In this document: positions 1 through 64,000 of the stretch, piece after piece | How the letters are laid out: the number at the start of each line of letters is the position of its first letter | Position numbering within the stretch: the first letter of the stretch is position 1 | NCBI RefSeq assembly: GCF_900100045.1 | Contig: NZ_FNEA01000001.1 | Location: 1 to 64,000, forward strand | Source: Paracoccus denitrificans | GTDB lineage: Bacteria > Pseudomonadota > Alphaproteobacteria > Rhodobacterales > Rhodobacteraceae | Direction of reading: 5' to 3' | Length of the DNA stretch: 64,000 nucleotides | Program-made: the position numbers and the translations under genes | Notes under the pieces: model-generated | Told to the model about the DNA's origin: nothing | Database searches by the model: none | The model's input: the letters and a program-made list of their open reading frames with translations, nothing else

Positions 1-1
1 G

Positions 2-886
2 ATCATCGACGGCAAGGCTTTTGCTTCTGGTGTCCGGGGCCGCGTTGCGTCGGCGGTTGCCGGGCTGGAGGCCGCGCACGGGGTGGTGCCGGGGCTGGCG
101 GTGGTGCTGGTGGGCGAGGATCCGGCGAGCCAGGTCTATGTCCGCAACAAGGGCATCCAGACCCGCGAGGCCGGCATGGCGAGCTTCGAGCACAAGCTGC
201 CGGCCGAGACGGCGCAGGCCGAACTCATGGCGCTGATTGAACGGCTCAACGCTGATCCGGCCGTCCATGGCATCCTGGTGCAGCTGCCGCTGCCCCGGCA
301 CATGGATGCCGAGGCGGTGATCAACGCCATCGACCCGAAGAAGGACGTGGACGGCTTCCATGTCCTGAACGTGGGCCTGCTGGGGACCGGGCAGAAGGCC
401 ATGGTGCCCTGCACGCCGCTGGGCTGCCTGATGCTGTTGCGCGACACGCTGGGCGATCTGTCCGGGCTGAACGCGGTGGTGGTCGGGCGCTCGAACATCG
501 TCGGCAAGCCGATGGCGCAGCTGCTCCTGAACGAAAGCTGCACGGTGACCATCGCGCATTCGCGCACCCGCGACCTGGCCGGGCTGTGCCGGACGGCCGA
601 CATCCTGGTCGCGGCGGTGGGCCGGCCGCGGATGATCCGCGGCGACTGGATCAAGCCGGGCGCCACGGTGATCGACGTGGGCATCAACCGCATCGAGGAG
701 GCGGGCCGCTCGCGCCTGGTCGGCGACGTGGACTTCGACAGCGCCGCGCCGGTGGCGGGCGCCATCACCCCGGTGCCGGGCGGCGTCGGGCCGATGACCA
801 TCGCCTGCCTGCTCGCGAATACGCTGACCGCCTGCTGCCGGGCCAACGGCCTGCCCGAGCCCGATTTCGCAGAGGCGGGGGGCTGA
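2..886 (+). CDS. folD: FolD, bifunctional methylenetetrahydrofolate dehydrogenase/cyclohydrolase (5' partial)
   Basis: FolD oxidises 5,10-methylene-THF to methenyl-THF with NADP and hydrolyses that to 10-formyl-THF in the cytoplasm. The frame is open to the left edge and reads [15 protein letters not shown], the usual FolD N-terminus a few residues after Met, so the true start lies just outside the window. Family signatures visible are [13 protein letters not shown] (substrate lysine region), [16 protein letters not shown], the nucleotide-binding [12 protein letters not shown] and the C-terminal [13 protein letters not shown]. The 294 visible codons match the usual length of nearly 300. purU follows 71 nt downstream, so the pair can turn methylene-THF into formate plus free THF, as needed when methyl groups are stripped from betaines. 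Confidence 0.97.
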
Positions 887-957
887 CCGCCTGACGGTTC
901 CCCGGATATGCGCACAAGAAGGAAATCAGGGCCCTTGCCCTTTCAGTGGAGAGCCAG

Positions 958-1842
958 ATGAAGAAATACACGCTGACGGTCGCCTGCCCCTCGACCCGCG
1001 GCATCGTCGCCACCGTGGCCGGCTTCCTGGCCGAGCACGGCTGCAACATCACCGATTCCAGCCAGTTCGACGACATCGAGACCGGGCGCTTCTTCATGCG
1101 CGTCAGCTTCGTCTCCGAGGAAGGCGTGGGGCTCGAGGAGTTGCGCGCGGGCCTGGCCGAGCCGGCCAAGCCCTTCGACATGGACTATGCCATCCATGAC
1201 GAGGCCGAGAAGATGAAGGTGGTGATCATGGTCAGCCGCTTCGGCCATTGCCTGAACGACCTTCTGTATCGCTGGCGCATCGGGGCGCTGCCGATCGAGA
1301 TCGTGGCGGTGATCTCGAACCACATGGACTACCAGAAGGTGGTGGTGAACCACGACATCCCCTTCCACTGCATCAAGGTCACGAGGGAGAACAAGCCGCA
1401 GGCCGAGGCGCAGCTGATGCAGGTGGTCGAGGATTCGGGCGCCGAACTGGTGGTTCTGGCGCGCTACATGCAGGTGCTGTCGGATGCCCTGTGCAGGAAG
1501 ATGTCGGGGCGGATCATCAATATCCACCATTCCTTCCTGCCCAGCTTCAAGGGCGCCAACCCCTACAAGCAGGCCTTCGAGCGCGGGGTGAAGCTGATCG
1601 GCGCGACCAGCCATTACGTCACCGCCGACCTGGACGAGGGCCCGATCATCGAGCAGGACATCATCCGGGTAACGCATGCGCAATCGCCCGAGGACTACGT
1701 CTCGCTGGGCCGCGACGTGGAGAGCCAGGTTCTGGCCCGCGCCATCCACGCCCATATCCATCGCCGGGTGTTCCTGAACGGCAACAAGACCGTGGTCTTC
1801 CCCGCCTCGCCCGGCAGCTACGCCAGCGAGCGCATGGGCTGA
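958..1842 (+). CDS. purU: PurU, formyltetrahydrofolate deformylase
   Basis: PurU hydrolyses 10-formyl-THF to formate and THF. The 294-residue product has an N-terminal ACT domain (residues 1 to about 85: KKYTLTVACPSTRGIVATV) and a C-terminal formyltransferase-like domain with the conserved IINIHHSFLPSFKGA loop and the ATSHYVTADLDEGPIIEQD motif. I chose ATG 958 because GGAGAG sits 7 nt upstream; an in-frame GTG at 946 would place the Shine-Dalgarno inside the gene. It lies directly behind folD. The next open frame, an ABC permease, follows in the same reading frame immediately after the purU stop, which looks like a rearrangement point. Confidence 0.96.
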   Translation: MKKYTLTVACPSTRGIVATVAGFLAEHGCNITDSSQFDDIETGRFFMRVSFVSEEGVGLEELRAGLAEPAKPFDMDYAIHDEAEKMKVVIMVSRFGHCLNDLLYRWRIGALPIEIVAVISNHMDYQKVVVNHDIPFHCIKVTRENKPQAEAQLMQVVEDSGAELVVLARYMQVLSDALCRKMSGRIINIHHSFLPSFKGANPYKQAFERGVKLIGATSHYVTADLDEGPIIEQDIIRVTHAQSPEDYVSLGRDVESQVLARAIHAHIHRRVFLNGNKTVVFPASPGSYASERMG

Positions 1843-1878
1843 GAGCGGCACGGGGCGCGCCGGCCGCGCCTGCGCAGG

Positions 1879-2667
1879 ATGCAGCCGGGGCTTGCGTTGG
1901 CCTGGCTGGTGCTGGCCGTGGTCCTTGCATGGGCGCTGGCGCCGGGGCTGTTCACGGGGTTCAGCGGCGTGACCGGCGTGCCGGGCAACCAACTCAAGGC
2001 TCCCGGCGGGGTCCATTGGCTTGGCACCGACGAGATCGGCCGCGACGTGCTGGCCCGCATCATCCACGGCGCGCGCTATTCGCTGTCGGGCGCCTTCATC
2101 GCGGTCGGGACCGGCCTTGTCTTCGGCACGCTGATCGGCGTTTCGGCGGGATCGGTCGGTGGGCGCACCGACGCCGTGCTCATGCGCGTCGTGGACATCA
2201 TGCTTGCCATCCCAAGCCTGCTGCTGGCGCTGTCCTTCATCATCATTCTGGGCTTCGGTCATGTGCAGGTCGCCCTTGCGGTGGGGATCACCTCGATCGC
2301 CAGTTTCGCGCGCCTTGTAAGATCCGAGGTCGTGACCGTGCGCCGCGCCGATTATGTCGAGGCGGCGTTCGGTTCGGGCGGCCGCTTCTGGGCGGTGATC
2401 TGGCGCCATGTGCTGCCGAATTCGCTGACCATGGTGCTGGCCTATGCGGCGCTGCAACTGGGTTGGGCGGTCCTGCAGATCTCGACGCTGGGGTTTCTCG
2501 GCTATGGCGCGCCGCCGCCGACGCCGGAATGGGGCCTGCTGATCGCCGAGGGGCGCAACTACATGATGACGGCCTGGTGGCTGACGGTCTTTCCCGGCCT
2601 GGCGGTGATCGCCACGGTGCTGGCCGCGAACCGCATCGGCCGGTCGGTCGAAAGGGCGGTGCGATGA
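1879..2667 (+). CDS. Oligopeptide/nickel-type ABC transporter permease, DppC-like
   Basis: This is an inner-membrane permease of the DppC/OppC family (262 residues). Visible are an N-terminal hydrophobic segment (residues 5-25), the family motif HWLGTDEIGRDVLARIIHGAR and a BPD-type permease domain with the EAA-like loop around EAAFGSGGRFWAVIWRHVLPN. The DppB-type partner permease and the periplasmic binding protein that normally precede it are absent: purU ends 36 nt upstream. Codons before ATG 1879 stay open in this frame back to the purU stop (reading ARRPRLRR), so the real N-terminus may be truncated or fused. It overlaps the ATPase gene by 4 nt (ATGA). Without a partner it is unlikely to form a working transporter. 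Confidence 0.85.
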   Translation: MQPGLALAWLVLAVVLAWALAPGLFTGFSGVTGVPGNQLKAPGGVHWLGTDEIGRDVLARIIHGARYSLSGAFIAVGTGLVFGTLIGVSAGSVGGRTDAVLMRVVDIMLAIPSLLLALSFIIILGFGHVQVALAVGITSIASFARLVRSEVVTVRRADYVEAAFGSGGRFWAVIWRHVLPNSLTMVLAYAALQLGWAVLQISTLGFLGYGAPPPTPEWGLLIAEGRNYMMTAWWLTVFPGLAVIATVLAANRIGRSVERAVR

Positions 2668-3395
2668 GCAGGGCTTCGACAATCTCTATTCAGAATGCGC
2701 GTGCCGCCATGCCGGTCCTGCGGATCTCGGATCTGGTGGTCTCCTACGACGGAATGCCGGTGGTGCACGGGGTCGATCTCGATGTCGGCGCGGGTGAGGT
2801 GGTGGCGCTGGTCGGTGAAAGCGGGTCCGGCAAGACCACGACCGCGCAATCGGTGATCGGCCTGCTGCCTGGCAACGGCCGGGTCGAATCGGGCCGGATC
2901 GAGTTGAACGGCGAGGATGTCTCGCGCTGGCCGGATCGTCGCTTCGATGCCATCCGCTGCTCGGTTGTCAGCCTGATCCCCCAGGATCCGGGGACTTCGC
3001 TCAATCCGGTGCGCAGCATCGGCAGCCAGATATCCGAGATCTTCCGCCTGCACGGACGCCGCGACCGCAAGGGCATCCGGGCCGAGGTGATCGCGCTGCT
3101 GGACCATGTCGGCCTGAGCCGGCCGGAACTGCGTTATCGCCAGTATCCGCACGAGCTGTCCGGCGGGATGCGCCAGCGGGTGCTGATCGCCGTCGCGCTG
3201 GCGCTGAAGCCGGCGCTGGTGATTGCCGACGAACCGACCAGCGCGCTGGATGTGACGGTGCAGAAGCGCATTCTGGACCTGATCGACGAATTGCGGGCCG
3301 AATATGGCACCTCGGTGGATTACACCAGACAGTTGATCGACGCGATTCCCGGGCAGCGTTTCGGAATTGCACCACAGGCAAGGAACCGAGCATGA
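2664..3395 (+). pseudogene. DppD/F-type ABC ATPase with an in-frame internal deletion
   Basis: The 243-residue frame begins as a normal oligopeptide ABC ATPase: Walker A GESGSGKTTT, Q-loop SLIPQDP, signature LSGGMRQRV and Walker [13 protein letters not shown]. After EYGTSV, where homologues continue into the strand carrying the catalytic H-loop histidine, it jumps to [15 protein letters not shown], the typical extreme C-terminus of an ATPase half. The switch histidine and the C-terminal part are missing. Fused two-domain members of the family are about 540 residues, so the loss could be about 60 residues or most of a second half. The frame stays intact and overlaps the downstream monooxygenase by ATGA. 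The product is probably inactive for transport. Confidence 0.75.
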
Positions 3396-4417
3396 GCGCG
3401 AGAATCAAGAAACCGGGCTTTTTCACCCGTTTGCTGGACGATGCCGGCCCGGCCGAGCGTTACAGCCTGGTAACCGAACAGATCCGCACGGCAGAGCGTT
3501 TCGGCTATCATACCGCCTGGGTGGCGCAGCATCATTTCCATCGCGACGAAGGCGGCCTTCCCGCGCCGCTGGTTTTCCTTGCCCATGTCGCGGCACGGAC
3601 CAGCCGGATCCGGCTGGCGATCGGGGTGGTGACCTTGCCGCTGGAACACCCGGTGCGGGTCGCCGAGGATGCGGTGGTGCTCGACCTTCTGTCGGGTGGA
3701 CGGCTGGACCTGGGGCTGGGCACCGGGGGCACGCCGGAGTCCTACGCCGCCTTCGGCCATGACCATGCAGACCGCGCGACGATCTACGACGAATATATCG
3801 CGACCCTGCGCAAGGCCCTGGCCGGAGCCGATCTGGGCGGCGGCAACAGGCTCTATCCCGCTGCCGGAGATCTGGCGTCGCGCATCTGGCAGGCGACCTT
3901 CTCGGTTCCCGGCGGGGTCCGGGCGGGCAGGGCGGGCGACGGGCTGCTGCTGTCGCGCACCCAGCCGCGCAGCAAGGACAATCCGGCGGCGGATCTGCAT
4001 GAGCTGCAACTGCCGATCGTCGAGGCTTATCATGCAGCCCTGCCCGCAGGGGCCGCTCCGCGCATTCTGGCCTCGCGTTCGGTCTTCGTGGCCGACAGCC
4101 GGGCCGAGGCCCGCCGGCTGGCCGAGATCGGCCTGCGCCGCGTGGCCGCGCATTTTGCCGGCAGCGGGCATATTCTGCGCGGCGATACGCTGGACGACCT
4201 GATCCGCACGCCGGATTCCCATGTCGGCACCCCCGATGAGGTGGCCGAGTCCCTGGCCGCCGATCCGACACTGGATCACGCGACGGAAGTTGCGATCCAG
4301 GTCCATTCGATCGATCCCCCGCATCCGCTGATCCTGCGCTCGATCGAGCTTTTTGCCACCCGCGTTGCGCCCGCCCCTGGCTGGGCGGATGCGCCCTGCC
4401 TGTCCGAACCCGCCTGA
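3392..4417 (+). CDS. FMN-dependent luciferase-like monooxygenase
   Basis: A 341-residue bacterial-luciferase-fold (LLM) flavin monooxygenase. Visible family features are the N-terminal GFFTRLLDD strand, AERFGYHTAWVAQHHF near residue 37, the TSRIRLAIGVVTLPLEHPVR segment and LLSGGRLDLGLGTGGTPESY, which forms the FMN pocket. Such proteins use reduced FMN from a separate reductase. The gene overlaps the upstream ATPase by 4 nt and is followed by two CMD-type proteins. From memory, this trio behind an oligopeptide ABC transporter is the arrangement of the KPN_01858/Avi_7170/Avi_7169 protein families, whose substrate is unknown. No flavin reductase is adjacent. Confidence 0.85.
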   Translation: MSARIKKPGFFTRLLDDAGPAERYSLVTEQIRTAERFGYHTAWVAQHHFHRDEGGLPAPLVFLAHVAARTSRIRLAIGVVTLPLEHPVRVAEDAVVLDLLSGGRLDLGLGTGGTPESYAAFGHDHADRATIYDEYIATLRKALAGADLGGGNRLYPAAGDLASRIWQATFSVPGGVRAGRAGDGLLLSRTQPRSKDNPAADLHELQLPIVEAYHAALPAGAAPRILASRSVFVADSRAEARRLAEIGLRRVAAHFAGSGHILRGDTLDDLIRTPDSHVGTPDEVAESLAADPTLDHATEVAIQVHSIDPPHPLILRSIELFATRVAPAPGWADAPCLSEPA

Positions 4418-4427
4418 AGGAACCCAG

Positions 4428-4997
4428 ATGAGCGATACGATCAATCGGCTTGCGGGCATCGCCCCCGGCTCGCACCTCGATCAGTTGCGCAATCGGCGCG
4501 CGCAGGCAAAGACATCGGCCGAAGAAAGCTTCACGCTGTTGCTTTCCCCGGCGGATGAGGGCGATTTTCCGGTGGCCGACCGGCGCAGGGTCGCGTTCTT
4601 CGTGGCGCTGCTGCATGGCGATGCCGAGGCGGTGTCCTTCTATGAGGCGTTGCTGGGCGAGGATCCGCTTGCCGGCGGCCTGCGCAATGAAGCAGAGCGC
4701 GCCGTCGCGCCCGGTCCCTGGGGGCGCTACCCGGTGGGGCCGCTGAGCGCCGAGGATATCCAGGGGCCCGCACTGGCCATTCCCGACGCGGCCGGCTTCG
4801 AACCGAAGCTGGCCCGGGCACTGGAACACGCGCACCTCCTGGTGCTGCATCCGCGCGATGCGTCCCCCAGGGCGCTGCAGGCGCTGCTCGATGCGGGCTG
4901 GAGCACGACCGGCGTGGTCACGCTGTCCCAATTGGTGGCCTTCCTTTCTTTCCAGATCCGCGCGGCCATCGGCCTGCGCGCTCTTTCCAGAGTCTGA
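4428..4997 (+). CDS. CMD-domain protein (Avi_7170-like)
   Basis: A 189-residue protein starting MSDTINRLAGIAPGSHLDQL, with the helical layout of carboxymuconolactone-decarboxylase/AhpD-fold proteins: paired helices around VADRRRVAFFVALLHGD and a C-terminal LSQLVAFLSFQIRAAIGLRAL helix. I see no CxxC redox pair, unlike the next gene, so it may be a structural or substrate-binding partner of it. It starts 10 nt after the monooxygenase stop and ends 9 nt before the next start, so the genes are probably co-transcribed. Function beyond the fold is unknown. Confidence 0.75.
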   Translation: MSDTINRLAGIAPGSHLDQLRNRRAQAKTSAEESFTLLLSPADEGDFPVADRRRVAFFVALLHGDAEAVSFYEALLGEDPLAGGLRNEAERAVAPGPWGRYPVGPLSAEDIQGPALAIPDAAGFEPKLARALEHAHLLVLHPRDASPRALQALLDAGWSTTGVVTLSQLVAFLSFQIRAAIGLRALSRV

Positions 4998-5006
4998 GGT
5001 GCCTTC

Positions 5007-5615
5007 ATGCCGGACGCTGTCCTGACCCATCCCGACAATGCCGAGCCCGTCGAATTCACCCGTGCCGAATTGGGCTGGGTGCCATGGCGCGCGCCCTTGC
5101 CCGAGGCTGAATTCACCAAGCGTCACTATGACGGGCTGGTCGACCGCGGCCGGGCGAAATCGCCGTATTTCGCCCTTCTGGCGCGCGACCCCGAGGTGCT
5201 TGGCGCCCGCACCCGCACCGACAAGGACATCTTCTACAATACCGATGGCGGGCTGCCGCGGGCCGAACGCGAACTGGCTGCAACGACGGTCTCGCGGCTC
5301 AACAGCTGCATTTTCTGCGCCTCGGTCCACGCCCGCTTCGCCGCGCATCACGCGAAGGCACCCGAGGATGTCGACGCCTTGCTGGCCGGCGGCGTCGCGA
5401 CCCGGACCAGCCCCCGCTGGGACGCGGTGGTGGATGCGGCGGCGGCGCTGACGCGCACTCCTTCGGCCTTCGGTCCCGACGAAATCCGTGCGCTGCGCGC
5501 GACAGGTCTGGCCGATGACGAGATTGCCGACCTGATCTTCGCCGCCGCCTTCTTCAACTGGGCCAAGCGGCTGAAGCTTTCGATCGGTAAGCCTACGCCG
5601 CCGACAGCCGGGTGA
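5007..5615 (+). CDS. Alkylhydroperoxidase-domain protein (Avi_7169-like)
   Basis: A 202-residue AhpD/CMD-fold protein with the redox motif NSCIFCASVHARF around residues 93-105 (CxxC followed by His), typical of peroxidase-related proteins. The N-terminal EFTRAELGWVPWRAPLPEAEFT and C-terminal AAFFNWAKRLKLSIG segments resemble uncharacterised peroxidase-related family members. It is the last gene of the 1879-5615 block, preceded by a second CMD protein and a luciferase-like monooxygenase. The set suggests oxidation of a small organic substrate with peroxide or radical clean-up. The substrate is unknown. Confidence 0.82.
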   Translation: MPDAVLTHPDNAEPVEFTRAELGWVPWRAPLPEAEFTKRHYDGLVDRGRAKSPYFALLARDPEVLGARTRTDKDIFYNTDGGLPRAERELAATTVSRLNSCIFCASVHARFAAHHAKAPEDVDALLAGGVATRTSPRWDAVVDAAAALTRTPSAFGPDEIRALRATGLADDEIADLIFAAAFFNWAKRLKLSIGKPTPPTAG

Positions 5616-6022
5616 CGTCATCGGGAGAGGAATACGAGAGTCGTTTTTCGGCCTGTTCTGATCTCGACCAAGATGTGATCCGGCAGGCGGTTGAAGAACT
5701 TTGGCCTCGACTGGTTTAGGAACATGATCACCCCCGGCATGCGGATGGCGGGGGGTGATGCGCGGATAACCGCGCCACGGAGCTGCCACCTTCCGATCAG
5801 GGTGGCGGCCGATTTCTGATGTTCCGGTGATCGCCTTCGGTATTCTCCTGGCCTATGTGGACGGCTCATGCGGGGCGTTGAACGGATGCCCCTCTCGTGG
5901 CCCGTCGGAAAGCTGACGGCCGATGTCGCATTGCTGCTGCGCCGGACCAGCGGCGCAGGACAAGATGCCCGAAACCGTCGAAACGCGGCTCCATCGGAAG
6001 GTTTCTCAAGAGGTTACCGAGA
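5616..6022. other. 407-nt intergenic region with hairpins, no recognised gene
   Basis: No protein family is recognisable. Three inverted repeats are visible: ATCACCCCC at 5727-5735 with its complement at 5751-5759, a GCGCGG/CCGCGC hairpin at about 5760-5775, and GCCACC...GGTGGC from about 5785. A 35-codon frame starts at GTG 5612, overlapping the previous stop, and ends near 5719. It has no visible homology. The promoter of the Rieske operon should lie in the right half, but I cannot define boxes with confidence. Confidence 0.5.
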
Positions 6023-7255
6023 ATGCTGAAAGAACGGATAGCGGGTTTGCTCGACCAGCGCCGGCCCGGCCATTCCTTGCCCCGCGACTTCTATGTCGAT
6101 GACGAGATCTTTCGCGCCGACATGCAGGCGATATTCGAAACCGACTGGGTCTTTGCCTGCAACGTGGTCGAGATTCCGCGCCCCGGTGACTATGTTACGC
6201 TGAAGGTCGGCGACAATCCGGTCGTCGTGCTGCGCGATCGCGAGGGCCGGATCGCGGCCTTTCACAACAGTTGCCGCCATCGCGGCTCGCTGATCTGCCA
6301 GAAGGAGAGAGGGCGGGCGAACCGCCTGGTCTGCCCCTATCACCAATGGGTCTACGAGCTGGACGGCAGCCTGATCAATGCCCGCCAGATGCCCGAAGAT
6401 TTCGACAGGGCCGAACACGGCCTTGCCCCGGTCCACGTCGAGGTGATCTGCGGCATGGTCTATATCTGTCTTGCCGAGCAGCCGCCCTCGCTTGCGCGTT
6501 TCCGCGCCGGGGTCACGCCCTATATCGCCCCGCACATGCCCGACCGCACCAAGGTCGCCTTCACCTCGACCATCGTCGAGGAAGCGAACTGGAAGCTGGT
6601 GATCGAGAACAACCGCGAATGCTATCACTGCGCGGGCAACCATCCCGAACTGCTGGTGACGCTGGTCGAATTCGCCCTGCCCGACGACCCGCTGGCCAAG
6701 GCGCAGTTCCAGGGGCTGATGGACCGCTCGGCCGCGCGCTGGGACGCGCTGGACCTGCCCCACAAGCCGGCCGAGGGCGGCGTCGAGTTCCGCTGCATCC
6801 GCCTGCCCTTCAACGAGGACTGCCTGTCCTTCACCATGGACGGCAAGCCCGCCTGCAACAAGCTTCTGGCCGATTTCACCGAACCCGATCTGGGCTCGGT
6901 CCGCATGTTCCGGGTGCCGAACAACTGGAACCACTTCCTGTCCGACCACATCCTGCATTTCCGGGTCCTGCCGCTGTCGGCGAACCGCACCGAGGTGCGC
7001 ACGACATGGCTGGTCCACGAGGATGCGGTCGAGGGCGTGGATTACGACCTGCAACGCCTGACCGAAGTGTGGCTGGCCACCAATGACGAGGATCGCGTGT
7101 TGGCCGAGAACAACCATCGCGGCATCCTGTCGCGCGCCTACCGGCCCGGACCCTATGCGCCTTCGGAATTCATGCTGAACAATTTCTCGGAATGGTATGC
7201 GGGCAAGATGGGTGATTTCACCGGCGGCCCGCAGGCGCGGATTGCGGCGGAGTAA
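6023..7255 (+). CDS. Rieske non-heme iron oxygenase, GbcA-like (quaternary amine demethylase type)
   Basis: A 410-residue oxygenase component. The Rieske [2Fe-2S] ligands are Cys84-x-His86 and Cys104-x2-His107 (SCRHRG and CPYHQW). The mononuclear-iron region is NRECYHCAGNHPEL (about residues 197-210). The N-terminus RRPGHSLPRDFYVDDEIF and HQWVYELDGSL match glycine-betaine monooxygenase GbcA and stachydrine demethylases, which hydroxylate an N-methyl group and release formaldehyde. ATG 6023 is chosen because homologues start there and AAGAGG lies upstream; the frame is also open further upstream without homology. Its reductase follows 5 nt downstream. The exact substrate is unknown: glycine betaine, a proline betaine or another onium acid are all possible. 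Confidence 0.87.
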   Translation: MLKERIAGLLDQRRPGHSLPRDFYVDDEIFRADMQAIFETDWVFACNVVEIPRPGDYVTLKVGDNPVVVLRDREGRIAAFHNSCRHRGSLICQKERGRANRLVCPYHQWVYELDGSLINARQMPEDFDRAEHGLAPVHVEVICGMVYICLAEQPPSLARFRAGVTPYIAPHMPDRTKVAFTSTIVEEANWKLVIENNRECYHCAGNHPELLVTLVEFALPDDPLAKAQFQGLMDRSAARWDALDLPHKPAEGGVEFRCIRLPFNEDCLSFTMDGKPACNKLLADFTEPDLGSVRMFRVPNNWNHFLSDHILHFRVLPLSANRTEVRTTWLVHEDAVEGVDYDLQRLTEVWLATNDEDRVLAENNHRGILSRAYRPGPYAPSEFMLNNFSEWYAGKMGDFTGGPQARIAAE

Positions 7256-7260
7256 GGCGC

Positions 7261-8289
7261 ATGGACATGCAAGCCCCTTCGGCGGCCCTGCTGTCGCTGT
7301 CCTGCATCGCCGTCCGCGACGAGACGCCCACCGTCAAGACCTTTCGCCTGCGCGCGGACAGCGGCCCGGTAGGTTTCGTGCCCGGTCAGGCGCTGGTGCT
7401 GAAGGTGCCCTTGCCGGGTGGCCCGGTCTGGCGCAGCTTCACCATCTCGGGCGGCACGGGGGCCGAGCTTGAACTGACGGTCAAGGCGCAGGCACCGGGC
7501 GGCGCGACCCGCTGGCTGCATGAAAATCTGCGCGAAGGCAGCGGCATCGAGGCCCGCCCCCCGCGCGGCGCCTTCACGCTGGGGCTGCGCGACAACGACC
7601 GGCTGGCCTTCGTCTCGGGCGGATCGGGGGCCACGCCGATGATGGCGATGCTGCGGCATCTGGCGCAAACCGACCCCGAGGCCGATCTTGCGTGGTTTCA
7701 CGCCGCACGCAATCCGGCCGAGATCCTCTTTGCCCGCGAACTGGCCGAGATGCAGGGCCGGATGCCCAACCTGACGGTGGCGGTCGGCGTCAGCAAGGCC
7801 GCCCCGGGCTGGTTCGGTTATCGCGGGCGGGTCGACCGGACCCGGCTGGCCACCGCCATTCCCGATCTGGGCCGGCGCGAGGTGTTCTGCTGCGGTCCGC
7901 AGGGCTTCATGCAGGAGGTCCGGCTGATCCATGCCGCCGAGGGTGGCGTGCGGACGCAGTTCCACACCGAAAGCTTTGGCGCCGCCGCCCCGGCCGCCGC
8001 GCCCATGATCGAAACCGCGCCGGACAGCCCCGCCTTTGGCCTGACCGTGAACGGCCGCGCCATCGGCATCCGCCCGGACGAGACGCTCTTGCAGGCCAGT
8101 CTGCGCCAGGGGGTCGTCATCCCCTGCGGCTGCGGCGAAGGAATGTGCGGAACCTGCATGGTGCAACTCGTCTCGGGCCGGGTGGACAGCCGGCAGAATG
8201 GCGGGCTGACGCCGGAAGAGGCGGCCGAGGGTTATGTGCTGGCCTGCTCGACCCGCGCGGCGTCGGATGTCGAGATCAAGCTGGCCTGA
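7261..8289 (+). CDS. Rieske oxygenase reductase, GbcB-like (FAD/NAD/[2Fe-2S])
   Basis: This 342-residue electron-transfer protein should pass NAD(P)H electrons to the preceding oxygenase. Domain order is an FAD-binding barrel with RSFTISG (residues 60-66), an NAD domain with SGGSGATPMMAML, a CCGPQGFM element and a C-terminal plant-type ferredoxin with CGCGEGMCGTC and a fourth cysteine in VLACSTRA. This matches GbcB and hybrid NADH oxidoreductases in length and order. The start is ATG 7261; a second ATG two codons later is also possible. The 5-nt gap to the oxygenase gene indicates one operon. Confidence 0.9.
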   Translation: MDMQAPSAALLSLSCIAVRDETPTVKTFRLRADSGPVGFVPGQALVLKVPLPGGPVWRSFTISGGTGAELELTVKAQAPGGATRWLHENLREGSGIEARPPRGAFTLGLRDNDRLAFVSGGSGATPMMAMLRHLAQTDPEADLAWFHAARNPAEILFARELAEMQGRMPNLTVAVGVSKAAPGWFGYRGRVDRTRLATAIPDLGRREVFCCGPQGFMQEVRLIHAAEGGVRTQFHTESFGAAAPAAAPMIETAPDSPAFGLTVNGRAIGIRPDETLLQASLRQGVVIPCGCGEGMCGTCMVQLVSGRVDSRQNGGLTPEEAAEGYVLACSTRAASDVEIKLA

Positions 8290-8400
8290 CCCCGGATCGC
8301 GGTCGGATTTCTTTCCCTTCGGGTCGAAAACCTGCTGCCGACCCGGCGGGCTTTACACCAAGGATGGCCCTGCCGCGATGCAGTCACCAGAGGACGCAAG

Positions 8401-9984
8401 ATGAATACAGACCCCCGATCCGTCGCAGGCAAGCGCCTTGAGATCGCGGAGCGGACCCAGATCCTGATCGTCGGTGCCGGCCCCGCCGGGATCGCCGCCG
8501 CCCGCCATGCGCATCAAGGCGGCGCGCAGGTGATGCTGGTCGACGAACACCCCGTGCCCTTCGAGACGATGGGCGAAAGCGTCCCGCAGATCTGGGGCGG
8601 CCGGATGGGCGGCAGCGTCCGCAACCGCAATGCGATGACCGAACGGATGCTGGAAGCACGCCCCGATCTGGCAGAGCTGTTCGAGGCCGGCGTCGACATC
8701 CGTCTGGGCACGGCCTGCTGGGGGCTGTTCGCCAACCAGCCCAATCTGGGTTGGATACCGGGCCTGGTCGCCGGTCTGGCGGACGAGGAACAGGGCAGCC
8801 ATCTGGTCGGATTCGATCAGGCCATCGTGGCGACCGGGCGGCGCGACATGGGGCTGGCCTTTCCCGGTTGGGATATGCCCGGCGTGCTGGGCGCCGGCGC
8901 CGCGCTGGTGCTGGCGCGGCTCTATAACGCGCTGGACAGCCGCCGGGCGGTCATGCTGGGCTCGACCCCCGAGGCGCTGCTGGCGGTGCTGGAGCTGGTG
9001 AGTGCGGGCGTCGCCATCGCCGCCGTGGTCGAACAGGCCGCCGCCCCTGCCGCACCCGAGGATCTGGTGGCCCGCATCCGCGCCGCCGGGGTCGAGATCG
9101 TCACCGGCGAGGCGCCGCGCGGCGTTACCTCGGACGCGGATGGCGTTACCGGGCTGGTGCTGCGGAACCGCACCATCGCCTGCGATTCCGTCCTGCTGGG
9201 CGTGGGCGCGGTGCCGATGATCGACCTGCTGCACGCCGCCGGTGCGCGCTGTGCCTTCGACAATGATCGCGGCGGCTTCGTGCCCCTGCTGGGCGCGGGC
9301 GGCGAGACCAGCCTGCCCGGCATCCGCGCGGCTGGTGACTGCGCGGGCATCTGGCCCGCGAAATCCTCCGATCCGGCACTGGCCGTGGCCGAGGGCCGGC
9401 TGGCCGCCGGGGCCGCGCTGGCGGCGCTGGGTCTGGCGACCGCGCCGGCCGATGTCGCACCGCAACCCGGTCCCGCCGCCGATCTGGGCGAATACCGCAA
9501 GGCCTGGGTTCGCGCCTCGGTCGTGGAGGCCGTCGCCGAAATGCCGGTCTGCCAATGCGAGGAGGTCACGGCGCGCGAGATCCTGGATGTCAGCCCGCCG
9601 CGCTATCTGAATGCGCCGCATCTGCCGAACCTGACGCGCAGCCTGACCGAGATCCTGGGCGAGGGGCCGCCCGATCCCGACCAGATCAAGCGGCTGACCC
9701 GCGCCGGCATGGGCCCCTGCCAGGGCCGCCGCTGCCGCGAGCAGATCCAGGCGCTGCTGGCCTTGCAGGAGGACTTGTCGCTGGGGGTAGTGCCGCTGGC
9801 CGGCTATCGCAGCCCGGTCCGGCCGATCAGCCTGGCCGCTGCCGCCATGCCCGAGGATCCCGCCATCGCCGCCGCCTGGGATTCCTGGTTCGGAATGCCG
9901 CGCCAATGGATCCCCTTCTGGGATGTCGAGGAACATTACACGGTCGCCGCGCTTGCGACGGAGAAGGAACATGTCAGCGAATAA
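8401..9984 (+). CDS. FAD/NAD(P)-binding oxidoreductase with BFD-like Fe-S domain (HcnB/OoxA-like subunit A)
   Basis: A 527-residue pyridine-nucleotide-disulfide-type flavoprotein. Its N-terminal dinucleotide fold has [17 protein letters not shown], and the C-terminal BFD-like domain carries [12 protein letters not shown] and GPCQGRRC, four cysteines suited to a [2Fe-2S] cluster. The layout matches subunit A of octopine/nopaline oxidase, HcnB and the alpha subunit of D-hydroxyproline dehydrogenases. It needs a beta subunit, and the following gene overlaps it by 14 nt. A separate small ferredoxin-like subunit (HcnA type) is not seen nearby. AGAGGA lies 7 nt before ATG 8401. A role in oxidising an amine released by the Rieske enzyme is inferred. 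Confidence 0.85.
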
Positions 9985-11164
9985 CCCCATCCCCGGCGTC
10001 CACTCGGATGATGACACGCGCGGCGCCTCGGTCATCGTGATCGGCGGCGGCGTCACTGGCCTTTCCACTGCCTTCTGGCTGGCCGAGGCGGGCGTCGAAG
10101 TTCTGGTGCTGGAACGCGGCATCGTCGGCTGGGAGGCGTCGGGACGCAATGGCGGCGGTTGCTCGCACCACCACAGCCCGCTTTTCGCCGAGGAACAGCG
10201 GCTGTGGCCGATGATGGACGAGTTGCTGGGCTATCCGACCGAGTTCCGGCCGAACCGCATCCGCATCGCGCTGTCGGCCGAGCAGTTGACGCTCTACGGC
10301 CGTGCCGTGGCCAATGCCCGCAAGCAGGGCTTTCGCGCCGACGATCTGGACGCGCAGACCGTTCGCGAACTGGTGCCGCTGGCCGGGAACAACGTCCATG
10401 CCGGGCATTATTACCACTTTGGCGGCCATGCGAATCCGCACCGCACCGTGCAGGCCTATGCCTGGGCGCTGCGCGACCGGGGCGGGCGGGTGCGCCAGCA
10501 CGTCACCGTTACCGGCTTCAGGCGACAGGGCGACCGGGTGACGGCGGTCGAGACCGACAAGGGCGTCTTCTGCTGCGATCATCTGGTCATCGCGGCGGGC
10601 CCGCAGACCGGCAGGCTGGCCGCGATGCTGGAGGTGGACATCCCCATGCGTGCGGCCCGCGCCGAGATGATCGTCACCGAACCCTTGCCGCTGATGCCGC
10701 TGGGGGGGATTGACGGCAACGGGCTATATGGCCGCCAGACCCTGCGCGGCAACCTGGCCTATGGCGGCGGTCCGCATGAATGGGTCGAGACCGAGGCGCA
10801 ACCGGGCGGGCCGCGCCCCTCGACCCCGCTGGCGGGCAGCATCGCCCGGCGCGTGGCCGAGCTTCTGCCCAAGGCCGCCCATGCCCGCGTCATACGCAGC
10901 TGGTCGGGCATCATCGAGAACACCCCCGATGGCCGCCCGGTCATGGACCGCCCGGCACCGTGGGAGAACCTGACCGTCGCCACGCTGTCCGGCGTGGGCT
11001 TCGGCCTGTCGCCCGCCTCGGGCCGGGCGTTGATGCAACTGGTGATGCAGGGGCACTGCGATTTCGCCGATCTCTCCAGCTTGCGGCTGAGCCGCTTCAG
11101 CCGGCTCGAGCCGGATTGGGACGCGCTTCAGGGCTGGCTGCCCGCCTCGATGGCGACGGCCTGA
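9971..11164 (+). CDS. FAD-dependent amine/amino-acid oxidoreductase, DAO family (HcnC/OoxB-like subunit B)
   Basis: A 397-residue DAO-family flavoprotein with the N-terminal FAD motif [21 protein letters not shown], the adjacent [16 protein letters not shown] loop and the C-terminal [21 protein letters not shown]-closing segment. Members oxidise C-N bonds of sarcosine, glycine, D-amino acids or opines. ATG 9971 lies inside the end of the upstream gene (14-nt overlap), which fits translational coupling of a two-subunit dehydrogenase. Substrate assignment is inferred only from the neighbouring betaine demethylase and quaternary-amine importer. Confidence 0.88.
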
Positions 11165-11216
11165 TGCGGGTGGCCGGATGCGGGGCGGCTTGAAGCGCGG
11201 AGCGGCTTGACCCAAC

Positions 11217-12239
11217 ATGGCGCATCGCAACCCGGATCCGCCGATGTTCTACCACGACACGGGCGAGCCCTTGTGCTTCGCCTTCCTGATGATCGAGGGG
11301 CTCTCGATGCTGAGCCTTGCCTCGGCGACCGAGCCCTTGCGCGCCGCGAACCGCCTGCTGGGGCGCGAGGTCTTCCGCTGGGACCTGTGCAGCATCGACG
11401 GCCTGCCGGTCATGCCGTCCTCGGGCATTCCCTTTCCGGCGATCCATGTCGACCAGGCGATCGAGCGCAACCATGCCCTGTTCATCTGCGGCGGCGCGCG
11501 GGTCGATCCGCAGGACGAACGCCCCTATCTTGCCGCCCTGCGGCGGGCAGCGCATCGCGGCCGGGCCATCGGTGCCCTGTCCACGGCCAGCTATCTGCTT
11601 GCCCGCGCCGGGTTGCTGGACGGTTATCGCTGCACGATCCACTGGGAAAACCGCGCCGCCTTCGAGGAGGATTTCCCCCACCTGCCGATCACCGGCACGC
11701 TTTACGAGATCGACCGCAACCGGCTGACCTGCTCGGGCGGGACGGCCTCGATGGACCTGATGCTGCATATCATCGCCGACCTGCACGGGCGCGACCTGGC
11801 GAACGGGGTCGCCAACCAGTTCCATCATGCCCGCATGCGCGATGCGGGCGAGAACCAGCAGGGTGGCCGGGCCGAGCAGATCGGCACCCTGCCCGGGACG
11901 ATGCAGATGGCCATCCGGCTGATGCAGGCCAATATCGAGGCGCCGTTGCAGATCGAAAGGCTGGCCGAGCTGGCGGGTGTCAGCGAGCGCCAGATGGAGC
12001 GCAACTTCCGCAATTTCCTGGGCATGACGCCGGCGCGCTATTACCTGTCGCTGCGGATCGAGCGCGCGCGCGAAATGCTGCTTTATACCGAACAGCCGAT
12101 CATCGACATTGCCGTCGCCACGGGCTTCGCCTCGACCTCGCATTTCTCGAAATGGGTCAAGGAGTTCTATGGAATACGCCCAAGCGAGATGCGCGAACAG
12201 GCGCGGGCTGCCCGGGCCAGGTCGCGCCGCATCGCCTGA
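11217..12239 (+). CDS. GlxA-family AraC-type transcriptional regulator (GbdR/CdhR-like)
   Basis: A 340-residue activator. The N-terminal half has the DJ-1/PfpI-like amidotransferase fold (FAFLMIEGLSMLSLASATEPLRAAN; ALSTASYLLARAGLLDGYRCTIHWEN) and the C-terminal third has an AraC double helix-turn-helix (IERLAELAGVSERQMERNFR and IDIAVATGFASTSHFSKWVKEFYG). Close relatives GbdR and CdhR sense glycine betaine/dimethylglycine and carnitine. It ends 21 nt from the tail of the minus-strand operon and follows the Rieske operon, so it plausibly controls both arms. No clear Shine-Dalgarno precedes ATG 11217; ATG 11244 is an alternative. Confidence 0.87.
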   Translation: MAHRNPDPPMFYHDTGEPLCFAFLMIEGLSMLSLASATEPLRAANRLLGREVFRWDLCSIDGLPVMPSSGIPFPAIHVDQAIERNHALFICGGARVDPQDERPYLAALRRAAHRGRAIGALSTASYLLARAGLLDGYRCTIHWENRAAFEEDFPHLPITGTLYEIDRNRLTCSGGTASMDLMLHIIADLHGRDLANGVANQFHHARMRDAGENQQGGRAEQIGTLPGTMQMAIRLMQANIEAPLQIERLAELAGVSERQMERNFRNFLGMTPARYYLSLRIERAREMLLYTEQPIIDIAVATGFASTSHFSKWVKEFYGIRPSEMREQARAARARSRRIA

Positions 12240-12260
12240 GCCGCCCCACGACCCCGCTGC

Positions 12261-13586
12261 TCAGGTCGCGCCCAGCAGGCCGAACAGCGCCGTCGTGCCG
12301 CCGCCGTCGCCCAGCCGGTCCACCGCCCTTTCCAGATCGGTGGTGCGAGCCTTGCCCAGAACCGGCGCGGCATAGGCGCGGAACTTGGCGCGCACCGCAT
12401 CCATCGGGGCCGGCGCCTCGGGATCGCCCGCCGCTTCGGTCGGGCCGGATTCCAGCACCCGGCCGTCCTTCATCACCAGCCGCACATCGGCAAACCGGCG
12501 GGCCGGGAAGGCGGCATTGAAATCCTCGCGCTCGGTGACGGTCATGCCGGCGGCAAGGCTGCGGATCAGCGGGTCGGCCAAGCCGTCCTCGGCCACGTCC
12601 GCCGGATCGACGCGGCCCCGCACCAGCGCCACGGCGGCGGGATAGGCAGTGGAATACTGCGCCTCTTCGGTGCTGGCCGGATTGCGGGCGGCAAGGCGGC
12701 GGGACTGGTGAAAGGTGGTGATCTCGATCCGCTCGACCTGATCGGCGGTCACGCCATGCCGCGCCCGTAGGTCCAGCACCGCCTGCACGGAGGGCTGCGC
12801 CCAGCGGCAGACCGGCCAGGGCTTGAAATACTGCTCGGCGATGCGCCAGTTCGTGCCCAGATCGGCCCACAGGTCGGCGACATCCGCGCCCTCGACGATG
12901 ATCGCCGGGGCGCCGGTGAATCCCTCCGCCGCCAGATAGGCGGCCGAGACCCCGGCCATCGCGCCCCAGCCCGAACCGTCCTTGACCATGGTCGGATGGT
13001 CGATGCAGCGCATCATCTGGCTGCGCGGGCCGTGATATTCGGCGATGCCCACGGCCTCGCGCGTCCGTGCCGCGTCCAGTCCCAGCACCCGCGCGCCCAG
13101 CGACGCCGCCGCAACCGCGATCCAGGCACCCGAGGTGTGATAGTCGCAGGCGGTGCGGTGCAGCGCGATGCCTGCGCGCGTTCCGACCTCGTACCCGATG
13201 ACCAGGCCGGCCAGAAACTCGCGGTCGTCCGCCCGCCCTTCGGCCTGCATCAGCGCCAGCAGGGCGGGCAGGCTGCCGCAACCGACATGGCCCTTGGTCA
13301 GCTTGTGGCCGTCATGGCCGTCCAGCGCGTCGATGGTCATGCCGCCCGCCAGCGCCGCCCCCGCCGGGCTGACCATGCGGCCATCCATCAGCATCGGGGC
13401 AGCGCGGCCGCCTGCGCCGAAATGCGCCGCCGCATGGTCGCGGATGATGCGCGACAGCCGTGTCCGGCTGCCGCCCGCCGCGACCCCCAGCAGGTCCAGA
13501 AGCCAACGGCGGCCGAGGTCCAGCACCGGCTCCGGCATGTCCGCCATACGCATGTCGTGCAGGAAGTCGTGAAAGGGCGATGTCAT
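12261..13586 (-). CDS. MmgE/PrpD family protein
   Basis: A 441-residue protein of the 2-methylcitrate dehydratase/cis-aconitate decarboxylase/iminodisuccinate epimerase family. Visible are LLDLLGVAAGGS, GGMTIDALDGHDGHKLTKGHVGCGSLPAL (the helical-domain signature) and GIAEYHGPRSQMMRCIDHPTMVKDGSGWGAMAGVSAAYLAAEGFTG split across the body of the protein. Met at 13586 is preferred over 13619 because it avoids overlap with the ligase gene and has GAGGA upstream. It is the last gene of the eight-gene operon that starts at 20786. It probably hydrates, dehydrates or epimerises a short carboxylic acid; which one is unknown. Confidence 0.87.
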   Translation of the reverse strand: MTSPFHDFLHDMRMADMPEPVLDLGRRWLLDLLGVAAGGSRTRLSRIIRDHAAAHFGAGGRAAPMLMDGRMVSPAGAALAGGMTIDALDGHDGHKLTKGHVGCGSLPALLALMQAEGRADDREFLAGLVIGYEVGTRAGIALHRTACDYHTSGAWIAVAAASLGARVLGLDAARTREAVGIAEYHGPRSQMMRCIDHPTMVKDGSGWGAMAGVSAAYLAAEGFTGAPAIIVEGADVADLWADLGTNWRIAEQYFKPWPVCRWAQPSVQAVLDLRARHGVTADQVERIEITTFHQSRRLAARNPASTEEAQYSTAYPAAVALVRGRVDPADVAEDGLADPLIRSLAAGMTVTEREDFNAAFPARRFADVRLVMKDGRVLESGPTEAAGDPEAPAPMDAVRAKFRAYAAPVLGKARTTDLERAVDRLGDGGGTTALFGLLGAT

Positions 13587-13596
13587 GATGCTGTCC

Positions 13597-15159
13597 TCAG
13601 CAGGCCGGCTGCGGGGCATGGCGCGCGACCAGTTCGCGCCGGAGCACCTTGCCGCTGGGGTTCAGCGGCAGGCTTTCCAGAAACTCGTATCGGCGGGGCC
13701 GCTTGTAGGGCGCCAGAGCGTCGCTGGCCTTGCAGAACGCATCCAGGTCCTGCGCGCTCAGCGCCGGGTCCGAGCGGACGACGAAGGCCGTCACCGCCTG
13801 GCCCCATTTCTCGTCCGCCAGCCCGACGACTGCCACCTCCTGCACGCCGGGGCAGCGATAGAGGATCTCCTCGACCTCGCGCGGATGGATGTTCTCGCCG
13901 CCCGAGACGATCATGTCGTCGGCCCGGCCGTGGAAATAATAGAACCCGTCCCGGTCCTGGCTGAACAGGTCGCCCGTATAGATCCAGCCTGCCTTCAGCT
14001 TCTTCTGCGTCTCGAACGGGTTGTTCCAATAGCCCTGCATCGCCTGCGGGCCGCGCACGATCAGCTGGCCCACCTGTCCGCGCGGCACGGTTTCCGAGGG
14101 CGGCACCTCGCGCATGGGATCGTCGGTCACGATCCGGCATTCCGAAATCAGCGTCGGCTTGCCGCAGGATCCCAGCTTGCGCAGCGCGTCCTGCGGATGC
14201 AGCACCAGCGTCAGCGACGCTTCGGTCATGCCGTAGCCGTTGAAGATCGCCGGGCAGAACTCGGCCATCACCCGTTCCATCGTCGCGGCGGAAATGGCCG
14301 CGCCGCCGGTGGTGATCAGCCGCAGCGAAGTGAGGTCCTGATCGCGGAAGCGCGGGTGAAACAGCATCTCCTGGATTTGGGTGGGCACGGCGAACAGCGT
14401 GGTGATGCGCTCGGCCGCGATGGTGTCCAGCGTCTTTTCTGCCTCGTAGCGGCCGATCACGACATTGGTGCCGCCGACCAGCAGATGCGGAATGAAATAG
14501 GCTTGCATGCCGCCCACATGGTAAAGCGGCGCGATATGCAGCGCATTGTCGGTATGGTTCAGCGAATATTCCATGACGCAGTTCATCGCGATGGCGATGT
14601 CGTTGGCATGGGTGTGGATCACCCCCTTGGGCCGCCCGGTCGTCCCCGAGGTATAGACCAGCGAGGAAATCGCATCCCCCGAGGGAATGATGCGCGGCTC
14701 GTCGCGATCCGCGGTCTGCTCGGCCAGGGTTTCGAAATGCAGGTGGCCGGCGGGGATATGTGCCCGGTCGTAGGCGCAGCCGATGAAATCGTGGATCGAA
14801 TGCATCTGCGCCGCGATCCGTTCGACGTTCCCGGTCAGGCTGCGGCCATAGATCAGCACGCGGGCGCCGGAATCCTGCAGGATGTGGGCGGCCTCGCCCG
14901 CCGAAAGGCGAAAGTTCATCGGCACCGCCACCGCGCCCAGCATCTGGCAGGCGAAATAGGTCGTCACCGAGTTTTCCGAGGTCGAGACATAGAAGGCCAC
15001 GCGGTCCCCCGGCCGCACCCCCAGATCCGACAGCGCCTGCGCAAAGCGGCGGACGCGGGCCAGCCATTCGGCATAGGTCCAGCGCCTGTCCTCGAAGACC
15101 AGCGCAAGATGATCCGGGTAGCGGTCGGCGGAAGCCTCGAGAATGCGGGCGATATGCAT
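13597..15159 (-). CDS. Class I adenylate-forming acyl-CoA ligase
   Basis: A 520-residue ANL-superfamily ligase activating a carboxylic acid with ATP and CoA. Motifs are the P-loop SLVYTSGTTGRPKG, YGMTEASLTLV (A5), YTGDLFSQDRDGFYYFHGRADDMI (A7/A8, longer than one line of this field) and the C-terminal lysine motif PSGKVLRREL. The start at 15159 has AGAGA upstream on the minus strand. It sits 16 nt after the acyl-CoA dehydrogenase gene and 10 nt before the PrpD gene. CaiC and DmdB, which activate carnitine and methylmercaptopropionate, are in the same superfamily, which fits an onium-acid substrate but does not prove it. Confidence 0.9.
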   Translation of the reverse strand: MHIARILEASADRYPDHLALVFEDRRWTYAEWLARVRRFAQALSDLGVRPGDRVAFYVSTSENSVTTYFACQMLGAVAVPMNFRLSAGEAAHILQDSGARVLIYGRSLTGNVERIAAQMHSIHDFIGCAYDRAHIPAGHLHFETLAEQTADRDEPRIIPSGDAISSLVYTSGTTGRPKGVIHTHANDIAIAMNCVMEYSLNHTDNALHIAPLYHVGGMQAYFIPHLLVGGTNVVIGRYEAEKTLDTIAAERITTLFAVPTQIQEMLFHPRFRDQDLTSLRLITTGGAAISAATMERVMAEFCPAIFNGYGMTEASLTLVLHPQDALRKLGSCGKPTLISECRIVTDDPMREVPPSETVPRGQVGQLIVRGPQAMQGYWNNPFETQKKLKAGWIYTGDLFSQDRDGFYYFHGRADDMIVSGGENIHPREVEEILYRCPGVQEVAVVGLADEKWGQAVTAFVVRSDPALSAQDLDAFCKASDALAPYKRPRRYEFLESLPLNPSGKVLRRELVARHAPQPAC

Positions 15160-15175
15160 CGGTTTCTCTTGCCTG

Positions 15176-16366
15176 TCACAGATTGGGACGGATCGCCGGC
15201 ATCTCGCGTGCCGCGATCAGGTATTTGCACATCTCGGAACTGCCGCCGACGATGGGCAGCGCGCGGGCATCGCGGTAAAGCTGCTCGACACGGCCATATT
15301 GGCGGGTGACGCCGTCACCGCCGAGGATCTGCACCGCACGGTCGGAACAGAAGACGGCGGTCTCGGTCGCGACCAGCTTGGCCTGGCTGGCCTCGCGCAT
15401 CAGGTCCTTGCCGCCGATGCCGTCGTCATACATCCTGGCCGCCCGCTGGGTCAGCAGTTCGGCCGCGTCGATCCGCCAGCTCATCTGCGCGATCATGTCC
15501 CAGATCAGCTGTTTCTGGCCCAGCCTCTCACCGAAGCTGACGCGGCTTTGCGCATGGTCCCGCGCCAGGTCGAAGGCCGCTCGCGCCACGCCCAGGCCCG
15601 AACCGCCCAGGATCACCCGCTCGAAGTTGAAGGCCTCCAGCATGATGCGGAAACCGGCGTCCGCCTGCCCCAGCAGGTTCTCCTCGGGGACGCGGACCCC
15701 GTCCAGCGCGACCTCGCCCACCACCGAGCCGCGCCGGCCCATGAAGTCATAGATGCGGGGAAAGGACAGCCCGGGGGTATCGGCGGGAACCAGCACCGCG
15801 CTCATGCCCTTCTGCGGGGCGGCACCGGGATCGGTGATGCCCCAGACGATGTAGACATCGGCCCTGGATGCGTTCGAGATATAGCGTTTGAACCCGTCGA
15901 TCACCCATTCGCGGCTGGCCTCGTCGAAGCGGATCGCAGTTTCCATGCCGGCGCTGTCCGATCCGACGTTCGGCTCGGTCATGCAGATCGAGCCGACGGC
16001 GCGGCCTTCCAGGATCGGCATCAGGTAGCGTTCGCGCATCGCCGGCCGGGCATGGCGGTGGATCGGGTAGGCGCAGGACAGGGCCGTGGCGATGGTCGTC
16101 TCGAAGGCATAGTTCAGATAGGCGGCCTCTTCCGAGACGATCACCGCATGGGTCAGGCCGGGCCGCGACAGGCTGCCCGTATAAAGGTCGGGGAACATCA
16201 GCTTCAGATAGCCGGCCTTGCCCAGGGCCCGCGCGACCTCAAGCTGGGCCGCGAAATCCTGGTCGCGCTCGATCCGGTCCACGCGCGGGGCCAGTTCGCG
16301 GGCCAGGAAATCGCGGATCTCGGTGCGGAAGGCCCGGTCCTCGTCATTCAGGAAGAAATCGCGCAT
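15176..16366 (-). CDS. Acyl-CoA dehydrogenase
   Basis: A 396-residue flavoprotein introducing an alpha,beta double bond into an acyl-CoA. Visible are FLNDEDRAFRTEIRDFLARE at the N-terminus, CMTEPNVGSDSAGMETA (FAD/substrate loop), RYISNASRADVYIVWG, VGEVALDGVRVPEENLLG and the C-terminal QILGGDGVTRQYGRVEQLYRD split element followed by GGSSEM. Length is standard for the family. It lies between the C-N hydrolase and the CoA ligase, with gaps under 20 nt on both sides, so ligase and dehydrogenase should act in sequence on the same acid. Confidence 0.92.
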   Translation of the reverse strand: MRDFFLNDEDRAFRTEIRDFLARELAPRVDRIERDQDFAAQLEVARALGKAGYLKLMFPDLYTGSLSRPGLTHAVIVSEEAAYLNYAFETTIATALSCAYPIHRHARPAMRERYLMPILEGRAVGSICMTEPNVGSDSAGMETAIRFDEASREWVIDGFKRYISNASRADVYIVWGITDPGAAPQKGMSAVLVPADTPGLSFPRIYDFMGRRGSVVGEVALDGVRVPEENLLGQADAGFRIMLEAFNFERVILGGSGLGVARAAFDLARDHAQSRVSFGERLGQKQLIWDMIAQMSWRIDAAELLTQRAARMYDDGIGGKDLMREASQAKLVATETAVFCSDRAVQILGGDGVTRQYGRVEQLYRDARALPIVGGSSEMCKYLIAAREMPAIRPNL

Positions 16367-16378
16367 CGTCGTCTTGCC

Positions 16379-17254
16379 TCATTCGCGGACGAAATCCGGG
16401 ACGCCCAACGTGTCGATCAGCCGCGCCGTCTCGCGCTGGACCAGCGCCAGATTGCTGTCGCGCACGGTGGGCAGCAGGTGGCGCGCACGGCGCAGCACGT
16501 CATAATCCAGCGTCGCGGTGATCATCTCTTCGCCGGAACCGGCTACGGCCAGTGCGCGCCCGAAGGGATCGATGATGCGCGAACCGCCCCAGAAGGTCAG
16601 GTCGCGCTCGGTCCCGGTGCGGTTCACCATGACGACCGGAGCGCCATAGATCATTGCATAGAACCGGCAGGTCAGCGCCCAGCCGCCGGGATTGTCGAAA
16701 TCGACGCCTACCGCCTCCTCGCCGGAACTGACCGGGCAGATCAGCAGGGTGGCGCCATGCAGAAAGGCCAGGTGGGTCAGCGCCGGGTTCCAGACATCGG
16801 CGCAGATCAGCAGGCCCGCGCGCCAATACCCATCCAGTTCGCAGGTCTCGACGAAGCGGCCGGGCGCGTAATGCTTGCCCTCTTCCAGCTTGCCATAGGT
16901 GGGCAGGTTCACCTTGCGGTGCAGATGGATCATCCGCCCGTCGCACAGGATCGCGGCTGCGTTGTAGAATTGCGCGGCCGGTCCTTCCTCGATGAAGCCC
17001 AGCGTCACGGCCATCGGTCCCGCCGCCTCGGCCAGCCGCTTCAGCCGCGGATCCTTGCGCGACATGGCGGCGTCGAGCAGGTTCTCGGAGCCGTAATGGC
17101 CGGTCAGCGACAGCTCCGGCATGACCAGCATGTCCAGACCGGCCTCGCGCCCTCGCGCGATCCAGTGCAGGTGGCGGTCCAGGTTGGCGTCGACATCGCC
17201 GATCTCGCTGGAGAATTGCGCGGCGCCGATGGTGATCGTCTTGTTGGTCGTCAT
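16379..17254 (-). CDS. Carbon-nitrogen hydrolase (nitrilase superfamily)
   Basis: A 291-residue amidase/nitrilase-fold enzyme. The catalytic triad is visible as Glu in VMPELSLTGHYG, Lys in HLHRKVNLPTYG and Cys in LLICADVWNP. Met at 17254 starts MTTNKTITIGAAQF, the canonical first strand of the fold; the frame is open 15 codons further upstream without homology. It is the fifth gene of the operon, directly after the periplasmic binding protein and 12 nt before the acyl-CoA dehydrogenase. An amide (or nitrile) bond in the imported compound is the simplest reason for its presence. The family alone does not give the substrate. Confidence 0.88.
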   Translation of the reverse strand: MTTNKTITIGAAQFSSEIGDVDANLDRHLHWIARGREAGLDMLVMPELSLTGHYGSENLLDAAMSRKDPRLKRLAEAAGPMAVTLGFIEEGPAAQFYNAAAILCDGRMIHLHRKVNLPTYGKLEEGKHYAPGRFVETCELDGYWRAGLLICADVWNPALTHLAFLHGATLLICPVSSGEEAVGVDFDNPGGWALTCRFYAMIYGAPVVMVNRTGTERDLTFWGGSRIIDPFGRALAVAGSGEEMITATLDYDVLRRARHLLPTVRDSNLALVQRETARLIDTLGVPDFVRE

Positions 17255-17319
17255 CGCCTTCGGCCCTTCCGCATCGCCACCCCGAGGGCAGGGGCGCATC
17301 CGCCCCCGCCGCTCTCGCC

Positions 17320-18204
17320 TCAGTTCAGGCCGTTGTCTTGCAGGAATTTCGCCGCCGCATTCTCGACCGAGACCTTGTCCACGTCGACGCTGGCGTTCAG
17401 CGCGGCCATGACCTGATCGTCGAGCTTGGCCGAAACCTCGTTCAGCAGGTCGCCGATATCTGGGTTCGCCTCCAGCACCTGGGTGCGGATCACGGGTGCC
17501 AGCGCGTAGCTGGGGAAATAGCCCTGATCGTCCTCCAGCACGGTGAAGTCGAAGGCGGGAATGCGGCCATCGGTGGCAAAGACCAGCCCCACGTCGACCT
17601 GCCCGTCCCGCAGCGCCTGATAGACCAGCCCGGTATCCATGCGCTTGACGTTGGCGCGGCCGAACTCGAAGCCATAAGCCGTCTCCAGCGGCTTCAGCCC
17701 ATCCGGGCGGGCATAGAATTCGGCGTTCGAGCCGAATGTCAGGCTTTGGCCGCCGTTGATCGCCCCCGCCAGGTCGGAGATGGACGCGATGCCCTTTTCG
17801 CTGGCATCCGCCGCGCGCATCGCCAAGGCATAGGTGTTGTTCGCCTCGGACGGGTTCAGCCAGACGATGCCCTTCTGGGCGTCCAGCTCCTTGACCGTGT
17901 CATAGGTCTGCTGTGGGTCCAGCTTTTCCTCGATATTGTTGTAGGTGATGAGCGAGGTGCCGGTATATTCCCAATAGACGTCGATCTGGCCGTTCTCCAT
18001 GGCCTGGCGCACCGCGGCCGAGCCCATGCCAGCGCGATTGTCGACCCGGTGGCCGTTGGCCTCCAGCACCTGCTGGGTGATGGCGGACAGGATCTGCTGT
18101 TCGGTGAAGTTCTTGCCGCCGACGACGATGTCGGCCGCCTGCGCGCCCGTCGCGAAAGCCGCGAAGGCAAATGCCGCAAGGCCGGACTTGACGATGATGT
18201 TCAT
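17320..18204 (-). CDS. Glycine betaine/quaternary amine ABC transporter substrate-binding protein (OpuAC/OsmF-type)
   Basis: A 294-residue periplasmic binding protein with a Sec signal peptide (residues 1-22, FAAFATGAQAA). It then shows the OpuAC-family sequence IVVGGKNFTEQQILSAITQQ and the WEYTGTSLITYN region that binds trimethylammonium-type ligands. A strong Shine-Dalgarno AGGGAG precedes Met 18204, behind a CA-rich leader (CCAACAACCAA) also found before other binding-protein genes here. It is encoded after the second permease and before the catabolic genes, so the importer and enzymes share one transcript. Confidence 0.92.
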   Translation of the reverse strand: MNIIVKSGLAAFAFAAFATGAQAADIVVGGKNFTEQQILSAITQQVLEANGHRVDNRAGMGSAAVRQAMENGQIDVYWEYTGTSLITYNNIEEKLDPQQTYDTVKELDAQKGIVWLNPSEANNTYALAMRAADASEKGIASISDLAGAINGGQSLTFGSNAEFYARPDGLKPLETAYGFEFGRANVKRMDTGLVYQALRDGQVDVGLVFATDGRIPAFDFTVLEDDQGYFPSYALAPVIRTQVLEANPDIGDLLNEVSAKLDDQVMAALNASVDVDKVSVENAAAKFLQDNGLN

Positions 18205-18242
18205 TCTGTTGGCTCCCTTTGGTTGTTGGTTCTTGTTCCGCC

Positions 18243-18965
18243 TTATCGAAGCGGATTCACGCCCTTCGGGATCAGCCGCAACTGCGCCTGTCCCATCAGG
18301 AAATCGACGGCCACGGCCAGCGCTGCGGTCGGGACGGCGCCCGCCAGCAGCATGCCCGTATCCATGAGGTCGATGCCGGTAAAGATCAGCTCGCCCAAGC
18401 CCCCGCCACCGATCAGGAAGGCCAGCGGCGTCGTGCCCACGTTGATCGCCAGCGCCGTGCGGATGCCCGAAAAGATGACATAGAGCGCATTCGGGATCTC
18501 GACCCGCATCAGGATCTGCCGTTGTGTCATGCCCATGCCCGTCGCGGCCTCCTTCAGGTGCGAAGGCACCGCCAGCAGCCCGGCATAGGTATTGCGCACA
18601 ATGGGCAGGAGCGAGGCCACGAACAGTCCGAAGAAGGCCGGCGGAAAGCCGATGCCCAAAAGCGTCATCGACAATGCGATGACCGCGAGCGTCGGTATGG
18701 TGGTGCCGATGTTGAAGACCTGCATCACCGTTTCGGCATAGCGTTCCATCGAGGGGCGCGACAGCCAGATGCCCACCGGCACGCCCACGAGGATCGCCGC
18801 TCCGCCGGAACTGGCGACCAGGAACACATGCTGGCGCGTCAGGTAGGTGATGTCGTCCCAGTATATCGTGATCTGGTCCAGCAACCCCGAGGTTGCCACC
18901 CAGATGCCCAGCAGGAAGACCAGCAGCATCGTCGCCCCGCGCCCGAGACCCAGCCAGCGTGTCAT
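18243..18965 (-). CDS. Quaternary amine ABC transporter permease (OpuC-type, second permease)
   Basis: A 240-residue inner-membrane permease with five to six hydrophobic segments. The BPD domain has the EAA-type loop EAATGMGMTQRQILMRVEIPNA near residue 150, typical of OpuBB/OpuCB proteins. Met 18965 overlaps the ATPase stop by 4 nt, supporting this start over the longer frame beginning at 19088. It pairs with the permease at 20136-20786. Confidence 0.9.
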   Translation of the reverse strand: MTRWLGLGRGATMLLVFLLGIWVATSGLLDQITIYWDDITYLTRQHVFLVASSGGAAILVGVPVGIWLSRPSMERYAETVMQVFNIGTTIPTLAVIALSMTLLGIGFPPAFFGLFVASLLPIVRNTYAGLLAVPSHLKEAATGMGMTQRQILMRVEIPNALYVIFSGIRTALAINVGTTPLAFLIGGGGLGELIFTGIDLMDTGMLLAGAVPTAALAVAVDFLMGQAQLRLIPKGVNPLR

Positions 18966-20116
18966 GACGCCCCCTGTTCCGGTCCCGCGCCCTTGTCGGG
19001 GCCATAGGTCGCGCGCAAGGCCGCGGTCACGTCCGGCTGGGTGATGACGCCCGCGAAACGGCCGTGATCGTCGGTGCAGGCCAGCCACATCGTGTCATGG
19101 GCGAACATCTCCGAGACCACGGCCCGCAGGTCCGCGCGGACCGGCACGGTGGCGGGCAGCGGATGGGCAAAGTCCCGGACCGTGCCCGAGGCGCCGGCCA
19201 TTTCTTCGGCGGTCACGAAGCCCACCGGGCGGCGGTCGCTGTCGATGACGACCGCGCGGCGCGCCTTTGCGACGGTCAACTGGTGCAACGCGTCGGACAC
19301 CTTGGTCGACCGCGCGGTCACCGGCACCTCGGTGGACGCCACCTCTTCGGCCGTGACCAGCCGCAGCCGCTTCAGCGTGCGGTCCGCGCCCACGAAATCG
19401 GCGACGAAGGCATTCGCGGGATGGGCCAGGATCATGTCGGGCGTGTCGTATTGCTCGATACGGCCGGCGCGGAAGATGGCGATCTTGTCACCCATCTTCA
19501 CCGCCTCGTCGATGTCGTGGCTGACGAACATGATGGTCTTCTTCAACTCGGCCTGCATCTTCAGGAACTCGTCCTGGATGATCTCGCGGTTGATCGGGTC
19601 GATGGCGCCGAAGGGCTCGTCCATCAGCATGACCGGCGGATCGGCGGCCAGCGCCCGGATGACGCCGACGCGCTGCTGCTGGCCGCCCGACAGCTCCTTG
19701 GGATAGCGGCGCAGGAACTGGCGCGGGTCCAGGCCCACCAGGTCCAGCAGGTCCGCCGCGCGCTGCCGGGCCTTGCGGATGTCCCAGTTCAGCAGCCGGG
19801 GAACGACGCAGATGTTCTCCTCGATGGTCATGTTGGGAAACAGGCCGATCTGCTGGATCACATAGCCGATATTGCGGCGCAGCTGGATATCGTCCAGCTG
19901 CGAGGTGTCCTGCCCGTCGATATAGATCTTGCCGCTGGTGGGCGGGATCAGCCGGTTGATCATCTTCAGCGCCGTGGTCTTGCCGCAGCCCGAAGGCCCC
20001 AGCAGGATGCAGATCTCGCCGGTGGGCACTTCCATGTTCACCCGGTCGGCGGCGACGATGTCGGCGCCGGGGGTCTTGAATCTCTTGGTCAGGTCTTCGA
20101 GTCGGATCATTCGCAA
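18962..20116 (-). CDS. Quaternary amine ABC transporter ATPase with CBS domains (OpuCA-type)
   Basis: A 384-residue ATPase. Walker A is GPSGCGKTTALK, the Q-loop is YVIQQIGLFP, the signature is LSGGQQQRVGV, Walker B is VMLMDEPFGAID and the H-loop is FVSHDIDEA. Residues from about 250 form two CBS-like segments (VSDALHQLTVAKARRAVVID; RADLRAVVSEMFAHDTMWLA), as in OpuCA/OpuAA, where they sense ionic strength or nucleotides. It is flanked by its two permeases and overlaps the downstream one by 4 nt. Met 20116 or 20110 is possible. Confidence 0.93.
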   Translation of the reverse strand: MRMIRLEDLTKRFKTPGADIVAADRVNMEVPTGEICILLGPSGCGKTTALKMINRLIPPTSGKIYIDGQDTSQLDDIQLRRNIGYVIQQIGLFPNMTIEENICVVPRLLNWDIRKARQRAADLLDLVGLDPRQFLRRYPKELSGGQQQRVGVIRALAADPPVMLMDEPFGAIDPINREIIQDEFLKMQAELKKTIMFVSHDIDEAVKMGDKIAIFRAGRIEQYDTPDMILAHPANAFVADFVGADRTLKRLRLVTAEEVASTEVPVTARSTKVSDALHQLTVAKARRAVVIDSDRRPVGFVTAEEMAGASGTVRDFAHPLPATVPVRADLRAVVSEMFAHDTMWLACTDDHGRFAGVITQPDVTAALRATYGPDKGAGPEQGAS

Positions 20117-20135
20117 AGGTCCTTGCTCGGAAGCG

Positions 20136-20786
20136 TCAGCGTTTCAGCCCGGCCGGGGTCAGCCGCTTCTGCAATTGCAAAAGCGCCCAGTCGGCCAAGA
20201 TGGCGAGAAGAGAGACGGCCAGCGCGCCGGTGATCAGCTGGCGCGGATCGGTCTGCGAAATGCCGCGCGCGATCAGCACGCCCAGACCGCCGGCGCCGAT
20301 ATAGGCGGCGATCGCCGCGACGCCGATATTCATGACCACGGCGGTCCGCACGCCGGCCATGATGACCGGGATCGCGATGGGGATTTCGAGCCGGGTCAGC
20401 CGCTGGAAAGGCGTCATGCCCATGCCGATGGCCGCCTCGCGCAGCGCGGGATCGACATTGGTGATGGCGGTATAGGTGTTGCGCACGATGGGCAGCTGCG
20501 AATAGAGCAGGATCGCGATCACCGCGGGCAGCCAGCCGATCCCCTGGCCGATCTTGGACAGGATCGGGATCATCAGGCCGAAAAGCGCGATCGAGGGGAT
20601 CGTGACGATGATCGAGGCCACATAAAGCACCCCGTCCGCGACGCGCCGGTTCTGGGTGATGGCGATGCCGATGGGCACGCCGGTCAGGATCGCCAACCCC
20701 ACAGCCACGGCGACGATCGAGATGTGCTCGCCCGCCAGACGCAGGATGACCGGCCAGTTATTCGCAATGAAACCAAATATTTCCAT
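20136..20786 (-). CDS. Quaternary amine ABC transporter permease (OpuC-type, first gene of operon)
   Basis: A 216-residue permease beginning MEIFGFIANNWPVILRLAGE, with the EAA loop REAAIGMGMTPFQRLTRLEI. Met 20786 is preferred because AGAGGG lies just upstream and homologues begin here; a longer frame up to 20879 has no homology. It is the promoter-proximal gene of the minus-strand operon ending at 12261. The 657-nt region between it and the divergent NitT-type operon must hold its promoter. Confidence 0.9.
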   Translation of the reverse strand: MEIFGFIANNWPVILRLAGEHISIVAVAVGLAILTGVPIGIAITQNRRVADGVLYVASIIVTIPSIALFGLMIPILSKIGQGIGWLPAVIAILLYSQLPIVRNTYTAITNVDPALREAAIGMGMTPFQRLTRLEIPIAIPVIMAGVRTAVVMNIGVAAIAAYIGAGGLGVLIARGISQTDPRQLITGALAVSLLAILADWALLQLQKRLTPAGLKR

Positions 20787-21443
20787 ATCCCTCTTTCCCT
20801 CGGGCAGAGATGGGGGCCTGATCAGCGATATCCCGGAATAGCCCGGTTGAAACGGCATCAAGTTGCGCCAATTCGTCACTAGCTTGCACGAATCCGTCGT
20901 GAAGACGGTTCAGGCGCCATCAAGCAGAGGCGGAGCTCGTCCTTCCGCCGGACCGCATATCGCAAAACTGTCGTATGACTTCATCTTGCAACAATTCCAG
21001 TCGCAGGGCTACCCCGCCGCGCCGACACTCTGGCGAGGCATTTCTTTTCGTCCAGCCGCCCCCGGTGGCGGGAGCCGCGGCGCACGGGCCGTCAAGTCGC
21101 CGAGTTCCTTGTCCGGGTGGCTGTGCCTGACGGCTGCACCGCACGCGGCACACTGTCACAGCAGCCGCGGAGAGCTTTGCCGGGAAAGGCGAAGTTCCCC
21201 CAATTCCGCCGCCTTTCAGCGGTCGAAAGATGGCGGTGGATAGATTTCTAATTAATAGAACAAAACGTATGAAATTATATAATTGTGAGCATGGTTGGGC
21301 TTCGATAATGTGAGGGGAACCGCATGAGGAGGCTTGCGGCAAGGCAATATTCAGTCAGCGCTCGGCATTCAGTCGGGGCATGTCGGATCAGCCCGGCATC
21401 CCGCCCGGCCGATCATGGCGGCGATGACGGTCAGGGAGGATGA
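20787..21443. other. 657-nt divergent intergenic region
   Basis: No gene is recognisable here. The left part should contain the promoter of the minus-strand OpuC operon, but I cannot define its boxes. The right part contains an AT-rich island (about 21241-21310) with the promoter/operator shared with the CoA-transferase operon, annotated separately. The GC-rich middle (21000-21200) shows no repeat or homology that I can recognise. Confidence 0.6.
21256..21300 (+). promoter_or_regulatory. Candidate promoter/operator of the NitT-type ABC operon
   Basis: TAGAA at 21256-21260 and TATAAT at 21278-21283 are separated by 17 nt. TATAAT lies inside the palindrome ATTATATAAT and is followed by TGTGAGCATGGTTGGGC. 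The same arrangement, with identical spacing and 13 of 17 identical downstream bases, precedes the CaiB-type gene at 25051-25095. The weak -35 suggests activator dependence, probably on the LysR protein encoded between the two operons. Confidence 0.6.
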
Positions 21444-22253
21444 ATGCAGCACGCCGTGCGTCTGGACAATGTCGACATCAGTTTCGGAGCGACGGGGAAA
21501 AGCGTGTTCCGCGCAGTTGCCGGCGCAAATCTCAGCGTTGCGAAGGGCGAGTTCGTCGCGATCGTCGGCCCGACGGGCTCGGGAAAGTCGACGCTGCTGA
21601 ACGCGGCCGCCGGCCTGCTGAAGCCTTCGGCCGGCACCGTCGAGATCCAGGGCCAGCCGCTCGATGGCCTCAACGGGCGCGCGGGCTATCTGTTTCAGGC
21701 CGATGCGCTGATGCCGTGGAAGACCTCGCGCGACAACGTGGCCATCGCGCTGGAAATCTCGGGCACGCCGCGGCGCGAAGCGCTGGAGCGGGCCGAGAAC
21801 TGGCTGGAAAAGGTCGGCCTGAAGGGTTTCGGGCACCGCTATCCCCACATGCTTTCCGGCGGCCAGCGCAAGCGCGTCGCCATGGCGCAGGTGCTGATCC
21901 GCGACCCGGAAATCCTGCTGATGGACGAGCCCTTCGGCCCGCTGGACGCGCAGACCCGGCTGATCATGGGGGATCTGTTGCTGGACCTGTGGCAGCAGGA
22001 CCGCAAGGCGGTGATGTTCGTGACCCATGATCTGGAAGAGGCCATCGCGCTGGCGGACCGGGTGGTCATCATGTCGACGGGACCGGACGCGAAGCTGATC
22101 GGGGATTTCACGATTCCCCTGGCGCGGCCGCGGGACGTTTCCGAGATCAAGCTGTCCCCCGAGTTCCAGGAACTGCACCGCGACATCTGGCACCTGCTGA
22201 AAGAGCAGGTGCTCAAGGCCTATGGCAACCAGAACCGGGAGGAGCGGGCATGA
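21444..22253 (+). CDS. NitT/TauT-family ABC transporter ATPase
   Basis: A 269-residue ATPase of the nitrate/sulfonate/taurine class. Walker A is GPTGSGKSTLLN, the Q-loop is YLFQADALMPWKTSRDN, the signature is LSGGQRKRVAM, Walker B is ILLMDEPFGPLD and the H-loop is FVTHDLEEA. ATG 21444 has AGGGAGGA upstream. It overlaps the permease gene by 4 nt. The operon carries the same promoter as the CaiB/HMG-CoA-lyase operon, so the cargo may be the acid those enzymes degrade rather than a sulfonate. Confidence 0.93.
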   Translation: MQHAVRLDNVDISFGATGKSVFRAVAGANLSVAKGEFVAIVGPTGSGKSTLLNAAAGLLKPSAGTVEIQGQPLDGLNGRAGYLFQADALMPWKTSRDNVAIALEISGTPRREALERAENWLEKVGLKGFGHRYPHMLSGGQRKRVAMAQVLIRDPEILLMDEPFGPLDAQTRLIMGDLLLDLWQQDRKAVMFVTHDLEEAIALADRVVIMSTGPDAKLIGDFTIPLARPRDVSEIKLSPEFQELHRDIWHLLKEQVLKAYGNQNREERA

Positions 22254-23029
22254 GCAGGACCGTCCTTGCAACCCTGCAGGTCCTCGTGGCGGTCATTGCC
22301 GTCGCGCTGTGGTGGGTGATCACCCAGACGTCGATCCTGGGCGATCCGGCCCGGATCCAGTTCTTTTTCTCGACGCCCGCCGACGTGTTCTGGCAGATCG
22401 TGGCCTGGTTCAGGAGCGGCGAGATCTGGCGGCACCTGTGGATCACGCTGATCGAGGCCGCGCTCGCTTTCGTCATCGGTGCGGTGGCCGCGATGATCGC
22501 CGGGTTCTGGCTGGCGCGCAGGCCGAAGCTGGCCGCGGTTTTCGACCCCTATGTCAAGGCGGCCAACGCCTTGCCGCGCGTGGTGCTGGCGCCGATCTTC
22601 ACGCTGTGGTTCGGCCTGGGCATCTGGTCCAAGGTGGCGCTGGGGTTCACGCTGGTCTTCTTCATCGTGTTCTTCAACGTCTATCAGGGCGTGAAGGAGG
22701 TGAACCGGACCGTCCTGCAGAACGCCCGGATGCTGGGCATGTCCGAGCGTCAGTTGCTGCGCCACGTCTATCTGCCCTCGGCGCTGAGCTGGGTGTTCTC
22801 CTCGCTGCATGTCTCGATCGGGTTCGCCGTGGTCGGCGCGGTCGTGGGCGAATATCTGGGGTCTTCCGCCGGGCTTGGCTACCTGATCGCGCAGGCCGAA
22901 GGCATGTTCGACATCGCCGGCGTGTTCGCGGGAATGTTCGTCCTTTCGGCCTTCGTCCTTCTGATCGACTGGGGGGTGACGATGGTGGAAAGGAAGCTGC
23001 TGGTCTGGCAGCCCGACAACAATCACTGA
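22250..23029 (+). CDS. NitT/TauT-family ABC transporter permease
   Basis: A 259-residue inner-membrane permease of the SsuC/TauC type. It has an N-terminal membrane segment (residues 7-25), further hydrophobic segments and the EAA loop around QNARMLGMSERQLLRHVYLP. The start overlaps the ATPase stop (ATGA). Length and order (ATPase, permease, binding protein) are normal for the class. Confidence 0.92.
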   Translation: MSRTVLATLQVLVAVIAVALWWVITQTSILGDPARIQFFFSTPADVFWQIVAWFRSGEIWRHLWITLIEAALAFVIGAVAAMIAGFWLARRPKLAAVFDPYVKAANALPRVVLAPIFTLWFGLGIWSKVALGFTLVFFIVFFNVYQGVKEVNRTVLQNARMLGMSERQLLRHVYLPSALSWVFSSLHVSIGFAVVGAVVGEYLGSSAGLGYLIAQAEGMFDIAGVFAGMFVLSAFVLLIDWGVTMVERKLLVWQPDNNH

Positions 23030-23042
23030 AGGGAGGAGCAAT

Positions 23043-24044
23043 ATGACGATGCTCAGGACTATCCTTGCGGCTGCGCTGGTGGCGGGCGCGACGCCCGCGG
23101 CGGCCGAAACCGTCAAGATCGCGATCGGCGGTGCCAGCTGCGTCTGCTACATGCCCGTCGTTCTGGCCGAACAGCTGGGCCTTTACGAAAAGCACGGGGT
23201 CGATGTCGAACTGGTGGACTTCAAGGGCGGCTCGGCGGCGCTGAAGGCGGTGGTCGGCGGCAGCGCGGACGTGGTTTCGGGCTATTACGAACACACCATC
23301 ACGCTGGCGGCCAAGCGGCAGGAGCTGTCCTCGTTCGTGCTGATGGGGCGGCTGCCCGGCATCGCCGTGGCCGTGGCGCCCGGCAAGACGGACGAGGTCA
23401 AGTCGATCAAGGATCTTGCCGGCAAGACCGTCGGGATCAGCGCGCCGGGTTCCTCGACCGACTTCTTCCTCAAATACATGCTGTCGCAGGCCGGGCTGGA
23501 CCCGAATGCCGCCTCGGTCGTCGGGGTCGGCGTCGGCGCCACCGCGGTCGCGGCGCTTGAGCAGGGCCGGATCGACGCGGTGGTCACGCCCGATCCGGCG
23601 ATCACCCAGTTGCAGAGCCGGCACGCCGACCTGCCCATCCTGGTCGATACCCGCAAGGCGGCGGATACCCACGCCCTGTTCGGCGCCGATTACCCCGGCG
23701 CGGCGCTTTATACCCGCACGGAATGGCTCGACCAGCATCCCGAACAGGCCCAGGCGCTGGCCGCCGCCATCGTCGAGACGCTGGAATACATCCACAACAC
23801 CCCCGCCGAGGAGATCGCGGCGAAGATGCCGCCCAACCTGGTCGGTGCGGACAAGCAGGTCTATATCGAATCGCTGAACAACAGCATGGAAATGCTGTCG
23901 GAAACCGGGCTGGTGGATGCGAAGGGCGCCGAAGCGGTGCAGACGATGCTGAGCTTCAACCTGCCCGAGGTGGCCGGCGCCACCATCGACCTCGGCAAGA
24001 CCTATACCAACGCCTATGTCGAAAAGGTCTCGGCGCAGCAGTAA
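23043..24044 (+). CDS. NitT/TauT-family ABC transporter substrate-binding protein
   Basis: A 333-residue periplasmic protein with a signal peptide (LAAALVAGATPAAAE, cleavage near residue 20). The NMT1/THI5/SsuA-like domain begins VKIAIGGASCVCYMPVVLAEQLGLYEK. Two cysteines near residue 31 (SCVCY) are unusual for the fold but could be non-functional. GGGAGGA precedes ATG 23043, and a strong terminator follows at 24065. Ligands of this class include sulfonates, nitrate, pyrimidines and organic acids; context suggests a carboxylic acid. Confidence 0.9.
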   Translation: MTMLRTILAAALVAGATPAAAETVKIAIGGASCVCYMPVVLAEQLGLYEKHGVDVELVDFKGGSAALKAVVGGSADVVSGYYEHTITLAAKRQELSSFVLMGRLPGIAVAVAPGKTDEVKSIKDLAGKTVGISAPGSSTDFFLKYMLSQAGLDPNAASVVGVGVGATAVAALEQGRIDAVVTPDPAITQLQSRHADLPILVDTRKAADTHALFGADYPGAALYTRTEWLDQHPEQAQALAAAIVETLEYIHNTPAEEIAAKMPPNLVGADKQVYIESLNNSMEMLSETGLVDAKGAEAVQTMLSFNLPEVAGATIDLGKTYTNAYVEKVSAQQ

Positions 24045-24064
24045 GCGGCGAAACCGATAAGAAG

Positions 24065-24090
24065 GCCCCGTCCGCCCGGACGGGGCTTTC
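24065..24090 (+). terminator. Rho-independent terminator
   Basis: GCCCCGTCC at 24065-24073 pairs perfectly with GGACGGGGC at 24078-24086 across a 4-nt loop and is followed by TTTC. It ends the NitT-type operon 21 nt after its stop and sits between convergent genes. Confidence 0.85.
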
Positions 24091-24091
24091 G

Positions 24092-25024
24092 TCATTCCGC
24101 CTCGATCAGTCTTGCCGGCCATATGCCGTCGTTGACGGCGCGGACCATCAGGTCACGGATCAGGTCGCGGATCGTCTCCAGCGCGATGGTCGGCGGCCGA
24201 TCCGTCTGTTCGCAAAGATAAAGCGTCCTTGTCAGGGTCGGCGAGATGATCGGCCGCCAGTGCAGCCTGCCGGATTTGATCTCGTCGCCCATGAACAGCG
24301 TCGTCCCGATGGTGCAGCCCAGCCCCTCGCGGACGGCGCCGGAGATCGCATGGACCGAATTCATCTGCAACTGGCTGGTCGCATAGATCTGTTCCAGAGT
24401 CTTGTGATGGTCCAGCAGTGCCCGCGCCGCCATGCCCTGGCGCAGCATGATGATCTTGAAATCCAGCAGCTCCGGCACCGTGACCGGCTCCGATCCGCTG
24501 CCGATGATCTCGCGCTTGCCGATCAGGACCAGATCTTCCTCGAGGATCGGCGTGGCCTTGAAGGTGCTGGTCAGCGGCGGGTTGTAGGCCAGCCCCAGAT
24601 CGGCATCCGCCGAGGACAGGTGCAGCAAGGTCGTGCTGGAAAGGCTTTCGATCATGTTGAGCTGCAGGTCCGGATAATCCTCGACCACGACCTTCGCCAG
24701 CTGGACGCCGATGGCCTGGATCGCGGAATAGGCCATGGCCAGCGATACCTCGCCCGAAACATTGTCGCGAAACGTGGACAGGTCCCTTTTCGCCACCTCG
24801 ACGGTCTTCAGGATGGACCGGGCATGAAAGTAAAGCCGCTCGCCCGCCGCCGTGGCCTCGAGGCCCCGCGACTTTCGCGTAAACAGCGGAGCGCCGATCT
24901 CGGCCTCCAGATTGGCGAGATGGTAGCTCAGCGCGGAAACGGCGATTCTCTCGGCATCCGCAGCCGCCGACAGGCTCTTGTTGTCGTAGATGCTGCAGAA
25001 ATACCGCAATTGCTTCAGGTCCAA
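24092..25024 (-). CDS. LysR-family transcriptional regulator
   Basis: A 310-residue LTTR with an N-terminal winged helix-turn-helix (MDLKQLRYFCSIYDNKSLSAAA; VSALSYHLANLEAEIGAPLF) and an effector domain from about residue 90. It is divergent from the CaiB-type gene, with start codons 106 nt apart, and convergent with the NitT-type operon. The AT-rich promoter it shares with the CaiB-type gene has a close copy before the NitT-type operon, which makes it the likely regulator of both. Confidence 0.93.
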   Translation of the reverse strand: MDLKQLRYFCSIYDNKSLSAAADAERIAVSALSYHLANLEAEIGAPLFTRKSRGLEATAAGERLYFHARSILKTVEVAKRDLSTFRDNVSGEVSLAMAYSAIQAIGVQLAKVVVEDYPDLQLNMIESLSSTTLLHLSSADADLGLAYNPPLTSTFKATPILEEDLVLIGKREIIGSGSEPVTVPELLDFKIIMLRQGMAARALLDHHKTLEQIYATSQLQMNSVHAISGAVREGLGCTIGTTLFMGDEIKSGRLHWRPIISPTLTRTLYLCEQTDRPPTIALETIRDLIRDLMVRAVNDGIWPARLIEAE

Positions 25025-25050
25025 GAGTGCCTCGCATGGATGCTATTTTT

Positions 25051-25095
25051 TAGAACGTATCTGTAAGTATTATATAATTGTAAGAAGGGCTGGGC
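25051..25095 (+). promoter_or_regulatory. Candidate promoter/operator of the CoA-transferase operon
   Basis: TAGAA at 25051-25055 and TATAAT at 25073-25078 are 17 nt apart. TATAAT lies within ATTATATAAT and is followed by TGTAAGAAGGGCTGGGC. It is a near copy of the promoter at 21256-21300. It lies between the divergent LysR and CaiB-type genes, 36 nt before the CaiB-type start. Confidence 0.62.
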
Positions 25096-25130
25096 AATCC
25101 TATCCTGTCGCCGATGGTATGGGAGGCCGC

Positions 25131-26318
25131 ATGACTGCCGAGTTCAAACCCCTCGAGGGGATCCGCGTCGTTGAGATGAGCCATATGGTGATGGGGCCGA
25201 GCTGCGGCATGTTCCTGGCCTTCCTGGGTGCCGAGGTCGTCAAGGTCGAGCCGCCCGGGGGCGACAAGACACGCCAGTTGACCGGCATGGGCAGCGCTTT
25301 CTTTCCGCTGTTCAACCGTCGGAAGAAATCCGTCGTCCTAGACAGCCGCACGCCGGCCGGCAAGGAGGCGCTGAACCGGCTTCTGGCCTCGGCCGACGTG
25401 TTCATCGACAACTTCAAGGACAGCACCTTGCAGGGGATGGGGCTGGATGCCGAAACCCTGCACGAACGCTTTCCGCATCTGATCTGCGCCAGCCACAAGG
25501 GTTTTCTTTCAGGCCCTTACGAGCGCCGGACGGCGCTTGACGAGGTGGTGCAGATGATGTCCGGCCTTGCCTACATGACCGGCCCCAAGGGTCGGCCGCT
25601 ACGCGTCGGCACCTCGGCCAACGACATCATGGGCGGGCTGTTCGGCGCCTTCGCCATCATCGCGGCGCTGTTCGAGCGGGGCAAGACAGGCGGGGGGCGG
25701 ACCATCCGCGTCGGCCTGTTCGAGAACTGCCTGCTGCTGGTCTCGCAGCACATGGTGCAGTTCGAGTTGGAGGGCAGGGATCCCGAACCGATGCCCGAGC
25801 GGGCGTTCAGCTGGCCGATCTATGACGTCTTTGCCGATGCCGAAGGGGGCCAGATCTTCATCGGTGCGGTCAGCGACGGCCATTGGACCCGGCTGTGCGG
25901 CTATCTCGGCCTCGACGACCTGCTGCAACATCCCGAACTGCAAAGCAGGATGGCCCGCATCAATGCCCGCTCCTGGGTGGTTCCCCTGGTTGCGGCGGCC
26001 GTCGCAAGGCGCCCCATGGCCGAGCTTTTGCCCGCGCTGGAGAAGATGGAGATCCCCTTCGCGCCGGTGGCCAAGCCCTCGGATCTGTTCCGCGACCAGC
26101 ATGTCATGCGGCAGGGCGGGCTCGCCTCGTCCCAGACCGCGGATGGCCGGACCTTCCGGGCGCCGGCTTTGCCGATCGAGATCGACGGCGCGTCGTTGGC
26201 CGGCGGGGGCGACGTGGACAGCATCGGCGGGCACAATGCCGAGATTCTCGGCAGTCTCGGCCTGACGCCCGAGGAAGTGGCAGCCGCAGCCAAGGCACCC
26301 TCGGGCGAGGCGGCGTGA
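25131..26318 (+). CDS. CaiB/BaiF-family (class III) CoA-transferase
   Basis: A 395-residue CoA-transferase. Family marks are PLEGIRVVEMSHMVMGPSCG at the N-terminus, FLGAEVVKVEPPGGDKTR, FNRRKKSVVLD, LLASADVFIDNFK and the predicted catalytic aspartate in TALDEVVQMMSG. ATG 25131 is chosen by homology and a GGGAGG 4 nt upstream. It is followed after 1 nt by an HMG-CoA-lyase-like gene. Known class III enzymes transfer CoA from succinyl-CoA to acids such as glutarate, 3-hydroxy-3-methylglutarate and itaconate; the neighbour fits a 3-hydroxy-3-methyl acid. Confidence 0.92.
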   Translation: MTAEFKPLEGIRVVEMSHMVMGPSCGMFLAFLGAEVVKVEPPGGDKTRQLTGMGSAFFPLFNRRKKSVVLDSRTPAGKEALNRLLASADVFIDNFKDSTLQGMGLDAETLHERFPHLICASHKGFLSGPYERRTALDEVVQMMSGLAYMTGPKGRPLRVGTSANDIMGGLFGAFAIIAALFERGKTGGGRTIRVGLFENCLLLVSQHMVQFELEGRDPEPMPERAFSWPIYDVFADAEGGQIFIGAVSDGHWTRLCGYLGLDDLLQHPELQSRMARINARSWVVPLVAAAVARRPMAELLPALEKMEIPFAPVAKPSDLFRDQHVMRQGGLASSQTADGRTFRAPALPIEIDGASLAGGGDVDSIGGHNAEILGSLGLTPEEVAAAAKAPSGEAA

Positions 26319-26319
26319 C

Positions 26320-27273
26320 ATGGCCGGCCCCGTATCCGCCACCGGCCGGCAGGTTTCCGTGACCGAGGTTTCGCCGCGCGACGGCCTGCAATCCGAAAAG
26401 GTCTTCGTCCCGACCCAGGACAAGATCCGGCTTGTCGAAAGCCTTGTCGCGGCGGGCATCCGTTCGGTCGAGCTGACATCCTTCGTATCGCCGCGCGCCG
26501 TGCCGCAGATGCGCGATGCGGCCGAGCTGGTGCGGCATTTCCGGGGTCGCGCCGGTGTCCGCTTCAGCGCGCTGGTGCCGAACCTGCGCGGTGCCGAAGC
26601 CGCCATCGAGGCGGGAATCGATGCCGTCGTGATGTTCGCCTCGGCTTCGGAAAGCCACAACCTGAAGAACGTGAACCGCTCGCGCGCCGACTCGATGGCC
26701 GGGTTTCGGCAGATCGCGCGCATCGCCGAAGAGGCAGGCGTCGCGCTGCACGGCGCCATCGCCACGGCCTTCGGCTGCCCCTTCGAAGGCGACGTGCCCG
26801 TCGGCAACCTGGTCGACCAGGCCAGGCGGTATCGCGACCTCGGCATCTCGCGGATCACGCTGGGGGACACGACCGGGATGGCGACGCCGGGCAATGTCGT
26901 GCCGGTGCTCGATGCGCTGCGGACGGCGGTTCCCGAGGTGGGGATCGCGCTTCATTTCCACAATACGCGCGGCGTCGGCCTTGCCTGCGCCTATGCCGGC
27001 CTGCTGCACGGAATCCGCGATTTCGAGGCCAGCGTGGGCGGGATCGGCGGCTGTCCGTTCGTGCCGCGCGCGACCGGCAATATCGCCACGGAGGATTTCG
27101 TCTACATGTGCGAGGAATCCGGCTTTCCGACCGGGATCGACCTTGGCAAGCTGATCGAGGCAGCCGGGACAGCCGAGCGGATTCTGGGCAGGGAACTGCC
27201 CGGCCAGGTCATGAAGGCCGGGCCGCGCCTGGCGCTTTCCAGCATGGACGTGGTCAGGACGGCCAATGGCTGA
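26320..27273 (+). CDS. HMG-CoA lyase family protein
   Basis: A 317-residue TIM-barrel lyase cleaving a 3-hydroxyacyl-CoA, classically 3-hydroxy-3-methylglutaryl-CoA to acetyl-CoA and acetoacetate. Visible are the metal/substrate motif VTEVSPRDGLQSEK, the SVELTSFVSPRAVPQM segment, LHFHNTRGVGLACAYAGL with its metal-binding HxH, and the signature GIGGCPFVPRATGNIATED with the catalytic cysteine. Relatives also cleave citramalyl-CoA-type substrates. It is co-transcribed with the CoA-transferase that would supply its substrate. Confidence 0.91.
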   Translation: MAGPVSATGRQVSVTEVSPRDGLQSEKVFVPTQDKIRLVESLVAAGIRSVELTSFVSPRAVPQMRDAAELVRHFRGRAGVRFSALVPNLRGAEAAIEAGIDAVVMFASASESHNLKNVNRSRADSMAGFRQIARIAEEAGVALHGAIATAFGCPFEGDVPVGNLVDQARRYRDLGISRITLGDTTGMATPGNVVPVLDALRTAVPEVGIALHFHNTRGVGLACAYAGLLHGIRDFEASVGGIGGCPFVPRATGNIATEDFVYMCEESGFPTGIDLGKLIEAAGTAERILGRELPGQVMKAGPRLALSSMDVVRTANG

Positions 27274-27547
27274 ACCCGTGTGCGCAAGGGCAGGATGAGC
27301 CACGTCCGGCTTGTTGGCGGGAACGCTTGGACGGCATGCTCCACAGCACCGATAACGGGCCAGCCCCGGACATAGGCGTTTATTCTCCGGTCAACGATTT
27401 TTCCGGCATAGCCCCCGCCGGTCCGAGAGCCGGAAGGAAGGTTGCGAATGCTCGAGGAAGCCACCATCCCCCGCGCCGCGCTGATCTGTTCGACCAGCCG
27501 GAAAGGGTGTCCGCGCGCTTGTCGCTTCGCTTCCGGCTTGGCCGGCT

Positions 27548-28687
27548 TCAGTTGTCGAAGGGGCAAAGATCGGCAAGCGTCCGCGCGCCAAGAAAGCCCA
27601 TGCCCGTCCGCATCTCGGCCAGGATGATCTCCAGCAGCGTGGCGGCGCCGGTCTCTCCTCCGGCGGCAAGGCCCCATAGCGGCGCGCGGCCCAGCTGGAC
27701 GGCCGAGGCGCCGAGGGCGAGGTATTTCAGCACGTCAGAGCCGCGCCGCACGCCGCTGTCGGCCAGCAGTTCGGGAACCGCGGCGGGATTGGCGGCGATG
27801 CGGGGCAGGGCCTCGGCAGTCGTCGGCAGGGCGTCGAAATTGCGCCCGCCATGGGTCGAGACCACGATGGCATCGGCGCCTTCGGCCTTGGCGCGCATGG
27901 CGTCCTCGGTCCCCAGCACGCCCTTCAGGATGATCCGGCCCTGCCAGCCGTCGCGCAGCGCGCGGAAATCCTGCCATGTCAGCGCCGGGTCCAGGCGCAG
28001 CTCCTCGGCCGTCACGGGCGACAGCAGGCCGGCGCGAAACTCGGGCGGATAGTGGCCATAGCTGGGCATCCCCCGGCGCAGGCCCGGCCGCAGGATCACC
28101 TCCCACAGCCAGCGCGGATGGCACAGCATGTCGGCGACATTGCCGGGCGTCGGCCGGAACGGCACGCCGAAGCCGTTGCGCTGGTTGTATTCGCGCTTGG
28201 GCGGCATCTGCGTGTCCACGGTCAGCACCAGCGTGTCGCAATCGCAAGCCGCGACCCGGCGCAGCAGCTCGGCCGTCCGGGCGCGGTCCTTCCAGACGTA
28301 AAGCTGGAACCACAGTTCGGCATCGGGGGCGCCGCGGCGGATGTCCTCGACGGGCTCGACCGATTGCGTCGAGACGGTGAAGGGGATGCCGAAGCGGCTG
28401 GCGGCGCGGGCAAGCTTCGTCTCGCCCTTATCCGCGACCATGCCGGCCAGCGCGGTCGGTGCGATCACCAGCGGGGTCGGATGGCGGCGGCCCAGCAGGG
28501 TGGTCTCCAGCGAGGCGGGGCAGTCGCCGTTCAGGATGCGCGGCCGGAGCCGGACCCCGTCCAGCGAGGCGCGGATGCGGGCCAGCGAAACCTCGTCCTC
28601 GGTGCCCCGGTCGATATAGTCGAACAGCCCCCTCGGCAGGCGCCGCCGCGCGGTCGCGCGGAAATCGTCCGTGTTCAGCGGCGCCAT
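27548..28687 (-). CDS. FMN-dependent alpha-hydroxy acid oxidase/dehydrogenase
   Basis: A 379-residue TIM-barrel flavoprotein of the L-lactate dehydrogenase/glycolate oxidase/mandelate dehydrogenase family, oxidising L-2-hydroxy acids to 2-oxo acids. Marks are RGLFDYIDRGTEDE, PLVIAPTALAGM, WFQLYVWKDRA, the active-site VVSTHGGRNFD (His and Arg kept; the usual Asn before His is Thr) and DSGVRRGSDVLKYLALGA for FMN phosphate. It is the last gene of the minus-strand operon from 35041, next to a DapA-family gene. A D-specific FAD oxidase heads the same operon. Confidence 0.9.
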   Translation of the reverse strand: MAPLNTDDFRATARRRLPRGLFDYIDRGTEDEVSLARIRASLDGVRLRPRILNGDCPASLETTLLGRRHPTPLVIAPTALAGMVADKGETKLARAASRFGIPFTVSTQSVEPVEDIRRGAPDAELWFQLYVWKDRARTAELLRRVAACDCDTLVLTVDTQMPPKREYNQRNGFGVPFRPTPGNVADMLCHPRWLWEVILRPGLRRGMPSYGHYPPEFRAGLLSPVTAEELRLDPALTWQDFRALRDGWQGRIILKGVLGTEDAMRAKAEGADAIVVSTHGGRNFDALPTTAEALPRIAANPAAVPELLADSGVRRGSDVLKYLALGASAVQLGRAPLWGLAAGGETGAATLLEIILAEMRTGMGFLGARTLADLCPFDN

Positions 28688-28699
28688 CCCCGGCGGTCC

Positions 28700-29590
28700 C
28701 TATGCGGCCAGCAGCTTTTCGACCTCGGCCCGCAGCCGGGCCGAGCGTTCGGGCTGGCAGGCATCCAGCGGCATCAGCACCTTTTGCGCGTCGATGCCGA
28801 ACAGGTCCAGCACCGATTTCATCGGGCCTGGATTGGTCTCGCCGAAGGCCGCGTTCATCATCGGCAGGGCCTGGCGGTGCAGGGCCAGCGCGCCGGCCAG
28901 GTCGCCCGCGGCCAGCATGTCGTGCATCCTGACCCAGAAGGCCGGCAGCATCGAGGCGGTGACGATGATCCCGCCCTGCGCGCCCGCGGCCATATGCACG
29001 GGGAACAGCGAATCCTCGCCGCTGAGGATGGTGAAGTCGTCGCCGACCCCCGCCGCGACCTGCAGGAAGTGATACATGTCGGTGTTGCACGCCTTCATGC
29101 CGACGATGTTGGGGTGCCGCGACAGCTCATGCGTGACCTCGGGCGGGATGGCGACGCGCGTGCGATAGGGGATCTCGTAGATCAGCACCGGCACCGGCGA
29201 GGCATCGGCATAGCGCATGAAATAGTCGCGCAGCCCCATCGGCGTCGGGTTGGTGTAATAGGGCGTCAGCACCAGCAGGCAATCGGCGCCGGCCGCGGCG
29301 TAGTCCTTGCCGGCCTTGATGGCGTCGTAATAGCCGGCATCCAGCACGCCCGCCATGACGGTCTTCCCGGCCTGGCTGCGCTCGGCGCAGACGGCCACGG
29401 CATCGACCCGCGTCGCATGCGGCAGCGCGCCGTATTCGCCGGTGCCGCCGATGGGCAGCACGCCCGTGCAGCCCCCGGCATAGACGTGATCGACGAGTTT
29501 CGCCATGTCGCCGCGCGCCAGGCTGTCGTCGCCGTTCACAAGGGTCGGCAGGGCGGGGATGATCCCGCGAAGGTCTTTCGAAGTCAGCAT
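28700..29590 (-). CDS. DapA/NanA-family (dihydrodipicolinate synthase superfamily) aldolase or lyase
   Basis: A 296-residue class I aldolase-fold protein. The N-terminal GIIPALPTLVN, the PIGGTGEYGALPH loop, the conserved Tyr in VLIYEIPYRT and the Schiff-base Lys in VGMKACNTD are all present, so it should be catalytic on a 2-oxo acid. It lies 12 nt before the hydroxyacid oxidase gene and 17 nt after the permease gene. Given two hydroxyacid oxidases in the operon, a retro-aldol cleavage of the resulting 2-oxo acid to pyruvate is an attractive inference; dehydratase or deaminase activity is also possible. Confidence 0.88.
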   Translation of the reverse strand: MLTSKDLRGIIPALPTLVNGDDSLARGDMAKLVDHVYAGGCTGVLPIGGTGEYGALPHATRVDAVAVCAERSQAGKTVMAGVLDAGYYDAIKAGKDYAAAGADCLLVLTPYYTNPTPMGLRDYFMRYADASPVPVLIYEIPYRTRVAIPPEVTHELSRHPNIVGMKACNTDMYHFLQVAAGVGDDFTILSGEDSLFPVHMAAGAQGGIIVTASMLPAFWVRMHDMLAAGDLAGALALHRQALPMMNAAFGETNPGPMKSVLDLFGIDAQKVLMPLDACQPERSARLRAEVEKLLAA

Positions 29591-29607
29591 TGTCTATCCG
29601 TTCAAGT

Positions 29608-31371
29608 TTATTTCTGGCGACGGTTCAGCAGCCCGACCGCGACGATCAGCACCGTCACGAACAGGAACAGGCAGGTCGAGACCGCGGCGAGCAGCGGCGA
29701 GATCGACAGCGATACCTCGTCCCAAAGCTGCTTGGGCAGGGTCGCGGACATGCCGCCCGAGGTGAAAAGCGCGATGGTCAATTCGTCGAAGCTGATGGTG
29801 AAGGCGAAAAGGAAGGCCGAGATCATGCCCGCGCCGATGATCGGCAGCGTGACCAGCCGCAGCGTTCGGATCGGCGTCGCGCCCAGGCTTTGCGCGGCCA
29901 GGTCCAGCCGGGTGTCGTAGTTGCGCAAGACCGACATGACCGTCAGCACCACATAGGGCACGGCGATGACCGTGTGGCCGATGATCAGGCCCAGGTTGGT
30001 GCCGACCAGCCCGATCTTGGCATAAAGGTAGAACAGCCCCACCGACAGGATCATGTTCGGCATCACCACCGGCATCAGGGTAAAGGCCAGCAATGCCGTC
30101 TTGCCCCGCATCCTGCCGCGCACCATCAGGAAGGCGACGGGCGTGCCGATCAGCAGCGCCAGGACCGCGGTGCTGAAGCCGACGACCAGCGAGCGGGTCA
30201 GCGCGCTCATCCAGATCGGCGAGTTGAAGATCTGCTGATACCATTTCAGGGTAAAGCCCTGCGGCGGCCAGTTCAGCCCGCTTTCCGCAAAGGACAGCGG
30301 GATCATCAGCAGCACCGGCAGCGTCATCACCGCCAGCAGCACGGTGACGAAGCCCACCAGCGGGCGCGGCGCCCCTTCGCGCGCGCGGCGGCGCGGAAAC
30401 AGTCCGATGATCGCGTCCGAGGCATGGCCCAGCCCGGTCAGGATCGCGTCCCCGATACGCGAGAAGATCCCCTTGCGGCCGGGCCGGCCTTTCCTGGCCG
30501 AGGATTCGCCGGTCATGGTCGAAAGCCCGACGGCGCGGTCGTAGAGCACGAAGACCAGCAGCACGACCACCAGCAGCAGCACCGCGACGGCGCTGGCAAA
30601 GCCCCAGTTCATGGTCTGGATGATCTGCTCGATGATGATCTGGGTGATCATCGTCTCGCGCCGGCCGCCCAGCAGGGCCGGGAAGATGAAGAAGCCGATG
30701 GCGGTGACGAAGACCATCAGCGCCCCCGAGGTCACGCCGGGGAAAGACAGCGGAAAGTAGATCTTCCAGAAGGCCATGCCGGGCTTGGCGCCCAGGGTCG
30801 AGGCGGCGCGGGTCAGGTTGCGGTCGATGTTCTCCATCACCGACAGCATGGTCAGCACCGCCAGCGGCAGCAGGGCATGGACCATGCCGATGACCACGGC
30901 CGAGAAATTATACATCAGCGCGATGGGCGCGTCGCTGATGCCCAGCGTCTGCAACAGCTTGTTCACCACGCCGTTGCGGCCCAGCAGGATGATCCAGGCG
31001 AAGGCGCGCACCAGGAACGAGGTCCAGAAGGACAGCAGGATCCAGAACAGGATCCGGCCCTTTTTCGCCTTCGGCAGGATCGAGATCAGATAGGCCACCG
31101 GATAGCCGGCGATGACGGCGAAGATCGTGGTCACGACCGAGATCTTCAGCGTCAGCATCATCACCGTCAGATAGACCGGCGTGCCGAGCAGGCGCTGGTA
31201 GTTTTCCAGCGAGAAGCCGCCGCCCTTCTGGAAGGACAGCAGGAAAAGCTGCGCCGAAGGGTAGATCAGGAAGGTCACCAGCAGCAGCACCATCGGCGCC
31301 GCCATCAGAAGCTGCCTGCTTCTGCGGCTCATCGGCCTGCGGGTCGCGGCCGGGGCGGGGATGGCGGTCAT
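29608..31371 (-). CDS. Fused spermidine/putrescine-type ABC permease (PotB-PotC-like fusion)
   Basis: The single 587-residue frame holds two complete permease domains. The first (about 20-285) has a PotB-like N-terminus LLLVTFLIYPSAQLFLLSFQ and EAA region AASTLGAKPGMAFWKIYFPL. A charged linker follows (about 285-340, ESSARKGRPGRKG). The second (about 345-580) has a PotC-like TLPVLLMIPLSFAESGLNWP and EAA region AAQSLGATPIRTLRLVTLP. Family members are normally two proteins of 270-290 residues each. I see no internal stop or frameshift, so this looks like a genuine fusion. The start overlaps the ATPase stop by one base. Confidence 0.88.
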   Translation of the reverse strand: MTAIPAPAATRRPMSRRSRQLLMAAPMVLLLVTFLIYPSAQLFLLSFQKGGGFSLENYQRLLGTPVYLTVMMLTLKISVVTTIFAVIAGYPVAYLISILPKAKKGRILFWILLSFWTSFLVRAFAWIILLGRNGVVNKLLQTLGISDAPIALMYNFSAVVIGMVHALLPLAVLTMLSVMENIDRNLTRAASTLGAKPGMAFWKIYFPLSFPGVTSGALMVFVTAIGFFIFPALLGGRRETMITQIIIEQIIQTMNWGFASAVAVLLLVVVLLVFVLYDRAVGLSTMTGESSARKGRPGRKGIFSRIGDAILTGLGHASDAIIGLFPRRRAREGAPRPLVGFVTVLLAVMTLPVLLMIPLSFAESGLNWPPQGFTLKWYQQIFNSPIWMSALTRSLVVGFSTAVLALLIGTPVAFLMVRGRMRGKTALLAFTLMPVVMPNMILSVGLFYLYAKIGLVGTNLGLIIGHTVIAVPYVVLTVMSVLRNYDTRLDLAAQSLGATPIRTLRLVTLPIIGAGMISAFLFAFTISFDELTIALFTSGGMSATLPKQLWDEVSLSISPLLAAVSTCLFLFVTVLIVAVGLLNRRQK

Positions 31372-32453
31372 CAGGCGGCCTCGTCGGCGGGGATGGCGAC
31401 GGCGTCGCGCGGATCGAAGCTCAGGCGATAGTCGCGGCCGGGCTCGGGCGCGTCATGGCTCATCGCGGTGGCGCGGGTGGCGATCAGCGGCTCGGACCCC
31501 AGCGCCGGCGCGTCGAGGAAGAACTTGGTGCTGGCGCCGGTCACGCTCCAGCTGCGCAGCCTGGCGTTCAGCCCCTCGCCAGGCGTGTCCTCAAGGCGGA
31601 TGTTCTGCGGCCGCAGCATGACCTTGACCGCCGCGCCATGGTCCAGCGGCCGGGGCAGGGTGACGCGGATCTCGCTGGCATCGCCCAGCCGCACCACGCC
31701 CTCGCCGTCCGCGCCCGAGACGAGGCGGCCCTCCAGCAGGTTCGCCTCGCCCAGGAAATCGGCGACGAACAGCGATTGCGGACGGAAATACAGGTCGGCC
31801 GGGCTGCCCAGCTGTGCGATCCTGCCGCCGTTCATCAGGCAGATGCGGTCCGACATGGTCATCGCCTCTTCCTGGTCGTGGGTGACATAGACGATGGTGC
31901 CGCCGATCTCCTTGTGGATGCGCAGGATCTCGAACTGCATCTGGTCGCGCAGCTTCTTGTCCAGCGCGCCCAGCGGCTCGTCCATCAGGATGACCGAGGG
32001 GCGATAGATGGTGCAGCGCGCAAGGGCCACGCGCTGCTGCTGTCCGCCGGACAGCTCCTTGGGGAAACGGTCCGCAATATGGGGCAGGCGCACCATGTCC
32101 AGTGCCTCCTGCACCAGCCGTTTGATCTCGGCCGCAGGCGTGCCGCGCATCTTCAGCGGAAAGGCGATGTTCTCGGCGATGGTCATGTGCGGGAACAGCG
32201 CATAGTTCTGGAACATCATGCCGATGTCGCGCTGATAGGGCGCGGCATGGGTCACGTCCCGGTCGTTCATCAGGATGCGCCCGCTGTCGGCCTCGGCCAG
32301 CCCGGCGATCAGGCTCAGCAGCGTGGTCTTGCCCGAGCCGGACGGCCCCAGCAGCGTCAGGAACTCGCCCTTCTCGACCTTCAGGTCGGTCGGTGCAAGG
32401 GCGACGAAGTCGCCATAGACCTTGCCCAGGCCCTGCGTTTCCAAAGTGCTCAT
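31371..32453 (-). CDS. Spermidine/putrescine-type ABC transporter ATPase (PotA-like)
   Basis: A 360-residue ATPase. Walker A is GPSGSGKTTLLS, the Q-loop is MMFQNYALFPHMT, the signature is LSGGQQQRVAL, Walker B is VILMDEPLGALD and the H-loop is YVTHDQEEA. A C-terminal TOBE domain (about residues 275-345) includes VMLRPQNIRLED. Met 32453 begins MSTLETQGLGKVYGD; the frame extends upstream into the binding-protein region without homology. It serves the fused permease and the binding protein of this operon. Confidence 0.93.
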   Translation of the reverse strand: MSTLETQGLGKVYGDFVALAPTDLKVEKGEFLTLLGPSGSGKTTLLSLIAGLAEADSGRILMNDRDVTHAAPYQRDIGMMFQNYALFPHMTIAENIAFPLKMRGTPAAEIKRLVQEALDMVRLPHIADRFPKELSGGQQQRVALARCTIYRPSVILMDEPLGALDKKLRDQMQFEILRIHKEIGGTIVYVTHDQEEAMTMSDRICLMNGGRIAQLGSPADLYFRPQSLFVADFLGEANLLEGRLVSGADGEGVVRLGDASEIRVTLPRPLDHGAAVKVMLRPQNIRLEDTPGEGLNARLRSWSVTGASTKFFLDAPALGSEPLIATRATAMSHDAPEPGRDYRLSFDPRDAVAIPADEAA

Positions 32454-32476
32454 GTCGCGATCCGTTCCCCCGGGCC

Positions 32477-33559
32477 CTAGCCGATGAACCAGCTGTTGAA
32501 CCGCTCGATCACCGGGTCGGCGTTCTCCAGCCAATAGGCGGCGTCGATCTGCAGCCCGGTCTCGATGTTCGCCGGATAGGTCGGGCAGTTCCTGGCCACG
32601 TCCGCCGGGATGGTCTCGAAGGCAGCCGGCTGGACGATGCCGGCCGGGAAGAACTTGACCAGTTGCGCCATGCGCGCCGGGTCCGAGGCGAACTTGATCA
32701 GCTCGCGGCAGGCATCGGCATTGGGCGTGCCCTTCAGGATCGACCAGCCGTCGCAGCCCCAGATGTTCTGGTTCCAGACGATCTCGACCGGGGCGCCGGC
32801 CGCCTGCGCCGATTGCGCGCGCGACACCCAGGTCGAGATCAGGTCGACCTCGCCCGAGATCAGCAGCTGTTCGGCCTGCGCGCCGCTGGTCCACCAGATG
32901 TCGGTGGCGGGCTGCACCTTGTCCAGCCGGGCGAATGCGCGGTCCAGGTCCAGCGGATAGACCTGGTCCGCAGGCACGCCGTCGGCCATCAGCGCCTGTT
33001 CCAGCGTGTCATAGGGGTGGCGGCGCAGGGCGCGGCGGCCGGGGAACTTTTCGGGGTCCATCAGGTCCGCCCAGGAGGCCGGCGCCTCGCGCCCCTCGAA
33101 GGCGTCGCGGCGATAGGCCAGCACGGTGGTATAGACGTTGGTGCCGACCTGGTATTCGTTGCGGAAATGCGCCGGGATCGACTGGATCACCGCCTCGGCA
33201 TCCAGGCCCACGGGTTCCAGATACTTGGTCTCGCCCGTGGTCAGCTGCAGCACCGCCGGGACCGAGATCTTGCCCATGTCCCAGGTATAGGTCCCGGTTT
33301 CCACCATCGAGCGGATCTGCGCGGTCGGTTCGGCCTGGGCCTGGGCGGGCACGACCTCGATTCCGGTCGCCTCGGTGAAGGGGCGATAGAAGATCTCGGT
33401 ATAGGCCTGGGTATAGATGCCGCCGTCGTCGCGCACCACGATGCGGGTGGACTGGGCGCGCGCACCCGAGGGGCGCCAGATCGCCGGCGCGGCCAGCCCT
33501 GCGGCCGCCCCCAGCAGAAGGGTCCGACGCTTGATCGTCGGCATGGTGGGTTTCGTCAT
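32477..33559 (-). CDS. ABC transporter substrate-binding protein, PotD-like, with Tat-type signal
   Basis: A 360-residue periplasmic protein with a twin-arginine-like leader (KRRTLLLGAAAGLAAPAIW, cleavage after GARAQ). The extracellular-solute-binding domain begins TRIVVRDDGGIYTQAY. A CA-rich leader with CCAACCAACAGGAGAG precedes the start. Ligands of PotD-like proteins are not limited to polyamines, and the flanking oxidases suggest a 2-hydroxy acid or a precursor of one. Confidence 0.88.
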   Translation of the reverse strand: MTKPTMPTIKRRTLLLGAAAGLAAPAIWRPSGARAQSTRIVVRDDGGIYTQAYTEIFYRPFTEATGIEVVPAQAQAEPTAQIRSMVETGTYTWDMGKISVPAVLQLTTGETKYLEPVGLDAEAVIQSIPAHFRNEYQVGTNVYTTVLAYRRDAFEGREAPASWADLMDPEKFPGRRALRRHPYDTLEQALMADGVPADQVYPLDLDRAFARLDKVQPATDIWWTSGAQAEQLLISGEVDLISTWVSRAQSAQAAGAPVEIVWNQNIWGCDGWSILKGTPNADACRELIKFASDPARMAQLVKFFPAGIVQPAAFETIPADVARNCPTYPANIETGLQIDAAYWLENADPVIERFNSWFIG

Positions 33560-33595
33560 GTCACGTCTCTCCTGTTGGTTGGTCTTGTCGGGTGG

Positions 33596-35041
33596 TCAGG
33601 CGGCCGGGCCGATGACGCGGTCGCGGTTCATCAGTCCGTCGGGGTCGATGCAGCGTTTCAGCGCGCGCATCAGGTCGAGCTCGGGGCCGGTCTTGTAGCG
33701 CTCCATCAGCCCGGTCATGGTCTGGCCGACGCCATGCTCGGCGCTGAAGGTGCCGCCAAGCGCGATGGCGATGTCGTTGACCGCGTTGCGCACCTGCGTC
33801 TCGACCGCCTGGCGGTCGGGCAGCGCCGCCCAGAGGTCATGCGCAAACAGCGCGATGAAATGGATGTTGCCGTCGCCGACATGGCCCACCACGGTCACGA
33901 GGATGCCGGGATGGACCTGCATCGCCGCATCCGTGGCGCGGGCGATGAATTCGGGGACGCGGGCCACCGGAACTGCCGTGTCCGAGGTGATGCTGACCCC
34001 GACCCGCGCATTCGATTCCGTCACGCTGTGGCGGATCGCCCACATCGTCTCGGCCTGCGTCAGGTTCTGCGCGATGCTGCCGTCAAGGACCAGCCCGGCC
34101 TCGAACGCCTGCTCCAGGATCCCGACCATCAGCGTGTCGAGGTCGGCAGAGGCGGTATCGGCCAGCTCGACCATCAGGTGCCAGCCCTCTCGCCCCTCGA
34201 CCGGCGCGGCGTGGCTGCCGTGGTCCAGCACATTGGCAAGCTGCTGGGCGTTCATCAGCTCAAAGGCGGTCAGGCTGCGCCCGGCATGGCGGCGGAACAG
34301 TTGCAGAAGCTCCAGCGCCTCGGCCGGCCCTGCGATGCGCAGCCAGCACATGCCGATCGCCGGGGTGGCGGGATAAAGCCGCATGACTGCGCCGGTGACG
34401 ATGCCCAGCGTGCCCTCGGCGCCAATGAAAAGCTGCTTCAGATCGTAGCCGGCGGTATCCTTGTGCAGCGCCCGCATCATGTCCAGAACACGGCCGTCGG
34501 GCAGCACGACCTCCAGCCCCAGCGTGTTCGCGCGCGTGGTGCCATAGCGCAGCACCGCCGTGCCGCCGGCATTGGTGGCGATGGTGCCGCCCAGCTGGCA
34601 GCTGCCCTCCGATCCCAGGCTGACGGGATAGAGCAACCCCTCGGCCGCCGCGGCGGCCTGAAGCTGGGCGATGGTGCAGCCCGCGTCGGCGGCGACGGTC
34701 AGCCCGAAGGGGTCGACGGCGCGCAGCTTGTTCAGCCGTTCGGTCGAGACGATCACCGGCAGGCGGTCGTCGGGCGTCGCCCCGCCGCACAGGCTGGTAT
34801 TGCCGCCCTGCGGCAGCATCGGCCAGCCATGCGCATGCAGCAGCTTGACCAGCGCCGCGACCTCGGCCGTGTCGCGCGGCTTGCAGACGCAAAGGGCGGG
34901 TGCGTGGAACTTGCGCCTTGCGTCGGTGCAATAGCCCTGGATCTCGGCCGGGTTCTCCAGCACGGCACCGGGGCCGAGCACTGCGCGGATCTTATCCATC
35001 AGAAGCGTGCGAGAGGTCTCGTGCCGGGTCGCAGACGTCAT
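33596..35041 (-). CDS. FAD-binding 2-hydroxyacid dehydrogenase (GlcD/D2HGDH-like)
   Basis: A 481-residue VAO/PCMH-type flavoprotein. The FAD-binding half has LPQGGNTSLCGGATP and SEGSCQLGGTIATNAGGTAVLRYG (separate sub-motifs), and the C-terminal FAD-linked oxidase domain has VGHVGDGNIHFIAL and FSAEHGVGQ, the metal-binding histidines of D-lactate and D-2-hydroxyglutarate dehydrogenases. GGAGGAA precedes Met 35041. It is the first gene of the operon and is divergent from proC. It should oxidise a D-2-hydroxy acid, complementing the L-type FMN enzyme at the operon end. Confidence 0.91.
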   Translation of the reverse strand: MTSATRHETSRTLLMDKIRAVLGPGAVLENPAEIQGYCTDARRKFHAPALCVCKPRDTAEVAALVKLLHAHGWPMLPQGGNTSLCGGATPDDRLPVIVSTERLNKLRAVDPFGLTVAADAGCTIAQLQAAAAAEGLLYPVSLGSEGSCQLGGTIATNAGGTAVLRYGTTRANTLGLEVVLPDGRVLDMMRALHKDTAGYDLKQLFIGAEGTLGIVTGAVMRLYPATPAIGMCWLRIAGPAEALELLQLFRRHAGRSLTAFELMNAQQLANVLDHGSHAAPVEGREGWHLMVELADTASADLDTLMVGILEQAFEAGLVLDGSIAQNLTQAETMWAIRHSVTESNARVGVSITSDTAVPVARVPEFIARATDAAMQVHPGILVTVVGHVGDGNIHFIALFAHDLWAALPDRQAVETQVRNAVNDIAIALGGTFSAEHGVGQTMTGLMERYKTGPELDLMRALKRCIDPDGLMNRDRVIGPAA

Positions 35042-35245
35042 ATGATTTCCTCCAGACCCTTGGGGGCGACATCTTCGCGATGCTTCGTCCGCAGAATCGT
35101 TCCTTCCGTTCTCCTAACTCAAATTATCGAGCAATGATAGAAAAATTTATCGTATAGGAAAATTTAAGCACTTTAGTGGAGAAACTTTATCCGCTAGACA
35201 GGGGGCAAGGGCTTTCGATGGCCCGCAGCACAAGGAGCGATCCCG
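35042..35245. promoter_or_regulatory. Divergent AT-rich promoter region (hydroxyacid operon / proC)
   Basis: The stretch 35115-35195 is markedly AT-rich against a GC-rich background and contains repeated TTATCG elements (about 35126 and 35149) on either side of a poly-A tract, followed by TATAGGAAAATTTA. It should hold the promoters of the minus-strand operon and of proC. The TTATCG repeats are a possible operator. No -35/-10 pair is assigned with confidence. Confidence 0.45.
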
Positions 35246-36052
35246 ATGAAAGATCTGAACGATGGCGGCGTGCTGGTGGTCGGTTGCGGCCGGATGGGCG
35301 GGGCGCTGCTGGACGGATGGATCGCGCAGGGATTGCAGCCCGCCAGCCTGTGGATCGAGGATCCGCATCCCGGCGACAGGTTGCTGGCGCTTGCCGCGCA
35401 GGGCGCGCATGTCAACGCCCCCCGGCCTGCCCGGCCCGCGGTCGTGCTGCTGGCGGTCAAGCCGCAGATGATGGCTGAGGTGCTGGCGGGTCTTGCGGCG
35501 TTGCCCGCGGATGTGCCGGTGCTGTCGGTCGCGGCCGGTGTCTCGCTGCAGCAATACGGCGCGGCGCTTGGCGACCGCCCGATCATCCGGGCGATGCCCA
35601 ATACGCCTGCGCTGGTCGGTCGCGGCATCACGGCGATCATCGGCAATGACCATGCCGGGCCCGGGCATCTGGCGCTTGCGACGCGGATGTTCTCGGCGGT
35701 GGGCGAGGTCGTCGCCCTTGAGGCCGAGGCCCAGATCGACGCGGTGACGGCGATTTCGGGTTCCGGCCCGGCCTATCTGTTCCTTTTTGCCGAGGCGCTG
35801 GAACAGGCGGCCCGCGCCCTGGGCCTGCCCGAGGCGCTGGCGCGGCAGCTTGCCCGCGGCACGGTCGGCGGCGCCGCCGCGATGATGGTGGCCAGCGGCC
35901 GCGATGCGGCCGAGCTGCGCCGCGAAGTCACCAGCCCCGCCGGCACCACGGCGGCCGCGCTTGCGGTGCTGATGCGGCCGGATGGCTTGCCGGACTTGAT
36001 CGCGCAGGCGGCAGAGGCGGCCCGCGACCGTTCGGTCGCTCTGGGGCAATAG
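35246..36052 (+). CDS. proC: Pyrroline-5-carboxylate reductase
   Basis: A 268-residue NAD(P)H-dependent enzyme reducing 1-pyrroline-5-carboxylate to proline. Visible are the N-terminal Rossmann motif VLVVGCGRMGGALLDGW, LLAVKPQMM, IRAMPNTPALVGRG, the signature AISGSGPAYLFLFAEALEQAA (split) and the C-terminal TSPAGTTAAAL. Length is standard. AAGGAG lies 9 nt before ATG 35246. It is divergent from the hydroxyacid operon and not far from the hydroxyproline genes, but the sequence gives no sign that it is specialised for them. Confidence 0.94.
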   Translation: MKDLNDGGVLVVGCGRMGGALLDGWIAQGLQPASLWIEDPHPGDRLLALAAQGAHVNAPRPARPAVVLLAVKPQMMAEVLAGLAALPADVPVLSVAAGVSLQQYGAALGDRPIIRAMPNTPALVGRGITAIIGNDHAGPGHLALATRMFSAVGEVVALEAEAQIDAVTAISGSGPAYLFLFAEALEQAARALGLPEALARQLARGTVGGAAAMMVASGRDAAELRREVTSPAGTTAAALAVLMRPDGLPDLIAQAAEAARDRSVALGQ

Positions 36053-36211
36053 GCGGGCGCCGATCTTGCCCCCGCCTTATCGAGACCTTCCCGCCGTCCT
36101 ATGTTTACAGGGCATCAGGGCGCGGGAAAGTTCGGGATGGGGGGAATTCGCGCGGGACAGGGGTGCCGCACAGCGGATAACGTGACGTCAGGAATGCAAG
36201 GCTGGAGAGAC

Positions 36212-36847
36212 ATGCCGATCGTGAACCAGATTGGTGACATTGCAATGAGGCAGCGCCGCACGGCCCGTCCCCGGCGGGAGCGGCCGCTGGAGCTTGGCCC
36301 GCGGCTGAAGGCGCTTCGCAAGGGCCAGCAGCTGACCTTGCAGGAGGTCGCGCGCCTGACCGGGGTATCGACCTCGGCGCTGTCCAAGATCGAGCGCAAC
36401 GACCTTTCGCCGACGCTGACCACCTTGCAGCGCATCGCCAGCGGCCTGCAGGTCGAGCTGTCGGCATTGCTGGGCGACGAGCCCGGCCACGCGCCCACCA
36501 CCGGCCGCCGCAGCATTGCCCGGGCCGGGCAGGGCGACAACCTGAACAACGCCACCTGCAACAACAAGCTGCTTTGCGCGGATCTCAAGGACAAGTGCTT
36601 CACGCCCATCCGCACCGTGGTCAAGGCCCGCTCGCCCGAGGATTACGAGGCATGGGGCGTGTCGGATGGAGAGATCTTCCTGACCGTCCTCAAGGGTGAA
36701 CTGGTCATCCACAGCCGGATCTATGAGCCGCTGGTGCTCTATCCCGGCGACAGCATGTATTACGACGCCTCGACCGAGCATTGCTGGACATCGCAGGGCG
36801 ATGTCGACGCCGAACTGATCTGGGTGCTGGGCACGCGGACGGCCTGA
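36212..36847 (+). CDS. XRE-family regulator with C-terminal cupin domain
   Basis: A 211-residue regulator. The helix-turn-helix spans about residues 28-85 (LTLQEVARLTGVSTSALSKI; LSPTLTTLQRIASGL) and the C-terminal cupin has VLKGELVIHSRIYEPLVLYPGDS split around PLVLYPGD. This HTH-cupin layout is common for regulators of amino-acid and polyamine metabolism. ATG 36212 is chosen because GGAGAG lies just upstream and the first residues precede the HTH suitably. It faces a truncated LivK-type gene whose lost partners it may once have controlled. Confidence 0.85.
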   Translation: MPIVNQIGDIAMRQRRTARPRRERPLELGPRLKALRKGQQLTLQEVARLTGVSTSALSKIERNDLSPTLTTLQRIASGLQVELSALLGDEPGHAPTTGRRSIARAGQGDNLNNATCNNKLLCADLKDKCFTPIRTVVKARSPEDYEAWGVSDGEIFLTVLKGELVIHSRIYEPLVLYPGDSMYYDASTEHCWTSQGDVDAELIWVLGTRTA

Positions 36848-37076
36848 GGCCGGGACGCGCTCGCACCTCGCGGCCGGACGCGGAAACCGTGCTGCGGCGG
36901 GACGGGGGCCAGTTGCATGGGCATCCCGCCCCGCCCGCTGAATCGCAACGCCACAGGCCGCATACCCGACAAGGGGACTCCGGCTTGCGGCTTTGGCGTG
37001 TTTCCTGCCGGATCAAGCGCCCGGCCGCTCAATTCGATCAGCGCATGCGCAGCACGGCGGCGGGGATCGGGGCGCC

Positions 37077-37455
37077 CGGGCGCCACGGTCGAGATCACCG
37101 GGATTTCCTCGGATTCCGCCACGCTGCACACCGGGTTGGTGGTCTCGGGGGTCGAGGCGACCAGCAGCAGGTTCACCTCGTCGCGGCTGATCAACTCGCG
37201 CGCCACTTCGGCGGCGCGGTTGGGGTTGGACTGGCTGTCCTTGACGATCACTTCGGCCTCGATGCCAAGCCCCGGCGCGGCGGCCAGGAATTGCCGGACC
37301 ATGAAAGCGTCCGCAGCCGAGAAGGCCGAGAGCGGTCCGGTCTGCGGGCTGACATAGCCGATCCTGATCGCCTTGCCCTGCGCCAGCGCCGGCCGCGCCA
37401 GCCCCAGCCCCGCCAGTGCCGCGCCCGAGGCGATGAACGTCCGTCTGTTGAGCAT
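37077..37455 (-). pseudogene. LivK-type ABC substrate-binding protein, 3'-truncated remnant
   Basis: The frame starts MLNRRTFIASGAALAGLGLA with a Tat-type signal. It continues as a branched-chain-amino-acid/amide binding protein (Peripla_BP_6: IRIGYVSPQTGPLSAFSAAD; AAEVARELISRDEVNLLLVA; TTNPVCSVAESEEIPVIS) up to residue 126. Homologues continue for another 250 residues or more; here the sequence changes at about 37077 into unrelated GC-rich DNA. A perfect 14-bp palindrome (GGCGCCCGGGCGCC, 37071-37084) lies at the break. The frame stays open past the break to 36760 inside the regulator, but without homology. No matching permeases or ATPases are nearby. Confidence 0.78.
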
Positions 37456-37794
37456 TGCCAAACCTCCCATGATCCGCCGCATCCCGTCGCGGTGGTACGG
37501 CCCTCCTCCGGCCGATGCCTGCGGCAGGCGCGCCCTGTTGCCGGGCAGCCTTTCGTGATGCCTGCCAGTCTATCGTGGGGCGTTCGGTCATATCATCGCA
37601 TGGTCGCGCCAAAATATGTCGTTTGGTTATATCTTTGCTGGGGGTCGATGGAGCGGGCCGGCACAGTCGGCGCCGGCTTGCATCGGATCAGGGATCGACA
37701 GGTGGCTGGCCCAAGGCAGGAGGATTGAATGGCCAGCAAACTCTAAGTATTCAAGTTGTCGACGTCATCCGACAGCATTTCAGGAGTTGCGCCC
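37456..37794. other. 339-nt intergenic region before the GntR gene
   Basis: No gene is recognisable. It should carry the promoter of the GntR gene; AT-rich patches lie at about 37588-37640 and 37735-37760. TTGTCGAC at 37756-37763 matches the core of a palindrome found after the GntR gene and may be part of an autoregulatory operator. Confidence 0.5.
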
Positions 37795-38493
37795 ATGGCC
37801 GAGACAGAGACCTTCCCCGAGCGCAGGCGCGGATCGGGCGTCAAGCTGGTCTATGACCTGCTGCGCGACGAAATCCTGGACCTGGTGCTGCCGCCGGGCA
37901 GCCCCATCGACGAGGTGCAACTGGCCGAACGCTTCGGCATGTCCCGGACGCCGATCCGGGAGGCTCTGGTGCGCCTGGCGGGCGAGGGGCTGGTCGAGAC
38001 GCTGCCGAACCGCTCGACCATGGTCGCCAATATCGACTTTCTCAACATGCATACGTTCTTCGACGCCCTGACGCTGATGTATCGCGTGACTACCAGGCTG
38101 GCGGCGAGCTATCACCAGCCCGCCGATCTGGAGATCATCCGCGAGCATCAGGCCAGGTTCACCGCTGCGGTCGAGGCGCAGGATGCGTTGGCGATGATCG
38201 CCTCCAATCGCGACCTGCATGCGGCCATCGCCGAGGCCGGCCGCAATCCCTATTACCTCAGCCTGTTCCTGCGCCTTCTGGACGAAGGGCGCCGCCTTTT
38301 GCGGCTGTATTACCAGTCGTTCAACGACCGCCTGCCGCGTGAATATGTCGATGAACACGAAGCGATGATCGCGGCGATCGAGGCGCGGGATGTCGAGCTG
38401 TGCGACCGGCTGGCAAAGGCGCATGCGGACCAGATCGTCCGCCAGATCCAGCAGTTCCTGGCCCGCGACCAGCGGCAGTCCTTGCCGCTGTAG
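37795..38493 (+). CDS. GntR-family regulator, FCD type
   Basis: A 232-residue regulator with an N-terminal winged helix (LVYDLLRDEILDLVLPPGSP; VQLAERFGMSRTPIREALVR) and a helical FCD effector domain with NRDLHAAIAEAGRNPYYL, which carries metal-binding histidines. ATG 37795 has AGGAG 8 nt upstream. It heads the hydroxyproline island; FCD-type GntR proteins commonly repress hydroxyproline clusters in this group. Candidate operators are annotated at 38509, 40687 and 42331. Confidence 0.9.
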   Translation: MAETETFPERRRGSGVKLVYDLLRDEILDLVLPPGSPIDEVQLAERFGMSRTPIREALVRLAGEGLVETLPNRSTMVANIDFLNMHTFFDALTLMYRVTTRLAASYHQPADLEIIREHQARFTAAVEAQDALAMIASNRDLHAAIAEAGRNPYYLSLFLRLLDEGRRLLRLYYQSFNDRLPREYVDEHEAMIAAIEARDVELCDRLAKAHADQIVRQIQQFLARDQRQSLPL

Positions 38494-38508
38494 GGGCCAC
38501 GCCGATTC

Positions 38509-38520
38509 TTTGTCGACAAA
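38509..38520. promoter_or_regulatory. Perfect 12-bp palindrome, candidate GntR operator
   Basis: TTTGTCGACAAA lies between the GntR gene and the DapA-family gene, followed by an AT-rich stretch. It fits the general TNGTNNNACNA-like pattern bound by FCD-type GntR regulators. The core TTGTCGAC recurs at 37756 before the GntR gene itself. Confidence 0.45.
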
Positions 38521-38595
38521 TAAAATGCAAGGACTAAGATGGCGGCTGAGAGAATCAGCCATCCCGCCCCTGCGCGACAGAAGGAGCCATCATCG

Positions 38596-39558
38596 ATGAA
38601 CACCCAGATCTTCACCGGCGTCATTCCCGCCCTGATGACACCCTGCACCGCCGACCGCCGGCCCGATTACGACGCCCTGGTGCGCAAGGGGCAGGAACTG
38701 ATCGCGGCGGGAATGTCGGCGGTGGTCTATTGCGGCTCGATGGGCGACTGGCCGCTTCTGACCGATGCGCAGCGGATGGAAGGGGTGGAACGGCTGGTCA
38801 AGGCCGGGCTGCCGGTGATCGTGGGGACGGGGGCGGTGAACTCGGCCCTGGCCGCAGCCCATGCCGCCCATGCGCAGAAGATCGGCGCGGCGGGGCTGAT
38901 GGTCATTCCCCGTGTGCTGTCGCGCGGCGCCTCGGCCACGGCGCAGCGCCATCATTTCAAGGCGATCCTGGCGGCCGCGCCCGACCTGCCGGCGGTGATC
39001 TACAACAGCCCCTATTACGGGTTCGAGACCAAGGCGGACCTGTTCTTCGCGCTGCGGGCCGAGCATCCGAACCTTGTCGGCTTCAAGGAATTCGGCGGCG
39101 CCAGGGCGATGAGCTATGCCGCCGAGCATATCACCAGCGCCGATGAAAGCGTGATCCTGATGGCCGGGGTCGATACCGGCGTCTATCACGGCTATGTCAA
39201 ATGCGGCGCCACCGGCACCATCACCGGCATCGGCAACGTCCTTCCCCGCGAGATCCTGCATTTCGTCGCGCTGTCGAAGGCGGCAGCCGCCGGTGACGCG
39301 GACGCGCGGCAGCGCGCGCAGGAACTGGGCGAGGCGCTGGAGGTGCTGTCCTCCTGGGACGAGGGGACGGACCTGGTGCTGTATTACAAGCACATGATGG
39401 TCCTGCTGGGCGAGGCGGAATACAGCCTGCACTTCAATGAAACCGACGAACTGACCCCCAGCCAGCGGGCCTGGGCCGAAAAGCAGTTTTACCAGTTCAA
39501 GACCTGGTATGCGGAATGGAGCAAGCAGCCGGGCGCAGTGCAGAAATACGCGGCCTGA
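38596..39558 (+). CDS. DapA-family protein, probable pyrroline-4-hydroxy-2-carboxylate deaminase
   Basis: A 320-residue dihydrodipicolinate-synthase-fold enzyme. It keeps the Tyr in AVIYNSPYYGF and the Schiff-base Lys in LVGFKEFGGA. In hydroxyproline clusters a member of this superfamily removes ammonia from 1-pyrroline-4-hydroxy-2-carboxylate, giving 2-oxoglutarate semialdehyde. The semialdehyde dehydrogenase, epimerase and D-hydroxyproline-type dehydrogenase are all within 9 kb, which supports this assignment. AAGGAG precedes ATG 38596. A strong terminator follows at 39573. Confidence 0.85.
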   Translation: MNTQIFTGVIPALMTPCTADRRPDYDALVRKGQELIAAGMSAVVYCGSMGDWPLLTDAQRMEGVERLVKAGLPVIVGTGAVNSALAAAHAAHAQKIGAAGLMVIPRVLSRGASATAQRHHFKAILAAAPDLPAVIYNSPYYGFETKADLFFALRAEHPNLVGFKEFGGARAMSYAAEHITSADESVILMAGVDTGVYHGYVKCGATGTITGIGNVLPREILHFVALSKAAAAGDADARQRAQELGEALEVLSSWDEGTDLVLYYKHMMVLLGEAEYSLHFNETDELTPSQRAWAEKQFYQFKTWYAEWSKQPGAVQKYAA

Positions 39559-39572
39559 CGATCGCGGTCCAG

Positions 39573-39600
39573 GGCCCTTCCGGTGTCGGAAGGGCCTTTT
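39573..39600 (+). terminator. Rho-independent terminator
   Basis: GGCCCTTCCG (39573-39582) pairs with CGGAAGGGCC (39587-39596) over a 4-nt loop and is followed by TTTT. It ends the DapA-family transcript and lies between convergent genes. Confidence 0.88.
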
Positions 39601-39609
39601 CCTTTCGCC

Positions 39610-40641
39610 TCATGCGATCGCGTCGAGGCCCAGTTCGAGCAGGCGATCAAGCTGAGCGACCTCTGCCCCGGTCAGGACGATCCCCTCTGCCAGCGCCTTT
39701 TGCCGCGCGGCGAACCGGCGTTGCGAGGGCAGGCGGGCGCCCTGGTCCTTGATCGCCCCGAACAGCAGTTCGGCCCGCGCGAAAGGATCGCCTTTGCGGC
39801 CGGCCGCGAATTTCTCGGGCGACAGGGCCAGGATCAGCTCTCCGTGAAAGGGGGCAAGCGTCGTGGTGCCCAGAAAATCCAGAACCTCGGGGCTGGTCAG
39901 GTCGCCGATCATGACGCCCGCGAGCAGCTCGATCATCGTGCCGATGGCCGATCCCTTGTGCCCGCCAAAGGGCAGCATGGCACCTGCCAGTGCCGCCTCG
40001 GGATCGGTGGTGGGCTGGCCCGATGCGTCCATCGCCCAACCCTCGGGCAAGGGCTTGCCGGCGCGCCGGTGCAGTTCGATCTCGCCCCGGGCCGCGACCG
40101 AGGTCGCGAAATCGAAGACATAGGGCTCGCGCCCCTGCCGCGGCCAGCCGAAGGCGAAGGGATTGGTGCCCAGCAGGGGCCGCGTGCCGCCGGTCGGCGC
40201 CACCGTCGCATAGCTGGGGCACATCACCATCGCGGCAAGGCCGTGATCCGCGACCGCCTCGACCTCGGGCCACAGGGCGGCGAAATGGGTGCAGTCGTTG
40301 ATCACCAGCGCCGCCAGTCCCAATTGCTTCGCGCGATCCGCCAGGACGGGCAGGCCAAGTTCGAAGGCGGGGTTGGAAAAGCCGCCCTGCGCATTGACCC
40401 GCACGACGGCCCCGTCGCTGCCGGGATCGAGTTCCGGTTCGGCCGCGCCCTTGACCTTGCCGGCCTTCAGCGTGCGCAGGACCCCTTCGATCCGATAGAT
40501 GCCGTGCGACTTGCAGCCGTCCCGCTCTCCGGCCGCGATCACGCGCGAAAGCGAGGCGGCCTGGACCGCGTTCATCCCGGCCTGCCGAAAGATCGTTTCG
40601 ATGCGCTGTCGCAGGGCTTCGAAGGTCAGTGTCTGCTCCAT
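39610..40641 (-). CDS. Ldh2/malate-dehydrogenase-family oxidoreductase (imino-acid reductase type)
   Basis: A 343-residue NAD(P)H-dependent enzyme of the malate/L-lactate dehydrogenase type 2 family. It includes 1-piperideine-2-carboxylate/1-pyrroline-2-carboxylate reductases (DpkA, LhpI). Marks are GCKSHGIYRIEG, NDCTHFAALWPEVEAV, GTNPFAFGWPR, VFDFATSVAARGEI and LPFGGHKGSAIGTMIEL. Met 40641 is chosen for MEQTLTFEALR and the GAGAGGAAA just upstream. In the island it may reduce pyrroline-2-carboxylate to proline. A paralogue lies at 50754. Confidence 0.85.
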   Translation of the reverse strand: MEQTLTFEALRQRIETIFRQAGMNAVQAASLSRVIAAGERDGCKSHGIYRIEGVLRTLKAGKVKGAAEPELDPGSDGAVVRVNAQGGFSNPAFELGLPVLADRAKQLGLAALVINDCTHFAALWPEVEAVADHGLAAMVMCPSYATVAPTGGTRPLLGTNPFAFGWPRQGREPYVFDFATSVAARGEIELHRRAGKPLPEGWAMDASGQPTTDPEAALAGAMLPFGGHKGSAIGTMIELLAGVMIGDLTSPEVLDFLGTTTLAPFHGELILALSPEKFAAGRKGDPFARAELLFGAIKDQGARLPSQRRFAARQKALAEGIVLTGAEVAQLDRLLELGLDAIA

Positions 40642-40686
40642 GATTTCCTCTCTGGCGCGGTGGTTCATCCGTGATTGACTTTTTGC

Positions 40687-40703
40687 ATACATGAAATATA
40701 CAA
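40687..40703. promoter_or_regulatory. Direct-repeat operator candidate in divergent promoter
   Basis: Read on the minus strand it is TTGTAT-N5-ATGTAT, direct repeats 11 bp apart, inside the 133-nt gap between the divergent reductase and dehydrogenase genes. The same arrangement occurs at 42331-42347 before the amino-acid ABC operon, with matching flanks (TTTTTGTATATT). Confidence 0.55.
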
Positions 40704-40774
40704 AAACTCAAAGGCGGTTGAGGCCCAATTCGGGACCGGGCCCCTGCCGGTGATCTTGAAAGGAAGGATCGGCG

Positions 40775-42289
40775 ATGACCTTTACCCCCCACGGCAAGCA
40801 CCTGATCGGTGGCGAGTGGATCGCCAGCGAGCAGCGATTCACCAGCGAGCCGGCGCATGGCCCCTCGCACGCGTTCTCGGTCGGCACGGTCGCGCTGGTG
40901 AACCGGGCCTGCGAGGCGGCCGAGGCGGCGTTCTGGTCCTTCGGCCATGCCCCGCGCGAGGAACGGGCGGCGCTGCTTGAGGCCATCGCCGACGAGATCG
41001 AGGCCCGCGCCGAGGCGATCACCGCGATCGGCACCCAGGAAACCGGCCTGCCCGAGGCGCGGCTGCAGGGCGAGCGCGGCCGCACCGTGGGCCAGCTTCG
41101 GCTCTTTGCCGCGCATATCCGCAAGGGCGAGCATCTCGACCGCCGCCACGACCCGGCGCTGCCGGACCGCCAGCCTTTGCCGCGCCCCGATCTCCGCATG
41201 GTGCAGCGGCCCATCGGGCCGGTGGCGGTGTTCGGTGCCTCGAACTTCCCGCTGGCCTTTTCCACGGCGGGCGGCGACACAGCCGCCGCGCTGGCCGCAG
41301 GCTGCCCGGTGGTGGTCAAGGGGCACAGCGCCCATCCCGGCACCGGCGAGATCGTCGCCGAGGCGATCCATGCCGCCATCGCGAAGACCGGCACGCATCC
41401 GGGGGTCTTCAGCCTGGTGCAGGGCGGCGACCGCAAGGTGGGCGAGGCGCTGGTCCAGCATCCGCTGGTCAAGGCGGTGGGCTTTACCGGCAGCCTGGCC
41501 GGGGGCCGGGCGCTCTTCGACCTCTGCGCCGCGCGCCCCGAGCCGATCCCGTTCTTCGGCGAGCTGGGCTCGGTCAACCCGATGTTTCTTCTGCCCGAGG
41601 CCATGCGCGCCCGGGCCGAGGCGCTGGGGCAGGGCTGGGCCGGGTCGCTGAGCATGGGGGCCGGGCAGTTCTGCACCAATCCGGGCATCGCGGTGGTCCT
41701 GGACGGCGCGGATGCCGACCGCTTCGCCGAAGCCGCCAGGACGGCCTTGGCGCAGGTCGGCCCGCAGGTGATGCTGACCGAGGGCATCGCCCGCGCCTAT
41801 CGCGACGGCAAGGCGCGTTTCGAGGCGCGCAATGCGGTGAAGCCGCTGCTGGCCACCGAAAGCGACGGCCGAACGGCGAGCCCGAACCTCTACGAGACCA
41901 CGGCCGCGGCCTGGCTGCAGGACCAGGCGCTTGGCGAGGAGGTGTTCGGCCCGCTGGGCCTGGTCGTGCGGGTGCGCGGCATGGAGGAGATGCTGCACCT
42001 GGCGCGCGGCTTCGAGGGGCAGCTGACCGCGACCATCCACATGGAGGATGCCGACCTGGCGGCTGCGCGCGAGCTTTTGCCAGTGCTGGAGCGCAAGGCG
42101 GGCCGGGTGCTGGTGAACGGCTTTCCGACGGGGGTCGAGGTCTGCGACGCGATGGTCCACGGCGGCCCCTATCCCGCCAGCACCAACTTCGGCGCCACCT
42201 CGGTCGGAACCATGGCCATCCGAAGGTTCCTCAGACCCGTATGCTACCAAGGCTTCCCAGAGGCATTGCTGCCCCAGGATCTGCGCTGA
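40775..42289 (+). CDS. 2-oxoglutarate semialdehyde dehydrogenase (aldehyde dehydrogenase family)
   Basis: A 504-residue NAD(P)-dependent dehydrogenase converting 2-oxoglutarate semialdehyde to 2-oxoglutarate. N-terminal GKHLIGGEWIAS, the cofactor region GPVAVFGASNFPLAFSTAGG, the glutamate in FFGELGSVNP and the catalytic cysteine in GAGQFCTNPG are characteristic of the hydroxyproline/glucarate-type KGSADH group. GAAAGGAAGG precedes ATG 40775. It is divergent from the Ldh2-type gene and is the last step of the trans-4-hydroxyproline route in this island. Confidence 0.91.
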   Translation: MTFTPHGKHLIGGEWIASEQRFTSEPAHGPSHAFSVGTVALVNRACEAAEAAFWSFGHAPREERAALLEAIADEIEARAEAITAIGTQETGLPEARLQGERGRTVGQLRLFAAHIRKGEHLDRRHDPALPDRQPLPRPDLRMVQRPIGPVAVFGASNFPLAFSTAGGDTAAALAAGCPVVVKGHSAHPGTGEIVAEAIHAAIAKTGTHPGVFSLVQGGDRKVGEALVQHPLVKAVGFTGSLAGGRALFDLCAARPEPIPFFGELGSVNPMFLLPEAMRARAEALGQGWAGSLSMGAGQFCTNPGIAVVLDGADADRFAEAARTALAQVGPQVMLTEGIARAYRDGKARFEARNAVKPLLATESDGRTASPNLYETTAAAWLQDQALGEEVFGPLGLVVRVRGMEEMLHLARGFEGQLTATIHMEDADLAAARELLPVLERKAGRVLVNGFPTGVEVCDAMVHGGPYPASTNFGATSVGTMAIRRFLRPVCYQGFPEALLPQDLR

Positions 42290-42298
42290 GCATAAGGG

Positions 42299-42332
42299 AA
42301 GCCCGCTGTCCGGCGGGCTTCGTCCACTTTTT
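42299..42332 (+). terminator. Probable rho-independent terminator
   Basis: AAGCCCGC (42299-42306) pairs with GCGGGCTT (42313-42320) around a 6-nt loop. A T-run occurs about 8 nt further on (42328-42332), so the T-tract is displaced. It ends the dehydrogenase gene. Confidence 0.65.
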
Positions 42333-42347
42333 GTATATTAGTTGTAT
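42331..42347. promoter_or_regulatory. Direct-repeat operator candidate before amino-acid ABC operon
   Basis: TTGTAT-N5-TTGTAT, repeats 11 bp apart within an AT-rich stretch (42328-42357) preceding the binding-protein gene. It closely matches the site at 40687-40703. Confidence 0.55.
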
Positions 42348-42439
42348 TTTTAATTTGCGTTGCGGGGGAAACCTGCGGATAGTGGCAGCCATGGAATCGG
42401 CCGGGAAAAGGCCGACAGGGAACTGACAGGAGAAGGTTC

Positions 42440-43246
42440 ATGAAACCCACGTTCGCGATCAGCCTGCTGGCCGCCGCTGCGGCGTTTGCCGCGCCATCCC
42501 ATGCCGACAAGCTGGACGACATCATCGCCTCGGGCACCCTGCGCTGCGCGGTCGTCCTGGATTTCCCGCCCATGGGGATGCGCGACGAAAGCAACACCCC
42601 GGTCGGCTTCGACGTCGATTATTGCAACGACCTGGCCGCCGCGCTTGGCGTGAAGGCCGAGATCGTCGAGACGCCCTTTCCCGAGCGGATTCCGGCACTG
42701 ATGTCGGGCCGGGTCGATGTCGGCGTCGCCTCGACCTCGGATACGCTGGAACGCGCCAAGACGGTCGGCATGTCCATCCCCTATTTCGCCTTCGAGATGG
42801 CGGTGACGGCCAACGACAAGTCGGGCATCGCCAGCTTCGAGGACATGAAGGGCAAGACGGTCGGCGCGACCGCCGGCACCTTCGAGGCCATCGCGCTTGA
42901 AAAACAGGTCAAGGAATGGGGCGAGGGCACCTTCCGCCCCTACCAGACCCAGGCGGACGTGTTCCTGGCGCTGAGCCAGGGCCAGCTTGACGCCACCGTC
43001 TCGACCTCGACCGTGGCGCAGTCGAACGTCAAGACCGGCAATTTCCCCGGCATCTCGGTGGTGGGCAAGGCGCCCTTCGACATCGACTATGTGGCCCTGT
43101 TCACCAATCGCGAGGAATACGGCCTCATCAACTACCTGAACCTGTTCGTGAACCAGCAGGTCCGCACCGGCCGCTATGCCGAACTTTACGAGAAATGGGT
43201 CGGAGGCGACCTGCCTTCCCTGACCGTCGACGGCGTCCATCGCTGA
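42440..43246 (+). CDS. Polar amino-acid ABC transporter substrate-binding protein
   Basis: A 268-residue family-3 binding protein with a signal peptide (AAAAAFAAPSHAD, cleavage near residue 22) and the PBPb signature LRCAVVLDFPPMGMRDESNTP (first part), GFDVDYCNDLAAALG and ASTSDTLERAKTVGMSIPYF. CAGGAGAAGG precedes ATG 42440. Placed with hydroxyproline enzymes, it probably binds hydroxyproline. A strong hairpin follows the gene before the permease. Confidence 0.9.
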   Translation: MKPTFAISLLAAAAAFAAPSHADKLDDIIASGTLRCAVVLDFPPMGMRDESNTPVGFDVDYCNDLAAALGVKAEIVETPFPERIPALMSGRVDVGVASTSDTLERAKTVGMSIPYFAFEMAVTANDKSGIASFEDMKGKTVGATAGTFEAIALEKQVKEWGEGTFRPYQTQADVFLALSQGQLDATVSTSTVAQSNVKTGNFPGISVVGKAPFDIDYVALFTNREEYGLINYLNLFVNQQVRTGRYAELYEKWVGGDLPSLTVDGVHR

Positions 43247-43253
43247 TATCGCC

Positions 43254-43280
43254 GGGGCGGCGCGGTCGTCGCGCCGCCCC
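43254..43280 (+). other. Intercistronic hairpin between binding-protein and permease genes
   Basis: GGGGCGGCGCG (43254-43264) pairs perfectly with CGCGCCGCCCC (43270-43280) over a 5-nt loop, without a T-tract. Hairpins in this position usually protect the binding-protein mRNA from 3' exonucleases and lower permease expression. Confidence 0.7.
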
Positions 43281-43308
43281 GATGCTTCCTGGCAGCTGCG
43301 AGACGGCC

Positions 43309-43974
43309 ATGTTCAACTATACCTTCCAATGGAAGCAGGCGATGGCGCGGCTTCCGCAGATGCTGGATGGCGCCGTCGTCACCATGCAGGTGGCGATCCT
43401 GTCGATGGTGCTGGGCATCCTGCTGGCGATCATCCTGACCATGTTCCGCCTGTCGGGCATCCGCATCCTGTCCGCCGTCGCGAAGACCTGGGTCGAGATC
43501 GCGCGCAACACCCCGGCGCTGTTCCAGATCTACATGGCGCATTTCGGGCTGGGCAGCTTCGGCCTGCATCTGAGCCCGTTCCTGTCGATCCTGATCGGCA
43601 TCACCTTCAACAATGCCGGCTACCTGACCGAGAATTTCCGCGGCGCGCTGAAGGCCATCCCCGACACGCAGACCCGCGCCGCCCGGTCGTTGGGCATGGG
43701 GGCGGCGGGGGCGTTCCGTCATGTCGTGCTGCCGCAGATGCTGCGCATCTCGTTCCTGCCGATGACGAACCAGATGGTCTGGGCGATCCTGATGACCTCG
43801 CTGGGCGTCACCGTGGGGATGAATACCGACCTTTACGGCGTCACTCAGGACCTGAATGCGCTGACCTTCCGCACGTTCGAGCTGTTCGCCCTGGCCGCGG
43901 TGATCTTCTACGCCATCACCAAGATCGTCACCCTTGGCGCGCGGCTGATCGCCGCCCGGCTGTTCCGGTATTGA
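43309..43974 (+). CDS. Polar amino-acid ABC transporter permease 1
   Basis: A 221-residue HisM/GlnP-type permease with the typical N-terminal GAVVTMQVAILSMVLGILLA segment, VEIARNTPALFQIYM and the EAA-like loop AARSLGMGAAGAFRHVVLPQ. I chose ATG 43309 (MFNYTFQWKQAM) on homology. ATG 43282 is also in frame, and the longer open frame upstream reads through the intercistronic hairpin. It pairs with the next gene. Confidence 0.88.
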   Translation: MFNYTFQWKQAMARLPQMLDGAVVTMQVAILSMVLGILLAIILTMFRLSGIRILSAVAKTWVEIARNTPALFQIYMAHFGLGSFGLHLSPFLSILIGITFNNAGYLTENFRGALKAIPDTQTRAARSLGMGAAGAFRHVVLPQMLRISFLPMTNQMVWAILMTSLGVTVGMNTDLYGVTQDLNALTFRTFELFALAAVIFYAITKIVTLGARLIAARLFRY

Positions 43975-43984
43975 GGGCCGTCCG

Positions 43985-44638
43985 ATGTTCGATACCGCAC
44001 TGACGACCGCCGATTTCGTCTTTCTGGCCAAGGGCGCCGGCATGACCATCGTGGTCACGATCATCTCGGTGATCGCCGGCACCGTCCTGGGCATCGTCTT
44101 CGGCGTCATCCGCTATCAGTTGGGCGCGATCTGGGCCGCGCCGCTGATCTTCGTCCTGGACATCTTCCGGTCCATCCCGCTGCTGATCCAGCTTGTGCTG
44201 GCCAATGCCTTCATGGGCACGATCCTGCGGCTGAACATGTCGGGCTTTACCGTCGCCTGCATCGTGCTGTCGATGTATACCGCCGCCTATTGCGCCGAGA
44301 TCGTGAGGGGCGGGATCGAGGCGGTGCCGGCGACGACGCGGCGCGCGGCGCGCTCGCTTGGCATGAGCTGGGGCCAGGACATGCGCGAGATCGTCCTGCC
44401 CCTGGCCACGCGGGTCGCGCTGCCGTCCTGGATCGGGCTGGCGCTTGGCGTCATGAAGGACTCGGCGCTGGTCTATGTCGTCCAGGTGACCGAGCTTCTG
44501 CGCTCGACCCAGATCCTGATCACGCGGCTTCAGGAACCGCTGCTGCTCTTGATGATCTGCGGCGCCTTCTATTTCGTCATCTCGTTCCCGCTGGCCCGGT
44601 TCGGCGGCTATCTGGAAAAACGGTGGTCCAATGATTGA
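43985..44638 (+). CDS. Polar amino-acid ABC transporter permease 2
   Basis: A 217-residue HisQ/GlnP-type permease: GAGMTIVVTIISVIAGTVLG, FVLDIFRSIPLLIQLVLANAF (split), AAYCAEIVRGGIEAV and the EAA loop AARSLGMSWGQDMREIVLPL. It starts 10 nt after the first permease and overlaps the ATPase gene by 8 nt. Confidence 0.9.
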   Translation: MFDTALTTADFVFLAKGAGMTIVVTIISVIAGTVLGIVFGVIRYQLGAIWAAPLIFVLDIFRSIPLLIQLVLANAFMGTILRLNMSGFTVACIVLSMYTAAYCAEIVRGGIEAVPATTRRAARSLGMSWGQDMREIVLPLATRVALPSWIGLALGVMKDSALVYVVQVTELLRSTQILITRLQEPLLLLMICGAFYFVISFPLARFGGYLEKRWSND

Positions 44639-45356
44639 GATCGAACATGTCCGCAAATCCTTTGGCCAGCTGGAGGTTCTGAAGGGCATCGACCTGACGG
44701 TCAGCAAGGGCGAGGTGGTCACGATCATCGGCGGCTCGGGGTCGGGCAAGTCGACGCTTCTGACCTGCATCAACGGGCTGGAGCCGATCGATTCCGGCCG
44801 CATCCTGATCGACGGGACCGAGGTTCACGCGAAATCCACCGACCTCAACAAGCTGCGCCGCAAGGTCGGGATCGTGTTCCAGCAGTGGAACGCCTTTCCG
44901 CACCTGACCGTGCTGGAAAACGTCACCTTGGCGCCCCGCAAGGTGCTGGGGATGGCAAGGGCCGAGGCCGAGGAGATCGCCGTTCGGCAACTGACCCATG
45001 TGGGGCTGGGCGACAAGCTCAAGACCTATCCGGGCCGGCTGTCGGGCGGCCAGCAGCAGCGCATGGCGATCGCCCGCGCGCTGGCCATGTCGCCCGAATA
45101 CATGCTGTTCGACGAGGTGACCTCGGCGCTTGACCCGCAACTGGTGGGCGAGGTCCTGGACACGCTGAAGATGCTGGCCCAAGAGGGCATGACGATGATC
45201 CTGGTCACGCATGAGATGGCCTTTGCGCGCGACGTGTCGGACCGGGTGGCCTTCTTCCACCAGGGCGTCATGGCCGAGATCGGGCCGCCGCAGCAGATCT
45301 TCGGCGACCCGCAGCATCCCGAGACGCGCAAGTTCCTGTCGAGCACCCGGCAATGA
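44631..45356 (+). CDS. Polar amino-acid ABC transporter ATPase (GlnQ-like)
   Basis: A 241-residue ATPase of the GlnQ/HisP class. Walker A is GGSGSGKSTLLT, the Q-loop is IVFQQWNAFPHLT, the signature is LSGGQQQRMAI, Walker B is YMLFDEVTSALD and the H-loop is LVTHEMAFA. It overlaps both the upstream permease (8 nt) and the downstream dehydrogenase (ATGA), so the transporter and enzymes are translated from one message. Confidence 0.94.
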   Translation: MIEIEHVRKSFGQLEVLKGIDLTVSKGEVVTIIGGSGSGKSTLLTCINGLEPIDSGRILIDGTEVHAKSTDLNKLRRKVGIVFQQWNAFPHLTVLENVTLAPRKVLGMARAEAEEIAVRQLTHVGLGDKLKTYPGRLSGGQQQRMAIARALAMSPEYMLFDEVTSALDPQLVGEVLDTLKMLAQEGMTMILVTHEMAFARDVSDRVAFFHQGVMAEIGPPQQIFGDPQHPETRKFLSSTRQ

Positions 45357-46573
45357 CCGGCAAGGTCGTCGTCATCGGTGCGGGCGTCGTCGGCCTGTCC
45401 GTCGCGCTGGCGGCGCAGGCGCGGGGCTTCGCGGTGCAGGTGGTCGACCGCGAGGGGCCGGCGGCGGGCGCCTCGGCCGGCAATGCCGGTGCCTTCGCCT
45501 TTACCGACATCCTGCCGCTGGCCTCGCCCCGGATCATGCGGCAGGCACCGAAATGGCTGCTGGACCCGCTGGGCCCGCTGACCGTGCCGCCTTCCTACGC
45601 GCTGCGGATCGCGCCTTGGATGCTTCGCTTCTGGCGGGCCTGCTCGCCCGCGCGGGTGCGCGCCTCGACCGCCGCGCAGACGGCGCTGATGGACCTGTCC
45701 AAGGCCGAGCTGGAGCCCTTTCTTGCCGCGACCGGAACCCTGCCGATGCTGCGCAAGGAGGGAAACCTCCAGGTCTATGAATCGCAGGCCGAGTTCGACG
45801 CCTCGCTGCCCGGCTGGCGCGCGCGAGAGGAACATGGCATCGCGTTCCGGCACATGGCGGCGGATGAGATGGCGGGCGTCCAGCCCGGCCTCGCGCCGCG
45901 CTTCACCCATGGCACCTTCACGCCCGGCTGGTATTCCATCGCCGATCCGCGCGACTACACGCTGGCGCTGGCCGACCGTTTCCGCGCAAGGGGCGGCGAG
46001 ATCGTCATCGCCGAGGCGACCGGGCTGGCCGATGACGGGGTGCTGACCGCCTTGGGCAAGCTGACCGGCCGGGTGGTGCTGGCGGCGGGGGCGTTCTCGC
46101 ATCTGCTGGCCCGGACGCTGGGGGTCCGCATCCCGCTGGAGACCGAGCGCGGCTACAACACCACGCTGCCGGCGGATGCCTTCGACCTGCGCTGCCAGGT
46201 CACCTTCGGGGGGCACGGCTTCGTCATCACGAAACTGTCCTCGGGCATCCGCGTCGGCGGCGCGGTCGAGCTGGGTGGGTTGAAGCTGCCCCCGAACTAC
46301 AGGCGGTCCGAGGCGATGCTGAAAAAGGCCAAGGCGTTCCTGCCGGGGCTCAGGACTACGGGCGGGCAGCAATGGATGGGCTTTCGCCCGTCATTGCCCG
46401 ACAGCCTGCCCGCCATCGGCCCCTTGCCCGGCCATCCGAACGTCGTCTGCGCCTTCGGGCACGGCCATCTGGGCCTGACGCAATCGGCGGGCACGGCGCG
46501 GATCGTGGCCGGCCTGCTGGCCGGCGAGGATCCCGGCATCGATCTGGCACCGTTCTCTCCCGCGCGTTTCTGA
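45353..46573 (+). CDS. FAD-dependent D-amino-acid dehydrogenase-like protein (probable D-hydroxyproline dehydrogenase)
   Basis: A 406-residue DAO-family flavoprotein. N-terminal VVVIGAGVVGLSVALAAQARG, SAGNAGAFAFTDILPLASPR and the C-terminal FGHGHLGLTQSAGTARIVAGL match DadA-like dehydrogenases. Directly before 4-hydroxyproline epimerase, it is expected to oxidise cis-4-hydroxy-D-proline to pyrroline-4-hydroxy-2-carboxylate. It overlaps the ATPase stop by 4 nt. The single-subunit form contrasts with the two-subunit pair at 8401-11164. Confidence 0.87.
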   Translation: MTGKVVVIGAGVVGLSVALAAQARGFAVQVVDREGPAAGASAGNAGAFAFTDILPLASPRIMRQAPKWLLDPLGPLTVPPSYALRIAPWMLRFWRACSPARVRASTAAQTALMDLSKAELEPFLAATGTLPMLRKEGNLQVYESQAEFDASLPGWRAREEHGIAFRHMAADEMAGVQPGLAPRFTHGTFTPGWYSIADPRDYTLALADRFRARGGEIVIAEATGLADDGVLTALGKLTGRVVLAAGAFSHLLARTLGVRIPLETERGYNTTLPADAFDLRCQVTFGGHGFVITKLSSGIRVGGAVELGGLKLPPNYRRSEAMLKKAKAFLPGLRTTGGQQWMGFRPSLPDSLPAIGPLPGHPNVVCAFGHGHLGLTQSAGTARIVAGLLAGEDPGIDLAPFSPARF

Positions 46574-46580
46574 GGCGATC

Positions 46581-47585
46581 ATGACCCAATACATCTTTCC
46601 CTGCATCGACGGCCATACCTGCGGCAACCCGGTGCGCCTGGTCGCGGGCGGCGCGCCGCGGCTGGAGGGCGCGACCATGCTGGAAAAGCGCGCGCATTTC
46701 CTGCGCGAGTTCGACTGGATCCGCACCGGCCTGATGTTCGAGCCGCGCGGCCATGACATGATGTCGGGCGCGATCCTCTATCCGCCGACGCGCGGGGATT
46801 GCGACGTGGCGGTGCTGTATATCGAGACCTCGGGCTGCCTGCCCATGTGCGGCCACGGCACCATCGGCACGATCACCATGGGGATCGAGAACGGGCTGAT
46901 CGTCCCCCGCACGCCCGGCCGCCTGTCCATCGAGACCCCGGCGGGCAAGGTGGACATCGAATACCGGCAGGAGGGCCGCCATGTCGAGGAGGTCCGGCTG
47001 ACCAACGTGCCCGGCTTCCTTTACGCCGAGGGCCTGACGGCCGAGGTCGAGGGCCTGGGCGAGATCGTCGTGGACGTGGCCTATGGCGGCAATTTCTATG
47101 CCATCGTCGAGCCGCAGAAGAATTTCCGCGACATGGCCGACCATACGGCGGGCGAGTTGATCGGCTGGTCGCTGACGCTGCGCGCGGCGCTGAACCAGAA
47201 ATACGAGTTCACCCATCCCGAGCATCCGCAGATCAACGGGCTGAGCCACATCCAGTGGACCGGCGCGCCGACCGTGCCCGGCGCCCATGCCCGCAACGCC
47301 GTCTTCTATGGCGACAAGGCCATCGACCGCAGTCCCTGCGGCACCGGCACCTCGGCCCGGATGGCGCAGCTTGCGGCCAGGGGCAGGCTGGGGGTCGGCG
47401 ACGAGTTCTGGCACGAGTCGATCATCGGCTCGATCTTCAAGGGCCGCATCGAAGCCGCCGCGACCGTGGCGGGCCGTGACGCCATCATCCCCTCGATCGC
47501 CGGATGGGCGCGCCAGACCGGGCTGAACACGATCTTCATCGATGCCGAGCGCGACCCCTTCGCCCATGGCTTCGTGGTGAAGTGA
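46581..47585 (+). CDS. 4-hydroxyproline 2-epimerase (proline racemase family)
   Basis: A 334-residue member of the proline racemase family. Both catalytic cysteines are present: Cys90 in PMCGHGTIG and Cys253 in DRSPCGTGTSA, so it is an epimerase/racemase rather than the Cys/Thr dehydratase type. It interconverts trans-4-hydroxy-L-proline and cis-4-hydroxy-D-proline, feeding the preceding dehydrogenase. GAGGCGATC precedes ATG 46581. Confidence 0.93.
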   Translation: MTQYIFPCIDGHTCGNPVRLVAGGAPRLEGATMLEKRAHFLREFDWIRTGLMFEPRGHDMMSGAILYPPTRGDCDVAVLYIETSGCLPMCGHGTIGTITMGIENGLIVPRTPGRLSIETPAGKVDIEYRQEGRHVEEVRLTNVPGFLYAEGLTAEVEGLGEIVVDVAYGGNFYAIVEPQKNFRDMADHTAGELIGWSLTLRAALNQKYEFTHPEHPQINGLSHIQWTGAPTVPGAHARNAVFYGDKAIDRSPCGTGTSARMAQLAARGRLGVGDEFWHESIIGSIFKGRIEAAATVAGRDAIIPSIAGWARQTGLNTIFIDAERDPFAHGFVVK

Positions 47586-47648
47586 GCGCGTGACGGCGCG
47601 CTGAAACCGACGCGCGACGGCGCGATCAGACCTGCGCGCCACGGCGCG
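47586..47648. repeat. Three imperfect tandem GC-rich repeats
   Basis: Units GCGCGTGACGGCGCG, GCGCGACGGCGCG and GCGCGCCACGGCGCG recur about every 24 bp directly after the epimerase stop. They could form alternative hairpins and may separate the epimerase gene from the TRAP genes. Confidence 0.55.
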
Positions 47649-47760
47649 ATGCAAACGAAAGACCGACGTCCTGACCGCTGGCCGGGGCGCATGAGAAAGC
47701 ATGGGATCGGCCGCCGCGGGCCGCTTCCCGAAGACCACTCACACCCAAGAGGTGCCCTCC

Positions 47761-48378
47761 ATGCCACGACATCCAAGCCCCTCCGCCCCGCCAGGCAGAT
47801 GGTCCCCGCTGATCCGCGCGTCCGAGGGCCTGCTGGTCGTCGAGCGCCGTGCCGTCGCAACGCTGATGGCGCTGCTCAGCGGTGCGATCCTGCTGAACGT
47901 GGTCACCCGCTACCTGGGGATGCCGCTTTACTGGATCGATGAGCTTGCGGTCTATTGCATGGTCTGGCTGACCTTTATCGGCGCCTCGACGATGACGCGG
48001 CTGCGGCTGGACTTTGCCGTGACGATGCTGACCGAGCGGCTGTCGCCCGGCGCGGCGCGGGTGGCCAGGGTAGTGGCGACCATCGTCGTCGTCCTGTTCG
48101 GCATCGGCCTTGCCGTGATGTGCTGGCTCTGGTTCGAACCCCTGGGCATCGCGCGTGCGGGTTTCGACGCCCGCGAATTCGCCGGCCAGACCTTCAACTT
48201 CATCTATACCGAGCGCACGCAGACCCTGAACTGGTCGACCTGGGTCCTGTATCTGATCCTGCCGATCTTTGCCCTGACGATGACCCTCCACGGTATCGCC
48301 AACCTGCTGGAAGACGTGGGCGCGGTCCCCAGGGTCCAGCGCGCGACGATGATCAACGCCGAGGAGGCGGTGAACTGA
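47761..48378 (+). CDS. TRAP transporter small permease (DctQ family)
   Basis: A 205-residue four-helix membrane protein: MALLSGAILLNVVTRYLGMP, LYWIDELAVYCMVWLTFIGA, VARVVATIVVVLFGIGLAVM and WVLYLILPIFALTMTLHG. ATG 47761 has GAGGTG 6 nt upstream; the open frame upstream has no homology. It overlaps the large permease start by one base. It is the first gene of the cis-3-hydroxyproline module; no AT-rich promoter is visible before it, so read-through from the epimerase operon is possible. Confidence 0.87.
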   Translation: MPRHPSPSAPPGRWSPLIRASEGLLVVERRAVATLMALLSGAILLNVVTRYLGMPLYWIDELAVYCMVWLTFIGASTMTRLRLDFAVTMLTERLSPGAARVARVVATIVVVLFGIGLAVMCWLWFEPLGIARAGFDAREFAGQTFNFIYTERTQTLNWSTWVLYLILPIFALTMTLHGIANLLEDVGAVPRVQRATMINAEEAVN

Positions 48379-49643
48379 TGCTGACCTCAACCGCCTTTCT
48401 GGTCGTGATGCTGGTGGGCGTGCCCATCGGCCTGTGCCTCTGCGTCGCGGCCATCGTCTATGTGCTGGCCAGCGGCAACATGGTGCTGTTCCAAAGCTAT
48501 CCCTTGCAGATGTTCAACGCGGTGGACAGCTATGGCCTGATCGCCATCCCGCTGTTCGTCCTGATCGGAGAGATCATGAACGCGGGCGGCATCACCAAGA
48601 AGATCGTCGACATGGCCATGGCCTTCGTCGGCTCGCTGCGCGGCGGGCTGGCCTATGTCAACGCCATCGCGAACATGTTCGTGGCCTCGATCCTCGGCTC
48701 CGCCACGGCGCAGGTGGCGATCATGTCGCAGATCATGGTCCCCGAGATGGAGAAAAAGGGCTACGACAAGGACTTCTCTGCCGGGCTGACCGCCTATGGC
48801 GGGATGCTGGGGTCGATCATGCCGCCCTCGGTCATGTTCGTGGTCTACAGCGTCATGGCGCAGGTCTCGGTATCGGACATGCTGATGGCGGGGCTGGTGC
48901 CGGGGCTGATCCTGACCGCGCTGTTCTGCGTGGTGATCGCCATCATCGGCCATTGCCAGAAATTCCCGCGCAGCGAGCCGCAGACGTTCAAGCAGCGCGC
49001 CGCCACGGTCTGGGCGGCGGTACCGTCGCTGTCGATCCCCATCGTCATCGTCGGCTCGATCTTTTCGGGTCTTGCCAGCGCGACCGAGGCCGGTGCCGTC
49101 GGCGCGGTGATGTCGCTGCTCATCGGCCGCTTCTGGACGAGGCGGCTGCGTTTCTCGGACATGCCGGCGATCATGACCCGGGCGGGGCTTTACTCGGCCA
49201 TCGTGCTGTTCCTGGTCGTGGCGGCGGGGGTGCTGTCCTGGATCCTCGTGTTCGGGCGCGTCCCGCAAGAGGTCGCCGGCTGGATCCAGACCGTGGCCAA
49301 GGACCCGGTCACCTTCATGCTGCTGGCCAACGTGATCCTGCTGGTGATCGGCACGGTGATCGACGGCATTCCCGGCCTGATCATGACGGTTCCGATCCTG
49401 CTGCCGATCGCCACCGAGGTCTATGGCATCGACCCGCATCATTTCGGCGTCGTCGTGGTGATCAACCTGGTGCTGGGGCTGCTGTCGCCGCCGGTCGGCC
49501 TGTGCTTCTTCGTCGCCGCCGCCGCGACGGGGGCCAATCCCGGGCGGATGTTCATGGTGACCATGCCGTTCTTCCTGATCACCTGCGTCCTTCTGGTGAT
49601 CCTGTCGGTGTTCCCGACCATCTCGCTGATCTTCATCGGATAA
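48378..49643 (+). CDS. TRAP transporter large permease (DctM family)
   Basis: A 421-residue polytopic protein. FLVVMLVGVPIGLCLCVAAI at the N-terminus, GEIMNAGGITKKIVDMAMAF, ANMFVASILGSATAQVAIMS and the conserved GMLGSIMPPSVMFVVYSVMA are DctM-family landmarks. It starts at the stop of the small permease. Secondary, ion-driven uptake together with the binding protein at 49670. Confidence 0.94.
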   Translation: MLTSTAFLVVMLVGVPIGLCLCVAAIVYVLASGNMVLFQSYPLQMFNAVDSYGLIAIPLFVLIGEIMNAGGITKKIVDMAMAFVGSLRGGLAYVNAIANMFVASILGSATAQVAIMSQIMVPEMEKKGYDKDFSAGLTAYGGMLGSIMPPSVMFVVYSVMAQVSVSDMLMAGLVPGLILTALFCVVIAIIGHCQKFPRSEPQTFKQRAATVWAAVPSLSIPIVIVGSIFSGLASATEAGAVGAVMSLLIGRFWTRRLRFSDMPAIMTRAGLYSAIVLFLVVAAGVLSWILVFGRVPQEVAGWIQTVAKDPVTFMLLANVILLVIGTVIDGIPGLIMTVPILLPIATEVYGIDPHHFGVVVVINLVLGLLSPPVGLCFFVAAAATGANPGRMFMVTMPFFLITCVLLVILSVFPTISLIFIG

Positions 49644-49669
49644 AACCCAACCAACAGAGGAGCGTTGCA

Positions 49670-50656
49670 ATGATCAAGATTTCCCGCCGCCAGCTTGTCG
49701 CCGGGGCTGCGGCCCTGCCTTTCGCGGCCCCGCTGGTGGCCCGCGCGCAATCGACCCAGTTGCGCCTTGGCCTGATCACCCCGGTCGGCCATTCGTGGAA
49801 CGACGCGGCGCTGCGCCTGGCCGAGCGCCTTGCCCAGCAAAGCGACGGCCGCCTGACGATGACCGTCTTCCACTCCGGCCAGCTGGGCAACGAGCCTGCG
49901 ATGATGCAGCAGCTGCAATCGGGGGCGCTGGACATGGGCATCATCCAGGCCGCCGAACTGGGCTCTCGCGTCGAGCATATCGCGGCGATCAATGCGCCCT
50001 ATCTGGTGCGCTCGACCGATGCCGTGGCCAGGCTGGTCCGCCACCCGGACGTGCTGAAGCTGTTCGACGTGCTGCCCCGGCAGACCGGCACCATCGGCCT
50101 TGGCTGGGCCATCACCGGCATGCGCACGGTATTTTCGGTCAAGCCCATCGACAGCATCGCCGGCCTGAACGGCATGAAGCTGCGCATCAACCCGACGCCG
50201 GTCTATCGCGACTTCTACCAGCTGCTGGGCTCGGCGCCGACGCCGATTCCGACGCCGCAGGTCTTCGACGCCATGTCGAACGGTCAGGTCGACGGGCTGG
50301 AGGCCGATATCGAGTTCTCGTGGAACCAGCGCTTCGACAAGGTGGCAAAGTCCATCCTGCGCATGAACGCGGTGTTCATGCCGGCGGCCGCGGTCGCCTC
50401 GGGCCGGGTCTGGACGGCCATGCCGGAGGCTGATCGCGAGCTGATCGCCGCGGCGGTCAGGACCGTGCTGGACGAGCAGATCGACAGCCTGGCGGGCGAG
50501 GAGCCGGCGCTGATCGAGAACCTCCGCCAGACCGGGGTGCCGATGCACGAGGTCCCCCAGGAGGACACGACCGAGATCATCGCCGCCTTCGACAAGATCT
50601 GGATGCCGAAAGCGCCGGTGATCGAGCAGTTGCGCGAAATCGGCGCGGCGCTGTGA
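49670..50656 (+). CDS. TRAP transporter substrate-binding protein (DctP family)
   Basis: A 328-residue periplasmic protein with a Tat-type leader (SRRQLVAGAAALPFAAPLVA, cleavage after ARAQ). The DctP domain begins LRLGLITPVGHSWNDAALRL and includes the conserved NGMKLRINPTPVYRDFYQLL carboxylate-binding region. A CA-rich leader and AGAGGAG precede ATG 49670. Context suggests a hydroxyproline isomer or similar imino acid as ligand. Confidence 0.93.
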   Translation: MIKISRRQLVAGAAALPFAAPLVARAQSTQLRLGLITPVGHSWNDAALRLAERLAQQSDGRLTMTVFHSGQLGNEPAMMQQLQSGALDMGIIQAAELGSRVEHIAAINAPYLVRSTDAVARLVRHPDVLKLFDVLPRQTGTIGLGWAITGMRTVFSVKPIDSIAGLNGMKLRINPTPVYRDFYQLLGSAPTPIPTPQVFDAMSNGQVDGLEADIEFSWNQRFDKVAKSILRMNAVFMPAAAVASGRVWTAMPEADRELIAAAVRTVLDEQIDSLAGEEPALIENLRQTGVPMHEVPQEDTTEIIAAFDKIWMPKAPVIEQLREIGAAL

Positions 50657-50753
50657 GCGGCGCCTTTTCCGCCTGAACCGGGCGGGCCGGCCTGCAACGA
50701 TGCGCGCCATCCCGGCGCGCGTCGTCACCCTTCTTTCGATCTGGACGGGCGCG

Positions 50754-51770
50754 ATGGAAACCAAGGTGACGATGAGGCTTGACGAGATCTTCGCCCTCGT
50801 CCTGTCGGTGCTGACGGCAAACGGCCTGTCGCGAGACCAGGCCGAGGCCATTGCCGACATCGTCACCCGGGCCGAGGCCGACGCCTGCCGATCGCATGGC
50901 CTGTATCGGGTCGAGGGCTATGTCGCGGGCCTGCGAGCAGGGCGCGTGAACCCGACCGCGCAGCCACGGGTTCGGCGGCTGAGACCGGCCTTGCTGCAAG
51001 TCGACGGCGACAAGGGTTTTGCCCCGTTCGCGGCGAACCTTGCGCGCCCGCATCTGATTGCGGCGGCGCGCGAAAACGGCATCGCTGCGATGGCGATTGC
51101 CCGGACGCATCATTTTTCGGCCCTCTGGGCCGATCTGGAACCGCTGGTCGAGGCGGGGCTGGTGGCGTGGTGCTTCGTTGTGGGCCAATGCTCGGTCGCA
51201 CCCCATGGCGGCAGCACGCCGCTGATGGGCACCAATCCCATCGGCTTCGGCTGGCCGCGGCCCGACGGCGCCCCGTTCATCTTCGATTTCGCGACAAGCG
51301 CGGCGGCGCGGGGCGATGTCGAGCTGAAACGCCTTGCGGGCGAGCCGATTCCCGCGGGCTGGGGGATCGACGCGGAGGGGCGGCTCACGCTCGACCCGGC
51401 CGAGGCCCTCTCCGGCGCGCTTCTTCCCTTTGGCGGGCACAAGGGTTCGGCGCTGTCCATGATGGTCGAGCTGATCGCGGGCCCCCTGATCGGCGAGTTG
51501 ACCAGCAAGCAGGTGGCCGCGCTTGGCCATCGGGACGACGGCCCGCCGCCAGGGGGCGAGCTGTTCATCGCGCTGGACCCCGCTTCGCTGGGCGGATCGG
51601 CACCCGCCGTCGCCGAGCGGTTCTTTCTGGATGCGAAGGCGCAGCCGGGCCTGCGGCTGCCGTCGGAGCGGCGATATGTCGCCCGCTCGCGCAGTCATGC
51701 GTCCGGCGTCGGCGTGCCGAGCGATCTTCTGCGCCGCATCAAGGCGCTCATGCCCGGCCCCGCAGCCTGA
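50754..51770 (+). CDS. Ldh2-family oxidoreductase, probable 1-pyrroline-2-carboxylate reductase
   Basis: A 338-residue paralogue of the gene at 39610 with the same landmarks: ACRSHGLYRVEGYV, HFSALWADLEPLVE, GTNPIGFGWPRPD, FDFATSAAARGDVEL and LPFGGHKGSALSMMVEL. In cis-3-hydroxyproline degradation the dehydratase yields 1-pyrroline-2-carboxylate, which this family reduces to L-proline with NAD(P)H; the dehydratase-type gene follows 153 nt downstream. Start choice is uncertain: ATG 50754, or ATG 50772 preceded by AAGGTG. The frame is open up to 50700. Confidence 0.85.
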   Translation: METKVTMRLDEIFALVLSVLTANGLSRDQAEAIADIVTRAEADACRSHGLYRVEGYVAGLRAGRVNPTAQPRVRRLRPALLQVDGDKGFAPFAANLARPHLIAAARENGIAAMAIARTHHFSALWADLEPLVEAGLVAWCFVVGQCSVAPHGGSTPLMGTNPIGFGWPRPDGAPFIFDFATSAAARGDVELKRLAGEPIPAGWGIDAEGRLTLDPAEALSGALLPFGGHKGSALSMMVELIAGPLIGELTSKQVAALGHRDDGPPPGGELFIALDPASLGGSAPAVAERFFLDAKAQPGLRLPSERRYVARSRSHASGVGVPSDLLRRIKALMPGPAA

Positions 51771-51923
51771 AGAAGGAAGAACCCGGATGCGCCCGCGCCT
51801 TTCCCTTGATGTCGTCGGTGCCTGGCCCGCCGGGCAGCATCGCCATTTCGTCGATCCAGTAGACCCCGGGGCGTTGCGCCGACGCCGAACCAATAAAGCC
51901 ACGACCGACCGGAGACCAAGCAG

Positions 51924-53615
51924 ATGACCATGACCGCATCCAGCATCCTGCCGGGCATCGCAGACGGGCCCATCCTGTTTTCGGACGAACCGCTCAGCTT
52001 CTGGGGCGGGGTGGATCCGGCCACCGGCAGGATCATCGACGTGCATCACCCGTTGCAGGGGCGCTCCATTGCCGGGCGCGTCCTGATGATGCCCTCGACC
52101 CGCGGATCCTGCACGGGATCGGGGGTGCTGCTGGATCTGGTCCTGTCGGGTCGCGGCCCGGCGGCCCTGGTCTTTTCCGAGCCCGAGGATGTGGTCACCC
52201 TGGGCGCCCTGATCGCCGCCGAGATGTTCGGCAAGGCGTTGCCGGTCCTGCGCCTGTCGCCTTCGGCATTCGATGTGCTGAGCGGCCAGGCGTCGGCGCG
52301 GATCGGCCTGGATCGGATCACGGCCGGCGATCTGTCGATTGCGGTTCAGCCCCCCGGCACCGCGTCGCTGGTCCTGACCGGGCAGGATCGCGCGATCCTC
52401 GATGGCGGGAACGGGACGGCCGCCGCCCAGGCCATGCGGATCATCTGCGCGATGGCGGCCCAGCAGGGGGCGCGGTGTCTTGTGGATGTCACGCAGGCGC
52501 ATATCGACGGCTGCATCTATGCCAGCCCGGCGAACCTGACCTTTGCCGAGCGCATGGTCGAGATGGGCGCCCGGGTGACGGTTCCGACGACGATGAACGC
52601 GATTTCCGTCGATCGCGAGAACTGGCGCCGGCAAGGCGTTCCCCCCAGCCTTGGCAATCCGGCACAGCGGCTGGCCAATGCCTATGTCAGGATGGGATGC
52701 CGGCCGACCTTTACCTGCTCTCCCTATCTTCTGGACAGTGCGCCGGGCAGGGGCGAGGCCATCGCCTGGGCGGAATCGAATGCCGTCATCCATGCCAACA
52801 GCGTCCTTGGCGCACGCACGGCGAAACATCCGGATTTTCTGGATCTGTGCATTGCGATCACCGGCAGGGCGCCCTTGTCCGGCGTCTATCTGGACGAGAA
52901 CCGCAAGGCGCGCCGCATCATCGACGTGGACCTTCCACCCGATGCGGATGATGCGTTCTGGCCGCTGGTGGGCTATCTTGCGGGCAAGGTGTCGCCCGAT
53001 CGCATTCCGCTGCTGCGCGGCCTTGCGCCGGCGCAGCCCGGCACGGACGAGTTGAAGGCCCTTTGCGCGGCTTTCGGCACCACCTCGGGCGCGGCGATGC
53101 TGCATGTCGAGGCCGTCACGCCCGAGGCCGAACTGATCGCCGACGATGCCGATCATTGCCGGATCACGCATGCCGACCTGGAGGATGGCTGGCGGCTTTT
53201 GAACGACGGTCCCGAGGATGTCGACCTTGTGGCCCTGGGCAGTCCCCACGCCTCGCTGAACGAATGCCGTGCCCTGGCACGAGGGCTTGCGGGGGACAGG
53301 GTCGTCATCCCCACCATCCTGACCACCGGCCGCGACACGCTCGCGCTGGCCCGCGCCGAGGGGGTGCTGGCAATGCTCGAGGCAAGCGGCGTGACGGTTC
53401 TGCCCGATCTGTGCTGGTGCTCGATCTCCGAGCCGGTCTTTCCGGTCCAGACGCATGCCGTGATGACCAATTCCGGGAAGTATGCCCATTACGGGCCGGG
53501 GCTGTCCGGTCGCGCCGTCAGGTTCGGCAACCTTGCGCAATGCGTTCGGGCGGCGCTGACGGGTAAGGCGCCGGGGACCATGCCGGACTGGATGCGGAAG
53601 CCGGACCTGCCATAA
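51924..53615 (+). CDS. Aconitase X protein, probable cis-3-hydroxy-L-proline dehydratase
   Basis: A 563-residue fused AcnX protein. The N-terminal swivel domain (about residues 1-135: [40 protein letters not shown]) is followed by the large DUF521 domain ([53 protein letters not shown]). Characterised single-chain AcnX enzymes dehydrate cis-3-hydroxy-L-proline to 1-pyrroline-2-carboxylate. The adjacent reductase and TRAP importer complete that route. A second ATG two codons in is possible. The 153-nt gap before it has no recognised gene. Confidence 0.9.
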
Positions 53616-53963
53616 GACCAGAGAGCGGCGAGCCCTGCGCCCCCGGCACTGGCTTTCGGCTTTGGTGCAGCATGGCCATCGCCGATGCTGGCAGTATGTT
53701 TCCTTCAACCCGGGCGCCCGGTTGTGCTGGGGTTCAGCGGTGCTTGGCCTCTCGGCAGGGTATCCGATCCCCTCGGTCCGCTTGGCTCATCCGGGTTCCC
53801 GGCGGTTGTGGCTGGGCCCTGGGTCCGCTGCGATCTGGATGGTCTTGCGGTGCGGCTGGCAGGCCGGATCGGCCGGCACGGCGTTTCTTGCCGGGCAGAG
53901 AATCTCTGGCTGAATTGCGCGATTTGGACTATCATCGCCGTATTGCAATGCGGGGCGGCAAAG
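53616..53963. other. 348-nt intergenic region
   Basis: No homology is recognised. Open frames cross it on both strands but lack coding features. The final 60 nt (GATTTGGACTATCATCGCC region) are relatively AT-rich and probably hold the promoter of the lipoprotein-caspase pair, without clear boxes. Confidence 0.5.
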
Positions 53964-54311
53964 ATGCGTATCATTCTGGCCCTAACTCTCTCGACAGCAA
54001 CAATTGCGCTTGTTTCCGGTTGTGAGGAGGTCCCCTCCGCATCCGAACCCGGCCAGCAATCGCAGGCGACGATCTCCTCGACAGGGTCCGGCGGCGGCTC
54101 GGGCGGCGGTCGCGGCGGTGGAACCGGCGGGGGCGGCTCCGGCGGCAGCAACAGCGGTGGCTCGGGCAGCGGGTCCGGTGGAGGAAGCACCGGCGGCGGT
54201 TCCAGCGGCGGCAGCAGTGACGGCGGCTCGGGCGACGGGTCCGGCGGTGGCGACAGCGGCGGAGGTGGCGACGACGGGGGCGGCGACGACGGTGGAGGAG
54301 GCTGGGGCTAG
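53964..54311 (+). CDS. Small Gly/Ser/Asp-rich lipoprotein
   Basis: A 115-residue protein with a lipoprotein signal: hydrophobic residues 3-16 and lipobox LVSGC with Cys20, so it should be lipidated and exported. From about residue 43 it is almost wholly low-complexity Gly/Ser repeats (GGGSGGG, GGSSGGSSDGG) and ends in an Asp/Gly-rich acidic tail. I do not recognise a family. It ends 2 nt before the caspase-like gene, so the two are probably translated together. An envelope-anchored flexible partner or substrate of that protein is possible, but this is inference. The repetitive sequence may vary in length between strains. Confidence 0.65.
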   Translation: MRIILALTLSTATIALVSGCEEVPSASEPGQQSQATISSTGSGGGSGGGRGGGTGGGGSGGSNSGGSGSGSGGGSTGGGSSGGSSDGGSGDGSGGGDSGGGGDDGGGDDGGGGWG

Positions 54312-54313
54312 CG

Positions 54314-56614
54314 ATGTCCGTCGGGCGACCAGCAAGGTCCCTGCTGCTGCTGGCGGCGGCGGTATCGCTGGGCCTGACGACACTGGCCGAGGCCGAAGGC
54401 GCCCGCATCGCGCTGGTCGTCGGCAACGGGAATTACCAGCGTATCCCGGCCCTGGACAACGCCGTGCGCGACGCCCGCGACATCGCCGACATGCTGCGCG
54501 ACTTCGGCTTTACCGTGCAGGAGTCCCACGACCTTGACAGGGCGGGTTTCGAAACCTTCCTGCGCACGGCGCTGCTGAACATTCCCGAAGGATCGGAGCT
54601 GGTCTTTTTCTATGCGGGCCACGGCATCCAGATCGGGCGCCGGAACTATCTGCTGCCGACCGATGTGGCCTTTGAAAGCGTCTATGACCTGCCGGTGCAG
54701 TCCATCACCCTGGACCGGGTGGTCGAGTTGCTTTCGGCCCGCGGCTCAAGCCATGTCGCCATGATCGACGCTTGCCGCGAAAATCCGTTTCCGAACCTGC
54801 GCCTGGCGGCAAACCTTGATGCGACGCTGTTCGAGGCCAAGTCCGGCTTCGAGGTCTTTTCGACCCCCATCAACTCGCTGGTCGCCTTTTCGACCTCGCC
54901 CGGGCAGGTGGCCTATGACGGCGAAGCGGGCGGAAACGGGCCCTATACGCAGGCGATCCTGGCCTCGGCAGGGCAATATTCGGATGAGAATATCCTGACG
55001 ATGCTGGCCGATGTGCGCCAGCGTGTCTACCAATCGACCAGCGGCCGCCAGGTGCCTTGGGAAAGCTCGACCCTGGTGCAGCCCTTCTATCTGGTCCAGG
55101 GCGGGGCGGTTTCCACTCCGGCCCCCTCGGATTCCACGACCTCCCAGCCCAACCGCAGCGCAGCGCCGGTGCAGGAAATTGCGGTCGATCTGGCGATGCC
55201 CTTCGCGCGCGAACTGCCGCTGGACGACAGGCTTGCCGGGCAGATCGGCGGGTTTCAGGGCGATGTCTCGGTGATCGAGGCCCCGCAGCATGGGCAGCTG
55301 GATCTTGCCGGCGGTGCCCTGACCTATCGCCCGCACCTGGCCGAGACCTCGATGGCGGGCAAGACGGAATATGCCGTCCGCGACCGCTTCGGCCTTGGCA
55401 TCGGCGGGGCGGAGCCGCGCATCCTGAACGTCTCGGTCGAGATGACGGCCCTGGCCTGCGACGTCCAGGCGGGCGATGCGCTGGATCTTCAGGGCGTGGG
55501 CCTTTACCGGCTGCCGAACCAGATCGAACCCCGGCGCGCATTGGCCGATTGCACGCAGGCCGTGACCGAAAATCCCGGCATTGCGCGGCTGCTCTACCAG
55601 CTGGGCCGCGCCCAGCAGGCTTCGGGCGACCTGAAATCGGCCTATGACAGTTTTCGCGCCGCCGCCGCGGCCGGCCATATCCGCGCCGGTCATGCGGCCG
55701 CCATGCTGCTGCTCAGCCCACGCGTGGACCGCGCTGCGGTGCCCATTCCGCTGGACGAGGCGCAGGGCAATGCGCTTCTGGACCAGGCCATCGCCAGCGG
55801 CGACCCCTTCGCCATGCATAGCCGCGGCCTGCGATTGCTGCGCAACGGACCTGCGGAGGACGATCGCCAGCGCGGCTTCGAATTGCTCGAGCGCGCGGCC
55901 GAGCTTGGCCATACCTATTCCATGAACGAGTTGGGCGCCTATTTCCTTGATCCCGACAGCCGTTGGTTCCGGCCGGAACGCGGGCTGACCTATCTGCGCG
56001 CCTCGGCCGAGCGCAAGGATATCTATGGCTACAACAACCTGGGGCTGGTGGCGCTGCGCGGCTATGAGGATGTGAAGCCGGACCATGCCGCCGCCCGGGA
56101 CTGGTTCGAGCGTGCGGCCCAGGGCGGGCATCCCTTTGCGCCTTCGAATCTGGGGCGGATGATCATGCGCGGCCAGTTGGGCAAGCCCGATCCGCGTGCG
56201 GCGGTGCGCTGGTATGACATGGGGCTGGCGCGCGGCGACGGCTGGGGCGGCGCCAATGCCGCCGGTATCATCCTGAAGGGCGATGCCCGGCCCTTGGGCC
56301 CTGCCGATGCCGCCCTGCGCGCCGCCAAGGCGCTGTATCTGCCGGCGCCCGACGCGGCCGGCCGGGCGCGTGAACTGCTGGACGGGATTGCCGCCGCCGA
56401 TCTGGACCGGGCCACGCAGATGATCCTGAACGAGTTGGGCGAAGCGGTCGCCGTGGACGGGCGGGCCGGTCCCGCCACCATCGAGGCGCTGGTCCGGGCC
56501 GGCAATCGGGCAGGGCTGGGGGCACTGCCTGCCGATGCGGGGGCGCAAGAGCGCCTGCTGATGGGGGCCCGGGCCTGGTGGGTGCAAAACCCGCCGCGCG
56601 TCGATCTGTTCTGA
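54314..56614 (+). CDS. Secreted caspase-like (peptidase C14) protein with Sel1-type repeats
   Basis: A 766-residue exported protein. It has a signal peptide (LLLLAAAVSLGLTTLAEA, residues 10-27). The caspase p20 domain (30-265) has the opening RIALVVGNGNYQRIPALDNA, catalytic His103 in FYAGHGIQ and Cys154 in MIDACRENP. A beta-rich segment follows (about 290-380, APQHGQLDLAGGALTYRPH). A helical region (about 430-680) contains Sel1-like repeats (GFELLERAAELGHTYSMNEL; ARDWFERAAQGGHPFAPSNL). The C-terminus GRAGPATIEALVRAG resembles a peptidoglycan-binding helix motif. The metacaspase dyad is intact. Role unknown; envelope stress, cell-cell conflict or regulated proteolysis are possibilities. Confidence 0.85.
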   Translation: MSVGRPARSLLLLAAAVSLGLTTLAEAEGARIALVVGNGNYQRIPALDNAVRDARDIADMLRDFGFTVQESHDLDRAGFETFLRTALLNIPEGSELVFFYAGHGIQIGRRNYLLPTDVAFESVYDLPVQSITLDRVVELLSARGSSHVAMIDACRENPFPNLRLAANLDATLFEAKSGFEVFSTPINSLVAFSTSPGQVAYDGEAGGNGPYTQAILASAGQYSDENILTMLADVRQRVYQSTSGRQVPWESSTLVQPFYLVQGGAVSTPAPSDSTTSQPNRSAAPVQEIAVDLAMPFARELPLDDRLAGQIGGFQGDVSVIEAPQHGQLDLAGGALTYRPHLAETSMAGKTEYAVRDRFGLGIGGAEPRILNVSVEMTALACDVQAGDALDLQGVGLYRLPNQIEPRRALADCTQAVTENPGIARLLYQLGRAQQASGDLKSAYDSFRAAAAAGHIRAGHAAAMLLLSPRVDRAAVPIPLDEAQGNALLDQAIASGDPFAMHSRGLRLLRNGPAEDDRQRGFELLERAAELGHTYSMNELGAYFLDPDSRWFRPERGLTYLRASAERKDIYGYNNLGLVALRGYEDVKPDHAAARDWFERAAQGGHPFAPSNLGRMIMRGQLGKPDPRAAVRWYDMGLARGDGWGGANAAGIILKGDARPLGPADAALRAAKALYLPAPDAAGRARELLDGIAAADLDRATQMILNELGEAVAVDGRAGPATIEALVRAGNRAGLGALPADAGAQERLLMGARAWWVQNPPRVDLF

Positions 56615-56723
56615 CGCGGGCAGCGCAAGTCCGGTCGCGCCGCAATCCTCGCGCATCCGTCCGGCGCATCTGAGGCGGGCAAGGCGGCCCGGCGGACCAG
56701 CGCCGTCCCCGATCAGGCAGAAA

Positions 56724-56748
56724 GCCGCCTGCCGCCATGGCAGGCGGC
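56724..56748. terminator. Hairpin, possible terminator
   Basis: GCCGCCTGCC (56724-56733) pairs perfectly with GGCAGGCGGC (56739-56748) across 5 nt. No T-run follows on the plus strand; on the minus strand it is followed by TTT. It may end the caspase transcript, but termination is not certain. Confidence 0.4.
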
Positions 56749-56957
56749 GGCCGCGCGAGACCTCCCCCGATGGCGCAGCGTAGCCGTGTCTCACGATTCG
56801 CCTGGCGCTGCATGCGCGCCTTGCGCCGCTTGGTCCTCATTGTCAGATCGCTCCGGGCAGCACGCGGCTCCTTGCGCGTCGCGGGGATGATTTCACTTTG
56901 AAATCAAAGAGGTTTCCATCAATGGATCACAATGGTACTTCGCGAACAAACTTTAAA

Positions 56958-56972
56958 TTTGACACGCGTAAA
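56958..56972. promoter_or_regulatory. LacI-type operator candidate (site 1)
   Basis: TTTGACACGCGTAAA, an imperfect palindrome in the AT-rich promoter region of the sugar ABC operon. It shares CGCGTAAA and an upstream TTKNC element with the sites at 62871 (reverse orientation) and 63969. Confidence 0.55.
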
Positions 56973-57077
56973 ATATATAAGTAGCGTCACTTGGACCGCC
57001 ATAGGGGAGGGCTTTGGCGGCGAGTCGGGTTTTTCCCCGGCACCATCTCCTCGAAATCGAGATCCTGGGAGGACTCC

Positions 57078-57965
57078 ATGAGTTTCAAGAAAGCGCTTTC
57101 GGCGCTGCTGACGACTGTTGCCCTGAGCGCGGGCGGCACGGCACATGCCGATGGCATCGGCGCCTCGCTGCTGACCCAGCAGCACCCGTTCTACATCGAG
57201 CTTGCCGATGCGATGAAAGCCGAGGCCGAGGCCAAGGGCGTGCCGCTGGAGATCAGTATCGCCAACCAGGACCTGAACAAGCAACTGGCCGATGTCGAGG
57301 ATTTCATCGTCAAGGGCGTCGACGTGATCGTCATCTCGCCGGTGGACAGCCAGGGGGTGATGGCCGCCATCGCCAAGGCGGATGCGGCGGGGATCAAGGT
57401 CATCACGGTGGACGTGCCCGCCGCGAATGCCAAGGTGACCTCGCATATCGGCACCGACAACTATACCGGCGGCGTCAAGGCCGGCGAGTTGATGGCCGAG
57501 GTTCTGGGCGGCAAGGGCAAGGTCGCGATCATCGATTACCCGACCGTGCAATCGGTGGTCGCGCGGGTCGAGGGCTTCAGGAAGGCCCTGGAGGCGCACC
57601 CGGAAATCGAGATCGTCGCCCAGCAGACCGGCATCACCCGGGCCGAGGCGCTGGCTGTCGCGCAGAACATGCTGCAGGCCAACCCTGACATCGCCGGCAT
57701 CTTCGGCTTCGGCGACGATGCCGCGCTGGCCGCTGCCGTGGCGGTGAAGTCTGCGGGACTTGAAGGCCAGGTCAAGGTGATCGGCTTCGACGGCATGGAA
57801 GAGGCCCGCAACGCGGTCGACGCCAATCCGGTCATGGTCGGCGTGATCCAGCAATTCCCCGACCAGATGGGCAAGACCGCCGTGGATACCGCCGCGGCGG
57901 TCATCGAAGGCCAGGACGTGCCTGCCGAGCAGCCCATCGTTCCGGGCGTCTACGTCAAGGAATGA
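57078..57965 (+). CDS. Sugar ABC transporter substrate-binding protein (RbsB-like)
   Basis: A 295-residue periplasmic protein with a signal peptide (LLTTVALSAGGTAHAD, cleavage near residue 23) and the periplasmic-binding-protein-4 fold: DFIVKGVDVIVISPVDSQGV, IGTDNYTGGVKAGELMAEVL and VKVIGFDGMEEARNAV. GGGAGGA precedes ATG 57078; the open frame upstream lacks homology. It leads a five-gene sugar operon controlled presumably by the LacI protein at 62922. Ligand is likely a hexose or polyol entering at tagatose. Confidence 0.92.
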   Translation: MSFKKALSALLTTVALSAGGTAHADGIGASLLTQQHPFYIELADAMKAEAEAKGVPLEISIANQDLNKQLADVEDFIVKGVDVIVISPVDSQGVMAAIAKADAAGIKVITVDVPAANAKVTSHIGTDNYTGGVKAGELMAEVLGGKGKVAIIDYPTVQSVVARVEGFRKALEAHPEIEIVAQQTGITRAEALAVAQNMLQANPDIAGIFGFGDDAALAAAVAVKSAGLEGQVKVIGFDGMEEARNAVDANPVMVGVIQQFPDQMGKTAVDTAAAVIEGQDVPAEQPIVPGVYVKE

Positions 57966-58025
57966 ACCGCGGCGCCGCAGGGCGTCGGGGATGCCTTGCG
58001 GTGTGGTCACGGGGGAGTGGAGCGG

Positions 58026-59537
58026 ATGAACCAAGCGGCGGAATTCGTGCTGTCCTTGCGCGATATAAGAAAGAGCTTCGGCCCGGTCGAGGCCCTGAAA
58101 TCCATGCGGCTGGATGTCCGGCCGGGCCGCGTGCACACGATCCTGGGCGAGAACGGTGCCGGCAAGTCGACCTTGATGAAGATCCTGGTCGGCGTGCATC
58201 AGCCGTCGGGCGGGGAAATGGTGCTGGATGGGCGGCCTTACGCGCCGCACAGTCCGAAAGACGCCGCCGCCCAGGGGCTGGCGATCGTCTTTCAGGAACT
58301 CAGCCTGTGCAACAACCTGTCCGTCGCCGAGAACATCATGGCGACGCATGAACCCGCACGCCTCGGCTTCATCAACGACCGGAAGCTGCGGGCGGAAGCG
58401 AGGGCGCTGGTCCGGGACCTGGGCCTGCCCGTGGATGTGGGCGCGAAGGTCGGGCACCTGTCGATTGCGCAGCGCCAGCTTGTCGAGATCGCCAAAGGTC
58501 TCAGCAAGCCCGCCAAGGTGCTGATCCTGGACGAGCCCACCTCGTCCCTGTCGGATTCTGAGGCCGAGATCCTGTTCGGCATCATCGACCGCCTCAAGGC
58601 GCGGGGCACCGCCATCATCTATATCTCGCACCGCATGGAAGAGATCATGCGGCTATCCGACGATATCACCGTCATCCGGGACGGCGCCTATGTCGCGATG
58701 CGCAAGCGCGACGAGACCTCCATCGAGGAGCTTATCGCGCTGATGGTCGGCCGCAGGATGGATGAGATCTATCCGCCGCGTCTTGCGCCCGCGCCCGGCG
58801 CGGATGTTCGACCTGTGCTGGACGTGCGGGGCCTGTCCTGTGCGGGACGGTTCAGGGATGTCGGCTTCGAGGTTCGCCCCGGCGAGATTCTGGGCTTTTT
58901 CGGCCTGATCGGGTCCGGCCGCTCGGATGTGATGAACGCCCTGTTCGGAATGCGATCCACGAGCGGGGATATCCGCGTCGACGGCAAACCCGTCCGGCTG
59001 CGCAATCCGGCCGACGCCATCGCGGTCGGGATCGGCTTCGTGACCGAGAACCGCAAGGAAGAGGGGCTGGCCCTGGACGCGCCTGTGCGGTCGAATATCT
59101 CCATGGCCGCGCTGGACGGCTTTGCCGGGAAAGCCGGCTTCCTCCGCTTCGGCAAGGAACGCCGGGCGGCCAGGGCGGAGGTGCAGCGCCTCGGGGTCCG
59201 CACCAGTTCGCTAGAAACGCTCGCGGGGAAACTGTCCGGCGGCAACCAGCAAAAGGTCGTGCTGGCGAAATGGCTGTTGACCAGGCCGCGCGTCCTGATC
59301 CTGGACGAGCCGACGCGCGGCGTCGATGTCGGCGCGAAATTCGAGATCTATCGCATCATCCGCGAACTTGCCGCCGAGGGGACCGCGATCCTGCTGGTCT
59401 CATCGGAACTGCCCGAGGTGCTCGGGCTGGCGGATCGCATCGCCATCATGGCCGAGGGTGAACTGAAGGCCACGGTCGCGCGCGGCGACCTGACGCCCGA
59501 GCTTGTCATGGCCCATGCAACGGGAACGCATCAATGA
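58026..59537 (+). CDS. Sugar ABC transporter ATPase, two-domain (RbsA-like)
   Basis: A 503-residue protein with two ATPase halves. The first has Walker A GENGAGKSTLMK, signature LSIAQRQLVEI (degenerate, as usual) and Walker B VLILDEPTSSLSD. The second starts near residue 260 with GLIGSGRSDVMNA, has signature LSGGNQQKVVL and Walker B VLILDEPTRGVDV. This is the normal RbsA/MglA pattern. ATG 58026 follows GGGGGAGTGGAG. It overlaps the permease by 4 nt. Confidence 0.94.
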   Translation: MNQAAEFVLSLRDIRKSFGPVEALKSMRLDVRPGRVHTILGENGAGKSTLMKILVGVHQPSGGEMVLDGRPYAPHSPKDAAAQGLAIVFQELSLCNNLSVAENIMATHEPARLGFINDRKLRAEARALVRDLGLPVDVGAKVGHLSIAQRQLVEIAKGLSKPAKVLILDEPTSSLSDSEAEILFGIIDRLKARGTAIIYISHRMEEIMRLSDDITVIRDGAYVAMRKRDETSIEELIALMVGRRMDEIYPPRLAPAPGADVRPVLDVRGLSCAGRFRDVGFEVRPGEILGFFGLIGSGRSDVMNALFGMRSTSGDIRVDGKPVRLRNPADAIAVGIGFVTENRKEEGLALDAPVRSNISMAALDGFAGKAGFLRFGKERRAARAEVQRLGVRTSSLETLAGKLSGGNQQKVVLAKWLLTRPRVLILDEPTRGVDVGAKFEIYRIIRELAAEGTAILLVSSELPEVLGLADRIAIMAEGELKATVARGDLTPELVMAHATGTHQ

Positions 59538-60511
59538 CCCAGACAACCGACACGACCATCAGCGCCGGGCGAGAGCAGCTGCGCGCCGCCTTGCATCAAT
59601 ATGGCGGCATCCTCGTCTCGCTCATCGTGCTTTGCGTGATCTTCACGGTTCTGAACGAACGCTTCATGACGGTCGCCAACCTGACCAACATCCTGCAACA
59701 GGTGGCGGTGGTCGCCATTGCCGCCTTCGGCATGACCTGGGTCATCCTGCTTGGGGAAATCGACCTCTCCATCGGCTCGATCATCGCGGTGGCGGGGATG
59801 GCGGGCGCGCAGGCACTGGCCTTCGGCTGGGGCTTCGCGCCGGCGCTGCTGTTCACGCTGGCGGCGGGCGCGGCGATGGGCCTGGTGAACGGCGTGCTGA
59901 CCGCCAAGCTGATGCTGCCCTCCTTCATCGTGACGGTGGCGACGATGGGCATCTATCGCGGCTTGGTCAGCCTGCCGACCAACGGTGCGCCGGCGATGAT
60001 CTCGGACCCGGCATGGACGGCGATCGGCGGCAGCAGCTGGCTCGGCCTGCCGATCATCATCTGGATCGTCGTGGCCCTGTTCCTGTTCAACCATATCCTG
60101 CTGTCGCGCACGACCTTCGGCCGGCGCGCCTATCTGACCGGCGGCAATCGCGAGGCCGCACTTTATTCCGGCATCAAGGTGGACCGGCTGAAGATCGCCA
60201 TCTTCACCCTGTCCGGCGTCATGGCGGCGGTGTCGGGGATCCTGCTTTCCTCGCGCCTCTATTCGGCGCAGACCAATGCCGGGATGAGCTATGAGCTCGA
60301 CGCCATCGCGGCGGCGGTGCTGGGCGGCACCAGCCTGGCGGGCGGCGTCGGCACCATGGTCGGCACGCTGATCGGTGCGCTGATCATCGGGGTGATGAAC
60401 AACGGCATGAACATGCTGTCGGTGCCCTATTTCTACCAGCTGATCGTCAAGGGCCTGGTGATCCTGATCGCCGTCTGGCTGGACGTGCGTGCCAAGCAGC
60501 GGCGGAGCTGA
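59534..60511 (+). CDS. Sugar ABC transporter permease (RbsC-like)
   Basis: A 325-residue polytopic permease of the branched-chain/ribose class. AIAAFGMTWVILLGEIDLSI, SIIAVAGMAGA and the C-terminal ELDAIAAAVLGGTSLAGGVG are family signatures. Start overlaps the ATPase stop; a PfkB kinase gene begins 4 nt after its own stop. Confidence 0.94.
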   Translation: MTQTTDTTISAGREQLRAALHQYGGILVSLIVLCVIFTVLNERFMTVANLTNILQQVAVVAIAAFGMTWVILLGEIDLSIGSIIAVAGMAGAQALAFGWGFAPALLFTLAAGAAMGLVNGVLTAKLMLPSFIVTVATMGIYRGLVSLPTNGAPAMISDPAWTAIGGSSWLGLPIIIWIVVALFLFNHILLSRTTFGRRAYLTGGNREAALYSGIKVDRLKIAIFTLSGVMAAVSGILLSSRLYSAQTNAGMSYELDAIAAAVLGGTSLAGGVGTMVGTLIGALIIGVMNNGMNMLSVPYFYQLIVKGLVILIAVWLDVRAKQRRS

Positions 60512-60515
60512 GAAG

Positions 60516-61457
60516 ATGCGCAAGGTTCTGACCATCGGCGAGGTTCTCGTCGAGATCGTGGCGACCACCCGCGGCAACGGCTTTCTCGAGGCGCAGCCGC
60601 TGGTCGGCCCTTTTCCCTCGGGCGCGCCGGCGATCTTCATCGACCAGGTCGGCAAGATGGGCACGCCCTGCGCCATCATCTCGCGCGTGGGCGACGACGA
60701 TTTCGGCCGCGTGAACATCGAGCGGCTGCGGGCCGACGGCGTGGATGTCTCAGGCATCGAGGTGGCGCCGGGCGAAAGCACCGGCAGCGCCTTCGTGCGC
60801 TATCGCGACGATGGCAGCCGCGCCTTCGTCTACAACATCCGCCATGCCGCCTGCGGCAAGCTGCGACCGACCGCGGCGTCCGAGGCGCTGGTCGAAAGCT
60901 GCACCCATCTGCATGTCATGGGCTCGGCCTTTTCGGCGCCGGAACTGGGCGCGATGGTGATGGACGCGGCGCGGCGGATCAAGGCGCGGGGCGGCACGAT
61001 CTCGTTCGATCCGAACCTGCGGCCCGAACTCTTGGACGTGCCCGGCATGCGCGCGGCGCTGGATGCGGTGCTGGCGATGACGGACCTGTTCATGCCTTCG
61101 GGCGAGGAATTGTTCCTGTTCGATACGGCCCGGGATGAGGCCGCCGTGATCGCCGCCCTGCTGGATCGCGGCATCCGCACCGTGGTCGTCAAGCGCGGCG
61201 CGGCCGGCGCCAGCCTGTTCGAGCGGGGCTTGCGCCTCGATGCCATGCCGCTGGCGGTCGATGAGGTCGACCCGACCGGCGCCGGCGACACCTTCGGCGG
61301 CGCCTTCCTCAGCCTGTGGCTGGCCGGTTCCGACCCGGCCGAGGCGCTGCGCCTTGCCAATGCCGCAGGCGCCCGCGCCGTGACCCGGCTGGGACCGATG
61401 GAGGGAACCTCGACCCGCGCGGAACTGGACGCGCTGCTTTCGGAACGGAAAGGCTGA
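60516..61457 (+). CDS. PfkB-family carbohydrate kinase
   Basis: A 313-residue ribokinase-fold kinase. The N-terminal VLTIGEVLVEIVATT, the GAPAIFIDQVGKMGTPCAII first-signature region and the C-terminal DPTGAGDTFGGAFLSLWLAG with the catalytic Asp and anion hole are intact. It should phosphorylate the imported sugar or its oxidation product with ATP. With the GatZ-family gene next to it, tagatose or fructose 6-phosphorylation is a reasonable inference. Starts 4 nt after the permease stop. Confidence 0.91.
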   Translation: MRKVLTIGEVLVEIVATTRGNGFLEAQPLVGPFPSGAPAIFIDQVGKMGTPCAIISRVGDDDFGRVNIERLRADGVDVSGIEVAPGESTGSAFVRYRDDGSRAFVYNIRHAACGKLRPTAASEALVESCTHLHVMGSAFSAPELGAMVMDAARRIKARGGTISFDPNLRPELLDVPGMRAALDAVLAMTDLFMPSGEELFLFDTARDEAAVIAALLDRGIRTVVVKRGAAGASLFERGLRLDAMPLAVDEVDPTGAGDTFGGAFLSLWLAGSDPAEALRLANAAGARAVTRLGPMEGTSTRAELDALLSERKG

Positions 61458-61462
61458 GACCC

Positions 61463-62740
61463 ATGACCGACAATCCTCTGAAATCCATCGCCGAATGGCG
61501 CGACCGACCCGGCCCCTCGGGCATCCCCTCGATCTGCACCGCGCATCCCATGGCGATCGAGGCGGCGATGCGCTGCACCGCGCCGACCCCCCTGCCGCTG
61601 CTGATCGAGGCGACCTGCAACCAGGTCAACCAGGATGGCGGCTATACCGGCATGACCCCCGCCGATTTCCGCCGCTTCGTCGAGGAAATCGCGGCCCGCA
61701 CGGGCTTTCCGTTGGAGCGCCTGATCCTGGGCGGCGATCACCTTGGTCCGAACCCTTGGAAAAGCCTGCCTGCCGATCAGGCGATGGCAAAGGCCGAGGT
61801 GATGATCCGCGCCTTTGCCGCGGCAGGCTTCACCAAGCTGCATCTGGACTGCTCCATGGGCTGCGCCGGCGAGCCGGTGGCGCTGGACGATGCGCAGACG
61901 GCGGCGCGCGCGGCGCGGCTGGCGGCGGCGGCCGAGGAGGCGCGGCCCCAAGGCGGCATCGCCCCGGTCTATGTCATCGGCACCGAGGTTCCGATCCCCG
62001 GCGGCGCGATGGAAGAGATCGAGGGGCTGGAACTGACCAGCCCCGGCGCGGCCCTGGCCACATTCCAGGTGCATTGCCGGGCTTTCGCGGATGCCGGACA
62101 GCAGGATGCCTTCACCCGCGTCGTCGGACTGGTGGTCCAGCCCGGCGTCGAGTTCGGAAATCACAATGTCATCGACTATGACCCGGCGGCGGCGCGCGAC
62201 CTCTCCGCCGTGCTGGCGCAGATGCCGGGCGTGGTGTTCGAGGCGCATTCGACCGATTACCAGACCCGCGGGGCGCTGACCGCCCTGGTTCGTGACGGCT
62301 TTGCCATCCTCAAGGTCGGGCCGGGCCTGACCTTCGTGCTGCGCGAGGCGCTGTATGGGCTGGACGCCATCGCCGAGGAACTGTTTCCCGGCCGTCGCCA
62401 GCGCAGCCTGCGCCAGGCGACGGAGGCGGTGATGCTGGAGGCGCCCGGCAACTGGGACCGCTACTATCACGGGCCAGAGGCCGAGCGCGCCTTGCAACGG
62501 CATTTCTCCTATAGCGACCGCATCCGCTATTACTGGCCGCAGCCGGGGGCCGAACGTGCGGTGGACGAGCTTTTTGCGCTGCTGGACGGGGTGGAACTGC
62601 CCGAGACGCTGATCGCGCAATATCTGGGCGGGCTTTATCCCGAAGTCCGGGCCGGTCGCCTGCCGCCGCGCGCCAGGGATCTGGCGCTGGCGGCGGTCGA
62701 GCGGCTGGCGCAGGATTATGTCGCGGCCTGCTGTTCCTGA
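61463..62740 (+). CDS. GatZ/KbaZ-family protein, probable D-tagatose-6-phosphate 4-epimerase
   Basis: A 425-residue TIM-barrel protein of the GatZ/KbaZ/AgaZ family: GIPSICTAHPMAIEAAM, LLIEATCNQVNQDGGYTGMT, LILGGDHLGPNPWK, FTKLHLDCSMGCAGEP and the C-terminal RHFSYSDRIRYYWPQP. In enteric bacteria this is the non-catalytic subunit of tagatose-bisphosphate aldolase, but no GatY/KbaY partner is present. Agrobacterium homologues have been described as tagatose-6-phosphate 4-epimerases. With the PfkB kinase this gives tagatose to tagatose-6-P to fructose-6-P. Start is 5 nt after the kinase stop; a terminator follows. Confidence 0.88.
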   Translation: MTDNPLKSIAEWRDRPGPSGIPSICTAHPMAIEAAMRCTAPTPLPLLIEATCNQVNQDGGYTGMTPADFRRFVEEIAARTGFPLERLILGGDHLGPNPWKSLPADQAMAKAEVMIRAFAAAGFTKLHLDCSMGCAGEPVALDDAQTAARAARLAAAAEEARPQGGIAPVYVIGTEVPIPGGAMEEIEGLELTSPGAALATFQVHCRAFADAGQQDAFTRVVGLVVQPGVEFGNHNVIDYDPAAARDLSAVLAQMPGVVFEAHSTDYQTRGALTALVRDGFAILKVGPGLTFVLREALYGLDAIAEELFPGRRQRSLRQATEAVMLEAPGNWDRYYHGPEAERALQRHFSYSDRIRYYWPQPGAERAVDELFALLDGVELPETLIAQYLGGLYPEVRAGRLPPRARDLALAAVERLAQDYVAACCS

Positions 62741-62760
62741 ACGGCCCTGCCGGCTTTTGG

Positions 62761-62786
62761 AAGGGCCGGGATCCTCCCGGCCCTTG
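62761..62786 (+). terminator. Rho-independent terminator-like hairpin
   Basis: AAGGGCCGGGA (62761-62771) pairs perfectly with TCCCGGCCCTT (62775-62785) over a 3-nt loop. Only two Ts close the stem. It ends the sugar operon before lacI. Confidence 0.75.
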
Positions 62787-62870
62787 CGTCGTTCCCGCCA
62801 TGTCGCATCGGGTCGGGGATCGCCGCTATTGACCCTCGCCGCCTCGCGGCCGATATTGTCAAGATAAGTC

Positions 62871-62885
62871 TTTACGCGAGACAAT
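62871..62885. promoter_or_regulatory. LacI-type operator candidate (site 2)
   Basis: TTTACGCGAGACAAT, reverse orientation of the motif at 56958 (its complement contains TCTCGCGTAAA). It lies 36 nt before the lacI-type start, in an AT-rich stretch, and could mediate autoregulation. Confidence 0.55.
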
Positions 62886-62921
62886 ATATTGCTTTCGGAC
62901 GCGTTCCGAAGGGGAGGCGGC

Positions 62922-63944
62922 ATGGAAGAGCAGAAGATCAAGAACATGGAAGAGTTCTCGGCGGTCAGCGGCATCTCGCGGCCGACGATCTCGAAATACT
63001 TCAACGACCCGTCCAGCGTCCGCCGCTCGACCCGCGAGCGGATCGAAGAGGCCATCGCCCGCTACGGCTACCGGCCGAACCTGTTCGCCATCAACCAGAA
63101 CCGCAAGTTCACCAAGAACATCGGCATCATCGTCCCGCATATCGTCGATCCGTTCTATGCCGAGATCGTCCGCCAGATCGAGACGCGCTGCATCGAGGCG
63201 GGGTATTGGGCCATCGTCCTGGGCTCGCACGGCGATGCCGAGCGCGAGCTGAGTGCTATCGAGATGCTGTATTCCCTGCGCATCGCCGGCGCCATCATCG
63301 CGCCCTTGGGGGACACGTCGGTCTCGGATCGCATCCGGCGACTTGCCGCGGACATCCCCACAGTGATTTTCGACAACCATATGAACGGGGACGAGATTTT
63401 CGTCGGCACCGACAATTTCCAAAGCGTCGGGCTGATGGTCGACTACCTGTGCCGCAGTGGTGAGCCGCCCTGCTTCCTGGACATGCCGGCCGTCAATACC
63501 AACGCCCGTGAACGCCGCGAAGCCTATGTCCGCGCCATGGAGGAGCAGGGCTTCCAGCCGCATGTGATCCCGGCCGAATCGGCCGGCTGGGATTTCGAGG
63601 AACTGGGCTACAATGCCGGGCTGCGGCTGCTGCCTGCGCATCAACTGCCGACGAACACTGTGCTTTGCGCCAATGACCGCATGGCGATCGGCCTGATCGC
63701 GGCGGCGTTTGAAAAGGGGCTGCGGGTGGGGCGCGGCGCCGCCACGGCGCTGCGCGTGGCCGGCCATGACGACCATCCGATGGCCCGCTTTACCGCGCCG
63801 GCCCTGACCACTGTTGCGCAAGACTATGTTTCCATTGCGGAAAACAGCGTCTCCACGCTTTTCGGCATGATCGAAAACGGGGTTCGTCCCGCCAGCCCGC
63901 TGCGGCGGCTTGAAGGCAAGTTGATCCTGCGGGCATCGGCATAA
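62922..63944 (+). CDS. LacI-family transcriptional regulator
   Basis: A 340-residue regulator. Its N-terminal helix-turn-helix (EEFSAVSGISRPTISKYFND; hinge ARYGYRPNLFAINQNR) is followed by a periplasmic-binding-like effector domain (NIGIIVPHIVDPFYAEIVRQ; VLCANDRMAIGLIAAAF). The usual VAxxAGVS start of the HTH is slightly diverged (FSAVSGIS), as in several sugar-specific members. GGGGAGG precedes ATG 62922. Candidate binding sites flank it on both sides and lie upstream of the sugar ABC operon. Confidence 0.93.
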   Translation: MEEQKIKNMEEFSAVSGISRPTISKYFNDPSSVRRSTRERIEEAIARYGYRPNLFAINQNRKFTKNIGIIVPHIVDPFYAEIVRQIETRCIEAGYWAIVLGSHGDAERELSAIEMLYSLRIAGAIIAPLGDTSVSDRIRRLAADIPTVIFDNHMNGDEIFVGTDNFQSVGLMVDYLCRSGEPPCFLDMPAVNTNARERREAYVRAMEEQGFQPHVIPAESAGWDFEELGYNAGLRLLPAHQLPTNTVLCANDRMAIGLIAAAFEKGLRVGRGAATALRVAGHDDHPMARFTAPALTTVAQDYVSIAENSVSTLFGMIENGVRPASPLRRLEGKLILRASA

Positions 63945-63968
63945 TTATTGGTTCGCGGCCTCTATAAA

Positions 63969-63983
63969 TTTTTCGCGCGTAAA
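63969..63983. promoter_or_regulatory. LacI-type operator candidate (site 3)
   Basis: TTTTTCGCGCGTAAA in the AT-rich end of the window, sharing CGCGTAAA with sites 1 and 2. It suggests that the next gene, outside the window, belongs to the same sugar regulon. Confidence 0.5.
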
Positions 63984-64000
63984 AATATTGATTGACCCGT

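Follow-up and report, generated by a model that had tools for sequence, protein, structure and literature searches.

A two-arm gene island of Paracoccus denitrificans tentatively assigned to the catabolism of an amide-bearing amino-acid betaine

The glycine betaine route runs from GbcAB through dimethylglycine dehydrogenase to SoxBDAG. HcnBC, opine oxidase and D-hydroxyproline dehydrogenase are two-subunit flavoenzymes, and the DavA-type amidases belong to the nitrilase superfamily. To our knowledge, degradation routes are known for few of the amino-acid betaines of cereals. According to the available part of PMC7948474, group Vb Rieske oxygenases are marked by Asn, not Tyr or Phe, at the position of CntA Y203, and members of this group demethylate glycine betaine and proline betaine; in Stc2, the same text places the carboxylate of the substrate on the iron.

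Here, we analyzed a window of 64,000 nucleotides, by which we mean the whole stretch of DNA under study. It comes from the soil bacterium Paracoccus denitrificans, and its positions 5897-20900 (15,004 bases) are 100.0% identical to four plasmid records of the species, including plasmid 1 of the laboratory strain PD1222 (locus tags PDEN_RS24310-24370). A preliminary description had named the genes and their families in two arms meeting tail-to-tail, and this was borne out: all genes of both arms are uninterrupted frames at the coordinates below, their families were assigned by Pfam and NCBIfam, and 21 nt separate the GlxA stop (12239) from the PrpD stop (12261).

2..1842, plus strand: folD (truncated at the edge of the window) and purU, both of one-carbon metabolism; their products match those of PD1222 at 100% identity
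6023..7255, plus strand: Rieske oxygenase, predicted group Vb (GbcA/Stc2-type) N-demethylase, 410 aa; Rieske and Ring_hydroxyl_A domains
7261..8289, plus strand: oxygenase reductase, GbcB-like; FAD/NAD/Fer2 (2Fe-2S) domains
8401..9984, plus strand: flavoenzyme alpha subunit (FADa); Pyr_redox_2 and BFD-type [2Fe-2S] (Fer2_BFD) domains
9971..11164, plus strand: flavoenzyme beta subunit (FADb), soxB-like; DAO family, 215 bits
11217..12239, plus strand: GlxA/AraC-family regulator, GbdR-like; DJ-1/PfpI and AraC domains
12261..13586, minus strand: MmgE/PrpD-family protein, candidate epimerase or lyase; Pfam MmgE/PrpD
13597..15159, minus strand: acyl-CoA ligase, optional CoA branch; AMP-binding, 309 bits
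15176..16366, minus strand: acyl-CoA dehydrogenase, optional CoA branch; by NCBIfam
16379..17254, minus strand: nitrilase-superfamily amidase (CN hydrolase), glutaminase/omega-amidase-like; CN_hydrolase domain
17320..18204, minus strand: OpuAC-type substrate-binding protein; OpuAC, 229.5 bits
18243..18965, minus strand: OpuC-type permease; BPD_transp_1
18962..20110, minus strand: ABC ATPase with CBS domain, ProV/OpuCA type; TIGR01186, 341.7 bits, above the cut-off of 326.6
20136..20786, minus strand: second OpuC-type permease; BPD_transp_1

The two-arm layout is more than chance adjacency. Among 125 Paracoccus genomes, with presence called at the thresholds used, 13 carry the Rieske oxygenase together with the CN hydrolase, at most 9.2 kb apart, and 112 carry neither; by our own count, linkage between the Rieske arm and the importer persists across seven differing gene arrangements in Alpha- and Betaproteobacteria. 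Both observations argue against a chance neighborhood. The preliminary description would have been refuted by arms found mostly apart, and here the outcome was divided: at those thresholds, the oxygenase and the CN hydrolase are never apart in the 125 Paracoccus genomes, and one Rieske clade accompanies several CN-hydrolase lineages, but the Rieske arm is present in only 5 of the 50 importer plus CN-hydrolase loci of an 80-locus cross-phylum set, the other 45 lacking it within the stretch examined. In the trees, the linked Rieske clade (support 99/98) is paired with separate CN-hydrolase lineages through 4 label changes, gains or losses, that are forced by well supported branches; trees with only one change made up 0% of 200 bootstrap replicates. 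This repeated pairing means that the two enzymes probably share a substrate. An Ancylobacter locus (L008) keeps the Rieske arm and importer, but its CN hydrolase is distant (30%). The conserved core is the importer plus CN hydrolase, often with PrpD (31 of the 50 loci). No operator-like motif common to the two promoters was found beyond shuffles.

The Rieske oxygenase has GbcA (NF058607) as its best NCBIfam match, at 528.6 bits, below the curated cut-off of 670, which none of the five matches to this model in its own genome reaches. Two of these are further full-length GbcA/Stc2-type genes (518.3 and 485.9 bits), one beside formate dehydrogenase genes and the other beside formaldehyde dehydrogenase and a cis-3-hydroxyproline-dehydratase-like enolase; in the tree, the window clade stands apart from both. 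The nearest solved relatives are 3vca and 4qup, which we take to be Stc2. The Rieske motif (CRH...CPYH) is present, as are the bridging glutamate and iron site (E199CYHC...H), and the CntA Y203 position is occupied by Asn197, with no aromatic residue there. The window protein has the motif ENNRECYH, and so does the Rieske enzyme of each of the 18 other linked-clade loci in which the gene was read across it. By these signature residues, the enzyme falls in the demethylating group Vb as the available part of PMC7948474 defines it. Asn in place of the CntA-type Tyr203 argues against carnitine-type chemistry, in line with the earlier view that the pathway as a whole does not match the carnitine one. 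The reductase gene lies directly 3' of the Rieske gene and scores 237 bits against NF058606 (cut-off 500).

The OpuC-type importer is complete, with a binding protein, two permeases and a CBS-domain ATPase. Six ProX residues (K13, Y63, T66, Y111, R149 and Y214), presumably the aromatic cage and carboxylate-binding residues, are retained in 81-85 of 85 binding-protein homologues and correspond to K31, Y80, T83, Y125, R166 and Y233 in the window protein; the ProX Y190 position is Phe in 75 of the 85, including the window protein. Judged by these residues, the binding protein keeps a putative betaine pocket. The same pocket occurs in relatives with different gene neighborhoods (L021, L022) and so is not specific evidence for glutamine betaine.

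The closest solved sequence to the CN hydrolase is the glutaminase domain of NAD+ synthetase (5kha), and structural alignments with NadE glutaminase domains give 23-27% identity. Its AlphaFold model (pLDDT 93.9) matched Nit2 (Z 34.9), a glutaramide-bound amidase (34.7), formamidase (34.5) and NadE (33.9); omega-amidase, formamidase, carbamoylputrescine amidase and NadE all fall within about 1 Z unit, a comparison that does not separate amidase types. The Cys-Glu-Lys triad (here C151, E47 and K114) is invariant in importer-linked sequences. The positions of NAD+ synthetase Tyr127 and Glu132 are kept as Tyr and Glu/Asp (here Y120 and E125, the latter position being Asp in 11 of 57 importer-linked sequences of at least 43% identity), and that of Glu177 is Ala or Asn in 65 of 65 (Ala152 here); the roles of these and the triad residues are those given in the available part of PMC6946656. 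The domain scan returned CN_hydrolase alone, with no fused synthetase domain. In sequence and model, the protein thus resembles glutaminase/omega-amidase enzymes. Some close relatives lack the importer or the arm: an importer is present in only 6 of the 9 loci whose identity is at least 60% and in 7 of the 13 loci at 50-60%, some of the contigs being short. Importer-less relatives adjoin asparagine-synthase-like (L039, L040) and glutamine-synthetase-like (L038) genes, and in two genomes of the same family as the window (L128, L129; CN hydrolase 63-65%) both importer and PrpD are absent from the part read.

Our leading interpretation, held tentatively and at somewhat less than even weight, is that the island serves the breakdown of an alpha-amino-acid betaine whose side chain carries an amide; glutamine betaine (N,N,N-trimethylglutamine), or a compound closely similar to it, is the most probable candidate. 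Our data show the gene content, its conserved linkage, the group Vb signature, the residues of the betaine pocket and the N-demethylases that stand in for the flavoenzyme pair; we infer the substrate, the order of the steps, their regulation and every activity. In this model, the importer would bind the trimethylammonium-carboxylate head and take up the compound, after which the CN hydrolase would remove the side-chain amide and release ammonia. The Rieske oxygenase and its reductase would then oxidize one N-methyl group to formaldehyde, converting the trimethyl to the dimethyl compound, and the two-subunit flavo/Fe-S enzyme would remove a further one. The last methyl group might leave through the same flavoenzyme or through the sarcosine-oxidase-type soxBDAG next to folD-purU (in PD1222), leaving glutamate as the free amino acid, together with C1 units. 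A second, optional branch acting on the deamidated acid could consist of PrpD and the dehydrogenase/ligase pair. Perhaps the substrate is glutamine betaine itself, a choice suggested by the distant resemblance of the CN hydrolase in sequence and predicted structure. The available parts of PMC5890289 and PMC5920414 report glutamine betaine in flours of barley, rye, oat and wheat and in samples of bread or dough made from rye and wheat. In the literature searched, we found no pathway of uptake, deamidation and demethylation of an amide betaine. The general idea of the preliminary description, in which an onium compound enters through an OpuC importer, is hydrolysed at an amide and is N-demethylated, gains support from the group Vb Rieske enzyme.

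The same machinery could act on another onium amide, such as a betaine peptide, a carnitinamide- or butyrobetaine-amide-like compound or a different amide betaine, which we regard as unlikely but worth weighing. Peptide-type hydrolases encoded next to related importers would suggest a conjugate, and such neighbors exist: beside importers or CN hydrolases lie CocE (S15 family) genes (L008, L056, L082, L083, L085, L086) and M24 peptidase genes (L021, L034, L046, L047, L053, L055, L060), with a membrane dipeptidase gene also in L021, and on a plasmid of M. mediterraneum an acyl-CoA dehydrogenase gene is found near ABC transporter and membrane dipeptidase genes. The overlapping amidase types in the structure comparison also leave room for such a substrate. 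Against it, the binding protein retains its carboxylate-binding residues, the Rieske enzyme has Asn for the CntA-type Tyr203, and the scans of the cluster proteins revealed no peptidase.

Under the glutamine betaine interpretation, the flavoenzyme pair would act on N-methyl groups. FADa matches SO_alpha_A3 weakly and the soxA model at 102 bits (cut-off 1164); it is otherwise soxA-like, with no folate domain (GCV_T) found by Pfam. FADb scores 124.2 bits against the soxB model TIGR01373, below the cut-off of 529.45, which two soxB genes elsewhere in the genome exceed. One soxB gene lies on contig C66 of this assembly and its product is 100% identical to the PD1222 protein. The gene order in PD1222 is soxBDAG, then folD-purU, upstream of the Rieske arm; soxBDAG itself is outside the window and does not adjoin the Rieske arm in every species. 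The pair is missing in 3 of the 13 Paracoccus loci, where soxBDAG (two genomes) or a DAO+GCV_T enzyme of the DMGDH type (one) follows GlxA instead. Based on this replacement, the pair probably removes N-methyl groups, which is more likely than oxidation of the backbone; folD-purU is a possible sink for the N-methyl carbon. In L119 and L127, the pair sits between a Rieske gene and an N-methyl-tryptophan-oxidase-like gene. Eight other genomes with FADa, from the class and phylum samples, had neither a CN hydrolase nor an OpuC binding protein within the part read, two of these being short contigs. No close solved or curated relative of either subunit was found in NCBIfam or solved-structure searches.

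An ordinary glycine betaine (or dimethylglycine) locus, in which OpuC would import glycine betaine, the Rieske pair would convert it to dimethylglycine, the flavoenzyme pair would be an alternative dimethylglycine dehydrogenase, soxBDAG would finish the route and the CN hydrolase and PrpD would serve something else, seems improbable to us. The group Vb Rieske with GbcA as its best match, the upstream soxBDAG-folD-purU of PD1222 and the replacements of the flavoenzyme pair are what such a locus would have. However, the Rieske misses the GbcA cut-off (as do the other two full-length genes) and its clade is separate from theirs, and the CN hydrolase in 13 of 13 Rieske-positive Paracoccus would be left unexplained.

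The regulator scores 307.6 bits against the GbdR model NF052371 (cut-off 480), and GlxA is likely to be an inducer-sensing regulator. The PrpD-type protein belongs to its superfamily by Pfam only (22.3 bits against the 2-methylcitrate dehydratase model TIGR02330, cut-off 458), and its nearest solved relatives are IRG1-type and iminodisuccinate epimerase. The best NCBIfam match of the acyl-CoA dehydrogenase is glutaryl-CoA dehydrogenase, at 248 bits (cut-off 470). In the 80-locus set, ligase and dehydrogenase occur together in all 13 loci having either. The earlier idea of one fixed pathway using all enzymes is not supported, as this CoA pair is found in 13 of the 50 importer loci, only 2 of those 13 having the Rieske gene, and in 4 of the 13 Paracoccus with the Rieske arm. 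The CoA enzymes are an optional attachment. PrpD as a hydratase, also proposed before, is doubtful because a crotonase-type hydratase is encoded separately in 10 of the 13 loci with the dehydrogenase/ligase pair, whereas the locus here has none; PrpD, ligase and dehydrogenase have no convincing place in the proposed route. A linear pathway, in which an onium amide or acid is hydrolysed, CoA-activated, dehydrogenated, hydrated by PrpD and demethylated at its ammonium end, is very unlikely: all its enzymes are present here, in Caballeronia, Paraburkholderia and Pandoraea the CoA pair comes after the importer and CN hydrolase, together with a crotonase-type hydratase, and a Roseovarius MAG adds to that set an MttB-family gene (so named in a relative's annotation), but 9 of the 13 Paracoccus loci keep the Rieske arm without the CoA pair, quite apart from the rarity of the Rieske gene beside that pair and the missing hydratase.

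The importer plus CN-hydrolase core occurs in Alpha-, Beta- and Gammaproteobacteria and Bacillus. It is possible, though doubtful, that it marks a widespread undescribed system for glutamine betaine and related amide betaines, in which the OpuC importer and the CN hydrolase, glutaminase-like and frequently joined by PrpD, feed interchangeable downstream modules. Jointly with that doubtful proposal, the modules might be Rieske plus flavo-demethylases; CoA ligase, dehydrogenase and hydratase; and lactonase-like hydrolases with D-2-hydroxyglutarate dehydrogenase. In the last, the side-chain carboxylate of L-glutamate betaine would displace its own trimethylamine, and inversion would give the (R)-lactone and hence D-2-hydroxyglutarate. 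YdiJ- or GlcD-type 2-hydroxyacid dehydrogenases occur in 5 of the 50 importer loci (three being Bacillus with GlcD) and in a further Shinella importer locus (L019), pointing weakly to a C5 acid.

Cereal grains contain several amino-acid betaines: a study of rye and wheat, in the part available, reports twelve. If our interpretation is correct, the island would encode a degradation route for an amide betaine, with an N-demethylating flavoenzyme of a new type, and the importer and CN hydrolase would be a marker gene pair for users in soils and saline water. Betaine pathways would then be assembled from a fixed uptake and deamidation core with exchangeable handling of the trimethylammonium group.

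Compared with the glycine betaine route, the locus shares a group Vb Rieske, a GbcB-like reductase, a GbdR-like GlxA/AraC regulator and, in PD1222, nearby soxBDAG-folD-purU. It differs in the importer-coupled CN hydrolase and PrpD, in a two-subunit [2Fe-2S] flavoenzyme instead of the known dimethylglycine dehydrogenases, and in a Rieske and regulator under the GbcA and GbdR cut-offs. Like CntAB carnitine monooxygenase, it has a Rieske oxygenase for a quaternary amine with a bridging glutamate; unlike it, Asn replaces Tyr203 (group Vb, not Va), and C-N cleavage to trimethylamine is not expected. The proline betaine route (Stc2, 3vca/4qup; HpbA type) offers the closest solved Rieske relative and alpha-betaine N-demethylation, but the Rieske gene of the same genome that neighbors an enolase-superfamily gene falls outside the window clade, and no HpbA-type N-methylproline demethylase model was among the NCBIfam matches listed for the window proteins scanned.

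The flavoenzyme pair differs from heterotetrameric SoxBDAG in its sub-cut-off soxB score and its alpha subunit without a folate domain. With HcnBC, opine oxidase and D-hydroxyproline dehydrogenase it shares a Pyr_redox_2+BFD subunit joined to a DAO subunit, and it differs from them in its linkage to Rieske demethylases. The CN hydrolase has the fold and Cys-Glu-Lys triad of NadE glutaminase domains, Nit2 and DavA-type amidases, but stands alone, with Ala/Asn at the Glu177 position and no synthetase domain. Finally, the importer resembles the OpuC/ProX/EgtU osmoprotectant importers in its two permeases, CBS-domain ATPase and OpuAC protein with a putative betaine pocket; unlike them, it adjoins, and is in line with, a CN-hydrolase gene, which suggests that its use is probably catabolic rather than osmotic.

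Each gene named in the preliminary description is present at 6023-20786 as an intact frame of the family claimed, and the plus-strand Rieske arm and the minus-strand importer operon do meet tail-to-tail, with ends at 12239 and 12261, 21 nt apart. Four P. denitrificans plasmid records, including plasmid 1 of the laboratory strain PD1222, are 100.0% identical over 15,004 bases spanning this locus; thus, we assigned the window to Paracoccus denitrificans. In PD1222, as annotated, the Rieske gene is preceded at about 4-11 kb by soxBDAG, folD and purU. In the assembly studied here, soxB is on a different contig and is 100% identical to that of PD1222. The features concerned in the window are as follows:

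start of the window: folD, the window starting inside the gene; 100% identical to PD1222
958-1842: purU; 100% identical to PD1222
20786, minus strand: start ATG adopted for the first permease gene, in agreement with the preliminary description; the longest open reading frame reaches 20879

A search for a common operator in the two promoters gave best matches, in 400 bases each, that were no better than those in shuffled sequences. Just upstream of the Rieske gene, window 3392-5615 carries a luciferase-like FMN monooxygenase; the PD1222 annotation adds proteins with CMD and alkylhydroperoxidase domains. The region at 21444-27273, with an NMT1-type ABC importer, a divergent LysR, a class III CoA-transferase (its best-matching model, succinate-glutarate CoA-transferase, stays below the cut-off) and an HMG-CoA-lyase-like gene, is a separate dicarboxylate-type operon adjoining the locus. 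We left its genes out of the pathway, as those at the same place in P. versutus (locus L025) match only at 29-37%.

Among 125 Paracoccus genomes, the Rieske gene (E ≤1e-170) and the CN-hydrolase gene (E ≤1e-35) each occur in 13. The two genome lists are identical, and the genes lie on one contig, at most 9.2 kb apart, in 13/13 cases, these genomes sharing ancestry rather than representing thirteen independent events. Seven gene layouts were observed: the P. denitrificans, P. yeei and P. onubensis types, the layout of genomes G394, G435 and G446, in which the importer is head-to-head with the Rieske gene, and those of Bosea, Caballeronia turbans and Ancylobacter, the last with the Rieske arm, the importer and only a distant CN hydrolase. 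In a tree from which matches covering less than 75% of the query had been removed, the linked Rieske enzymes group together in a single clade of 17 rows with support 99/98. Their CN hydrolases fall into separate lineages: well supported branches require 4 label changes, each possibly a new pairing or a loss, and 0% of 200 bootstrap trees show a single origin (this tree holds 32 hand-picked sequences out of 105; near-identical and many Halomonas ones were dropped). The P. yeei group, for instance, carries a Rieske enzyme 84-86% identical to that of the window beside a CN hydrolase only 44-45% identical. Since one oxygenase is found with different importer-hydrolase lineages, this argues for a substrate shared by the oxygenase and the importer-hydrolase pair. 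Amide hydrolysis and demethylation acting on a common onium compound, as the preliminary description had proposed, have good genomic support.

The wider survey, baited with an alignment of the CN hydrolase and four relatives and run on a species-representative genome collection, covered at least 80 loci with flanks of up to 10 kb, the open reading frames of some relatives coming from a codon-usage caller. Presence was called at hand-set identity thresholds, and the importer was counted where the binding protein was accompanied by the ATPase or the first permease. On this basis the importer is present in 50 of the 80 loci listed, with short contigs (e.g. L031, L033, L059 and L063) scored as absences, and L067, L083, L085 and L086, where the binding protein was found and the ATPase and first permease went undetected, scored as lacking it. 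Among the loci listed, the importer-hydrolase pair is the unit seen most often; it occurs in Alpha-, Beta- and Gammaproteobacteria and in Bacillus. PrpD accompanies it in 31/50, the GlxA regulator in 19/50, acyl-CoA dehydrogenase and ligase (always both) in 13/50, and a crotonase-type hydratase in 10/50; in the 30 importer-less loci listed, PrpD occurs in 6 and the dehydrogenase, ligase and Rieske genes in none. Grouped by how similar their CN hydrolase is to that of the window, the loci listed have the importer linked in 6/9 cases at 60% identity or more, 7/13 at 50-60%, 31/35 at 43-50%, 2/10 at 38-43% and 4/13 below 38%. In a family-level sample the CN hydrolase was matched in 9 of 248 genomes, and in both loci read beyond Paracoccus (L128 and L129) the importer and PrpD were absent from the stretch. 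The linkage is strong, not universal: some close relatives stand alone, a few of them on short contigs. The two arms being mostly apart elsewhere, which the preliminary description had set against its own reading, is contradicted in Paracoccus and borne out in other groups, where 45 of the 50 importer loci listed are without a Rieske gene and 5 have both it and the flavoenzyme subunit FADa. One locus, L027, titled Oceanobacillus sp. HTM 045, has a CN hydrolase 81% identical that nests among Paracoccaceae and Roseobacteraceae; its assembly is probably mislabelled or contaminated.

The Rieske enzyme of the window scores 528.6 bits against the GbcA model, under the cut-off of 670, and matches the solved structures 3vca and 4qup, which we take to be Stc2. 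Like the other loci of its clade, it has Asn197 at the CntA 203 position together with the bridging Glu199. One study divides quaternary-amine Rieske oxygenases into Va, with an aromatic residue at CntA 203, and Vb, with Asn, which performs oxidative demethylation of glycine and proline betaine; the substrate carboxylate of Stc2 sits on the iron (PMC7948474). A plain glycine betaine locus would agree with this residue. The same genome encodes two further full-length enzymes of the GbcA/Stc2-type Rieske kind, both below the GbcA cut-off: one, on contig C58, adjoins formate dehydrogenase genes, and the other, on contig C36, adjoins a formaldehyde dehydrogenase and a member of the enolase superfamily similar to cis-3-hydroxyproline dehydratase. 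These two may serve glycine and proline betaine, and in the tree the window enzyme stands apart from both as a third type; we keep a plain glycine betaine locus as an improbable rival. Carnitine, with CntA-type C-N cleavage, was rejected, the diagnostic aromatic residue being absent.

Our favoured substrate is instead glutamine betaine or a close analogue. Compared with A. fulgidus ProX, the binding protein (17320-18204) keeps Lys13, Tyr63, Thr66, Tyr111, Arg149 and Tyr214, with Tyr190 replaced by Phe; these ProX residues presumably bind the ammonium and carboxylate ends. Among 85 homologues of at least 45% identity, near-identical ones included, the ProX-type residues are kept in 81-85 and Tyr190 is Phe in 75. 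Judged from these residues, the pocket would suit an alpha-betaine whose carboxylate is free, in which case the amide should be carried by the side chain. By sequence, the CN hydrolase comes nearest to the NAD+ synthetase glutaminase domain, and its predicted structure (AlphaFold, pLDDT 93.9) resembles Nit2 omega-amidase (Z 34.9), a glutaramide-bound amidase (34.7), formamidase (34.5) and NadE (33.9); with about Z 1 at most separating these rows, AlphaFold and VIA did not decide the amidase type. The enzyme retains its catalytic residues and the Tyr127 position. In NadE, Glu177 contacts the ligand-binding Tyr (PMC6946656). This position is Ala or Asn in 65/65 importer-linked CN hydrolases and Glu in 11/39 others, and all importer-linked sequences have Trp155, Trp192, Tyr203 and Phe221, near-identical sequences being included throughout. 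We infer that this site would accommodate ligands lacking an NH donor, for example a trimethylated alpha-amine.

Importer-less relatives of the CN hydrolase adjoin asparagine-synthase-like genes (L039 and L040) or a glutamine-synthetase-like gene (L038). YdiJ- or GlcD-type dehydrogenases occur in 5 of the 50 importer loci listed, three of them Bacillus with GlcD, and also in Shinella (L019); the one in L055 scores 1527.8 bits against the D-2-hydroxyglutarate dehydrogenase YdiJ model, above its curated cut-off of 1350. These neighbours point weakly to a C5 acid. Glutamine betaine, a reported cereal constituent (PMC5890289, PMC5920414), fits the pocket, CN-hydrolase and neighbour-gene observations. 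Homarine catabolism was also considered, because the N-methylglutamate enzyme Mgd reportedly takes part in it (PMC13390433).

The flavoenzyme pair consists of FADa, with Pyr_redox_2 and BFD [2Fe-2S] domains and a weak sarcosine-oxidase A3 match, and FADb, a DAO protein. FADa is present in 10 of the 13 Rieske-positive Paracoccus genomes, and three Paracoccus genomes have Rieske, reductase and GlxA genes without the pair. In two of these three, soxBDAG directly follows GlxA, its soxB being 89-90% identical to that of PD1222; the third encodes an 807-aa protein with DAO, FAO_M, GCV_T and GCV_T_C domains, the make-up of dimethylglycine dehydrogenase. In L119 and L127, from other Alphaproteobacteria, the Rieske gene (with a reductase behind it in L119 only) is followed by a gene of the PLP gamma-lyase family, then by FADa and FADb, and an N-methyl-tryptophan-oxidase-like gene comes last. 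Given these replacement enzymes and neighbour genes, FADa/FADb likely acts in N-demethylation. FADa was found in 7/385 genomes of the class and 4/398 of the phylum, the genome studied here being in both samples and one other common to them. In the stretches read from the 8 other FADa genomes, the CN hydrolase and binding protein were absent; two have a Rieske enzyme of another clade (L119 and L127) and two have soxB (L114 and L126). Protein searches of a plasmid collection with FADa and the binding protein gave mostly distant relatives. Three Alphaproteobacterial clusters (L119:6598-14303, L127:6527-13551 and L023:7328-14649), one from Novosphingobium capsulatum, combine an other-clade Rieske enzyme, a cystathionine-gamma-synthase/methionine-gamma-lyase-family enzyme and the same flavoenzyme pair; L023 adds a CocE hydrolase. 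We speculate that they could demethylate a gamma-substituted betaine stepwise, e.g. the trimethylhomoserine head of betaine lipids, with the gamma-lyase acting last.

The single combined CoA pathway of the preliminary description did not gain such support. The dehydrogenase/ligase pair is found in 4 of the 13 Rieske-positive Paracoccus genomes and PrpD in 9 (stretches read; Paracoccus sp. MA was taken as G458, whose coordinates agree, and P. alcaliphilus, L006, likewise as G393). PrpD, ligase and dehydrogenase are superfluous for deamidation and demethylation, and are best seen as a second branch, used by several relatives without a Rieske enzyme. This branch includes a hydratase in Caballeronia, Paraburkholderia and Pandoraea; the window locus has none. 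The distant CN hydrolase of Ancylobacter and the negative operator search likewise sit badly with our reading. The closest structures to PrpD are IRG1-type and iminodisuccinate epimerase, and by analogy PrpD might epimerise an amino-dicarboxylate or catalyse an elimination on it.

The downstream part of the pathway takes a third form in L019:7247-17749, L029:6409-18323 and L055:1259-11872, which join the importer and CN hydrolase to an Amidohydro_2-type protein, an alpha/beta hydrolase (in L029 without a Pfam match and named after its Shinella relative) and a YdiJ-type D-2-hydroxyglutarate dehydrogenase, whose gene is split in Shinella HZN7. L021:1526-12810 (Shinella) and L022:4599-15062 (Sinorhizobium meliloti pSymA) carry a close relative of the OpuC importer (Perm1 about 71% identical) along with an MttB-family methyltransferase, GlxA, an M24 peptidase and isochorismatase-, mandelate-racemase- and Ldh-family genes; from their gene content, these clusters would be another betaine-type pathway. 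A Mesorhizobium mediterraneum plasmid (L145:12709-15513, L146:13464-18188) has two acyl-CoA dehydrogenase copies. One is accompanied by the ligase, and the other lies near a short gene annotated as PrpD behind an IS3 transposase. Nearby are genes of ABC transporter and dipeptidase type, together with a further Rieske enzyme (42% identical); this region looks partly decayed.

An earlier description may exist in subscription papers. Among the open-licence PMC papers listed in our searches, none dealt with glutamine betaine catabolism or with this cluster, and the three that name glutamine betaine are all analytical or food papers.
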